Below the pieces are notes generated by a model. It did no database searches. It saw nothing but the letters and a program-made list of their open reading frames with translations, and was not told where the DNA came from. A program made the translations under genes and the position numbers. Positions 1 to 60,000 of a DNA stretch of 60,000 nt are shown piece by piece. Numbering within the stretch: position 1 is the stretch's first letter; the number at the start of each line of letters is the position of its first letter. The stretch comes from Bolinopsis microptera (Eukaryota; Ctenophora; Tentaculata; Lobata; Bolinopsidae). The stretch lies in contig NC_087076.1 of assembly GCF_026151205.1 (NCBI RefSeq), forward strand, positions 17,783,419 through 17,843,418. Reading direction: 5' to 3'.

Positions 1-1745
1 ACCATCTTGGCTAATCTAACTGCTGCCTTTTCCATCTCCTCGAATATAACCGGATCAGTAATGACAGAAGGTGCTTCCTCTATAATCTTCTGATGACGTC
101 GCTGGACTGAACAGTCCCGACCAAACAGCGAGATAGCGTTGCCGTACTCATCCGCGATTATCTGTACTTCTATGTGTCGTGCACTGAATTCGTACGGGGT
201 TGTCAAATTTGGAGATTATAATTCACGGATTGTTCCATAGTGCAGTATTTGATATGGCAAATATTCAATATTCCTGATATTACAGATTACGGAATTAATA
301 AAAGTATGCCATCGTGGTCCGGTAGTCGTGGAAGTAATTAGGCACATAATTTGCAAAGTCCTTTACATTGCTTATCGTTTGCACAATTCAGTAGTAATAT
401 CAAATCGAATTATGCGTAAAACATATAAATCGGACAAAAGTGGCTCAATATTATAGAGTTCTAGAATGTTCAATTTTATATTGTAAAGTTCCACTTACAA
501 GTTCCGCGACTAAACCATTGGTGCTTAGTGCTTACTTGTGTGCCAGTTGCATGATGAAAATTGGGGATCCGGGGATTTCAGACTGTACTTGATGATAAGC
601 CAAATCAAATTCGTCCTCAGATTTCACCTTTCTGATACCTTTACCACCACCTGCGGATAAGGTGTTTAAGTTTTAAAATGAGCTGATTTTTACAGGAATT
701 AGGAACATGATACAGATTATATTTGAACTTCATTTCCATTTTATGTAATGGTCTGATTGACACGAAAATTTGATATCCACGATAATATGTAGTCGGTAGG
801 AAAGTCCAGACGAATAACAGTATTAATTATATCAGAACGGCATTCTCTTACCTCCTTCTGAAGCCTTGATCATTATAGGGAACCCAATCTTTATAGCTGC
901 AGCAAGACCTTCTGCCATAGAATGAATACAACCTTTATCGTAAACATCCTCGGGGACTGTAATACACTCTCCTGCAGCAACTCGCTCCATTGCTCCATCC
1001 AGTGTCACATCTGTAAGAAGTAGAATTAGCATTTTATTTACAAGTAAACATTTTAGCAATTTTTCGACCTACAAAACAGAATAAAATGATAAAAATCATT
1101 AATATGCCAATAATTTTATGGAATATTGCACTTACGCATTCCATTCCACGGTAGTGTAGGTACATTAGCAGATTGTGCCAGGATGGAACTGGCGATCTTG
1201 TCACCTAGAGCCCACATAGCGTGTTCCGGAGGCCCAATGAAGGTTATACCATGCTGGTGAAGCAGTTCTGGCAGTTTAGGGTTCTCACTGGCATGACCCC
1301 AACCAGCCCACACGGCCTGTACAGGGATCCTCTTAGCTATATCCAATATGAGTTCCGTGTTAGCATAGTTGTAGTTGTTAGTTCCACCTGGAACTGGAAC
1401 ACTCAAGTCAGCCATACGGATGTACTCTGCATTTGCCTGTGGAGAACATGTATCAATTAACTAATAAACTACACCTGGTTATAAGATTGAGTGTTTTAAA
1501 GATATCAATAAAATTAATAGAACTGTATCAGTAAGAAAATGATGAAGGCTAGTTCGCACCTTTAAATCTTCTGGGGACACCATCACAACAAATTTTATAG
1601 CTTTCTCGTTTCCAAATAACTCGTAAGACCATTTTCTGATACTTCTCATGCATTTTACAGCAGCGATTCCGTTGTTTGCAATTAAAACTTTCTCAATAAC
1701 CCTCTTTCCACCAAATGTACGAACAAATTCGGTTGGAGTTGCAAC
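1..1745 (-). CDS. ACC: Acetyl-CoA carboxylase, biotin carboxylase region (5' part, runs off window)
   Basis: Carboxylates acetyl-CoA to malonyl-CoA, the committed step of fatty-acid synthesis; this part is the ATP-dependent biotin carboxylase domain of the large eukaryotic enzyme. Five exons on the minus strand join in phase: 1745-1561, 1436-1136, 1010-852, 650-536 and 183 to beyond base 1. Readable hallmarks are [49 protein letters not shown], the glycine-rich ATP loop [11 protein letters not shown] (split across the 852/650 junction) and [18 protein letters not shown]. All introns have GT-AG ends. The continuation (carboxyltransferase and biotin carrier) lies before base 1. The first conserved exon starts in phase 0 at VATPTEF, so it can accept more than one upstream first exon. 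Family assignment is certain from the sequence; whether it is the cytosolic or mitochondrial form cannot be told. Confidence 0.96.
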
Positions 1746-3114
1746 CTGAGAAAGTGAGGTCGTCAAATCAATGAATACAGTGCACATTTAATATATAGAT
1801 TTGACTTTAGATCTTATGTATGGGAAAACATTTAAGATTTTATTTATGATGTCATTATAAGCTATAAAGTAAATTTCAATGAATAACATCGTTGAAGAAT
1901 CAAATACATATCTTCAGAAAGAGTTTAAATAACAGTCAACAATATTACACAAAACTATGTGGGGTAAATCACAGATCATAGACATTAGACTAAAGAAAAG
2001 AGGGAAATAGCATGAGCATACCAAGCCATTATAGATCATGGTATTTCGTGTTTGTGTCTCGTGATGCTATGTAAACAAAATAGCAGCTCAAAAACCGTGC
2101 AAAAATACCACACTAAAGAAAACTCACATGCAAATGTGACTCGTATTCAAAGTTTAAACTCTCTTTGACTTTATTGAAAAGCCACATGATCAGAGGTTAA
2201 AATGTAATATGTCTTGAGGTTGTGGTTTAAGTATAGGGTGCCTGTTATCAGTGGCTGGTTATCAGTGTCAAATTGCAGTTGTCACGTATGAACATATTCA
2301 TGCATCTTTCCATTCATATATTGTCTGCCTAGACCATATTTTGGCTAAAGCTGCATATAATAATATAATGTGAAAGGTGTATGGGTGATGCAAATGGATA
2401 TGATAGATTTTGTAGCTAATCAAATTGTGAGACTGCCAATGTTATCTCAATAACATCAATAATTAGATTAAGCATCGCTGAATTCAGCTCAAATCTTAGA
2501 AATAAGTTGAACTGGTACTTCTTATCTATAAAAATAAGGACATTAATTATAAAATTTGTATGATGAACCCTTTACTAAGTCTGAGTATCTAATTTTATTT
2601 TTAACAACTGCCAAAGCAGAAAACAGTAATATTTAAAAAAGCAACAGAAAGCACAAGGAAAAATACCTGGCCATAAAAGATCTCATAACATAATGTTACA
2701 AGAAGGCACTTGCTTTATTTTCAAAAGACACCAGATACCTAGCTTACAGTACAATCATGTTTGGAATGATGGTCATCTCAAGATATTATTGTCAGAATTG
2801 TGTCGATCAGAATTATTTTATCTGGTCTAAAATTATTCATTAAGTATTTTTTCTGTGGATGGTTGCATGAGAAGGCTGAATTTCCAAAATCACATTTCCC
2901 CTTCTTTATGATTTGTACTGTAAGTGCAAGGTCGTCCTTGATGTGTAGAAATACGTAAAAGATTAAGGGGTATAAAATCGAATACTTCAGTAAGCTTACA
3001 GGTACAAACAGTCAACACTGATACAAGTTTTGAATCATATCAGTAACAACTGACAACCATACATATTTTTATTGACATGCATACTTAAATGGGATAACTT
3101 ATCATTCAGCTTAC
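1746..3114 (-). other. ACC intron sequence without recognisable genes
   Basis: AT-rich sequence between the first conserved ACC exon and the candidate alternative first exon. I see no convincing ORF, RNA gene or repeat with clear ends. Confidence 0.6.
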
Positions 3115-3246
3115 CAAGAGATGTGATTCATCCTCAATATCTTTAACACTTTCCCCAGAAAGATTTCTACGGTGTCCTTTTCTAAATTTCATTCTCAGAT
3201 GCCATGAATCAACACAACAGGCTGATTTACTGACAAATGGATGCAT
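3115..3246 (-). CDS. Candidate alternative first coding exon of acetyl-CoA carboxylase
   Basis: An ATG at 3246 opens a 44-codon frame that reads to a good splice donor (CTCTTG then GTAAGC) in phase 0. The next conserved ACC exon (1745) also begins in phase 0, so the join would read ...DESHLL-VATPTEF. Vertebrate ACC genes use alternative promoters and short alternative N-termini, so this arrangement is plausible. The encoded segment is basic (KFRKGHRRNLSGES) and resembles a kinase-target stretch, but I do not recognise a specific homologue. It could instead be a chance ORF with a donor. Confidence 0.4.
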
Positions 3247-4640
3247 GTTTAGGAAGAAAATGTTTGGGGATAAATAATGGAAAAGTCATGTGAGCAATCA
3301 TCAAGAACTGGATGTCAGCCAATAGCACAAAGCCTGTGATGTGGCTGAATATGTTAAAATGATGTTCTGACAAAAACTAGGCAGTGAAATGTACCTAGGT
3401 GCTGCCCCGCTAATCCTTTTTGTTGCCGACCTAAAATTTTTCTGATGTCCTACAAAATTAAAAAGTTGACGTAATAATACACAAATTGGATGTTTTTCTT
3501 TTTGAAAGACATCAAATTCAGGAAAATGCCGCCCTCTCGCATAGCACGAGCAGCAGTAGCCGAGGCGGTTGTTACGCCATTGAAAGTAGGCTACGACAGC
3601 CCCAACGTTAATGTGGCTCTTGCTATGTGTTGGTTCAGCCGAATTAATTATTATGTAATCAAGTTTATTTTTCTCTTTTAGTTAGTTGTCATCCGGCCAA
3701 ACATTAAGCAACTTATATTGCAGTACCTTTTATCAATTAGTTTATCAAAATATGTCATTGTAATTTTGCATGGCTGAAATGTAACGCTTGATTTATATAT
3801 ATAATAATTAATTGAATTTTCAAATTAAAAAAAAATAATATGATTCAAATACTGATTAAAAATTATCAAAAAACCGACCCACAACTCGTTGAAAACAACA
3901 AGGGTATAATCAACAGAAAATTTACAATGATTTGATTTACCAATGGGAAATGCGAACAATAAAATAACTTAATTCAATTAATATTGTAATATTTCGTAGC
4001 CTTGCATTTCTAGATCAGTCAATACAAATGTCGTCCAAAGGGCAATTATTTATGTTTAGAGCCTTACTTTGCATTTAATTGTAACCACTTACACCTGTGT
4101 TGTAAAACAAATATTAGAAGAGCCAGCAGTATGTACATTATACATACTTGATAGTATAGTATAGTGCTTGGTTTATAGTACACATAAATATGAAGGGTGA
4201 AAACCAAGTCATGTATCATAAAGCAGTAAAGCAACCATTGCATAGACACATGTGCTCAGCAGATTAAAATAGGAGCAACTGTTCGGCTGAAGTTTAATCG
4301 GCTGAAGTTTAATGCACCCATTACTAATTAAAATATGTCTTAAGGTGGAAAATACTATAGCTGGTCATCGATCGTGGGGGTAGTAGGTCAGGGGTCATTG
4401 TCCCAGTGCTAAATTTAAGGTAGTAGGCAGCCGGCAGGGAACACCATCATTTAGCAGGACAGCCGACAGGTCAGGATACCATCTGTTTATGTGAAGGTAA
4501 GTTTTCCCAATTGAACAATCAGACTAGATGATTGACCATCTGACCATCTGTTTATATTGATATTCTTACTATAACCTCCTATTAGTATGTCTTCTTTCTA
4601 GCTTATACAGGGGAGGGGGTCATGTCACTGGGTGGTGCTC

Positions 4641-5173
4641 AGGAGGTGACCGGGACATGATTTCAGGCCTGACTGGGACCGGGACCGAGATACAAAATGT
4701 GACTTGACCGGGACCGGGACCGGGACTGAGATTATCAATTTACCGGGTCTGACCAGGGACTGGGATGAAAAATGTGAATTGACCGGGACCGGAACCGGGA
4801 TGGCTCAAAATTTCCAATCCCGATACCGGGATTCCCGGTACCGGGAATTCCTGTCGATTACTGGTTAATTCATGATCATAATTTATAACTCAAACTTGTT
4901 TAGCAATTTTAAACATTGTTTTATTTGGCTCAGAGGATGTTTAAAGATGAAATTCACAATGAATGAAAGGAAAAACTTAAAATCACAGAGAATGAAATTA
5001 TGTAAAAGATCCCGGTCAAAATCCCGGCAAATTTGAGTGATTGACCGGGACCGGGACCGGTCAAGTCACATGAAAAATGTGACTTGACCGGGACCGGGAT
5101 CGGGACCGGGATAGCTCAAAATTGCCAATCCCGGTACCGGGATTCCAGGAACCGGGAATCCCGGTCACCTCCT
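4641..5173. mobile_element. 533-bp non-autonomous DNA transposon with 10-bp target site duplication
   Basis: The ends are inverted copies of AGGAGGTGACCGGGA (left 4641-4655, right end 5159-5173 as TCCCGGTCACCTCCT). They are flanked on both sides by the perfect direct repeat GGTGGTGCTC (4631-4640 and 5174-5183). The interior is built of ACCGGG/CCCGGT-rich repeats in both orientations, e.g. GACTTGACCGGGACCGGGA near 4710 and 5090, and has no ORF. A 10-bp duplication fits Mutator-like (MULE) transposases, which make 8-11 bp duplications, better than hAT (8 bp) or Tc1/mariner (TA). The superfamily is inference from that length only. Confidence 0.8.
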
Positions 5174-6000
5174 GGTGGTGCTCAGCATGTCATTCCTCTG
5201 TATAGTATTGTATATCTTCAATTGGTGTTTTATGGTTCATGAACACGGGCTGTAAATAAAGGGGTGGGGTGGGGGAAGTCAGTGCACATACGTTGGGTAT
5301 TATGAAATTTTTCATATTTAGTAGTAAAGACTTTTAGTACGGGAATTATTTTATTACTATAAAAATATGAAATTTTTCATATTTTGAGACTAAGTAGAAC
5401 ATTAAAATTGCAGGGTCAGTTTCAAACAAATTATATCATCTAATTGTCATGCCTAAAGTGGTTTGTAAATGGGTTGTTAGACCAACGCATTTTGGTCCTT
5501 CATTCCTACCACTCAGCAGTATCTTAGTATCTAGTTGAAAACTTGTATGTTATTTCATTGAGATGGCATACTCAATAATGTAACTATTCATTTGTCGTGG
5601 CCTGGATTACGTCGCCAAAATTTTAAAACTCATCGTGAATTCCTTATATTTGATATTTGTCTTAGCAAACATGCTAACAACCTTATTTTAATATGCGCTA
5701 TGATAAATAGGACAATTAATGCTTATGGTAAATTTATAATTTAACAAAGAACGGATACGCATGAGATGACATGAAAGTTGTTAAATAATTTGTAGCTTGT
5801 TAGCGAAATTGATTGAGTTGATCATTTTAAAAGCTTCCATTTGATTTCAACGGACGATCCTCGTTTAAATGTTTTCGAAGTAGCGCGCGCTGTTTTTCCT
5901 CGGAATATTATATTTACCCAAGGCAAAGTGGTTCGAAATAGCGCGTGCCGGGTCAGTTCATTATATCAACTCTTTCCAAACGGTACGTGGTAGCTTTGTT

Positions 6001-6355
6001 GTAGCGCGATGCGTTACTGTGCCGCGCCGCGCACTCAATGAGGCTTCTCACAGCGACATGCTGGATCGGCAAGATGCACTACTGTACCGCGCCGAGCTGC
6101 CATGAATTGACATCGTCAATTAAGTAGCTTTGCTATTTACAGCCTGTCATTCCGCCTAATCTCTATTTTATATTTTTGAACATTATAGGCTGCACTGTGG
6201 TCCCCAGGTAAGAATCAGTTATGCATTTATATAAATCACTTAACTGACGATGTCAATTCATGGCAGCTCGGCGCGGTACAGTAGTGCATCTCGCCGATCT
6301 AGCTGTGAGAAGCCTCATTGAGTGCGCGGCGCGGCACAGTAACGCATCGCGCTAC
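6001..6355. repeat. Foldback/MITE-like inverted repeat, two ~120-bp arms
   Basis: The left arm (6001-6125) begins GTAGCGCGATGCGTTACTG. The right arm (6239-6355) ends with its reverse complement, and the arms match almost throughout, separated by about 113 bp. Transcribed, it would form a long hairpin. The arms are notably CG-rich against the AT-rich surroundings. I could not find a convincing flanking target duplication. Confidence 0.75.
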
Positions 6356-6476
6356 AAATAAATCACTTGGAATACTTTTGAAAAAGAATAACAACAAGCT
6401 CAAAAACGCTATACTATCCTATCTATCCGTAAAAAGCACAGCAGCGTAATTACAGATTAGCTTAATTGACGTTGTA

Positions 6477-6737
6477 ATACGTTGTATGACCCGCCGCGCA
6501 CGAGTGCGCGGCTCCCCTGTATCGTAAAAACGAAACGACAATGGGGGTCACGCCGTGATACAAAATTGGCAAAAGTCCTCGGAAGTGGTTTAAATCGATT
6601 ACCCGTTCAATTTTTGTCCATACACGTCAACTTTGAACTTAATGGTGTAGACTGCAGAATCAAGCAAGTTATTAATACTTGTCATACGTTGTATGACCCG
6701 CCTCGCACGAGTGCGCGGATCCCTTGTATCGTAGAAA
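6477..6737. repeat. Pair of 54-bp direct repeats, each with a CG-rich hairpin
   Basis: TACGTTGTATGACCCGC and the following roughly 37 bases occur at 6477-6530 and again at 6684-6737 with a few mismatches. The core of the first copy, CCGCGCACGAGTGCGCGG, is a near-perfect inverted repeat. The repeats are about 200 bp apart and enclose no recognisable gene. Confidence 0.65.
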
Positions 6738-7087
6738 CTCTATATTGAAACTTTATAAGAAATAATTCATAAATATCAAATTGGATGTGCTTTCGGTTTA
6801 GATATAGATGATAGCGCTTGTCCCTTTGTGCTTTGTCCTTTTTATGTTTCAACATGATGAATGATCAGTCTACAAAAGTCTAATAAAGATTTAAAATTGA
6901 CCATTGTTAATTGTCTGGCCCAAGACGAGTAACATCCGTCAAATTTAAAATTGCTATGCACTTTTAATAAAATCTAACATCTAAGCTAATACATAACAGG
7001 ACTTTGTCGCTTCGACGCGAATTATTGTTAATTAGTTTTGTTTTCAGCTTTGCTTTGAAGACGAGATTGTTGTAGGTTTACAACCTA

Positions 7088-7126
7088 CCAGGACGCGCGC
7101 CGAGTTGGACTCGTCGACGGTCCTGG
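7088..7126. repeat. Compact nested hairpin
   Basis: CCAGGAC (7088-7094) pairs with GTCCTGG (7120-7126), and inside it CGAGT (7101-7105) pairs with ACTCG (7109-7113). A second small palindrome, GTAGGTTTACAACCTAC, sits immediately upstream. Function unknown. Confidence 0.45.
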
Positions 7127-7473
7127 AATAATATATGGAACAGATATTTTACGAGCAACGAGTATCACCCGTTAATGAGATTGTAGTGGAGCAACGAACT
7201 GGAATAAATTGACATCTGACATCGTCGACTAACATTTTTACCTTCATCATTTAGAAGCTTCATCACAAAAAACAATGTCTACAGTCTATAACTTATCAAT
7301 ATCAAAAAATGTATTTCAGATGCATAATGAAACTAAGATTAAGAATCATCCCATATGAATCATTGAATCAACGCAAAGCTACATGACGAAATACGATTGC
7401 AAATGGGGGTAAAAATGCTTTGTCTGTTTTTGCATTTTGGCAATCTATGGGCGACAATTAAAAAAAAACATAC

Positions 7474-9065
7474 CCATTGATGATGATCAAGCGCGTTTTC
7501 ATTTTCTGTTTTATCGATAACAACCAATTCGTCCTTGCTGGGTGTTTTCTTCCGGGTGCCAGTTTTACTTTTATTTGGCTTCACCATACCAGAATCAGGA
7601 TCTACCAGATTCAATCTTTGTTGAATGTTTTTAAACCGGAACTAGATTGGTACTTACAGACAAGAACGATACTAGTACTACCAAAAAATCACTACAAACT
7701 AAACTTAACTTATTAACGTAAAATGCGTGATTTCCAGTATAGTTCTACATGAAAAACGCCCTCGCACATTTTAGGTTGTAAGCCTGGTGGGTTAATAATC
7801 AAATTATCGCGTAACTAATTACCGGGGGTAAGTAACTAATACCATTGTATCACCCATGAACCATGTTTTCTTTTCCTTCATGTTTAATGTTATTACTCCT
7901 CGATGGTGCAAATTGAATTCGATCGGAAAGAAAGTGGAATTTCTTGTTCAACTTCATTGCGTAACTCGACATTATTTGAAAATGGGTTCACTTTCGGGGT
8001 CCCATTTCTTTCTTTATAATTTTCATTTACTGTTCTCCGTGATAAAAATAATAGTATGGAATATTATGTAAGCCATTATAATTTTGATATAATAGCTAGC
8101 CATGTTCAAAGTGGCATGCATAAGCCATAATAAATACCAATGCAGGACCACCCGTACTTACACTCAGAATTGAGTTGTATAAATTTCCAATACGAGATTG
8201 GGGACGGGTTCTAGAAGTAAAAACGAAAAAACGAACATGAGCAAAGTGGCTTAATAGTTGAAGGCTGGCTTATATTACTGGTTACGCAATATGTGAACGA
8301 TTGAGTATTGAGAGGATATTATATTGTCGTTAATATGATTTAGATACTTAGTATCCCAATCAACATAGAAGCAAGGACTGTGTGCTATGGTAGCATTGTG
8401 CGATAAAAATAGTATGATCTGCAAGGTTATTACTGTAATCTTGAATCTCTATAAGTATATACTATATATAAATAGTACATACAACTTTGTTTTATGGTCA
8501 CAACATCTAAAAGGTACATATACAGCTGCAGCGATGGTGGATGGGCCTTTAGCCTGCTCTATTCATTGAAGTTACAGCTGTCAGCCAACTTACATATTCG
8601 TAGTCGGAATCTGAAAGTCTGGGAGTCTTTTCTTTAGTTCTCTTGGGCATTTTTCGAGTCCTCTGAATGAACCTACGTCGGATAATGGGAGGCTCCGGCT
8701 AGAATAATGGGAGAGTACTGAGTAGTTAAAACTCTCTCAACCTATACATAAAGTAACAGGTTGTGAAACTGAAAACGAGAACTCTTCAAGCGGTCAACTT
8801 ACTGCAAGTGCATTTCACTATTATCTTTTATATCATATTTCACCATTAAATCCGAAGCTGTCTGTCAGTTTTTTACCAGACAATTATTAGAAGTTAAGAA
8901 ATACATTCCTTAAAATCACGTGATCCCATTCCTAAACCAAGCCAGTATAATAATTCTACACAGTTCTTTTAAGATAACTAACAGCTTCACAATAGTTACC
9001 TGCACAGTGGATTTGTGGACTGCCTCACTGTCAGCCTCATCAAACGATCGAGATTTGAACATCAT
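7474..9065 (-). CDS. Three phase-compatible 5' exons, probable long N-terminus of ACC (or a separate small gene)
   Basis: Exon 9065-9000 starts with ATG ATG after an in-frame upstream stop and encodes 22 residues (MMFKSRSFDEADSEAVHKST plus VQ). Exon 8698-8594 (35 codons) is basic, including RRRFIQRTRKMPKRTKEK. Exon 7641-7474 (56 codons) includes NLVDPDSGMVKPNKS and ends ALDHHQW. Acceptors (CTAG) and donors (GTAACT, GTAAGT, GTATGT) are all in phase 0, and the ACC exon at 1745 also opens in phase 0. The simplest reading is an N-terminal extension of the same transcript, giving ACC two possible 5' ends. I recognise no homology in the 113 residues, so a separate gene with an unseen 3' exon remains possible. 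Confidence 0.5.
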
Positions 9066-10581
9066 CTTCAGAACCTGAACCTAAACTACAAAGCGTCACG
9101 ACAGCGGTCAGCACAAATAAAGCAGGTCGTACCTTGAGAGGGATAACCTAATAATGTTGCAGCAAGTGCCGGGGCGGGCAACTATTTCAGTGGTATAATA
9201 GCAGGTGACACGTGGGAATGGTCACGTGGGCGGGCTCCACCTGTCCTAATCAGGGAGCTGGCACTACAATGGTGTTACTCTGTATCGCATCACGAGATCA
9301 ACGGTTAAGGGCATGGTCAGGATTTGTAGGTGATACTATTAGGATTACTATTGCTACAAGTACATTAAACGTTAAGATAGGGATATTGGCTGGTGCAATC
9401 ATCGAATTGACACCCTACCCGTGACCTAGTTACGAAATCCATCCAGATGAAGGGAAATGAGGGGAATAGTAAAATTGTCTAGTCGATTCCACCATGGTCC
9501 ATGGATATTGGATAATGGGACCCAGGGACCCGTTAAAAGCAAATTTCATTATGTAACGTGCAAACAATCTAAAACGTGCGGTAATTAGCCTGAACTTAAA
9601 CGTTGCCTTGCACAATGCACAGTTGCACTACTAGTACTGACCATAAACAGTAAAAGCTATGTATTGAACAGTAAGCTATTAAACAAGCTATATATAACTG
9701 TGAGATGTACTACACAAAAAGGATTGTATTCAGTACATTTTACATGGGCATTGTCAGTAAGTTCTTAACAACAACCTTATTGTGAAAAGCACAATGTCTT
9801 TTATATTACGTTCAGTAATTGTACCATAGAAAATGTAAATAAAAGGAAAACTCGCTCGTAAAAACATAACTCAAAAGAATTGAACAGTCTTCATACAATA
9901 ATGCTAAAGGAATGTAAAATACAATGACTTTAGACCAGAGGAAAAAAGCCCGAAGTCATGAATTGCTGAAAGCTTGAAACTCAATTGATCAATGATAAAA
10001 TATATTAACAATACGGCGTTTTGAAATCGTACAACAGCTGGTGCAATAATGACGAAATTTTCAGTGTTGAAACATTTCGAAATCAGTTAACTTTGTCAAA
10101 TTTTAAAGAAACAGAAAATTAATTAACTTAATACTAAATCAATCAATATTTGATATTCATATTACAGTGAAATAATTGAGTGACTCATTATTATCAATAT
10201 GATGCAACCTATAGAAAATTAAGAAAGAGGATGCAATACAGCAATACTGCAACTGTATAATAAGTCCAGAAAAACACTGAATAATCGGTATTAATTATAA
10301 AAACGTGTTTACTACCGTGTATAATCAAGCGAACCTAAGTATTAAGCAAATTATTTACTGTCAATATAAAAAGATAAAAATTGCTGAAAACTGACGAAAC
10401 TCATTGATCGTGTTACATATCAATATCAATTCTAATCTAGAAACAGGTCCAGAGTTCGGTTTTTTTGTAGCGAATCACGCGTTACTACGTCCACGTCATG
10501 CGTTACTACGTTCCCGTCACGCGTGAGTGGTAACGCAAGGCAAACAAACCAAATTATGAGAGACAGCTAAATATCCTATTC
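9066..10581. other. Intergenic region between ACC 5' end and DOCK 3' end
   Basis: Both neighbours are on the minus strand, so this holds the promoter of the upstream ACC exons and the 3' flank of DOCK. No TATA box, RNA gene or repeat stands out. Confidence 0.5.
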
Positions 10582-13500
10582 CTACTGAGCGGGAGGTATT
10601 GGTAAAGGCACTGTCTTGTCCCGCGGAACTTTGGGAGGACGAGCTGCCGAGCTATTTGTTCGTTGAGGCAGTGGCGGGGGCATGTCTACTGCTTCATCTG
10701 AAAAATGTGGAGAATGTTGAAGATTGAACACAACGGACCAAATAGTAATTTGTAATACAGCAAGGAACAAAGCTATGGTATTTTTCGGCTCAAAATTATA
10801 TGTGTGACCAGTAAAATTTCACAATAATCCATTCACACTTATCATATTGAGTAAATTAGTTATTGACTCATGTCTGATTGGGTTTTGAAAATGATTGACA
10901 ACTATGGTAGAATCAGTTGTAGCATATTGGAGATAATTGCATTCTTTTTTGTACTAAAAGTTAAAACGAATGAACTCAATAAAATTATCGAATGCGTGTG
11001 GATATATATTGTCAGTAGTAGCTTAAAAATATTCAATAATCCTAGCAGAATGATGGAATTTCCCACGCCACATAAATTGAATTTTGCAGATTCAGTGATA
11101 GCAAGTAATATAATTGGAGGTAACACATCCAATTAAAGTCATCCAATTAGGGACGGCTTTTAGCTTTATAATCGTGTTGAAACCTGAAGTGATTTACAGT
11201 GATCACCATCTTCAGTTTCAATGTCATTCCAGCGCACGCCACATCTTACTAAGAACTTGATTTCTTTTTGGCTTTACTTTTTGCAAAAACTTTAGCGAAA
11301 CTACTTTTCCGTCTTCGAGGTCCACTCTTGACAGGCAGAGGAACAGCAGGGTCGAGGTCCCCAAAAGAGACTTGACTCTGACTTCTGGTCCGGACAAACA
11401 CATTCGAATTGGATGACATGTAATTTAGGGAGATGCTACTGGTAGCCTTGGTAGTGTCAAAATCATCAGCCTCCAATTGCCCGATTTGAGTGATCAGATC
11501 GTCAAGACTGGGAGACACGTCGTCTCGAGAGTAGGGACCGTACGGTCTTTCGTTTATTATATCCAGGGCTGAGCCTAGGGTTTGGGGAATTAAACTAGAT
11601 GGACTCATACTGATCCTAGAATGACAATCAAAAAGTCAGTCTTGGTATTGGTGTTAAACTTTAGGTCATGGTACTATTGGAGCACTGGTACTTCCGTATC
11701 CCTCTAAACGAGGGTATAAAAATCGCATTATAAGTTCAATGTTGAAGTTTAAACTTGATGGGCTCACGCATACTTAAACACGTCTTCAAAAAAGTATAAT
11801 GGGGCATAACTGACTAAACCGCACCTAGCAGTAAAATTGTGACCAAGTATCCTTTATCTCATTTGATAAAGGATTCCGAGTTCCGACCATGCCACTAACA
11901 CTGCCAAAATGTTATTGTTTTGTTTTGTTTTGTACATGTTTTTTATTTTGAACTTTCACAAATAGTATATAAAATTGGGTCCGATAAAAGAATAAAGGAG
12001 AAGTACATGCGCGAATGCACATATTACATGTATTATGGTATGCATGTGCATTGTGCAGTGCAAAAATACATCACCATTTTTTATTTGATTTAGACTTCCT
12101 CAACGACTTCTTTGCGTGCAGTATGTCCTGGAGTCCTCCAATTCCTCTCTCAAGAGTTGGAGGTGTGACATACATTCCTACTGTGGCACTCCGGGGATGA
12201 GCTCCAGCTGCTGCTCCACCCCCTGAGGTCAAGTCTGAAGAGGAAACTGTCGTGGACCTTGTTGGGGTCACGTACTTGTTTTCATCATCACCCTCAGTTT
12301 TGAACGCATTGGAAAGTCGCCTGAGCCCTTTTTTAGTTGCTTCTGTGAAACTTATTTGTCGGTTTAATCCCTTTGCCATACTGTGGGAAGTTAAACTTTT
12401 TTCCGATTCATCCTCTGAATCATCAAATGGGCTCTCCAAAGAATGTTTCCCTTTCCTTCTCGGGGGAGCTACAGGAGACTTGATTTTAAACTTCTTCAAG
12501 CTCACAACAGGAGACGTTTTCTTGTTCATATCCATCACATGAACGTCAGATAACTTCTTCCTCCGAGTAGGAGACTTCTTTCCTGCTGAGGGTGAGGCTT
12601 GGGGGGTCGGATTAAGAGTCATGTTATTTTTACTAGGACCGGGGGAGGATCTAGGAGAGCTATACAAAGAGGAGAAGTTATCCTCTGGAGAGACATCTTG
12701 CTGATTGGATGCTGATTTAAGTGTGAAAGGCTGCGCTCTACTGCAAGTTGGAGAAGGTGCTGTTTGGGCGAATCTCCCGAATTTTGTGGTTGTTTCGGTC
12801 TTTTTAACCAGATCTTGAAATAATGTCAAAGGGACGTTTTGATAAAGGGTACTAGAACGTCGTAATTGTCGGTTAAATTTCCGACGTGTTTGTAAGTCAG
12901 TTTGTTCGTCAGTTGGTTCGTTGGTTTCGTCTTCCTCTGAGGGAATATGTCTCCTTTTAGTTTTCTTTTAGAACAAAGTTCAAAATATCGCCGACGATTA
13001 ATAAAATTATCTTACTAACAGCTTGAAATTAAGCCAAATGTAACTTTTCAACTCTACACAACAAGCGTTTAAACAATCCCAAGATTTAAAAGCGATCATG
13101 CAAAACCAGCTTCCATAAATTGTCACATTACAAAATAACAAACTAACCAGTTAAGACGTTGTTAGAGTTGTCAGGAGGTGTTGTGGAGCAGCTGATTTTA
13201 GGTCGCGGTGGCAGAGTAGGTACATTATTGTTAACCTGGTCAGTAATCATTATTCAATGGTTATATTTATCTGCTACATTTCAGTTGCTACGAAGATTCA
13301 TAACTGGTATCAAATCAAATAGTCAACAATCGAATGAACTAAAAGCACCATTAACCTCATGATCGTTTTCGATTGAAGTGTTAGAGAAACTCATGTCCAA
13401 AGACCCGTTACTGTTGATAGATTTCTGGCTCTCTCGCTTCAAACTTGGACTACTGTGTATCAAACTAGACCGCTTCTGTTGGAAATTCTTTTATTTTTTG

Positions 13501-13826
13501 TGATAGAAATGACAATACTTTTAAAGGAGTTTAAGTTGACAATTAACGAACAACTCGTGAGATAAGTTTTAAAAGCACTGCATAGTGTATAGTTATGTAA
13601 CCTCATCATTATTAAGTGGAGTTAACAATCTCACCTTTGGTGGCAAGGCAGGAGTGTCAGGAGCATTTGCATTAGCAGCTGAGCGCCGATCTCTGATGAG
13701 AGCTTGAGGATCTGGTAAAACTTCAGTCTTCCTACTTGGTAGAGGCGGAGGAGTAGCACCCCCTGTTACGAAGGGACTCTCTTCTCCAGAAGTTACTGAG
13801 ATCATTGAGGTTCTGCTCCTCATGTT
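10582..13826 (-). CDS. DOCK: DOCK proline-rich C-terminal tail, with two possible ends
   Basis: The tail is serine- and lysine-rich and dotted with SH3-ligand motifs: PPPLPSRK (13826-13635), [15 protein letters not shown] (13235-13148) and, in the last exon, [13 protein letters not shown]180 tails bind CRK-type SH3 domains through such sites, so a similar adaptor link is inferred. The exon ending at 12075 (donor after AAA AAA TG) joins in phase 2 to 11615, giving ...[13 protein letters not shown]. That exon either stops at 11249 (KKSSS, stop) or splices from AAAA|GTAAAG at 11278, in phase 1, to the final exon 10697-10582 ending PIPPAQ stop. Two C-termini are therefore possible. The start of the 12.9-kb exon is unresolved, as the AAAAG acceptor near 12966 does not match the preceding phase. 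Confidence 0.8.
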
Positions 13827-16800
13827 CTGAAACAAGGAGATAAGTGGTCAGGAAACTTTAGAGACTGCTAGAAAATAGGGCTCAATAGTTCTTATCACAG
13901 GACTCCTATAATTACAGGACTCCTATAATTACAGGACTCCTATTACAGGACTCCTATTACAGGGCTCCTATTTAGGAACTCAGGAATTGATAAATGTATA
14001 ATATCACACCTAAATCGAAGATGTAACTAGGTGGTTAAATACCCGTGATAAAGTTGAATTGTATCTATGAAGAGTAGAGTTAGAGGCGATGGTACTGGTT
14101 CTCATTGACCTGTACGGAGTTCCTGACGACATGCCCTGAAAATATTCCATTTTAACCACACTAAAAAATAAATTCTTTGCGATGCTTGAAATTAATGTAT
14201 AGATCAGACCAAAATCACGTGCTTGAAATCAGACTAAAACGAATCAGGGAATCAGGTTTTGACCAAATAAGGACATGTGATTTGTTGATATCTCGTACCA
14301 GTTCACGGCGGTACTTGTTGCTGTCTTGTCGCAACTTGTCATGTTGGGATGTCAGATGATCGTGAAGAGGTTTCACAGACTCTGCACACACTTTACCGTG
14401 CACATCAATACCATCCTGTAGGATCTCCACCTGTAACGTAACATTAGAGATTAGAGAAGAGTGTGTACATAATGTATTAAGAACTGCGAAAGATCTAAGA
14501 GGCACATATTATAACACACACCAAATGAATTGTTTACAAATGTTTACAAAATAGAATTAAAAAACACATTTTCTTACCTGATCAATGATGATCCTTTTCA
14601 GATACATGATATTTTCCGCATCAGCAGGATTCTTCTCGCCGTACTCCTTACAGAAGAAAGCTTCCTCGTACTTCTTGATACCTCCCTGAACCACTGCATC
14701 TATTGTTCCGTTCAGAGCCATGGTAAGAGGGTTAGCGTTAGTTTCACGCTGAGCTTTGTATCCGTCGATCAGAATGCGGAGCTCTCGGTTCTTCTTCTCC
14801 ATCGCTTCAATGGCCGTGTTGATCGGTGATAGCTCCGTCTGAAATATTGTTCAATTGGTAAATGGAATTGAATAATGACATTATTCAGTGAGTAGTTTAA
14901 AATTAACTGAACTATATTCCACTGAATTCCAGAACAAGGTGCGCACTTAGGGTAGTCAGTTAGAAGGGTTGAGTTACGGGACAAAGTCAAAACAAAAGAC
15001 GGTGTTATGGCTGTTATATCATGTTGTACCTGTTTCTTTTGTGCTTGCTGAACACCGCAGAATATGGAGGTATGTTGAAAATAAGAACACTTATCAAAAC
15101 CCTGATCATGAACTTGTTTACATGATGATATCAAATTGTCTCCGATATGAAACTTGGGCGATGATGATAATTCGCCAACATCCAGGGACTATGGAGTCAA
15201 CACCATGTGAAGACATCTATAAGACTGCAGAGTGTATTGAATTGAAGTCTAAAGGGTTCTGTAATAATCCTCAAACACAAAAATACGTGAGACAGAAATG
15301 CCCAGCAACGTGTGGAGTTTGCCAGGTAAGAAAACACTTATACAATCTGAAGCGCTGGACGTTTAGAGCTGAAATAGGAAACACGCTAGAAAACTATTGA
15401 AACCCCCTCAGAGAGCGCACGATTGTGTTGATCTGAACGATAACTGTGAGGATTGGAGAAGGATAGGACTCTGCAGCCAGACCCAGCTCACTTCCTACGA
15501 GGGGATCATAGCCAAGGAGTGCAGGAAGACTTGCTCGTTGTGTGAGGAGGACGAACCTTGTCAGGATCTTTTTACGGCCGTTCAGTGCAAGAGGTGAGTT
15601 TACAAATTATAACGGACTCGCCACACTCACAATATCACCAGAATCACCAAAGCTTGTAATTTCAAACTTGCTTATCTTCAGTTTTTAACCTTTTAGCACT
15701 TGTAATCCTACCATCAATAAAGGTATGATGATCTACCAATCACACCGATATATTTCCATCAGATTGGTAGAAATGGGATACTGTGAGACACACGAGTATC
15801 TAATGAGCAAACAATGCGCGGATTCCTGTAAATTCTGCCAGCACCGGGAGATACAGATAACACGAACTATTGGATGGAACGAGTGGGGGGCCTGGTCTAT
15901 TTGTGATGTTGTTTGTGGGGAGGGTGTCAGATACAGGTACTCCGTGGAGATATTTTAGTTTTCCTTATCAAGACCGATATTTGACCATAAATTAGGCATT
16001 CTACACTGCAGAGATTTACGTTGTGATCTAAACACAAATTTTACAGATCAAGAAGGTGTCAAGAAGGACCATGCTTTGGCGTTGTCACCCAATCTGGACC
16101 ATGTATCGTAGAAAATTGCCCTAAAGGTATACTAATCTAACTCCTTCGCCACAAATAAAAATATAGTGATATGATGCAAGTTTAAGTTTCCGTAAATTCA
16201 ATAGTAGAAGTAGTATATTTATTGAGTGAATCATTTCCTCTCAATATCAATCTCCACAGCGATCTGCCAAGGCGAGAAGGAGGACTACTGTCCTTTCCTA
16301 GAGGAACTGGGCTACTGTTCTCGACCTGACAGCACTAGATTCATGGCTAACTACTGCTCCATCTCGTGTGGGATCTGTGAAAATGTTGTGCAGGGTTCAG
16401 AGAGCGGGGTTGTGACGTCACGGTACAAGTTGTGTGTGGAGAGAGCGCTAAACAGGGTCATCTCTACTTCTCTTGACACTCTCGAGAGATTCAACGTGAG
16501 TTTAGATGAAACAGTCAAAGAGCTGAGACCGAGGTAAAAATATTGTGAATGACAGTGTAGACTGTAGATATATTTATGTTTGACTTTCCAATTAAGCTGG
16601 GTTTTTGCAGGTCGACAATGAGTTCAAAGAAGGAGTAATTGAAGAGAACCGCCTACCACTATCAGCTCAGGCCAGTCTCCGGAAATTATCAAGACAAGGT
16701 CGAGCACTGACCATTCAGGATAGACTCTTCAATGATATCGTGGACAGAACCAACAACTTATGTGGGGTGGAGACACCCGGAACTCGGGGATATATTGAGT

Positions 16801-19800
16801 CAAAACTGTTAGAATCGAAGGTGATTGAAATTTCAAGAATAGATTGCTCAGCGGTATGTACAGGACGTAATGTCGGTGAAGTATATCGAACGATAAATGG
16901 AACGTGTAACAACTGTGGTAACCCTCTCTGGGGCTCCAGTACCACGACAGTTCTCCGAGTACTGGAAGCGGAGTACGAGGATACGGAGAAGTCACTGCCG
17001 CGCGGCTGGGCACAACACGCTCCGGAACTTCAAGCTGTTCCAGAGGACCTCCTTGTACCATCAGCTAGACTGGTCAGTCAAATGTTGTTAGATGATAGTG
17101 AGATCAGGGACACACGGTTAACACTCATGCACTTCCAATGGGGACAATTTCTAGATCATGATCTTACCCTGATCCCTGAAAGTGCGGAGGCAGGAGGGAG
17201 TGTGAAATGTGAGAAGGAGTGCTCCAACACCCATCCCTGTTTCCCGATACGACTTGCAGCTTCTGATCCTATAACAAATATGACTGACGGTGTAAGGAAT
17301 TGTCTCCCTTTTACACGCTCGGCCGGGATAAAGTTCAATTTAGATGGAGCTTACCGATCCTCAAATCAGATAAATGAAGTGACTGCCTTCATAGATGCAT
17401 CCAATGTCTATGGAAGCTCTGGTTTCCTAGGACTTCTTCTGAAGGGTGAAAATGGAAATATGAGAGTTGGCGAACCTTGCGGGCAGGCCGATGAAGGACC
17501 CATGTTACCCGATTGCCCAAAAACGACAGCGACCCATTTCTGTGCCTGTGCCATTGAGGCCTGTCCCGAGAAGTATATAGCTGGAGACACCAGAGTGAAT
17601 GAACAACCAATGCTCACTCTGATGCATACTCTCTGGGTCAGGGAACATAACCGGATTGCAGAACAGCTGAGAAGGATCAACAAGTGTTGGGATGCAGAGA
17701 AAGTGTTCCAGGAAACCCGGAAGATTGTGATAGCCATGATGCAACACATCACGTACCGACTCTATCTCCCAGTGCTTCTAGGCCCTGCTGGATTCCAAAG
17801 CTACATAGGATTTGAATCTTTATACGACTCAAAAGTGCAGTCTGGGATACTCAACTCATTCAGCACGGCGGCTTTTAGATTCGGCCACTCACAGATCCCC
17901 TCAAAAATACCTCTAGTGGACTCTGACTGGAATATGGTGCAAGAAGAGCGGCTACAAGATGCGTTCTTCAGAGCCAGTATGGTGTGCGGGTGTGGGTTCG
18001 ACAACATTCTCCGGGGTATCTTACACACCCCTGTTAATGAGGTAGACCCTCACTTCTCTGACTCGGTACTAAACCACCTGTTTGCTCCACATCATCACTC
18101 CATGGGACTAGACCTGACCAGCATCAACGTACAGCGAGGCAGGGATCACGGGATACCACCCTATATCCAATACAAGAACTACTGTGAACAAAAGTACAAA
18201 GTACAGGCTAAATTCAGGAATAACGAGGAGACTGTAAGTCGAATCAAGCTTGTTTACGGTGATGTGAGCAAACTGGATCTCTTTATAGGCGGTATCCTGG
18301 AGGAGCCTGTAAACGATGGTCTGTTGGGTCCAACTTTCTCTTGTATTATTGGTGAGCAGTTTAAAAACTTGCGGGAAGGAGACAGGTTGTTCTACAGTCA
18401 CGAAGGTGTTTTCACAAAGGATCAGCTGAAAGAGCTTTACAAATCTTCTCTGAGCGCTGTGTCTTGCGATAATTCTGTTTCGGTAGATGAAGTGCCACGA
18501 AGGGCGTTCATCAAGCAGGATCCTAAAGATTATGTGGAGTGCAGCTCGTTGCCAAAAATGAACTTTGAGAAGTGGCGTGATAACGATTGCTCTAACGAGG
18601 CATAAAAGGTTCGTGGTAAAAACATACGTAGCAACAATTTTTTGATAAGTTGACCTTTTAACTATGGAATATCAACAATTTAATTAATTTAAAATCTTGT
18701 TAATGTTATTGAACGATAAAATTACTCACAACTTCTTGTCTTGCTATCTCAACAAGTCTCAGTTTGTTTGGAAGTGGCTCCACTGTAATGAACTTCGTTT
18801 TCTCTAACCATGTGTTAGCGAAATCGTCATCTGATTAAAACGTTTGAGTTAATAATACCAGATGAAATGAAATTAGATTCTAGGTAGAATTTCAAAATGA
18901 TGAGATGCCAAGTTTTAATTCTCATTTTATGAAAGTCATCTTAAGATCTCACCCTTGATTTTGCCACCGGCCTTATTAAAGCGCTTATCGTAACAGAAGC
19001 AGGCGATATCGTTAGTATCCCAGAACTGTGAGATGAGACTGGGCACATCCCTCCCCAAAAACTCCTCCCTCTCCTCCATAAGACATGTCACCTGGGGTTA
19101 CGATGATTAACTTTAGAAACAAGTAGAAATTACTAGACGTTATAGTCTACCTTGTAGGCGTTATTTCAGTTACATAGACGTTATAGTCTACTAGTACTAT
19201 AGCGGTGCAGAACTACAGATGCCTCATGTCAAAGATGGATATAAGTCAATTGGATACAAAATTTATAGTGAGACGTTGAACTATACCTTGTAAATTTGAA
19301 GGAATGTTTCAGGCGAGTCCTTAACTTCAGCAATCGGATCTGATGTGTAGTTTAAGAGAGAAGCTTTGGGGAACTGCTCTTGGAATCTTATCTGTACAAA
19401 TGACAACCTGAAAACAAAATTATTATTTGATGAAAATATTCCTTTTAGCACATTTTGCTATTTAACTACCACTTGATTTTCTATGCAACTGATCTCTATT
19501 TTGCATATTTTACATATTTCAGTATATTGTACGCACCTAGCCAGTTCCTTGGCACAGTAAATGAAGCGTTTGTTTCGGAGGAACGCTGGGAACCCTTGAC
19601 CGTAGAACCCGACGAAGAAGTAATCGTTGGGGTACCGCACAGTGTTCAGGATCTTCATGTAACCCTGAGCCTGCCGCTGGAGACCCTCTGACAGCTGTTT
19701 GTAGTCGAATATCTGGTGGTGATGTGAAGTTAAAACACAATAGTGGTAAATCAAGCCCTGTTCATTAATTTTATTAGGATAACAATTCTTTTGATCAAGG

Positions 19801-22800
19801 GTGCTGCTACCTATGATATTACCAGAACGGTGTCTTCAATTGGATGTAAATTTATACGATACTTTAAAATTTAACTTACCCCTTCATAGTAGTCGCAAAG
19901 GTCTTTGTAAAACCTAAAACTGTTCTCAAAGCTCTTGCCCTCTTCAAAATGTTTGATGATAATGTTGTGAAGTCGACCTTTTCTCTCCCGAACCCGCTCT
20001 CGCGGCAAAGTCTCGAACTTTTCCACGAACGTGATGTCTGAAAACTGTTTACAACTGGTTAGGACAAGATTGTACAAAGCGGTAAATGCTGTTTGTGTGA
20101 GTTTTTAACACGGAATTTTAGAAATAGAAATATCTGAGACCTGTAGTTTAGAGGCGTACATCTCCAGGGTGTAAGCAGCTTCTACAAAGTTCTTTTGTGA
20201 GATGTGAGAAGTGTACAATTTCCAGATGTATCTCAAATACATTTCGTGTCTGTTGAGTTCCTCGTAGAAATTCTGAAATGACCTAGCCCGTTAAACAAAT
20301 TCAAATGGGTACCTAAATACATCATTTGAAATTTAAAATTATGAAATATATAATTTTGCATTTTTTCCATAATATCATTTCAAATTCTGAACATTGACTC
20401 TTGAGTGTGTGAATATGTAGACACTAGCAAGCCGAGCACCACAGGCCCAGAGGAAGTCAACACTGTGGGGGTGGAGGAATGTAGATAATCTAGGAGGTCA
20501 GGTCATGTTCACCAGGGTGACATGTTTACAGTAGAAAGAATGTAGTGAATATGCGGCACGTGAATATGCGGCACGTGAATATGCGGCACGTGAATATGCG
20601 GCACGTGAATATGCGGCACTTGAATATGCGGCACGTGAATATGCGGCACGTGCACCGATCTGATATATTGCTCAAAATCATGAAAAGGTAAAAATAAAAA
20701 GTCGATTAAAATCAATATTTGTGAGATTACCAAGAGGTTGACGATACATAGCATCCTAGCTTCACTATGATGATCTCCTTCTCTGACTTCCCTGAAACGA
20801 TTATACAAATTTAAAAAAATTAAACAAGATTCTCTTGGAAGAATTATCAAAATGGGGTATAGCATAATACAGCAGTGGACGGTACGACGGAACTTTCCCA
20901 AAACAATGGACAGTACGGCTGAGTCATTAAAACAATAAACACTTACATAACTATAGTAAAAGACAAAAAATGTGAACTAGATAATAAACCTATAGAGGTG
21001 TTATCGCAATTCACCATTTATTTACGTAGAGAAACGTTCTTTGGTGGGGCCACTATCTAAGTTACCCTGTGTTAAACTAGTCTACCTTATTCGCGTAGGT
21101 GCTGATAGTTTAACAACAAAATAAATAATGTTATGCCGCCATTCTGTCCAACCCTTTTTGAGAATAGCTGCTGTAGTGTCCACCGCCGTAATGCCCAGTC
21201 CCAATCAAAGTTAACAATAAAGTCTAAAACTATCCTAAGATAGCTACATTGAACACTAACCTGAAGTTGAGCAAATGTTCGAGAAGAAGTTTGACACTGT
21301 TAACAAATCTAACACCGTTCTGATGGAGGGACCTGTTGATATCCGGACTGTTGAACTTACGGAGGAGGGTCTCGTACATCAACAAACTGTAGTTAGTGTC
21401 ACCTTTACCACCGCTGATTAGCACGTCCAGCTTGTCTATCACCTGGTGATACAAGACATGTTACTACTGAGATCTGAGGCAGAAAGTAAATAACTGTACT
21501 CAACACTTATATGCCTTTTCATTAGAATATTGTTTTTAAACAAAATTTGACCCTTGACACGGTGAACATGAGTGGAGAATGAATTTCTACATGTTGTAGA
21601 ATGTAGATACAAGATAATAGCCTAACGAATGCTTTAGCCTCTGTACTGTCCCACAAAAACGTCATGTGATACTGATAGAGGGAAACTTCTAAAAAAAGGC
21701 CGAGATATGAAGATAAGATGCCTTTTAAATGGAAACAGAACACCTTCTATTAGTATTCCTGCTATTTATTATATCTTTAACTTGGAGCTTCGGTATTTTG
21801 CGGTACTTGACACTAGACTTGCGATAAAAACGTACGTTCGAATAAGGACAAGAATTTTAATCTCGCATCATATTAATGTAGCACAATAATTTCCTTTTAT
21901 GTCTAAACATTTGCACATAAAATAAGTTTCAATGGTCACGCTTCGAACTTGATTAAATTTGTATGAGATTTTTAGTGTCCAGCACAATTGTAAAATGGCG
22001 TGACTGTGACTCTATTCTCTTAACAGACGTTAAGGGACCAAATGTTCCAACTTTACTGTCGTTATTAATTGAATTGTCGAGTTAACAAATTTATGTCAAA
22101 CCTAACGAAGTGCTAAATCAATAAACTCTGTTCTGAACTGTTATTTAAGTTTAAGGAGTCAAGAATTTGACACATCTCGTTGAACGCGGTTACATCATGA
22201 AATATCTACTCTTCATATCTACTTTACTTGTCGCTGCTTCAGCTCTCGACATCCAACTTGGTAAAAATTATACTGTCTATAATTATACTCTTTATCTACT
22301 ATACTACCTTTTCAAGTTTAACTAATCATTTATCACTAGCGCTTACTTAAACTTCCTCCGTACCCAGGTCGGGAGAGTGATGCTCTGGAGTACTGGTTGG
22401 GTAATGGTGGGGTGCAAGGATACGGGAGAGGTCTGGAACAGTCTGCTGACATCATGCTTAAAAACTACATGAACTCTCAGTTCTACGGAGAGGTTTGTAT
22501 TCTTTCTAGAACAATTCTGAGACAAAGTGGCTAAAATTATAGTACCGACGCGATGAGTACATTATAAAATTGTTTTACACATCTTCCCTATTCTTGAAAC
22601 ATATTCCCACAGATCAGCGTTGGTACACCACCTAAGAGGTTCAGAGTGATATTTGACACAGCTTCAGCCAACATGTGGGTCCCCTCAGATCAGTGCCCTG
22701 ACACCAACGTGGCTTGCAGGGTGAGTAGTATTATTGTTACCAGCACTTTCATCTCATTCCACCACACCACCTTGTCTATACTCAATAATAAATAGTCCTT

Positions 22801-25800
22801 TATTAGTGTTTTTCGATACAAATTTAAACGAGGTCTTCATGTCATGGAGCCAGGGTTTTGGACTGGCTTTTACCCGCATAATTATTTAAATTATTATATT
22901 TAAATTATTAAATTTTAAACAATCTCCCCAGAGCCACAGAAGATACGATTCGAGCAGCTCCAGCACGTACGTAGCAGACGGTACTCCCTTCAGTCTGGTG
23001 TACGCTTCGGGTAAACTGAAGGGGTTCCTCTCCCAAGATACTGTTGAATTGGGGGGAATTGCCGTCACCAACATGACCTTCGGAGAGGCCATGGAGCAGC
23101 CAGGATGGGCCTGGGTCACCGCTAAATACGATGGCATTATAGGTGAACACTGAACAATGATTTTATTGTTAATTTAAATAAGCAGATTTGTAAAAATGAC
23201 TATAGACCTGATACAGTGATACAGATAAACACGTGATTACCAATAATCACGTGTAGATAACTAATTAACACGTGATTACTTATTATCTCAATATTTCCAC
23301 AGGCATGGGATACCCAAGTCTAGCAAGAGGAGGCGTCACCCCACTCTTCAACCAGATGATGGAACAAGGAGTGGTGACTGACCCCATGTTCTCTTTCTGG
23401 ATCAGCAAGAACAGGACCTCCTCCGTGGGAGGCCTCCTGACTCTGGGAGGCTACAACTCTCAGTTCTTTACAGGAGATATCGCCTGGAGTGACGTATCAG
23501 TACAGGACTACTGGCAGATAGATATGGAGGGTATGAGTGTTGAGGGAAGGAAGGGAACTATCGCCTGCGATAGGGTAAGTTCTAAGCACTATACACAAAA
23601 TAATCGCGCTGAACGTTTTTAACTGATTTATACTTGTGCGTGGATAATTTGAGATATTTATTTCATTACAAACTGAATTTCTAGGGATGTGACGCTATCG
23701 TAGACACGGGTACCTCCCTAATAGTGGGACCTGTTAACGACGTGTACAGGATCAACAGCTTTATTGGAGCTAAACTGATGTGGGGTGGTATGTGGTTTGT
23801 AGATTGTGACAAGGTGGACAGCCTTCCTTCCGTCTCCTTCAGAATCAACGTGAGTAACGGACGTACGAGTCATTTTCATTGTTTAAATTATAGATTTTAT
23901 TTTGTTAAATATAGTAATCACTGTTGTTGCTTTATTACACTATATAAGGCAGTGTTATGGTGGTAACATGAACATGCAAATATGGCATTCCTATATTTAT
24001 TCAGGGTCAATCGTTCTGAAATCGCGTTCAATCTCAAATTATTAGTATCATTTCAATTTTCAGGGCAAAGATTATCCCTTCACGAGTTCTGAGTACATAA
24101 TCCCGGTTAAGACCAGCGGAGGAGTGATGTGCCTTTCAGCTTTTACCCCACAAGATATCAAATCTAAACAGGGTCTCCTCTGGATCCTGGGAGACGTCTT
24201 CCACTCTGTCTACTACACCGTTTACGACTTTGGGAACAATAGAGTCGGATTTGCAGAGGCAATTTGAAATGGAATTTAAGAAGAAGAAAAAAAACAAGAT
24301 TCTAAAAATAGTTATGTTCAAATTCAAACTGTTTTTTTGTCCCTTTCAAAAGTATAATTGTTTAGTAATCCTGGGAACCCTAGGGTTTGCATCCAGGATG
24401 GGCACAGCTGAAGTTGGAAGCATCTATCGGCCATTTGTTGCCAGATAAAGTGTACCATTTAGTATAAGTATGATCGTTAGTTTCACATCCACTGTTAGGG
24501 TCAATGAGCACATCATAGATCCCTCTGTGCTGCAACATCCAGTTATTGTCTATATAGTATGATTCAGTATTGATGATTCTTCTGAAATTAATGTCATTGT
24601 CATTTTCATCTTTTTTAATCAAACATATTCAGAATCACGATTTTGGTTTGCATCCAGAACGGTCACAGCTAAAGATGGAAGCATCTATCGGCCATTTGTC
24701 ACCAGAGAAAGTGTACCATTAGTATGATCGTTAGTTTCACAGCCAGTATTCGGGTGAATAAACACATCTTCCCCTCAAGTTCAAACCTCTTTACAAACTG
24801 CTCTCTCAGCTCCAGAGCACCAGCAGTGCGCGGCTTGTTGTTCTGCCAGAACAGCACGTGGATGTGGTAGGAGTATATAGTAGGAGCACCCTCACAGTAC
24901 CCCTCATAATCAGGGGGCTTGTAGACTGTTGTTAGGAGGTTTTGATCGAAGTTGTGTACGTGGGCCTCAAGTAGAACGGGTAGCATGAGCAGAACAAGGT
25001 ACAACATTGTGGTTCACAGAAATTAGGAAGTGGATAGTACTCATAGGTTAATATAGAAAGGAAGCAGTTCTAACGAGCTCTTCTCAAACACAAGGATATA
25101 TCTTGTGAACTTGGCTAGTATATATGAAACATTTGATATGGAGTTGTAGAGGGAGTTATGTGCCTCGCCGGGCTAAAGTAGTAGATGACCTTGCTGTACG
25201 GCAAGTTAAACAAGGATCTGAAACTACTAGGTTCCGTACAGACTCAACTCTGCACCCGTGTCAATATGTTCATTATATGCAAGCCTCTTGATTTATGACT
25301 CGAAATAGCCTGGAAATAAAGATGATGTCTTACATCAGGGGGACGGGACTAAAGGCTAAGATTTCAGCGGAAATGTAACCCAATGTAAGCCATTTCATTG
25401 AAAATTGGTCAGTAAATTACCTTGTAGTTTGCCACCACCTATAATAGAAGGGTACATTTCTGATTTCTGACACCTAAAGCTAATCACTCTGAACTATTGA
25501 CATATTTTGCTGGCTGTGTTGCGTCTTTTTGGAGCCTGAGAATAGTCTTAAGCATTCCTTTAGTAATTCCTTTAGTAATTCCTTTAGTAATTCCTTTAGC
25601 TTAGTAATTCCTTTAGTAATTCCTTTAGTAATTCCTTTAGTAATTCCTTTAGTAATTCCTTTAGTAATTCCTTTAGTAATTCCTTTAGTATTCCTTTAGT
25701 AATTCCTTAAGTAATTCCGTTAGTAATCCTTTAGTAATTCCTTTAGTAATTCCTTTAGTAATTCCTTTAGTAATTCCGTTAGTATTCCTTTAGTAATTCC

Positions 25801-28800
25801 TTTAGTAATTCCTTTAGTAATTCCTTTAGTAATTCCTTAAGTAATTCCGTTAGTATTCCTTTAGTAATTCCTTTAGTAATTCCTTTAGTAATTCCTTTAG
25901 TAATTCCTTAAGTAATTCCGTTAGTATTCCTTTAGTAATTCCTTTAGTAATTCCTTTAGTAATTCCTTAAGTAATTCCGTTAGTATTCCTTTAGTAATTC
26001 CTTTAGTAATTCCTTTAGTAATTCCTTTAGTAATTCCTTTAGTAATTCCTTTAGTAATTCCTTTAGTATTCCTTTAGTAATTCCTTAAGTAATTCCGTTA
26101 GTAATCCTTTAGTAATTCCTTTAGTAATTCCTTTAGTAATTCCTTTAGTAATTCCTTTAGTAATTCCTGTAGTAATTCCTTTAGTAATTCCTTTAGTAAT
26201 TCCTTTAGCAATTCCTTTAGTAATTCCTTTAGTAATCCTTTAGTAATTCCTTTAGTAATTCCTGTAGTAATTCCTTTAGTAATTCATTTAGTAATTCCTT
26301 TAGTATTCCTTTAGTAATTCCTTTAGTACTATTGAACCATTTCTTTTGGCTTTTTATTTCGTCTCCTTTGAAGACACTAGTACAAACTACATGAATGTTA
26401 CATACACTTTGTTATTAACTGATCTTCAGTGTAACGTGATGACATTTCGTGAGGCGATCTAACTTTAGATATCATCTAATTGATGTTGTTCTTTACATCT
26501 TGTGCTTTGACTGAAGTCCGGAAATATCTAATACTTGGGGACTAAAATTCAGGTAACGACGAGCATGGACAATAGAACGTTATACAATGTATAATGGGAA
26601 TATACCCTGTATCAGTAGAAACTCAGCCCCTATTTATAGAAGCTACGTATTTAAAAAAGTCACTATAATGAAAAATCGGCCTTTGACACCAGGCTGCTAG
26701 TTGCTTGCTTCGACGCTCAATAAGTCAATATAGTAAGTCTATATTTATCAAGTATAAAGCGCATCAAAGGCGAATTATTCGCCATTCCAGTTGATAAATC
26801 ATGGCGAGTGGTATGCTAAAAGAGCATATGGCTTTGATTTGGAGTTCCAAATAATTAGATGACAGAAATATCGAGCATAAGAGCTTTTTTATTACGCGGG
26901 ATCAGGTGATTGGGTTGACACTAGATCTCTAGATCCGCACTTTGATAATCTTTATTATATTTTGAAAATCTTGGACCTCAGCCATGAATAATGTCAAATT
27001 CAGACTAAAATATTTAATTTTTGGGAAGGGTGGCTTTTTTTGGAAGGTGCTTCATTATTAACCATATTTTTTATTATTTTTATCAATTCAACTATATTTC
27101 TGACTAAATTTAGTTAAAAATAACCGTGAAGTTTAATTCTGTCAAAAACTATTAAAGTGGAAATAAGTCACACTTTATACGGTACACCCTGTATATTGAT
27201 GTCTGAATATTCTTCAGAGAGGAAAGGTATGCTTTCCTGACTAGAGTCAGGAAATATGTAATATATGGGGACTAAATTTAAAGCAACGACGAGTACGGAC
27301 AATAGCACCTTATACAACGTGAATATATAAGTGGAAACTCATCCATTTTACATGCGTCAGCCCCCTATTTATAGAAGCTATGTAAAGAAACCTTTGAAGC
27401 CTATTTAAATCGGCCTTTGACACCAGGCGAGTTTTTGAAATTCATAGAGCCATGAATAGGTTGCTGCTAGTGCTGCTGCTAAGTCTACCTCCTCTTTCCT
27501 AAAGTAAGCATTATATGCCATATCTATCGTGTTGGTTGATTTATAGTTTATACGTTAGGAGCTTGAATAAAAATAGCGCAAAAAGATACTATAGCAGAAG
27601 GCACATCCGTTCGACACTCAATATAAGTCTATTTTTATCAAGTACAGGGGGGAGGGCCAAAATGTATAAAGCGAATCAAAGGCGAGGACCTCGTGCGCTT
27701 TCACCCACGTCAGTCCTCCGAGCAGCTGATATTGAAAAATATCTCTTCTCAATAACTTACTGTTTTTAGACCTGACGTGTTACCTTCTCACCCTGGTTTC
27801 TTCCTTTTGTTACCCCTTGTCCCACCTACTTATAAAACTGTTAGACAACAAAGTACCTACCACTCCAGTGCACAGTGATGTTACAGTGATAGCATCATAT
27901 AACAAACGCTCTGGTTCTAGAAAAGTGCACTTTCTAAGTATTATGTTTGATTCCGCCATTATTCGCCATTTCAGTTGATAAATCATGGCGAGTGGTATGC
28001 TAAAAGAGCATTTTATGGCTTTGAATTGGAGTTCCAACTAATTAGATGACCGAAATATCGAGCATAAGAGCTTATTCATTACGCGGGATCAGTTGATTGG
28101 GTTGACACTAGATCCGCACTTTGATAATCGTGCAGAGAGCCCAATAAAGGTGTTGTAGCACGCTATCACGTGTATCATGTCTGTTAGCTTATGGGGATCG
28201 ACGAGGAGACTAAATTCCAACCAATCTGGTTTATTTGGAAATAATGCGTTAGTCCCATCAATATAGTTGTAGGTTTGTTACTTCGATAATTACTTCTACT
28301 GGGGATTTTGCAATCGTTTATTGGTTTCGTACTATTATTAAAGGGCAGAGAAAACTTCTGATTGGACAGATAATGTAATGAACACCAAGACAGAAGCGTT
28401 ATCACAGATCATTAATTTCACGTTGGGTTGTAAGAAACATTACTTGTACAACAGGTGCGAAACTAGGTGGTCGCTTGTGGTATCAGTATTCTTTCTTACG
28501 ATCCATTACGATCCATCAGACGTTATACGTTAGGAATAGAGGTAGAGTGGGTGCCCCAAAAGCAAACAGCAAGATTCATTACTATCCACTCACATCCAGT
28601 CATATCCGCTCATATCCAGTCATATCCAGTCATATCCGATCATATCCAGACTATCCACTGCATATGTTTTTGTATACACATGTTTGCCAAGTTGCAAGGT
28701 TGGGGCTGGGGCGTATGGGCGCCTGTAGAAAAAATTGTTCTAGAAAGTTTTCCCCATCAGTTTCAGTATGACAACTTTTTGGGGTGTTTCCTGGGACTAT

Positions 28801-31800
28801 GGACAGCACATTTATGAAAATAAACCTTTGTTACGAATTTATTCCCAGATGGACCAATATATTGCAATTCTTGCCCAAACTATATACCTCTTATTCTATT
28901 TTCACTGTAAAATGTAAATGACCTGTATTTCCAATTGTTTTCCCAAATCCCTAACAGTACACTGATCCCTAGAAGAGAATGTACGGTCCTCCAGAACCAC
29001 AAGCCAACACCTTTCTGGAACTGTTTGTAGGCAATCCCACAATAGTCCTGACACTTGGGGTGATAGCGTTCCTCCTCGGTGCAACTGCTATCATCTCCAA
29101 CTCCTGTGTCATAGTGTTCTACATGCCCAACTACAGGAACGTGTATCCCATGCTGTATCTCTGTAATTGTATCTGTGATGGTTTTGCAGGTATTGGGGCT
29201 ATCTTAGTTGGGGTTGTTCTTGTTCAGCTGTATCAAGAAGAGGAGACAGATACGATCATCAAGAGGGAGCCAGGTGATGTGACGTCATCAAGTCTGGATA
29301 AAGAATCACAGCCAAGTACCACCCTGATAGGAACAATATTCTGCATAGTGAACATCGCAATCAGAGTCTCAGTTATTTGCAGTCTGACTGTCTCTGTAGT
29401 CAGAGTCATCCATATCGTGTGGGTGCAGTACAAAATCCGCTACCGGATCGTACTGGGAGCAATGATAAGTGTCTTGCTGTTCTGGATCGCCTTTATTTCA
29501 ACTGAACTTGTGTTGACTCTTCAAGGAACCGGTAGACCAAAAAAATGTGGGATTGATGAAAATGAAATAAGTTTGCGCCAAAAATTAAAGAAGCCTCACA
29601 GATTTGGCTCGAAGGATAGTAAGGTACCAACCCTTCCCTCTTCACAAGAAATGATGATAGAGCAGCTGTTTCTCCAGCCATTTGTAGGAAAAGAGATCTT
29701 GTGTAAGCTAGCAGACGCAATAAACAAGCCTTTGCCCATGGGGTTGGAAATATTTTTAGTCGAAGTTGTCCCGTTCGTCATACCAGTGTTTCTGGCAACA
29801 TTTCTTCTGATTGTCACTGCATACAAACTGCTAAGTAGTCCAGTGGGACAAAACAGTGAGGTCAACAGGAACATCACTGTAACTGTCTTCTGGCTGACCC
29901 TCTTCCACGTCCTCTGTAACCTTCCCTTTTTTGTGGTCCTATGTGTCCTCGGGCATCCTGACTTTGAGAACACTGATAACACCCATTTGCATTTGGTTGT
30001 TAGGTTTGTGGCTGGGACTATTCTACCTTTTCTGAGTGCTTGCTTGCTTCCTGGAACACTGATCGTGCGGGGAAGCAAGATTAAACAGTTTTATTCAGAC
30101 AAGATTGTGAAAGGTGGTAAAGTTGGACAGTCAGGAAATAGTGAGAGTAAGGGAAATCGTGAGAATATGGGAGATAGTGAGAATATGGGAAATAGTGAGA
30201 ATACGGGAAATATTGTAATTGAGAATAAGGGATTATGAGAGAGATGGGGACACATTTAAAATACTATTGCATTGATAAGGGATTTGGTAAATACTGAATC
30301 CTTTATGATCTTATCCGAGTCCAAATTTAAACCACACCAGTTAAATTCTTAATTTATTATGCATGTTGACAATTTATTGAGTAACTAATTTCAACCCTAC
30401 AAATTCTGGTTAAAATTTGATTATCATATTATTGTTTGGTCCGGATTTGTCAGTTGTAAATTCCATCGCATTATTGTATACTCAATCAAATTAAGCTGTT
30501 TAGTTTTTGCTGATTGATTTAATGTTATGTATGTAAAATCATTATGTTATGAGGAGTGATGTGCCTTTCAGCTTTTACCCACCAAGATATCAAATCTAAA
30601 CAGGGTCTCCTCTGGATCCTGGGAGACGTCTTCCACTCTGTCTACTACACCGTTTACGACTTTGGGAACAATAGAGTCGGATTTGCAGAGGCAATTTGAA
30701 ATGGAATTTAAGAAGAAGAAAAAAACAAGATTCTAAAAATAGTTATGTTCAAATTCAAACTGTTTTCTTTGTCCCTTACAAAAGTATAATTGTTTAGTAA
30801 TCCTGGGAACCCTAGGGTTTGCATCCAGGATGGGCACAGCTGAAGTTGGAAGCATCTATCGGCCATTTGTTGCCAGATAAAGTGCACCATTTAGTATGAT
30901 CGTTAGTTTCACATCCTGTTAGGGTGACTGAACACATCATAGATCCCTCTGTGCTGCAACATCCAGTTATTGTCTATATAGTATGATTCGGTATTGATGA
31001 TTCTTCTGAAATTAATTTCATTGTCATTTTCATCTTTTTTAATCAAACATATTCAGAATCACGATTTTGGTTTGCATCCAGAACGGTCACAGCTAAAGAT
31101 GGAAGCATCTATCGGCCATTTGTCACCAGAGAAAGTGTACCATTAGTATGATCGTTAGTTTCACAGCCAGTATTCGGGTGAATAAACACATCTTGTACAC
31201 CCCTGTGTTGCAGCATCCAAGCAGAAGTTTCCAGCAGATCCCCAGGTGGAATGTAAAAGGAGTACTGAGCAGTGGTGAAGGGTCCGGCTGCCACCCAATC
31301 CACTTCAAACACGCACATCTCATGTCCAGGAGCAGGGTCTCCCGGGAACATCTCACAGTCCTTCCCCTCAAGTTCAAACCTCTTTACAAACTGCTCTCTC
31401 AGCTCCAGAGCACCAGCAGTGCGCGGCTTGTTGTTCTGCCAGAACAGCACGTGGATGTGGTAGGAGTATATAGTAGGAGCACCCTCACAGTACCCCTCAT
31501 AATCAGGGGGCTTGTAGACTGTTGTTAGGAGGTTTTGATCGAAGTTGTGTACGTGGGCCTCAAGTAGAACGGGTAGCAGAACAAGGTACAACATTGCGGT
31601 TCACAGAAATTAGGAAGTGGATAGTACTCATGGGTTAATATAGAAACCCCATGACTCGAAATAGCCTGGAAATAAAGAGTATGTCTTACATCAGGGGGAC
31701 TAAAGGCTACATGATTTCAGCGGAAATGTAAGCCAATTACACTTATCCAGTTTTTTAGGCTTATTACACTTATCCACTATCCAGTTTGTAAGTGTCCCAG

Positions 31801-34136
31801 GCCCCGGCTATGCCAAGTGAATATCTATATTAAATCACGGTACTTTCCAGTATCAGCCATAATAACCCAGCTGAGACTTACAGTTACATTTAAGGCCCCA
31901 CTCCCACTCTGGTAATTAGTGTTTTGGCAATCCCGCACGGTGCACTATAACACTACCCATATTGCACCATGACAGTCCAGCGGAGCGACAAGCTTCTGGA
32001 ATGTTTCCCAGTGCAAGTACCACTTAAATTACCAGCAGTATTTGGGAAGCCAACTTAAACCCGAGACTAATTTCTCTTGACCAGTTAGATCACACAAGCT
32101 GCCCTCTTAACCGTTAAACTAACTGGCTCCAAAAAACGTCGACAGAAATTTTATTAAGCACAGAGAACTAGTGATGAGAGCACCCCGGCATCGGTGACTT
32201 TGTTTTTGTACCAAATAACACAAAAACAAGAACTTAAAATAAAATTTTCCGGACAACAGGGCCAGCCCCTGTTGCCACTTCCGAGCACAAATCCACTCAA
32301 AGTTTTCAACACAAGATTATAAGGCTTCGAAAGTCTGGGAACCATGAATTCTTGGTTCCGCGGAGTAAATTGATTTGAATCAGTCGCTCCCGGACAATAA
32401 ACATTTTGCGAGACTTTCCATCTCATGAGAGCCTTGTAACACCGCCCTGTTACAGTTTTGTAACCCAGCCACTTCCTTCACTGGTATCAAAATTTATAAA
32501 ATTCAAAACTGTCCCCTTCCCCAATTTTATGGTTTATTGACCTAGACTATCCAGTGCTGGCAATAAACCTCGAACTTTATACATCGCCATCATCATTTCC
32601 CACTCATAGGGTGATTTAAATTATTGTTTATTTTGTTTGGCTTGTCTATTTATTTAATCCCGATATTTGACATTGCATTTATCCAAATCTTTTACTAGTA
32701 CATCAGATATCGCTTCAAAAATTCTTGTGAGTGTAGTTGATGATCATGGCAAGCTTTTTGGAACCGGATTTCTCTCAATTTTGAGTTTTAAGCTATGCAA
32801 TGTGGCCTCAAACGACTTAGTAAAATTCATCGTAAAAAAGGGCTAAAAAGGCAGATTTAAGGCTTAAAATGCCTATAACTCAAAAAGTATCAGTTTTTTT
32901 GAAATAATTTTTACAGGATCGTAATCAGCTTGGTAAGACGAATCTTTTAGTACCAAATAGGTGCTTTTAGAAGACAAATTGTCTTAAATAATTATCTAGC
33001 TCGAACACAAGGGTCCCCCCTTGTATAAATTTTGTACAAATTGTACACATTTTTTTACAAATTTTGTGGCTTTGAATATTATAAATGTCGTACTAAAAGA
33101 TTCGTCTTACCAAGCTGATTACGATCCTGTAAAAATTATTTCAAAAAAACTGATACTTTTTGAGTTATAGGCATTTAAGCCTTAAATCTGCCTTTTTTGC
33201 CCTTTTTTCCGATGAATTTTACTAAGTCGTTTGAGGCCACATTGCATAGCTTTTTAAAAATTTTTATACATATACATTTGGCAAAAATCTGGTGGCCATG
33301 TATAAAAATGTAGTTGAACCCCCCCCCCCCCCCCTTCTCTTGACCAGTTAGATCACACAAGCTGCCCTCTTAACCGTTAAACTAACTGGCTTCAAAAAAC
33401 GTCGACAGAAATTTTATTACGCACAGAGAACTAGTGATGAGAGCACCCCGACTTTGTTTTTGTACCAAATAACACAAAAACAAGAACTTAAAATAAAATT
33501 TTCCGGACAACAGGGCCAGCCCCTGTTACAGTTTTGTAACCCAGCCACTTTCTTCGCTGGTATCAAAATTGATAAAATTCAAAACTGTCCCCTTCCCCAA
33601 TTTTATGGTTTATTGACCTAGACTATCCAGTGCTGGCAATAAACCTCGAACTTTATACATCGCCATCATCATTTCCCACTCATAGGGTGATTTAAATTAT
33701 TGTTTATTTTGTTTGGCTTGTCTATTTATTTAATCCCGATATTTGACATTGCATTTATCCAAATCTTTTACTAGTACTAAAAGATTAATTCTAAAAAATT
33801 ATCACTCAATATCCGTAATGGGCAACGAACTAATCTTGAGCACCTCCCAAGCCGTACGGATGGCCCTGCAATAGACGCATTAAGACTATAGTCCTGGTAG
33901 GACATCAAATTCCGTGACCCAGCTGCACGAGCTTAAGATAGGTCACATAAATCATAAGCTAACCAGGCAAATAATTGGTTTATTGGCGGTCCTCCTGGCA
34001 TGAGGACCTTGAGCCATAATACAAATTCTATCCGCCGCAAGCTCGTGCATTGTATCGGTCTGCCTCTTAGTCGTCTCGATGCAGATCCATCGTGATCCAA
34101 TCCTGATCTCCTCCTCTTCATCGACTCAACTTTTTT

Positions 34137-34167
<31 letters not shown>

Positions 34168-37100
34168 GGGAACCAGCTTTGTTTACTGGTTAATGTTTAC
34201 TCAAGAATTTATACATACAATAATATACAATAATTATATACCTAAATCTGCTAATATAAAACCTAAATAACTCTAAAAATATACTCCACACGAAATTATG
34301 GACCTGGAAGTAAGATTAAATACATCAGCTTAATACACAAATCAAAACAAAATTCTAGAAGACTGACAGTCTTGTGTTGAAAGACGAATATGATTTAGAA
34401 GCTTATCAAAAAAATTAAAATCTTAGCGAACCAGGAATCCATAAATCCAAGCAAAACTCGGTCTTAACACATTTCAAACAACAATTTTGTCCACACTACA
34501 TACTTTGCCTCCTTTTATGAAGTGTCTCTTATCTGGCTCGCCGTTTGATCTCTTCTTGAGTTCTAAAACAAGCTTTTGCTGTTCGGCACGTTCCTCTGGA
34601 GACCTATCTGGACTGATAAAAACTTTACTGAAACGTTCTGAGCTACGGACTCTACATCAGGTTATGTACCCTTTCTTTGTTTTATAATCAACATCTTAAT
34701 TAGTCCATAGAGAACGTTTTCAAGCAAATCAAATACCTCAGTCAATGATCATCACGTTATCTAGCACTTTACTAACTTATAGTATCAGCGTCTCAAAAGC
34801 CGACCCTTACACATAACACAGTTGAACTATTGAAACCATCTTCCACCATCACGAAACTTGCTACCTATTCTTCTTAAATCCTATTCCAGTACAGATTTCG
34901 GAGAATAAGTCATTTTCTAATACTGAAGAATAGCTGAAGACGATTTTGAAAGCTCCTGCTAACAAAACATTTGGTGTCATTTATGTCTCAAGAACCCCCC
35001 CCCCCCGCCCCCTCCAAGTTACCTAATTCTCTTGCACTCCTCAGGCTACAGCAGATGTTTTATCACACATCATGGAACATCGGGATACCCGGTTATGTTT
35101 AAATCATAGCTCTAATAATCTAGTTACCAGGGCTAATGACATTCTGATTATTTTATGTAGATTATAGATACACACTACACACGTACACTTTATAGCTCAC
35201 ATCTGACAAGATGCAGTGAGCACTGCATCACAGGGCGTCATCTGCTTACCCTAACAATACTTATATATATCGTATTTTATACTTCATTTTTCTTATATTT
35301 AATCCGAATCCTTTCATAAAAGCAAACGTTACAATATTTTATTTATAAACATAATAAATAATTCATAAACATGATAAATATATAGCATCAAACATATATA
35401 ATAAAAACGATATTGAAAACCATGCATTTGTGTTGTGGCATCACTTATTCTACTACTTCTCTCATTCAGTATAAGTTTTTTCAGATGTTTTTGTGGTGTA
35501 GAATCTTAGCCTGTTATAATTTAACTTATTTCTGTATGGATCCTGGACAATAACCACTAACCAGGGTACACAGGATAGAATCTATCCGATAGATTATGTT
35601 AATGTTAAGTCCGGGGTAAGTTGACCACTTGACCCAAGACTGAGCGAATATTCACCACTTTTTATATCGCTACAATGCAATGGTGATGTGAGCAATTGTA
35701 AATTGTTCATCTAGCCAGTATGCAAGACTCATGGTTTGATCAATGAAGCTGGGATCACACAGTCTGAGATCTGTATTAATTCAAATCCTTGGTCAAAGAA
35801 CAAAGGAGGTCTCATCACTCGATCACAAACTTTGAGTCACAGCAGATTTAAAGAATTATAAACGTGATGTTGCCTGCTCTAAACAGTAAACTTGTCAATA
35901 GGTAGGTATTCCGATTACAAAGTAATGAAGTCACGTCTTTTTGGTTGAATTATCTATTTCGTATACAATATACATACTGCACTGTTTAGTGTTTAAACGT
36001 TGATTCGGTAAACATAAAATATTTCGGAATTTTAATCATCATTGATCATTGCTTCGATTTTCATCTGATCTATCATAATTTATTTTTATAATTATAATTT
36101 TGGTTAACATCCTCATTTTCCGACATTTCATGAAGAACAGTGCTCAACCATGTACGATGAGGTGTTTCAAGGACAAACTGAAAATTTAACTTTGCTAAAC
36201 AGTGAGTTATGTACCCATTGGGAGATTACCGAATCGCCCAACTACATAATAATATTATTAATATTAATATGAGCAAATTATTGACATTCGACACACACAT
36301 AGCGGAGATAACTGATGCACGCTTAGTATTTCCCCGTGCCCACGTTCTATAAACGTCCCTTTAATATAGCTAATAAGGTTATTCGCTTCACTAGCCCCAT
36401 TATATTCCCCACCTATACCACAGCCTATTATATACCATTATATACCACTATATAGTATATACCACTGTAAAATAGTAAATACCACAACCGTTACCATGAC
36501 ATTATACTAAACTGTGAACCTCGTGAACACTCGGTCCGGTCCCTAACAAAAGCTGACCCCTTCTGATACAGTAACAATGGTGATATACAAGCCAAATTCC
36601 TGAGTTGTCGAGTCTTTTAGACTCCAGTATTGTTTATCTGGTGAAGCTCCTATTCAACTAATTGGGTGTGCTGTGTTTAGCTCACAGGTTCAGATCAGAG
36701 TTATTTTACGTGGAGCTCCCGGTAGATCTGTTGTTATTGTCATTATTTCTCAGTAAATCTCGTACAGAGGCAAGATTTAACCGCGGCAAAATATTGCGAG
36801 GTAACTACTTCCAAAATCATATGATTCACTACAGTTTTCTCTGCCAAAAAATAAACAGTAAATTATTAAATTCCGCATTTATAAATGTTGCCACATGGAC
36901 TAGACTCTGCTTTTAAACATGTCTAGTGTCCAGCTTAAAGAAATTACTGAAGGTAAGGACTAATCCCACTACACATTAACACATAAACACTACCATTAAA
37001 TCTACATGTTGAACTCGGTAGGTTTACATTTTGTAGAGTGTGTTATTATTGAATATTATTCTGTCTAACTAATAACTATCAGTATTATCCCATTCTAGTA

Positions 37101-40100
37101 GTATCATGATCATTAGTGTTATGATTTATATTATTATGATTATACTATATTATACTTTAGAAAATCCCTGTGGTGGACGGCTTGTCCTTGTATTAGCATA
37201 CAATACACACTCCTTTTGTTTAGTAGTAAGCGGGTTTCGTAATTTATTCCAGGAGTATCACCTTGTTCACGAGCTTGCAACTTAATATTCTGGAGTCATT
37301 TGATTGAACCAACAGTTCAAGGATGATTTAACTTATATAGTAAAACCCCGATTCACCGCGGAGTTTGGGGGAAAGGAAACATCCGCGGTAAATCGGGGTT
37401 TTGTTCGTTTATATTATGCATATTTAGCCCTATTTGGGGGAAGGATATTATGTCCACGGTAAAATTTTTTTTAGTAGCACCTCCCTCCCAAATTCAGTCC
37501 CACAGACTTTCTAAGTAACAACCTTCACCTATCACCATCCTAACACTACCCTAACAACAACCAATCACATGTCAGAAACACAAATCACGTGACACTCGAT
37601 TCACCCTCCACAGCCGTCTGTGGTCTCGATTTTAACTGTGCTCCGAGTAACAAGTTTTAATACGCATGATTTTATAATACTGTCTAATTAGCATCTCTTC
37701 TGACTTAAACTCTCTTGATTCACCAACATAACTCGTGTATTTACTTGAATAATCTAAAATAGAGTAGCTCGAGTAGTCCTCAAGATCCCGGTACCCCCGG
37801 TAGCACTGACCTCTACAATTTAATGTTATTCAAGGCTTCGTTGTACTGTCCCTGACTGATAACCTAACGGTACAACCTCTAGTATGCTTCGTACTGATCA
37901 GTGATCATACCATTATATTTCCTGTACTGTGTCAATTTATACTAATGTTCAGTGATCTTACCAATTGTAACTGTAGAATGTACGGTAGGGGGTGTAGCAA
38001 CCTACCAATCTACCATGATTAACTGTGGTTTCCCTGCTTTGAATATTCAAATTTAAACGAAATGTTTCACTTTCAGATCATCAATGTATCCTGTTTAATG
38101 CATATGTTGCGCAACGTTTATGATCTTATCTCATCTTTTGTCAAGCTCTAGGAAAACAAGATTGTCTTTGAGTCTTTGCAGGCAGTTCATGATTATAACC
38201 CCATTAATCACTTTCAGTGTCAACCACAGTACATTTTTGCATCATTCAACCTATCAGTAAATTCTTTAACTCTGCCGCACAATCCCAGAAATCTACTTTA
38301 GCCTCACAGGCACACCTGACTCCTGCAGCAAATATCTTACCATCATCATATCACACAGTCTACAGACTCACTCCAACACACTTCAGGGCTTCATTTCATT
38401 GAAAATTGGCCAGTAAATTACCTTGTTATTTGCCGCCACCTATAATAGAAGGGTACATTTCTGACACCTAAAGCTAATCACTCTGAACTATTGACATATT
38501 TTGCTGGCTGTGTTGCGTCTTTTTGGAGCCTGTGAATAACATTCCTTTAGTAATTCCTTTAGTATTCCTTTAGTAATTCTTTTAGTAATTCCTTTAATAT
38601 TGACCCAATTCTTTTGGTTTTTTATTTTGTCTCCTTTGAAGACACTACAAACTACATGAATGTTACATACATTTTGTTATTAACTGATCTTAAGTGTAAC
38701 GGGATGACATTTCGTGAGGCGATCTAACTTTAGATATCATCTAATTAATGTTGTTCTTTACTTATTTGTCTTTGCAATCACAAAAATTTTCATTCAGAGG
38801 GTATACCTCTTAAATGCTTTCATGCATGGAGATCTTGATTGTCGTATTACACTTGCTAGTCGCATTAGAACGGGTAACAATGGTGCATTATATTTCGGTA
38901 ATACATACTCGACACCATTCTTGGTTCATACGCTTACAATACATTATCAAGAGCATTAGACTCTCCAATGTTTCCGGAGTTTAGCTGTTCAATAATTCAT
39001 ATCCACTGTGGTTTCTATATTGTTAACTGTCGAAAGTCAATATGTTAGTCCTCTGATGTTAGTTGGTCAGCCTCTTAAAACGGTGTGCGAACTTCTGCAC
39101 ATATTATAGAACTACCATCCGTGTATCATACTGAAGTTGGACAGAGTTGAACTTTAGGGCTTTGGTCTGTGTCGAACTTTACTACTGTACAATACGTGTA
39201 TTCATAAATATAAATATATATATAGATGTCTGAATATTCTTCAGAGAGGAAAGGTATGTTACTTTGGCTAGAGTCAGAAAATATGTAATATATGGGGACT
39301 AAAATTCAAGCAACGACGAGCACGGACAATAGCACCTTATACAACGTGAATATATAAGTAGAAACTCGTCCCTTTTACATGCGTCAGCCCCCTATTTATA
39401 GAAACTATGTAATGAAACCTTTGAAGCCTATTTAAATCGGCCTTTGACACCAGGCGAGTTTTTGAAATTCATAGAGCCATGAATAGGTTGCTGCTAGTGC
39501 TGCTGCTAAGTCTACCTCCTCTTTCCTAAAGTAAGCATTACATGCCATATCTATCGTGTTGGTTGATTTATACGTTAGGAGCTTGAATAAAAATAGCGCA
39601 AAAAGATACTATAGCAGAACGCCCATCCGTTCGACGCTCAATATAAGTCTATATTTATCAAGTACAAGGGGCCAAAATGTATAAAGCGCATCAAAGGCGA
39701 GGACCTCGTGCGCTTTCACGTCAGTCCTCCGAGCAGCTGATATTGAAAAAGATCTCTTCTCAATAACTTGCTGTTTTTAGACCTGACGTGTTACCTTCTC
39801 ACCCTGGTTTCTTCCCTTTGTTTCCCCTTGTCCCACCTACTTATAAAACTGTTAGACAACAAAGTACCTACCACTCCAGTGCACAGTGATGTTACAGTGA
39901 TAGCATCATATAAAAAAGCTCTGGTTCTAGAAAAGTGCACTTTCTTAGTATTATGTTTGATTCCGGAATTATTCGCCATTTCAGAACTTGATAAATCATG
40001 GCGAGTGGTATGTTAAAAGAGCATTTCATGGCTTTGATTTGGAGTTCCAAATAATTAGATGACCGAAATATCGAGCATAAGAGCTTATTCGTTACGCGGG

Positions 40101-43100
40101 ATCAGGTGATTGGGTTGACACTAGATCCGCACTTTGATAATCGTGCAGAGAACCCAATAAAGGTGTTGTAGCACGCTATCACGTGTATGTCTGTTAGCTT
40201 ATGGGGATCGACGAGGAGATTAAATTCCAAGCAATCTGGTTTATTTGGAAATAATGCGTTAGTCTATTACCATCAATATAGTTGTAGGTTTGTTAACCAC
40301 CCGAACAGGCGACCACGTGCACTAAATTTTCCCTTAAGCGACTTATGTAAACGACCAATGTAAACGACCGATGTGAACGATGATGGTTGATCACCAGACA
40401 CCTTAAGATATGTTTTTACGGTAGTCACATAATATAGTATTGGAAGATAACAGGTGTTCTATAGTCAGACTTAAAAACCACGCGCCTGAAATATTATCGA
40501 TTAGACGGGCCATAATTATAATCTCAAAGAAGCTGTAAATATTTTGCACGTTGCGTTACTTATATACCAGTCGTTATTACCGATTAAAGTAATCAGATAA
40601 TCCAGCGGCAGACTTGGAGAACCAAACTGATCCGGCCCCCAGAGAGATCAGATCGTGTCATCTAATCAGTGACGATTAATAGGTGATGATTTGACTACCC
40701 CACAAGTTTTAAGCTTGCATGTTAATTACTTGGTGATGTATAGAGTGGTCAGATCACTTGGTTCCTCAAGTCTGCCAGCCAAATAATCAATCTCCATAAA
40801 GCTTTTCTATTCTCTGCTGTTTTTTGTTGCTATAAATACATTTATTTGTCCCCGAGTGAGCCAGATCCACAGTGTCCGACGGAATTTATTTAGCCTTTGA
40901 ATTGGTAATTTTTTATAAAACTTATCTAATTTGATTAAGACAACACGTCATACTCTCTCAAGTCAAAGTAAAGCTAAAAGGTTAGCTAGATCCGCACCCG
41001 AGCTATTATCTTCAGCCCTATTTTCTGCCTCTTTATATGTATTAGATCATCTACAAAAATCTCAGATATTTGCCAAAAACAAACCAGCTGGCGGTACTTC
41101 GATAATTACTTTTACTGGGGATTTTGCAATCGTTTATTCTGATTGGACATATTATGTAATGAACGCCAAGACAGAAGCGTTATCTCAGATCATTAATTTC
41201 ACGTTGGGTTGTAAGAAAAATGACTTGTACAACAGGTGCAAAACTAGGTGGTCGCTTGTGGCATCAGTATTCATTCTTACGATCCATTACGATCCATCAG
41301 ACGTTATACGTTAGGAATAGAGGTAGAGTGGGTGCCCCAAAAGCAAACAGCAAGATTCATTACTATCCACCCACATCCAGTCATATCCGCTCATATCCAC
41401 ACTATCCAGTCATATCCAGTCATATCCTCGATCATATCCAGACTATCCACTGCATATGTTTTTTTAATGCACATGTTTGCCAGGTTGCAAGGTTGGGGCT
41501 GGGGCGTATGGGCGCCTGTAGAAAAATTGTTCTAGAAAGTTTTCCCCATCAGTTTCAGTATGACAACTTTTTGGGGTGTTTCCTGGGATTATGGACAGCA
41601 CATTTATGAAAAGAAACCTTTGTTACGAATTTATTCCCAGATGGACCAATAAATTGCAATTATTACCCTAACTATATAGTATATACATCTTACTAGTTTC
41701 AATGTAAAATTATATGACCTGTATTTCCAATTGTTTTCCCAAATCCCTAACAGTACACTGATCCCTACAAGAGAATGTCCGGTCCTCCAGAACCACCAGC
41801 TTACACCTTCCTGGAACTGTTTGTAGACAAACCCACAATAGTCCTGACACTTGGGGTGATAGCGTTCCTCCTCGGCGCAACTGCTATCATCTCCAACTCC
41901 TGTGTCATAGTGTTCTACATGCCCAACTACAGGAACGTGTATCCCATGCTGTATCTCTGTAATTGTATCTGTGATGGATTCGCAGGTATTGGGGCTATCT
42001 TAGTTGGGGTTGTTCTTGTTCAGCTGTATCAAGAAGAGGAGACAGATACGATCATCAAGAGGGAGCCAGGTGATGTGACGTCATCAAGTCTGGATGAAGA
42101 ATCCCAGCCAAGTACCACCCTGATAGGAACAATATTCTGCATAGTGAACATCGCAATCAGAGTCTCAGTTATTTGCAGTCTGACTGTCTCTGTAGTCAGA
42201 GTCATCCATATCGTGTGGGTGCAGTACAAAATCCGCTACCGGATCGTACTGGGAGCAATGATAAGTGTCTTGCTGTTCTGGATCGCCTTTATTTCAGCTG
42301 AACTTGTCTTGACTCTTCAAGGAACCGGTGGACCAAAAAAATGTGGCATTGATGAAAATGAAATAAGTTTGCGCCAAAAATTAAAGAAGCCTCACAGATT
42401 TGGCCCGAAGGATAGTAAGGTACCAACCCTTCCCTCTTCACAAGAAATGATGATAGAGCAGCTGTTTCTCCAGCCATTTGTAGGAAAAGAGATCTTGTGT
42501 AAGCTAGCAGACGCAATAAACAAGCCTTTGCCCATGGAGTTGGAAATATTTTTAGTCGAAGTTGTCCCGTTCGTCATACCAGTGTTTCTGGCAACATTTC
42601 TTCTGATTGCCACTGCATACAAACTGCTAAGCAGTCCAGTGGGACAAAACAGCGAGGTCAGCAGGAACATCACTGTAACCGTCTTCTGGCTGACCTTCTT
42701 CCACGTCCTCTGTAACCTTCCATTTTTTGTGGTCCTGTGTGTCCTCGGGCATCCTGACTTTGAGAACACTGATAACACCCATTTGGTTGTTAGGTTTGTG
42801 GCTGGGACTATTCTACCTTTTCTGAGTGCTTGCTTGCTTCCTGGAACACTGATCGTGCGGGGAAGCAAGATTAAACAGTTTTATTCAGACAAGATTGTGA
42901 ATAGTTTACAAGGTGGTAAAGTTGGACAGTCAGGAAATAGTGAGAGTAAGGGAAATCGTGAGAATATGGGAAATAGTGAGGATACGGGAAATATTGTAAT
43001 TGAGAATAAGGGAATATGAGAGAGTTGGGGACACATTTAAAATACTATTGCATCGATAAGGGATTTGGTAAATACTGAATCCTTTATGATCTTATTCGAG

Positions 43101-46100
43101 TCCAAATTTAAACCACACCAGTTAAATTCTTAATTTATTATGCATGTTGACAATTTATTGAGTAACTAATTTCAGCCCTACAAATTCTGGGTTAAAGTTT
43201 GATTATCATATTAATGTTTGGTCCGGATTTGTCAGTTGTAAATTCCATCGCATTATTGTATACTCAATCAAATTAAGCTGTTTAGTTTCTGCTGATTGAT
43301 TTTGATGTTATGTATGTAAAATGATTATCTTATCAGTTAAAACTCACTATTGAACATGGTTTTGAATTGCGATCTTTGAGACATAATATATGGCCCATTA
43401 TTTGTTTCTCGTTTATACTCGACTCTATTCTCAACTTATAAAAGAAGATTTAGCAGGGAACCGCGCATTAGAGTTTAGCAAATAGCACATTTAAGCCGCT
43501 ACACAGCTAGGTAACAAAAAAAGATCTACTTCGTAACTAACTTCGCTAGATATAAAGTATACATATATAAAGTATATATTATATAATATACTATATTATG
43601 AGTATTGCTGAAAGCACAGTGTAAGGCCTACACGGACCGCCTCTAACTAGCCAATCCCTGTTTACATGCCGTGTAGCAGGGGACTATATCTCTACTATAA
43701 TTCAAAGAATTGTTTTTGTTGTCTGTATGTACGACCGCCCACGTGCAAATTATGTAAACAAATCCAATTACATCAAACGTTGGCATGGTACATACATTTT
43801 AATGTGATCGCACGTGCAGAATTTGCGTGTGAATGATTGAATTCTAAGACGCGCTAAAACTATGCTAAAACTCTTCCTGGTATATATATAAAGGGGCTTG
43901 CATTCGAAATAGTGTCGAGAACAAGGAAATTTTAAGAAAATAGTTTGGTTGGAAAATTGAAAAATAGTTGTGGGTCCGTTAGTGAGATATCCATTGAATG
44001 GCCATACTGAATTCTTCTGTCTCAGCAAACCACCACTCTACATTGTATTGACGTCTCTTCTATCTCAAAACCAATCGCTGGCCCCCACAAACCTCCTTTT
44101 TAGAACCCACTGCATTGCCAAAATTGGCCAAAAAACCTCAGATTTAGGAATGGACTCAACTCTCAAGCACTTTTGTCAGAAAACAGCAGACAGGTCAATC
44201 ATGATAAACACAGATTCATACATACTATTATTTTTGCAGAAAAATCATCTCAGAATATTTCTAATGAATTCAACGTTTTAAAAATCCCAAAATAAAAAAT
44301 AAACTAAACTAAGGCTAGATAGTACTGCTCCTTCATTGTTTTTTCTTAAATGTAATCGTTCGATATCGTAAGATTGATCTAAACCACATTCGTTTCGACT
44401 TTGGGAGACATTTTCTTCGATGCTATTACTCCCGCTGTGACAGATTTGCACTTAAAAATGTTTCTTATTTTTCGGAAGACGATAACCCTGAGTGAGTTGG
44501 TTGTGAGAAGGTAAACTAGTGGGGAGCAGCTGATCATCACCTGAAGTAGAGAATAAAACAGGTCGAACAACACGGAAACACCCCCTCCCTCCGCAAGCAT
44601 TTCTGTCACCTCAACCTCAAACAGCATCATGGCAGCCCAGGGAAGTGTTGTAGTGATGGACACAGCTAAAATGGCAATAATCGACCATGGGAAGGATCTC
44701 CGCTCTGTTTTCTCTTTTCGGCCGGCTTTACTTGTGCCAGTTGAGGTGGAAGATGATGAAGTCGAGGAGAGTTGTTTGTGAGATTTTCTAGCCTTAAGAG
44801 CCAAATTGTAGATGTAGCCGTATAGGCAAATCACTGCCAACACAGGAAGAAGGAACCCTACTGACAGCAGTATGCTGAAGAAGATTGTACATGCTGGCTT
44901 CTTTTTGTCTCCTTGAGTACAGAATACTAGCCCAGATTCGTTATCTCTTATATGTTCCGCTGGACAAAGCCCAAAAAGAGGTATTGCCGAAATGAGGCTG
45001 CATATCAGGCATGCAGCACCAAAGCCAAGAAGCTGGATCTTTAACTTTAAGTAGTGTAGATACGATAGAGGGTAAGTCAGAAAAACACTCCGCACGATAG
45101 AGATGATCATGATGGTGTATCCGGGTAGGATGATGGTAAATGCTTGTACTGCTAGTTTTATTTGGCACCTTGTTTCAGATCCTCCAGAGAAGGCCAGCTC
45201 CACAATCCAGGATCCTGTCAGAGTTACCAAGAGGAGGAGCTGAGATATCAGGTAAAAGATTACTGAGATGTAGATTTCTAGAAGAGATCTGAAATGCTTG
45301 TAGATTATGTAGAGCGAAATAGCGGATGAAGCTATGAGGGAAATGTAGCTTGGGATTATGATCCATGGAGTCACCTTTAGGTTATACTTTTGGTTAAAAG
45401 GATTCGGGGCATCTTCGCTGTCGTCTGGTATGACGAATGGTCTTGAGGCCGATGATGTTGAGCCCTCTGTCCAGACCGATGATGTTGAGGTTGATGTCCA
45501 AGCAAATGTCGTTGAGCCTACACTAGAATATGTAAAAAATTGACTCATTAAAAACAGAGCAATCTATTAGAAATTTTTAGAATAGCTCACTGAAATTTGA
45601 CTTGGTTAACAGAGTACCTTCTTATTAAACTATTTTTAATTCTTTAGCTAATTGGCGCATGACCTAGTTAGTGTAGTAACACCTGCTCCTTCATGTGCCG
45701 TAAATAAACGGTTGAATCTTTATCAGATGGCATGTGCTCTAAATGTGCTCACGACTCATTGTGTTAAGGATAATATCGGTAATTTGAGTTTCACCGAAAT
45801 AATCACGACAAAAAATTTGCGGTTTTTCTGCTGGTACCATTTTTATATCATCGCAATGATTTGAAGACTAATCCCCTGGAAGTTTTGCTGTGCAATAAAA
45901 TTAAGTATAAACTATACGATGAAGTATGAACACGTGTCACGACTAACTAAGTGCAATGACTGAATTTACGCGGTGCGCCCATTTCAGTGATTAGTCAGGC
46001 TACAATGGATATAAATTTATAATTATAATCAGTTGGTGCCCATGCCCTATGGTAGTATCGGTTAATGGTTATGATGCGATGAGGGATGAAGTCTAGCTAC

Positions 46101-49100
46101 TATTACTCATTTGATGTACCTTTTGCTCGACGTAACCGAAACAATATACTCAAATTATCAATATTTTCTGTGAAATTACAAAACATACCTCTCTTTCGAC
46201 AATCTCGAAGTTCCCTCTGTCGCGATGGTAGCACTCGACCATGTCAAAGAAGATGGGGATAACTTCTTTTCTAAGCGACTCCAACGGTACCAGAGTTACT
46301 TCCAGGAAAGGACCGACAATGTCCGGTATAAATATCTTCTTGTTGTCACCTGAGTAATAGAATGTACTAATGTAATAGAATCGAGGGTTAGGGCGTAAAA
46401 ACTTGTCGATTTTACAAGATAAGATAACATAAGATAATATTACTAATTTGTACGGGTATCGGCCTTACAAAATGACAGGCCTCACAAAATGACAGCCCAC
46501 ATAGACCATGCTGTAGCTTAGGTTCCCTATACATTGAACCCTATTCCTTTTACTGTATGAAAGAAAAAGCATTAATTAACACTTCCCAAGGAATGATAAT
46601 GAGTTTTGAATTTAACCCCAGAAAACCAGGTACTACCATGACTTATGTCAATCAAAGACTACTCTGGTCAAATAAAAAAACTGATTTAGTGACTTTGGTA
46701 GAAGAAATGACAAAAAAATGACCTAGCCTCACAAAATGACAGTGTTATGCCTCACAAAATGACAGTTTTATTTTATGATACAAAGATGGCATATTTATAT
46801 TGGATGCCCCTTGCCTAATTATTGGTATTCTTAAACCCAGTAAGCTCATGATGAGCCTAAATGTGTTTGTTTGATCATCAATTTTGATCAAAATGCCTCA
46901 CAAAATGACACCGAAAAGCCTTACAAAATGACAATGTTTCAGATTGAATTATTTTCATCATCTTAAATGGATCAGAGACAGTCAATACAAGAAGGAGTTA
47001 AAAATAATCATAATCTGACAGTTAACAATCAAGTAGCATTAAAAAAGTGCAGTTCTGATATCAAAACTTTTATTTCAAACTCTTTGATTTCAAACTCTGA
47101 TTTCAAAACTCAACGAAATAAAGCTTCTATTTTGTGAAAGCAGAGAGTAATAACAACTCCTAAAACATGTCAAACGTTAACTAAACACTGAAAAGTGATC
47201 TATCCAGTCATAGAAAATATCAAATATAACCAAATACTGTGTTCAAGTATGAAAACAAAAAATGATTTTTACGCCTCACAAAATGACATTTTTTAAATTT
47301 TTTCAAAGTATAAAAAATGTTCCTTTTTAAATATATTTTGGTAAAAACAGAACTGGTATAATATAAACAACATATATATCTAACAGTAAGACACGTGAAA
47401 GAATAATGAAACTTTTTCCCAAATCGGATTTGAAGTGATGCCGTTTTGGGTTGTCATTTTGTAAGGCACTATCTCACGCGAAATTGCCCAACATTTTTTA
47501 ATCATCCTTTTTCCTGTAAAAGCTATTCTAATCTTCAATCTATTATATTTATCTAACTGTCCTAGGTGAAATCAAATTTCTATAGGCTGCTGTTAAAAAA
47601 TGACAGCCGTGACGAAATTGTCATTTTGTAAGGCATGTTTTTTTGGAAGATTTCAAAGATGACAATTTTTATCGCAAAATTTACGGGGTTTCAATCAAAT
47701 CAACCCCCGGGAAGAAAAATATACCTGTTGAACTACCTATCTGGATAATAAAACATGAACAAAACTCATTTTTGTGCATTTTAGAGCCATCTCCTTTTTC
47801 GTGTCATTTTGTAAGGCCGATACCCGTAAGATTTAATGTTACATATATAGAGAAAAGATTTTTCATTTTAATCTGTCGAAAATCGAAACTCTGTGGGATA
47901 ATTGTCGATTGTCGAATACTGATGACCGCACAAGAATTATCATCTTTCCATCAACCCAATAGTTAGCTTTACTCCGCCTCCATATTTCAATACTCCCAAT
48001 ACAAATAGTGACTTGTTACTCAGCAACACTGAACTCACCTAGTTTATTGAGCATTCGGACCATCTCCTGCCCCATCTCGCTCCTCATGTCACCGTACTGT
48101 CCAGCGATCTTCTGACGTTTGGTCTCCCGGAACTCCTCGAGTTGCAAGGACTCTTGAGTGATGAACCCGACACACAAGTAGAAGAAGTTCTCCCACAGCT
48201 GAAATTATTGGGTGGTTAAGAACAGCCTTTTTATTTCTTTTTTATTAACTTAATTTTTATTGTACGTGATTCTGTATACGGTGCACATGGTAGGTGATGC
48301 TACCACATTATTATATGGATATTACTTTCAAAGATAAAGATAGGAAAAGTATCCAGCTGGTCGAAATGGTCGTACCAAAAACCTAACATCATCCATTTTG
48401 CCATAACTTTTCGGAAAAGCGGTTTTATGCTATGCCTTGGGGGATGATTCGGAATCAGCGTCAAAATCAACATAGATTCATGATAGTTGCATACCATAAG
48501 GGCCCTTTTACATTTTCTGAGTTGGGTGAGCGATCAATTAGATGGGTAAAACTAAATATTGTATAGAATTCAGCATTTAAAATCTAATAAATCGAATTTT
48601 CTTATCAGTGCCCGCAGCATTATATAACATGATTGATTGTAAACCGAGACGGTGCCCGGGTGGTTCTAATGACCAATTTTAATCTTAACAAATATATAGT
48701 AAACATATTAATAATCCCTTACAAGGGCACTGCACACTTAATAGGAAAATGCCACACTGTGTAGATCGGCAACTTTACGATGGAATTAAAACTTATCGGA
48801 CAAATATCGCGAAAACTTAAAGTTTTGTATGCTCCAACGGCCAGAATGAATGACTCAACAAACAATTTTTTTATTTTTCTTGCTGATTTGAAGGCCATTA
48901 AGGCAATTGACCCAGTCAAAAAGTTAAGGTTAAAGTTGATGCCGTGGTGTCAGTAAAATGGTACGGATGTATATTATACCCATATATATATGATGATTTG
49001 GCCTTAATTTCAGACACCATAGAGCAAGTCCAACTTCTGCTGACAGACCTTGCAAATGCAGCCGCACAAGTTGGTCTTGCTATGAATGCTTCTAAGACCG

Positions 49101-52100
49101 AGTTCATGACCATCAACATCCCTGACACTGTCGACTTACATTCTATCTCAGGCCTCCAGATTAAACAGGTTGATGACTTTAAATACCTCGGCTCTTTCAT
49201 TGCGGACAGTAGAAAGGATTTCAACACAAGGAAAGGAATGGCCTGGTCAGCCTGTATTAAACTGCAAAAAGTCTGGTCCTCTGGCATTTCCGAACAACTG
49301 AAAGTCAAGTTCTTTAGAGCCTGTGTCGAACCAGTATTGCTCTATGGATCAGAGACATGGACCATAAACAAACAGCTTGAGAAACGCCTCAACGGATGCT
49401 ACACCCGTCTTTTAATGAAGGCCAAGAACATTTCGTGGAAGAAGCATCCAACCCTCAAGCAGATCTATGGCAACCTTCCATCTATTGCCTCAGTGGTTGC
49501 GTCGAGGCGTTCCAGATTTGCTGGGCATTGCATGAGAGCTTCTGGCCAAGTTATCTCCACTATCCTCCCCTGGCGACTTGCCCAATCGGGCCGTGGAAGG
49601 AGACCACTCACCTTCCTGGACGTAGTAGCTCGTGACACTGGGCTCCAGTTAGACGACCTTCGAACTGTTATGTGCGATCGAGACGTGTGGAGGCAGACAG
49701 TGAATGGGATTTCGATTGAGGATCGCCCAAAGTAAAAAGTAAGTATATATATAGGTACAATATATATCCGTACCATATATGGTATATATATATATATTAT
49801 ACAGGGTGGGCCAAAAGTCATAGACACTACAAATTTAACTAGAAAAATGATCTGATCAAGTCCCAGATTCCACAATGCTGATAGAAGAAGGTATAGAGTC
49901 TTTAAAATCTTTGGTCGTTATCACGAGATCAAGAGTTCCTACTTGATTGTGAGTTCTTTCTAGTGGTACACATTGAATGAAACCAAGCTGACCAAGAAGG
50001 GCAAGAAACTTTGCGGAATAAAGATCTTTAGGTCTTTCAACATGTAAATTAAAATCCCCTGTAATCAGGGTTCTTGGCTTACCGGACAAATCACACAGGT
50101 CTTCACTGAATTTTTCTAAGAAGTGGCACTCAGTGTACCTGGCCATGATATAACTCTGTTATCTCACAAATGAAGGCCATAGTCTGTCCTGCATTTTTCT
50201 ACAAACAAAACGATAAAAACAAAATCCTAACTTCATCGTTTTGCCAATAAAGTTTCAGAAAAGTATTTTTCATCTTATGCCATGGGGTGATTCAGAATTA
50301 GCATCCAAAAATATATAGATCTATTAAAGCTGTATAACTTTAGGACCCATTCAAAAAAATTTTTTATCATCTCGAGCGATTTACTGCACATGTGCACAAT
50401 GTACTGCACATGGCGACCAAATTATGTGGATATTACTTTCAAGATAAAATAAGGAAAAAATTCAGTTCTTGTTAAATTGTTCGTCCAAATTTCTCACGTG
50501 ACTTATTTTTATGTCATTCAGCGATAAAAACAAAACCCTAACTTAATCGTTTTTCCATTGAAGTTTTGCGTTTTGCGTTTTCATCTTATGCCATAAGGGT
50601 GATTCAGAATTAGCAGCCGAAAATATATCGATCTATTTAAGTTGTAGAAACTTTATGACCAATTCAAAAAATTGTTTTATCTTGAACGAGTGATTTAGTA
50701 GTAGCGCAAATATAGCATAAAATTTAGCGTTTACGTTGTTCAGACTCAGCGATAAATCGAATTTTCTTATCAGTAAATTCAGCATTATATAGCACCTGAG
50801 CGCAAGCAAAAGTTTACTAAATTTCATTTTGACGTTCATCATGTTACATTTCTTCATTCTGCTGTTCGTTGGACTGTACTCTGAGGCAGCCACCAAAGCG
50901 GACCCAGAATGCTACATGAACCCGAGTCAACTAGGGGAGAAATATGGCTACACCATGGAGGAACATTGGCCCGTCACTGATGACGGATACATCCTTCTCA
51001 TCAATCATATTGTACCTAAATCTAAGAGTGCACCGGCTGTTTTCTTAATGCATGGTTTATTAGACAGTAGTGCAACCTGGCTACTCAATGGCAAGGAAGG
51101 TTCGTGTGATTTGTTATCTAGATAAGCAATCGATCTTTTACAGAATTTGCACATTCACATTTTTCTTGGGTAACTAACAGATTATGGGTTAGATAAAAAT
51201 TCTCAAATTACAGGTACATGAACCTCGACATGTCAAGAATCGCGATCTATGAGAGTCATAGCCCAGCAGGTTAGATTATTACCATATTTTATTACTTAAA
51301 AATTGAATAGCTTAATTCAAGGTTACCTAGTCAAAATACTTATTGAATCATGATACCTGAAAAATGTCCGGGTAGATCGAACATCAGACTTTTTCCTAGG
51401 AACGAGCACGAGGAATATAGTTCACTGGTCTCAGATGGTAAATGCTCAGAAACTCCAGAAGTATGATTACGAGAGTGTTACCAAAAACATGCTTCATTAC
51501 GGCTCACCCGAACCACCACTTTATGATATTTCAGGTTGGAATCTCTATGAACTAGATATCATTATTCTGATTAATTTTCAATTACTACAAATCCCTATTA
51601 TGTTATCCCGTTTACAAACTAAAGCCCGTATCCTTTAATAAGATTCTCAAACGATTCCAAATATTTCAGGACTTTCAGTACCAACAGTTCTCGTGATGGG
51701 AGGAAATGATTGGCTGGGTGACCCACGTGACCAACTTTGGTTAATCGAACAGATCGGACACAAGGTGGTAGAGTTCTTAGCCATCGACCACTACAACCAC
51801 CTCGACTTTCTCTGGGGAATAGATGCACCGAAAATGGTTTACCATCCCATGATTGAGATCATGAAGAAGATGTTGTAGGCTGGGCTGAACTCTATTATGT
51901 ACTCCGATGATGACCATTATTTCTTATGTATTGTAACATTGATGTGTTAATAACCTCTTTGTAAAAGTTTGGTTTTTTTCTTTCCAATATAATCTGAGGT
52001 CCATTAGCCTGGGGCTGTATCATAGAAAGAGTTATTTTAATAGTACGTGATTCTTTATACGGTGCACAATGTACTGCACATGACGACCAAATTATGAAGA

Positions 52101-55100
52101 TATTACTTTCAAGATAAAATAAGGAAAAAATTCAGTTCTTGTTAAATTGTTCGTCCAAATTTCTCACGTGACTTATTTTTATGTCATTCAGCGATAAAAA
52201 CAAAACCCTAACTTAATCGTTTTGCCATTGAAGTTTTGTGTTTTGCGTTTTCATCTTATGCCATGAGGGTGATTCAGAATTAGCAGCCGAAAATATATCG
52301 ATCTATTTAAGTTGTAGAAACTTTATGACCAATTCAAAAAATTGTTTTATCTTGAACGAGTGATTTAGTAGTAGCGAAAATATAGCATAAAATTTAGCGT
52401 TTACGTTGTTCAGACTCAGCGATAAATCGAATTTTCTTATCAGTAAATTCAGCATTATATAGCACCTGAGCGCAAGCAAAAGTTTACTAAATTTCATTTT
52501 GACGTTCATCATGTTACAATTCTTCATTCTGCTGTTTGTTGGACTGTACTCTGAGGCAGCCACCAAAGCGGACCCAGAATGCTACATGAACCCGAGTCAA
52601 CTAGGGGAGAAATATGGCTACACCATGGAGGAACATTGGCCCGTCACTGATGACGGATACATCCTTCTCATCAATCACATTGTACCTAAATCTAAGACTG
52701 CTCCTGCTGTTTTCTTACAGCATGGTTTATTAGACAGTAGTGCAACCTGGTTACTCAATGGCAAGGAAGGTTCGTTTGATTTGTTATCTAGATAAGCAAT
52801 CGATCTTAATTAAAGAATTTGCACATTCAAGTTTCGGTAACTGACAAATTATGGATTAGATAAGAATTCTCAAATTGCAGGTTATATGCCAGCAAATTAA
52901 AGCAATAAGACCGACACATAAAAGAATCTTTCAAACTCTACGATTTCAGGTAGTTTTGCGTTCATTCTGGCTGATGCTGGGTTTGACGTCTGGATGGGTA
53001 ACATCCGTGGAAATACTTACACCATGAACCATACCACTATACCTGTCGACTCTGATGCTTTCTGGGCATTTACATTCGATGAGATGATCGCAATAGATCT
53101 ACCTAACATGATAGATTATGTGCTCAAAAAAACTGGACAAGACAGTTTGTTCTACTTTGGTCATTCTCAGGGATCCCTTATAGGATTCACTGGATTCAGC
53201 AGGTTAGTTCAAAATGCAAATAAACTTATTTCCACACGCGGTATACAAATCAGCTAATTACTTGCTATATTTTAAAGATTTTTAACCATAATAACTGCTA
53301 TAAACATATTTATTTTTCAGCATTCCAGACCTAGCAAAAAAGATCCGACTTTTCACGGCTCTGGCACCTGTGGCTAGGGTTGATCACGTAAAAGGACTTT
53401 TTGATTATCTGTCACGATACCAAAGCTCTCTTGAGTGGATTTTTAAGGAATTCGGATTACGTCAATTCCTTCCAAGGTTGAAAATACTTCACATAATTTT
53501 TATTACTCCCAAAGTCTTATAACATAAACTAAAACACGTTATCAAATGTTAGAAATCCGTAGAGCAATTATAGATTGGTTAGAAAGACATTACTCTCACT
53601 ATTTTCAGTAATTGGGTTATCCGGACATTCGCAACGTTGATTTGTCCCAACGTAGAACTAAAGGCAGTCTGCTCAAACCTTATCTTTCTGATGGCTGGAT
53701 ACGATACCTCAAACTTCAACAGCTCTAGAGTAGCGATCTATGAGAGTCATGTCCCAGCAGGTTAGATTAACATGATAGGTTTCTCCTCTATAACTAAACT
53801 TAAGATTAAATGGCTTATTCAAGGTTATCTCGTCAGAATACTAACTGAATCAAAATGTCTGAAAAATGTCCGGGTAGATCTGAATTGTTACAGCAGAATT
53901 TTTCCAAGGAACGAGCACGAGGAATGCTATTCACTGGTCTCAGATGATAAATGCTCAGAAAGTCCAGAAGTATGATTTCGAGAGTGTTACCAAAAACATG
54001 CTTCACTACGGCTCACCCGAACCACCACTTTATGATATTTCAGGTTGGAATCTCTATGAACTAGATATTATTATTCTGATTCATTTTCAATTACTATAAA
54101 TGTCATGTCGGCCGGGTGGGTGGTGGTAACACGGTCGCCTCCCAAGCAGAAGGCCCGGGTTCAAATCCGGTCGGATGCAAGTCGGTCAGTTACCAAGCTG
54201 TGATTTGGTACAGCTTCGGCTGGTGATACACACCCTCTGGCTCGTGGGACTAACCCCCCTACCGCTTGTATAGTGCCTCGGCACAGAGTGGCTTAGGGTT
54301 ACTGAAAAGCTGAAAAGGAGATAAGCACCTCAGGCCATCCCAACGTTCGGGAGAGACCTGCCCTTGTATCTTGTATCTTGTTGTATAAATCCCATATATA
54401 AATTATCATGTTACTCCGTATTATATAATATATCTTTTAATGAGTTTCATAAACGATTCCAAATATTTCAGGACTTTCAGTACCAACAGTTCTGGTGATG
54501 GGAGGAAATGATTGGCTGGGTGACCCACGTGATGAGCTTTGGTTAATCGAACAGATCGGACATACGGTGCTAGAGTACTTTACCATCGACTACTACAACC
54601 ATCTGGACTTTCTCTGGGGAGAAGACGCGCCCAAGATGGTTTACTACCCCATGATTGAAATCATGAAGAAGATGCTGTAGATTCCAACTGTTGACCAATA
54701 TCTTTTATGTACGTTGTAATACTGATTTGTTTAAACTAAAATTACCTGTTTTTTCTTGCCCATGTAGTCCTGGGGTCCATTAGCCTGGGGCGGTATCTTG
54801 GACAGAGCTTTTGAGAAGAAAATTATCGAGTTTAACACAACACTGAAAAATAAATTTAGTAATACTATAAATAATAAAATTTCCCAAAATAACTTAAAAA
54901 GATTACAATATGTTATCTGCCATTAAGGCAAACAAAGTAAACAAAAACATATTGTGACTTACTAAGATTGAAGCATGCTCATAACGATCCAGCGTGGTGG
55001 GTAGACGTTGCTTTTAACAAGATCCTTGAATACCAAAAACACTTCGTTCAGGAAATCCTGAGTGGAATCAGGTGAAAGGAACAGATCAGATAAATTTGAT

Positions 55101-58100
55101 TCGTTGAATACTGAGTGCAATATAGAGTCGAGTCAATAACTGTAAAACGACCGAATAGAAGTTAAAATCGTAAAAAAAAGTCTTTGATAGTTTTTAAGAT
55201 TTGCTCACAATAAGATCCTTCTCATTCATAGGCTCCATGTAAGAAGTGTAATGTTCATCGTTCATCAGATGTAGCAGAGCTATGAGACAAGACACGTAAT
55301 CACGTGACAGATCAATATCTTTTACTTTGTCTACTTGGCAGACTAGTCTGAAGAGGAGCTCTAGGAGAGGGTCAACTATTCCTCGTACTATCCCTGTATT
55401 CGACTGAAACAATGGTAAATGATAAAATCTTATCGTATTTAGCGATAAAATAGAAGTGAACCTTGATAAATTAAATACAAAATAAATGTATCCACTATCC
55501 AGTAAAACTACCATGATACCAAGTGATTCTGTAGGGGGTGAGAAACACATTTCAAACATCGTCGCACCAAGTAGTTGTGGGCTAATCATTAAATCCACAA
55601 GGTCACAAATTGTTTTTAAATAACCAAGTTCACTCACGTGTTTGTTTGACACGGTGATCAGGATGTGGGTGAGTATCTCCACCGCCTGTGTTTTCTCCTT
55701 TCTGACCTCCTCCTTATCTCGGATAGTCTCCTCGTCTTTAAGGTGGAACTTCAGATGTCTCATTAGCAGTGGGATCAGAAGCTCACAACCAACTGGAGCA
55801 ATATACGAATTAGCTCAGGTAATTCTATAGTTTATATCATAGCAGGAGAGATATGACAAAAATTACTAATTTTTTAAAGATAGCGCATACAGTGACTTTG
55901 GATGAAGCAAATTATGCGCAAGAACTATGTATTATTTCAAGATCTTATGTTATCGTTGCAATCTTGTGAGGGATCAGTCCCTGACAATAAACTTATAAAC
56001 TGGCAAATCAGGGAGGATCCGTTGCAGTGGCAAGATGTTTCTCAAACTATCACCAGATAACAGGTGCTGGTAAAGGGGGGGGGGGGGGGGGTATTTTACT
56101 GACCAGGATCTTCGAGGATTTGTCCTTTGACAATATCATACACACAGGATAGCTTGTATCGGATTATTTCTTTTTCGTCAGTCGAAGGAACTGCGTCTAT
56201 AAAGTTGCTGATAATCTGAAGAAGTGTGATATTTTAGATAGAATTTAATATGAAATTATGCAGGGAACAAATTATATAGTTGACTGACGCACGTATATTA
56301 TAAATCTTTAACATTAAACATTAAGACGTTAAACTTTACCTGGCAAGTTGTTTGAAGGGGTAGAATCTTATTTAGTTCAGGTATTGTATGAGGGAAATAT
56401 TTCAACGTCTTTGCCTGAAATAAAGAAAGTAGTCGGTAATATACTATTGTGATTACATCTTCCTGAGGATTTGGGGTGATTAACATGCATTTCTAATTCA
56501 AATCTTCTCTTTCAATCTTCTCTTAATCTTCCAAACGCAAGACAACGCTTTAGTGTATCAGCAAGCAAAATCTGGAATTTCCATTTACACCATAAATCAA
56601 AATTAAAATTTTCAGCGTACAACCCTTGACCAAAACTGACATAAATGAAATGTGAAAAACGGGCAATCGGACAAAAGAGGACGTTAATGGTTTTATCAAC
56701 GTAAAGTTTACATTTCAGCGATGATTGTTTGAAGAAATAAGAAAACCCCTAAGGTCGAATAACAAAATATAATGTTATCTAGATGATAAGGGAGACAAGA
56801 TTAGCGGCACAAAAAGGAAGATATGACACAGAATAATAATGATGTTGGAACAAGTTATTGCGTTACGTGTGAGAAACCCTACCAGAATGTCCCGCTGTCT
56901 CGCTTTATTCTGGGATATTGTCATAGCTTAAATCATCCAGGAGATAATTCAAAGAAAAAGAGAGCGCAAGGTTTTGGTTATTTTGTTTTGATTCGAGAAG
57001 TTACAGATGAGATTTGGTGAGAGGGTTGGTACTTACGGTTGTCAGGCGGTTGGGGTGTACTTTAATCATGTTGTTGAGCTTGTCGAAGAATTCAAGAAGG
57101 GATCGAGTAAACTTGCTAAAACTCCGGTCTATTGTGGAAGCTTGGGAGTGGAGGTGACTTGATTGTACAATAAACTTGAACAAATACTCCAGCGCCTGAA
57201 AGTGGTTTTTTGGTTTTTAAGTTTATAGGTAAAATTCTCTTAATAAAGTTGAAGTACAAATCATTAAATACTTATGGTCAGCTGAAATCCAACGATGAAT
57301 GATCATAGGGCCATCCTAAAATGAAATTGTTGACCATAGTAATCGCTGATAAAGTCGAGGGTTTTTTAAAGGCTTTTTAAAGCTCTGATATTCTAAAACA
57401 AATAAATTATGAAATTAATTTGAATTTGTAGAATCTTCCACCTTCATGATATCGCCAATGTTCTTGGTTTGAAATTGCTCCACTTTTATCTTCAATCTAT
57501 CGAGCAGCTTGATGTAAACTTGCGTGTGGAAGAAATACGCTGAAACGAAATAAGTTTAACCTCGATTCACTCTAAAAGAACCAATAAAAAGATCGATTAA
57601 ATCCCAAATTTTAACGGTTGGACGACTATCTTGTAGGGCTATATAGTATTGCATGTTTAAACTTACTTGTGATATAGTTGTCGAGGACTGGCCGGAAATG
57701 TTCGAACTTGTGGTCCGCCAGCGTACAGATGATGAAGACGATACAATCGAACACAACCTCTCCAAAGTCCTGGTCCTTTTTGTCGAGAATCATGAATAGA
57801 GCTTCAAATATCATGTGTAGGAACTTCACGAGCTCTTCTCCCTGCAAAAATGAGCGGCTTAATAGTTTATATGAGCAAAAGAATGTCAAGATATTAATAT
57901 TTTCTGTGATTAAGTTACTTAACAGGTTATTTAACTATTTAAGAGGTTGTATTCTGCATTAAGATTTTTTCTAACTTGATATTTGACGGTTACAGAGAAA
58001 TATTCGCCCAGTATAAACCGGATAAATGTGACGCTATCAGTACCTGGATCACCTGGACCCTTTGAAGAATCTCCCCAAGTCTTGCCTCGTGTTGTTCCCA

Positions 58101-59497
58101 TTGTAACAAAGACTTAAGATCGCTGTTCTGGGTGAACTTACTCGAGCAGAACACCGAGCTGATTTCAAGGAACTCGTTGTATTTTTGCTCTATGTCACTT
58201 GATATTCTTGTGTCCTGAGATCAATGCTGTCAGAAGAGTGGAGTTTCCAAAATGCAGTATAACAGATAATCTTTGACGTATTTGAAATTTTTGCGCTGCT
58301 AAATTTCCCCAAAATTTGTCCGAGATACTGCAAATTTAGTGGAAATATGCCACGTAAGTATGACAGCACAAATATGCAGCACAATGTCTCAAAATTTGGA
58401 GTAATTTCTTTTAGTGGACAGAAATAGACTGATGATATTTGGATATTTGAAATAATTTTGATGCATTACAAAATAATGGGTGCGCGAGTTGTATTTTTGA
58501 CTGCATGGCGTGAACAATAATGGGGAGAGGGGCGAGGGCCAGGGGGGAATCCAATCGATGCCATTTATAAATTAACATACCCGCTCTCACGACTTACCTT
58601 GGTAATCTGAGACATACTAAAGTAAGAATGAAGATGGAGGTAGTCAGAAACTTGGTGCCTGAACTCGGCTGCTCTGGCGGTATCTTTGTAAACTATTAGT
58701 TTGTGATTGCCGTTAGATATCAGAGTGCCGTCTTTGTTCGCCAGTCGGAGGAATGCGAAACCCGGTTTGTCCTTATTCTTGTTTTTGTCATTAGCATGCC
58801 TGAAAAAAATTCTTGTTAAACTGCAATATGTTCCCAATCTATTAGCTCACATGGCAGGACTCAGGAAGTTTCTAAATGTATTCTAACCATTTTGTTCCAC
58901 ATTGGAAGGGGCTCCGATATATCTTTAAAGCCTTACAGCGCTGAGTGAAACAAAACAAAATGTATCCAGATTCCTAGTTACCTAAACGTGAAGAGGAGGT
59001 GGCAGTTAGCAAAACTGTAAGATCCGTGATCAGGCAGGTTTATCCGCAAAGTCTCGTCCCAGAGTGGGCTGTTACAGTGGTAGATAACTGAACTGCGGTA
59101 TGTGTCCACAGTGGGTTCTCCTGAGACAATTATCAGTTACAGGTGGAACTGATATTACTATGAGTTACAAGTAGAACTGATATCACAATCGAGATAATCA
59201 CCACAAATATTGCAAGTGGAATTTCTTTTTTTTGCAGTTTCTAGTCCCAGGTTTTGCAAACAACAATAGTGTTTTCTTTGCAATATGAAGGTTGTGCTTC
59301 CTGTCACTCCGTCGCCACCTTAACAGTTAAATTCTAAGTTAAAACAATACCTGTGCCCCGAGAGATAGCCCCCTTGACTTCATTCCCTTTAGCATCTCTC
59401 ACTGATACTTGAACCAGAAGATTTCGCTCGGCTTTCTTGGATCCCTTGCTGAACTTTGCTTCTCTCAATGTTATGTACAAATCATTTCTTTGATCAG
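10582..59497 (-). CDS. DOCK: DOCK1/2/5-like (DOCK-A) Rac guanine nucleotide exchange factor, ~49 kb, 5' end off window
   Basis: Activates Rac at the plasma membrane together with ELMO, driving cell migration, engulfment and myoblast fusion in other animals (Mbc, CED-5, DOCK180). Exons in order: 59497-59351, 59120-58982, 58799-58598, 58214-58044, 57841-57667, 57539-57442, 57195-57037, 56414-56340, 56215-56104, 55792-55638, 55403-55209, 55057-54963, 54842-54746, 48198-48039, 46349-46189, 21442-21261, 20791-20731, 20272-20141, 20044-19880, 19712-19537, 19407-19287, 19091-18953, 18830-18730, 14838-14578, 14430-14299, 13826-13635, 13475-13356, 13235-13148, about 12960-12075, 11615-11278 and 10697-10582. 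Every junction except 13148/12960 joins in phase with GT-AG ends, and the order follows DOCK1. The N-terminal SH3 and first ELMO-contact exons lie beyond 60000. Three introns contain whole genes. A tiny candidate exon at 14135-14110 does not fit the phase and was left out. Confidence 0.95.
13896..13972. repeat. Short tandem repeat, ACAGGACTCCTAT units
   Basis: Five imperfect units of CAGGACTCCTAT, alternating with AATTA spacers, lie in the DOCK intron upstream of exon 13826. Unit length varies between 13 and 19 bp. Confidence 0.7.
14299..21442 (-). CDS. DOCK: DOCK exons encoding the DHR2 catalytic GEF domain and flanks
   Basis: DHR2 catalyses GDP release from Rac. Exons from 21442 to 14299 carry [143 protein letters not shown] and [15 protein letters not shown], all collinear with the DOCK-A family. 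For exon 20044 I chose the acceptor at AAACAG rather than TTTTCAG four bases on, because only the former keeps frame. The intron 18729-14839 holds the peroxidase gene on the opposite strand. Confidence 0.95.
15021..18605 (+). CDS. Secreted haem peroxidase with four ShKT domains and a TSP1 repeat, nested in a DOCK intron
   Basis: Seven exons join in frame to 951 residues: 15021-15069, 15186-15325, 15412-15593, 15763-15936, 16047-16126, 16260-16495 and 16611-18605. The first exon is a signal peptide, [16 protein letters not shown]. Then follow three six-cysteine ShKT modules (e.g. [24 protein letters not shown]), a thrombospondin type-1 repeat ([20 protein letters not shown], then [10 protein letters not shown]), a fourth ShKT module (YCSISCGIC) and an animal peroxidase domain in one exon. 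Peroxidase hallmarks are present: distal histidine in [15 protein letters not shown], arginine in [11 protein letters not shown], proximal histidine in [14 protein letters not shown], and [13 protein letters not shown]. For exon 6 I used the GTGAGT donor after TTCAAC; the later GTAAAA donor would break frame. Likely role is oxidative cross-linking of matrix or cuticle, or defence; substrate unknown. The stop is 125 bp from a DOCK exon on the other strand. Confidence 0.93.
20545..20652. repeat. 15-bp minisatellite, seven units of GTGAATATGCGGCAC
   Basis: Seven near-perfect 15-bp units in a DOCK intron. Most junctions create CACGTG, the palindromic E-box, so the array is a row of evenly spaced potential bHLH sites. 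One unit reads CACTTG instead. The minus-strand frame through it (HVPHI repeats) is not a gene. Confidence 0.85.
22197..24267 (+). CDS. Pepsin/cathepsin D-like aspartic protease, nested in a DOCK intron
   Basis: Seven exons (22197-22260, 22368-22492, 22613-22720, 22932-23142, 23303-23574, 23685-23849, 24064-24267) join in frame to 382 residues. [16 protein letters not shown] is a signal peptide. Short propeptide-like sequence precedes the N-lobe [18 protein letters not shown], and the C-lobe has [14 protein letters not shown]. The family fold is further marked by [14 protein letters not shown] and the C-terminal [20 protein letters not shown]. It is expected to be a secreted or lysosomal endopeptidase active at acid pH. 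Oddity: the N-lobe catalytic triplet is DTA, not the usual DTG/DSG; the C-lobe has canonical DTG. Both catalytic aspartates are present, so activity is possible but altered. Its last exon was copied to 30552. Confidence 0.93.
23229..23278. promoter_or_regulatory. CACGTG hairpin and third E-box in protease intron 4
   Basis: ACACGTGATTACCAATAATC continues as an inverted repeat to 23254 (stem ACACGTGATTA), and a third ACACGTGATTA follows at 23268-23278. It could be an intronic bHLH-binding cluster or only a small palindrome. Confidence 0.35.
24380..24581 (-). CDS. Duplicated terminal exon of the DOPA 4,5-dioxygenase-like gene (copy 1)
   Basis: A TTTCAG acceptor precedes an exon encoding [20 protein letters not shown], then [20 protein letters not shown], ending HPGCKP stop. 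It is homologous to the C-terminal part of the dioxygenase ([20 protein letters not shown]) encoded just upstream on the same strand, so the gene has two versions of its last segment in tandem. This version has the better-preserved reading frame, with [15 protein letters not shown] after the DHT motif. It could serve as an alternative last exon. Confidence 0.5.
24646..25007 (-). pseudogene. DOPA 4,5-dioxygenase-like gene, copy 1, with 169-bp internal deletion
   Basis: Starts [20 protein letters not shown] (signal peptide) and reads [15 protein letters not shown], the histidine motif of the family. Compared with copy 2 (31109-31594) it lacks 169 bp, equivalent to 31195-31363, with the junction at a shared CTT. 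The deletion is not a multiple of three, so translation shifts into [12 protein letters not shown] and stops. It removes the middle of the domain, including the FEVDW segment. Inactive unless transcripts bypass the defect. Confidence 0.8.
25554..26330. repeat. 12-bp minisatellite (ATTCCTTTAGTA), about 65 units
   Basis: An almost unbroken array of TTCCTTTAGTAA with occasional 11-bp units (dropped A) and variants CTTAAG, CGTTAG and CTGTAG. Blocks containing the variants recur as higher-order repeats (e.g. around 25700, 25850, 25920), showing expansion by unequal exchange of multi-unit blocks. The paralogous site (38541-38602) has only about five units. Confidence 0.95.
26515..26955. repeat. Promoter-like module, unit a
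   Basis: Homologous to 27239-28135 and 39262-40145: GGGGACTAAAATTCAG, ACGACGAGCATGGACAATAG, a TATTTATA box at 26631-26638, CGGCCTTTGACACCAGGC and TAAATCATGGCGAGTGGTAT follow in the same order. It is shorter than the other two and lacks the micro-ORF. Confidence 0.7.
27239..28135. repeat. Promoter-like module, unit b
   Basis: Longer version of the module seen at 26515-26955 and, in the second segmental copy, at 39262-40145. It contains a TATA-like box, a 16-residue ORF and a splice-donor-like site, listed separately. Confidence 0.7.
27366..27506 (+). promoter_or_regulatory. TATA box, 16-residue micro-ORF and donor site upstream of 7TM receptor 1
   Basis: TATTTATA at 27366-27373 is followed by an ATG at 27452 opening [16 protein letters not shown] then stop (27500-27502), directly abutting a consensus donor AAA|GTAAGC. 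The same arrangement is intact at 39393-39531 ahead of receptor 2. A reasonable inference is a 5' leader exon, with a possible regulatory upstream ORF, splicing to the CTAG acceptor just before each receptor ATG. Not proven. Confidence 0.4.
28585..28665. repeat. Short tandem repeat of TCATATCCAG/CG
   Basis: About seven 10-bp units (CATATCCAGT, CATATCCGCT). A homologous array with different unit number lies at 41350-41452, so copy number changed after the segmental duplication. Confidence 0.8.
28979..30238 (+). CDS. Orphan seven-transmembrane receptor 1 (intronless)
   Basis: One 419-codon exon from ATG at 28979. Hydrophobic spans fit seven helices: about residues 16-45 ([18 protein letters not shown]), 56-80, 112-145 ([20 protein letters not shown]), 155-180 ([18 protein letters not shown]), 257-285 ([20 protein letters not shown]), 300-325 ([19 protein letters not shown]) and 333-355. 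The layout is that of a rhodopsin-like receptor, but DRY after helix 3 and NPxxY in helix 7 are absent, so ligand and coupling are unknown. The second extracellular region is long (about 85 residues). The C-tail ends in NSES/NREN/DSEN-type short repeats. Near-identical to 41775-43019. It sits in a DOCK intron on the opposite strand. Confidence 0.85.
   Translation: MYGPPEPQANTFLELFVGNPTIVLTLGVIAFLLGATAIISNSCVIVFYMPNYRNVYPMLYLCNCICDGFAGIGAILVGVVLVQLYQEEETDTIIKREPGDVTSSSLDKESQPSTTLIGTIFCIVNIAIRVSVICSLTVSVVRVIHIVWVQYKIRYRIVLGAMISVLLFWIAFISTELVLTLQGTGRPKKCGIDENEISLRQKLKKPHRFGSKDSKVPTLPSSQEMMIEQLFLQPFVGKEILCKLADAINKPLPMGLEIFLVEVVPFVIPVFLATFLLIVTAYKLLSSPVGQNSEVNRNITVTVFWLTLFHVLCNLPFFVVLCVLGHPDFENTDNTHLHLVVRFVAGTILPFLSACLLPGTLIVRGSKIKQFYSDKIVKGGKVGQSGNSESKGNRENMGDSENMGNSENTGNIVIENKGL
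30552..30699 (+). pseudogene. Copied 3' part of the aspartic protease last exon
   Basis: Reads GVMCLSAFT, then [20 protein letters not shown] and the stop, nearly identical to 24119-24267, but with no upstream protease exons. It is the left-hand scar of the segmental duplication, not a functional gene. Confidence 0.9.
30822..31005 (-). pseudogene. Duplicated terminal dioxygenase exon (copy 2), frameshifted
   Basis: Counterpart of 24380-24581. A small deletion after IYDVF shifts frame to SHPNRM then stop, before the CETNDHT motif, which remains readable in another frame. Non-functional as an exon. Confidence 0.7.
31109..31594 (-). CDS. Secreted DOPA 4,5-dioxygenase-family protein, copy 2
   Basis: 161 residues from [20 protein letters not shown] (signal peptide). 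Family marks are SYHIHVLFW (metal-ligand histidines), [48 protein letters not shown] and NDHT. In fungi and plants this family opens the ring of L-DOPA to make betalain precursors; animal members are uncharacterised, so the substrate here is unknown. After NDHT the frame reads [11 protein letters not shown] and stops, whereas one extra base would restore [15 protein letters not shown], as in the neighbouring exon copy. The same base is missing in copy 1, so the change predates the duplication. Single exon; possibly active with a shortened C-terminus, possibly decaying. Confidence 0.65.
   Translation of the reverse strand: MLYLVLLPVLLEAHVHNFDQNLLTTVYKPPDYEGYCEGAPTIYSYHIHVLFWQNNKPRTAGALELREQFVKRFELEGKDCEMFPGDPAPGHEMCVFEVDWVAAGPFTTAQYSFYIPPGDLLETSAWMLQHRGVQDVFIHPNTGCETNDHTNGTLSLVTNGR
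32069..33777. repeat. Long direct repeats flanking a foldback element
   Basis: TTCTCTTGACCAGTTAGATC and the following sequence to ACTAGTA occur at 32069-32700 and 33335-33777. The right copy lacks about 180 bp between two CCTGTT sequences (near 32268 and 32446), consistent with deletion between short direct repeats. Near the start, read on the minus strand, GCCAGTTAGTTTAACGGTTA resembles a tRNA A box and pairs with CTAACTGG. The arrangement looks like two copies of one element rather than LTRs. Confidence 0.7.
32791..33251. repeat. Foldback element, 163-bp arms
   Basis: Left arm 32791-32953 (AGCTATGCAATGTGGCCTCA...) and right arm 33090-33251 are near-perfect reverse complements separated by about 136 bp. 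It would fold into a long stem. It is followed by a run of 16 C (33319-33334). Confidence 0.85.
34131..34690 (-). mobile_element. 5'-truncated retroelement remnant with poly-A tail
   Basis: Read on the minus strand, 34690-34487 encodes [20 protein letters not shown] then [20 protein letters not shown] and a stop. This resembles the charged C-terminal segment (SPD-x-TPEER...KELKERR) common in transposon ORF1 proteins of aquatic animals. About 320 bp of 3' sequence follows, ending in a long poly-A (poly-T at about 34131-34167 on the plus strand). Family assignment is from memory of the motif and is tentative. Confidence 0.5.
37341..37402. repeat. Small inverted repeat with pogo/Tigger-like end
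   Basis: TAAAACCCCGATTCACCGCGG (37341-37361) pairs with CCGCGGTAAATCGGGGTTTT (37383-37402). Many pogo-type transposons end in AGTAAAACC(C/T)CGATT, which this matches, so it may be a MITE fragment. No flanking TA duplication was confirmed. Confidence 0.45.
38541..38602. repeat. Short version of the 12-bp minisatellite
   Basis: About five units of ATTCCTTTAGTA at the position paralogous to the 780-bp array at 25554-26330. Confidence 0.9.
39262..40145. repeat. Promoter-like module in the second segmental copy
   Basis: Counterpart of 27239-28135: TATTTATA at 39393-39400, micro-ORF from ATG 39479 to stop 39529, and the GTAAGC donor are all preserved. It lies about 2.3 kb before 7TM receptor 2. 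Confidence 0.65.
40295..41095. other. 801-bp insertion specific to the second duplicate
   Basis: Copy 1 reads GTAGGTTTGTT-ACTTCGATAATT without a break (about 28268-28290). In copy 2 these sequences are separated by 801 bp. I found no terminal repeats, target duplication or coding sequence, so it may be either an insertion here or a deletion from copy 1. Confidence 0.6.
41775..43019 (+). CDS. Orphan seven-transmembrane receptor 2 (intronless paralogue)
   Basis: A 414-residue single-exon protein almost identical to receptor 1. Visible differences include the N-terminus ([12 protein letters not shown] against [12 protein letters not shown]), loss of two residues in DNTHLVV, a four-residue insertion NSLQ before GGKVGQ, and a shorter repetitive tail. 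All seven hydrophobic helices are intact, and there are no stops or frameshifts. The low divergence, with substitutions that leave the frame open, indicates a recent duplication with both copies still coding. Also lacks DRY and NPxxY motifs. Confidence 0.85.
   Translation: MSGPPEPPAYTFLELFVDKPTIVLTLGVIAFLLGATAIISNSCVIVFYMPNYRNVYPMLYLCNCICDGFAGIGAILVGVVLVQLYQEEETDTIIKREPGDVTSSSLDEESQPSTTLIGTIFCIVNIAIRVSVICSLTVSVVRVIHIVWVQYKIRYRIVLGAMISVLLFWIAFISAELVLTLQGTGGPKKCGIDENEISLRQKLKKPHRFGPKDSKVPTLPSSQEMMIEQLFLQPFVGKEILCKLADAINKPLPMELEIFLVEVVPFVIPVFLATFLLIATAYKLLSSPVGQNSEVSRNITVTVFWLTFFHVLCNLPFFVVLCVLGHPDFENTDNTHLVVRFVAGTILPFLSACLLPGTLIVRGSKIKQFYSDKIVNSLQGGKVGQSGNSESKGNRENMGNSEDTGNIVIENKGI
43331..44378. 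other. Intron sequence, no gene seen
   Basis: AT-rich sequence after the segmental duplicate and before the third receptor. Contains a TATA-rich stretch around 43550-43600; nothing else is recognisable. Confidence 0.5.
44379..45548 (-). CDS. Orphan seven-transmembrane receptor 3 (intronless, unrelated to receptors 1/2)
   Basis: One 389-codon exon starting at ATG 45548. The N-terminus is serine/threonine-rich ([18 protein letters not shown]), as in glycosylated extracellular tails. Hydrophobic helices follow: [119 protein letters not shown] and [16 protein letters not shown]. The third loop is basic and serine-rich. [14 protein letters not shown] at helix 7 is a variant of the rhodopsin-family NPxxY region, and a cysteine pair (CQIK before helix 3 and FCTQ in loop 2) fits the usual disulphide. 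Class A-like; ligand unknown. It is transcribed on the same strand as the DOCK gene that surrounds it. Confidence 0.85.
   Translation of the reverse strand: MSQFFTYSSVGSTTFAWTSTSTSSVWTEGSTSSASRPFVIPDDSEDAPNPFNQKYNLKVTPWIIIPSYISLIASSAISLYIIYKHFRSLLEIYISVIFYLISQLLLLVTLTGSWIVELAFSGGSETRCQIKLAVQAFTIILPGYTIMIISIVRSVFLTYPLSYLHYLKLKIQLLGFGAACLICSLISAIPLFGLCPAEHIRDNESGLVFCTQGDKKKPACTIFFSILLSVGFLLPVLAVICLYGYIYNLALKARKSHKQLSSTSSSSTSTGTSKAGRKEKTERRSFPWSIIAILAVSITTTLPWAAMMLFEVEVTEMLAEGGGVSVLFDLFYSLLQVMISCSPLVYLLTTNSLRVIVFRKIRNIFKCKSVTAGVIASKKMSPKVETNVV
46189..58214 (-). CDS. DOCK: DOCK exons encoding the helical (armadillo-like) middle region
   Basis: Twelve exons between DHR1 and DHR2. Recognisable blocks are [105 protein letters not shown] and [18 protein letters not shown], each aligned in order with DOCK1. 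The exon at 54842-54746 is the least conserved; it was located because a TTTTTCAG acceptor and a GTAATT donor give exactly the phases (2 in, 0 out) needed between 54963 and 48198. Its end is only 66 bp from the stop codon of the nested lipase. Confidence 0.9.
46451..47828. mobile_element. 1.38-kb TIR element with ten subterminal copies of a 16-bp motif
   Basis: Terminal inverted repeats are at 46451-46477 (TACGGGTATCGGCCTTACAA...) and 47802-47828. TA at both outermost ends may be a TA target duplication. The motif GCCT(C/T)ACAAAATGACA occurs seven times in forward orientation (46462, 46479, 46726, 46749, 46895, 46918, 47273) and three times in reverse (47452, 47620, 47802). There is no transposase ORF. 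The pattern fits a non-autonomous transposon whose repeats bind a transposase supplied elsewhere. It is absent from the flanking genes and sits 102 bp from a DOCK exon. Confidence 0.85.
48262..48650. pseudogene. Orphan relic of the lipase promoter region
   Basis: TACGTGATTCTGTATACGGT through AAATCGAATTTTCTTATCAG and TATATAA (48621-48627) matches the upstream regions of both lipase copies, but no lipase exon follows. It is a third, older and more diverged duplicate whose coding part is gone; LINE-derived sequence begins about 300 bp later. Confidence 0.65.
48944..49735 (+). mobile_element. Non-LTR retrotransposon remnant, reverse transcriptase C-terminal half
   Basis: An open 263-codon frame with [18 protein letters not shown] (the YADD catalytic box lacking its alanine), [38 protein letters not shown] and [13 protein letters not shown]. 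These are typical of the fingers/palm-to-C-terminal part of craniate-type (CR1/Rex/RTE-like) reverse transcriptases. N-terminal RT motifs and the endonuclease are missing upstream, so it is 5' truncated and not autonomous. The frame is still open, suggesting recent insertion. AT-dinucleotide repeats follow at 49740-49800. Confidence 0.88.
49856..50146 (-). mobile_element. LINE endonuclease-domain fragment
   Basis: The minus-strand frame reads [34 protein letters not shown] and [16 protein letters not shown], the GDFN and DLVI signatures of the apurinic-type endonuclease in non-LTR retrotransposons. It lies tail-to-tail with the reverse transcriptase fragment and need not belong to the same element. 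Confidence 0.82.
50786..50792 (+). promoter_or_regulatory. TATA box of lipase copy 1
   Basis: TATATAG lies 49 bp before the ATG, embedded in CAGCATTATATAGCACCTG. The same box is at 52456-52462 in copy 2. Confidence 0.6.
50841..51878 (+). pseudogene. Acid lipase copy 1, internally deleted
   Basis: Exon 1 (50841-51099) and the last two exons (51400-51534, 51670-51878) match lipase copy 2, but exons 2, 3 and most of 4 are missing. Only the end of exon 4 (51214-51269) remains, and splicing exon 1 to it gives an immediate stop. The missing part includes the GHSQG nucleophile. If exon 1 spliced straight to 51400 the frame would stay open (about 200 residues), because all three junctions share phase 1, but the product could not hydrolyse esters. 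Best read as a pseudogene, with a catalytically dead short protein as the alternative. Confidence 0.85.
51975..52036 (-). pseudogene. Fossil copy of a DOCK coding exon
   Basis: AGGTCCATTAGCCTGGGGC and its flanks are homologous to the DOCK exon at 54746-54842, read on the minus strand (exon text GGGTCCATTAGCCTGGGGCG). The order lipase stop, short spacer, DOCK exon is the same in both places. The copy is degraded, with changes after CTGTATCATAG, and is not needed for the DOCK frame. Confidence 0.7.
52456..52462 (+). promoter_or_regulatory. TATA box of lipase copy 2
   Basis: TATATAG, 49 bp before the lipase ATG, in a roughly 440-bp upstream region almost identical to that of copy 1. Confidence 0.6.
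52511..54680 (+). CDS. Secreted acid lipase (lysosomal/gastric lipase family), intact copy
   Basis: Six exons (52511-52769, 52950-53202, 53321-53476, 53609-53760, 53909-54043, 54472-54680) join in frame to 387 residues, close to the usual ~400 of the family. A signal peptide ([17 protein letters not shown]) is followed by the family-specific N-terminal block [19 protein letters not shown]. The oxyanion region is [17 protein letters not shown]. The catalytic triad is visible: Ser in YFGHSQGS, Asp in GGNDWLGDP and His in YNHLDFLWG. Members hydrolyse triacylglycerols or cholesteryl esters in the gut or lysosome. It is nested in a DOCK intron on the opposite strand, with the stop 66 bp from a DOCK exon. 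Intron 5 carries a SINE absent from copy 1. Confidence 0.93.
54102..54383 (+). mobile_element. tRNA-derived SINE in lipase intron 5, with 7-bp target duplication
   Basis: The 5' region contains an A-box-like GGGTGGTGGTAACACGG and a B box GGGTTCAAATCC (54157-54168), followed by a non-tRNA body and a TTGTATC-type repeated tail. TATAAAT flanks it on both sides (54095-54101 and 54384-54390). The homologous intron of lipase copy 1 lacks the insert, showing an empty site. Confidence 0.85.
56075..56091. repeat. 17-G homopolymer run
   Basis: A run of G directly upstream, in sense direction, of no exon boundary; it lies 12 bp beyond the DOCK exon end at 56104. Possible slippage or assembly-error site. 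Confidence 0.8.
58598..59497 (-). CDS. DOCK: DOCK exons encoding the DHR1 (C2-like, phosphoinositide-binding) domain
   Basis: Three exons (59497-59351, 59120-58982, 58799-58598). They begin at [20 protein letters not shown], matching the start of DHR1 in DOCK180-type proteins. They continue through [19 protein letters not shown] and [20 protein letters not shown] (joined across the 58982/58799 intron) to [17 protein letters not shown] and [11 protein letters not shown]1 binds PtdIns(3,4,5)P3 and targets the protein to membrane in characterised family members. Phases 1, 2 and 0 at the three exon ends match the following exons. Confidence 0.93.
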
Positions 59498-59976
59498 CTG
59501 AAATTTTGAGTATCATAAAAGAGAAGTTACATAGTCTTGTTGTAGATGAGTCATTGTAACTGAGCGGGGAACTTGGTAGGTTTCTTGGAGTATAAGTGTT
59601 ATGTATTCTATAATTCAGATGCATTTGTGACAGGTGTGGCCCATTTTAGTTCTGCAAGATCTAGCAAGCTTACTATATAACGGGTACAAATACGCGCGTG
59701 CGCGCAATGGTGTTTTAGTAAGTGCTGAAGGCAGCACTTTTACTTGGGATGGAACCTCACAAAACTAGCAATTATTGTGCGATGTAAGTTGGTGGAGTCA
59801 CAAGTTTGGTGTTACGAGTGACGAAATTAGGGAAAGCCGGATGTTTTGTAGTGCAACAAAACATTCCTTTAGTTTCATAAAGTGTTCAATCGTGATAACT
59901 TACATGCATCGCCATCATTAACGATAATTAATCAAACAAAGAACTAATGAGTAAAATTAAGAAAAGAATCACAAAA

Positions 59977-60000
59977 GCAGGTGGAGGCGGGATTCGAACC
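59977..60000 (-). tRNA. 3' end of a tRNA or tRNA-like element, cut by window edge
   Basis: On the minus strand GGTTCGAATCCCGCCTCCAC reads as B box/T-loop (TTCGAAT), T-stem strand CCCGC, acceptor strand CTCCACC and discriminator T, followed within three bases by a TTTT run, a pol III terminator. The rest lies beyond 60000, so the anticodon is unknown. A tRNA-derived SINE is the alternative. Confidence 0.5.

Follow-up and report, generated by a model that had tools for sequence, protein, structure and literature searches.

The window analysed here, a 60,000-nucleotide stretch of Bolinopsis DNA (C5:17783419-17843418 in the searched genome of 264,652,675 bases and 232 contigs), holds on its minus strand one long host gene and, within the introns of that host, a set of smaller genes and gene remnants (Table 1). 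Judged from its translated exons, the host is a single DOCK-A-like gene of 66.6 kb, which continues beyond the window end and begins about 17 kb outside it, where it adjoins an ORC3-like gene; coordinates 60001-80000 are our numbering for the 20 kb next to the window. The joined exon translations of the 3' half matched DOCK2 (5.6e-85) and DOCK5 (1.2e-80) in the PDB, and those of the 5' half DOCK5 (1.1e-62), DOCK2 (1.1e-32) and DOCK1 (1.5e-21). Both DHR-1 and DHR-2 are most like those of DOCK1/2/5, with DOCK2 and DOCK5 as the best PDB matches and DOCK10 and DOCK6 far weaker, although this comparison does not separate DOCK-A from DOCK-B, as the matches included no DOCK3/4 chain. Members of the DOCK-A family are Rac activators.

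Table 1. Features of the host gene and of its nested genes (positions are those of the window)
Feature	Positions	Strand	Basis and remarks
DOCK-A-like host, part in window	10582..59497	-	5' exons extend to ~77176 outside window
Host intron, 3.9 kb, with peroxidase gene	14839..18729	-	phase 0
Host intron, 24.7 kb	21443..46188	-	phase 0; guide residue 1127 on one side, 1128 on the other
Host intron, 6.5 kb, with lipase copies	48199..54745	-	read by eye, exon 54746-54842 to exon start 48198
Host exon	54746..54842	-	54746 to ~54807 duplicated together with lipase
Peroxidase gene (ShK domain and animal haem peroxidase)	15421..18605	+	Pfam, exon model; first exon not determined
Aspartic protease	22197..24267	+	Pfam; modelled 7 exons, 382 aa, open, hydrophobic N-terminus
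Block copy 1 (protease 3' end and truncated dioxygenase)	24119..25059		
Truncated dioxygenase copy	24702-25013	-	within block copy 1
7TM-like copy 1, intronless	28979..30238 (open frame 28973-30235)	+	open frame
Block copy 2 (with frameshifted dioxygenase)	30551..31646		
DOPA-dioxygenase copy, longer but frameshifted	31112-31600	-	within block copy 2
7TM-like copy 2	41775..43019 (open frame 41751-43016)	+	open frame; 96% protein identity to copy 1
Rhodopsin-like receptor (7tm_1)	44379..45548 (gene 44382-45563)	-	Pfam 7tm_1
Lipase copy 1, without its middle exons, in which the GHSQG motif lies (probable pseudogene)	50793..51875	+	
Lipase copy 2	52511..54680	+	Pfam; modelled 6 exons, 391 aa, open

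The order of the host exons was read with a DOCK1 guide sequence mapped onto the locus; its matches are collinear on the minus strand, starting at 77176 and ending at 14314. An SH3-like N-terminal stretch was located solely via this guide, and the host exons after 14251, which make up the C-terminal tail, were read as open frames only, the motif PPPLPQR being seen in one of them. Guide residues ~123-138, 184-255, 284-379 and 784-856 were not located along the locus, and for this reason the host model lacks some exons and sets no limits to the 5' introns; a lone 206-aa host frame gave no PDB match. In the genome, all six matches listed for the TPR_DOCK family sit at the DOCK locus, a weak point for uniqueness, and all three listed for DHR-2 lobe A lie on contig C3 and none at this locus, although the very stretch of DOCK that went unmatched aligns to DHR-2 of DOCK2 once its translations are joined; the DHR-2 gene on C3 is in turn absent among the TPR_DOCK matches listed. 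Such family searches miss divergent copies split into exons, and therefore cannot prove that this is the sole DOCK-A gene or count the DOCK genes.

Our junction solver was restricted to GT-AG introns, so that canonical ends are obtained by construction and the evidence for a junction is the continuous DOCK protein across it. The guide matches flanking the 24.7-kb intron overlap at residues 1126-1136 since both extend into intron sequence; once the splice sites are applied (GAG/GTATGT..CACCAG/GTG, best junction score 8.4), one exon ends at residue 1127 and the next starts at 1128, well inside a conserved stretch. The best score at the 3.9-kb intron (GTT/GTGAGT..TTTCAG/ACG) is only 0.6, and the host protein stays in frame over all three long introns. 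Across the 24 neighbouring exon pairs the solver found no junction for four (5-6, 11-12, 15-16 and 22-23), of which pair 15-16 is bridged by the exon at 54746-54842 that was then read by eye and pair 22-23 has a candidate open frame between its members; at three others (4-5, 12-13 and 19-20) the best junction scores fall below zero. As the 24.7-kb intron separates adjacent guide residues, we take its two sides to be one gene. That two DOCK genes, or an assembly misjoin, meet within it, as its length alone might suggest, is barely credible and was ruled out by the consecutive residues on its sides, its good splice sites, their equal phase and the absence of any N in the window. The sequence-only reading, which had claimed a single DOCK-A gene of at least 49 kb and the three long introns of Table 1, and had named two distinct genes or a break in the largest intron as fatal to it, is thereby borne out by the PDB matches, the collinear guide and the in-frame junctions, with each of the intron ends recovered.

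Six nested genes look intact in that their coding sequence is open, namely the peroxidase, the aspartic protease, the two 7TM-like genes, the 7tm_1 receptor and lipase copy 2. All six lie between host splice sites and each wholly in one intron (the first exon of the peroxidase excepted), and five run opposite to DOCK, the receptor being the one on its strand. The earlier count of at least six complete nested genes thus stands in number but not in membership, for the DOPA-dioxygenase that it included is frameshifted; that pseudogenes accompany them (lipase copy 1 without its middle exons, and the truncated and frameshifted dioxygenase copies) and that most of the genes are antisense to the host both proved correct. 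The peroxidase covers the full An_peroxidase model (4.3e-162) and has no close relative among the genome matches listed, the next being 52% identical over 67 residues, while the receptor matches 7tm_1 at 1.2e-10 (41.7 bits vs a cut-off of 30.5). Eukaryotic aspartic proteases carry two D-T-G catalytic motifs; in the nested protease (22613-22720) the first reads DTA and the second DTG, and, given this substitution, the predicted enzyme may be inactive. The longer dioxygenase copy spans positions 1-93 of the 106 of the Pfam model and is one base short towards its end, which leaves the end of the protein out of frame. Hydrophobic N-termini, judged by eye, would be in keeping with secretion of the protease, the lipase and the dioxygenase. 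Two further candidates, a 504-aa frame and two adjacent 7tm_1-like frames, lie between host exons in 5' introns outside the window.

The 7TM-like copies each display hydrophobic peaks that, merged by eye, form seven groups, and we call them 7TM-like only, because neither of the two matches Pfam 7tm_1; a structure model built from two sequences reached a pLDDT of 38.5, too poor to use. They belong to a dispersed family with 47 genome matches, two of which are the nested pair itself, and no close relative of the pair appears among the matches listed elsewhere in the genome, the next being 28% identical over 349 residues. When eight further family genes, which account for 10 of the other 45 matches, were aligned with the pair, four of the ten members matched 7tm_1, all of them among the eight. 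Between the nested copies dN/dS is 0.37 (Fisher p = 0.012), a selection test based on 29 changes, of which 13 are synonymous and 16 non-synonymous.

Comparison of the window with itself uncovered three gene-bearing sets of local copies, one with the 7TM-like pair (27.2-30.5 vs 39.2-43.3 kb, 93-94% identical), one with the dioxygenase copies in the protease-dioxygenase block (24.1-25.1 vs 30.6-31.6 kb, 97%) and one with the lipase pair (50.4-52.0 vs 52.1-54.8 kb, 79-96%), together with smaller sets free of genes, for example 32.1-32.7 vs 33.3-33.8 kb. The lipase duplication enters the host exon at 54746-54842 and reaches 54807, and because the copied unit thus takes in part of a DOCK exon, the lipase pair must have arisen in place, inside DOCK. 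In two lipase exons dN/dS is 0.26 (p = 0.04) and 0.16 (p = 0.00005), values that compare the open copy with a presumed pseudogene.

The protease-dioxygenase block has, in addition, a counterpart in inverted orientation some 100 kb away (C5 17700337 to beyond 17704134). This outside block carries two dioxygenase frames, 190 and 197 aa long, which cover positions 1-105 of the 106 of the Pfam model. It also carries a remnant of the protease that contains stops; of the protease exons, 1-3 and 6 were not found there and exon 4 is only a scrap. The two places are hence in complementary states, with the protease intact in the DOCK intron and the dioxygenases intact outside it. In both intron copies of the block, a common junction joins cluster positions 9090 and 6950 and leaves out the body of the second dioxygenase, and because they have this junction in common, the loss of the second dioxygenase predates the duplication within the intron. 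Between the inside and the outside place, the dioxygenase copies are separated by a dS of 0.02 over 150 codons, a recent divergence. Wherever a history could be read, for the protease, the dioxygenase, the lipase and the 7TM-like pair, copying took place at the level of DNA, by segmental and tandem duplication, as follows from the non-coding flanks included in the copies and from the introns that protease and lipase keep. Retroposition was considered for the protease, the lipase and the dioxygenase and rejected, as the models of the first two retain introns and the 200-bp upstream difference that might have marked a dioxygenase retrocopy shows no GT-AG ends. A 12-bp minisatellite of ~65 copies occupies 25554-26328, between the two dioxygenase block copies, and an inverted repeat at 32835-33208 (124-base arms, 87% complementary) is found within the direct repeats at 32.1-32.7 and 33.3-33.8 kb.

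The most probable account of the locus, and one that we hold with considerable confidence, is that of one 66.6-kb ctenophore DOCK-A-like gene whose long introns contain ordinary nested intronic genes, with the copies made as DNA. An inverted segmental duplication of the protease-dioxygenase block, followed by complementary decay of the two places, explains what is left of it in the intron and outside; the lipases stem from a tandem duplication in place that included a piece of host exon; and the 7TM-like pair and the dioxygenase copies stem from local duplication as DNA within the introns. We infer that every nested gene has a promoter of its own from which it is transcribed and that the DOCK transcript is spliced around the nested genes, whose position inside introns would be tolerated rather than selected for.

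How far DOCK differs from its surroundings was assessed against five 40-kb control windows, picked by position (10.00-10.04 Mb of contigs C1, C3, C5, C8 and C10; GC 37.6-38.9%), with window positions 15-55 kb as the test region. Frames of at least 150 aa number 1.75 per 10 kb in the DOCK region and 1.75, 0.75, 1.00, 2.00 and 2.25 in the controls, while DNA duplicated in pieces of at least 150 bp makes up a fraction of 0.377, including the 0.8-kb minisatellite, vs 0.123, 0.051, 0.078, 0.100 and 0.105. Gene density is thus ordinary, and local duplication is high relative to this small set of five windows. Ten control frames were scanned, two long ones per window, with three longer ones passed over (piece boundary or window edge); four fall into families of cellular enzymes or regulators (SAND/MYND, two tandem methyltransferases and a 2OG oxygenase), one is a reverse transcriptase, one is repetitive with mixed matches and four gave no match.

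It is accordingly quite probable, in a reading that overlaps with the account we favour, that any large introns in this genome would hold genes at ordinary density and that there is nothing special about DOCK. The frame density lies inside the control range, tandem copies such as the two methyltransferase genes occur in the controls too, and early work on human and fly attributes nested genes to large introns (PMC8467205). What this reading leaves unexplained is the excess of duplicated DNA over every control, bearing in mind that the controls are only five windows picked by position. The earlier suggestion of an expansion site accordingly survives for the three gene-bearing sets that were duplicated locally, and is not borne out by the density of open frames, which shows no excess of genes over these controls.

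The sequence-only reading had gone further and proposed a recurrent landing site, which would make the DOCK introns a place that attracts or retains incoming genes beyond other places. We regard this as rather unlikely. The three local duplication sets, and a level of duplication above five of five controls, would be in keeping with it, and the protease-dioxygenase block does have a clear counterpart outside; yet this block is at most one putative arrival, so that recurrence is not apparent, and no close donor was seen for the others, the peroxidase and the 7TM-like genes being without a close relative among the genome matches listed. Nor is a common origin implied by the mammalian cases that might be called upon, since DOCK6 and DOCK7 belong to a DOCK subfamily different from DOCK-A; the genes that they host, ANGPTL8 and ANGPTL3, encode secreted proteins. 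Mammalian DOCK6 hosts ANGPTL8 and DOCK7 hosts ANGPTL3, each on the opposite strand (PMC4284785). These cases resemble our locus in that a DOCK gene harbors an opposite-strand gene, and differ from it in that each of these hosts has one nested gene and the families are unrelated.

The geometry of the gene ends raises a different possibility, namely that transcription of nested genes over host exons reduces the output of DOCK, or that DOCK transcription does so for the nested genes, such that their expression becomes mutually exclusive. Of the six intact genes, all but the receptor are antisense to DOCK, and the peroxidase and lipase converge on host exons with 124 and 65 bases from stop codon to exon, each one base short of the distance given earlier (125 and 66); neither AATAAA nor ATTAAA occurs between these stop codons and the adjoining exons. 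However, the chance of finding no hexamer in gaps of such length is 0.78 and 0.88, and 7TM-like copy 1 is likewise without a hexamer in the 765 bases downstream of it, which means that genes here may not need the hexamer as a rule. The distances would fit antisense overlap, a suggestion drawn from geometry alone; the hexamers, which we had considered as evidence for it, are explained by chance, and such coupling appears very unlikely. The two convergent ends nonetheless mark a place where antisense overlap could occur in a ctenophore.

The first plus-strand hexamers past the host exons (ATTAAA/AATAAA at 18834 and 54849) lie in the host acceptor tract read backwards, and host splice acceptors may thus supply antisense poly(A) signals, an occurrence that is at chance level here. 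Start codons were also scanned for upstream acceptors of a trans-spliced leader, by which same-strand genes could be released from the host transcript; the best score was unremarkable in six of seven genes including DOCK (percentiles 0.16 to 0.83), a strong score being confined to the frameshifted dioxygenase copy. Highly improbable, in our estimate, is the broader proposal that DOCK introns form a repeated home for secreted and receptor genes in distant animals, kept there via convergent antisense timing of a Rac activator.

Among ctenophores, the arrangement as such is already known, nested intronic genes being common in this group, and the locus is a rich example of it. In Hormiphora californensis, 1654 host genes contain 2357 nested intronic genes, 484 genes are doubly nested, and 12.24% of exonic bases belong to nested intronic genes (PMC8527503). 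As in that species, the genes described here each reside wholly in a single intron, occur on both strands with several in one host, and in some cases lie beside transposable elements; the host drawn there as an example has four nested genes, compared with six intact-looking ones in the window part of ours (PMC8527503). What sets the present locus apart from that account is that the duplication history of some of the nested set has been worked out (PMC8527503). Outside ctenophores, 12.4% of genes are nested in the glass sponge Aphrocallistes vastus, whose authors consider ~10% nested exonic bases normal across animal phyla; that genome is a compact one of 80 Mb, whereas the Bolinopsis genome has 265 Mb and long introns (PMC10282587). 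The DOCK locus thereby offers a worked case of how nested genes originate and multiply, with complementary decay of two places and a piece of host exon carried along, and in the case of the protease-dioxygenase block the intact protease remains only inside another gene, DOCK.

Some minor features of the host introns may be added. The 504-aa frame in the 5' DOCK intron outside the window (C5:17849972-17851483) has no Pfam match and 24 genome matches listed including itself, the long ones with 71-84% identity on contigs C12, C10, C5 and C1; some of these relatives contain stops, and the frame represents a multi-copy family that is possibly mobile. The lipase intron holds a reverse transcriptase fragment at 48911-49732 on the plus strand (RVT_1, 29 bits vs a cut-off of 29.6) and, at 49859-50158 on the minus strand, a frame that by eye only is endonuclease-like, and the two are probably pieces of LINE-type elements.
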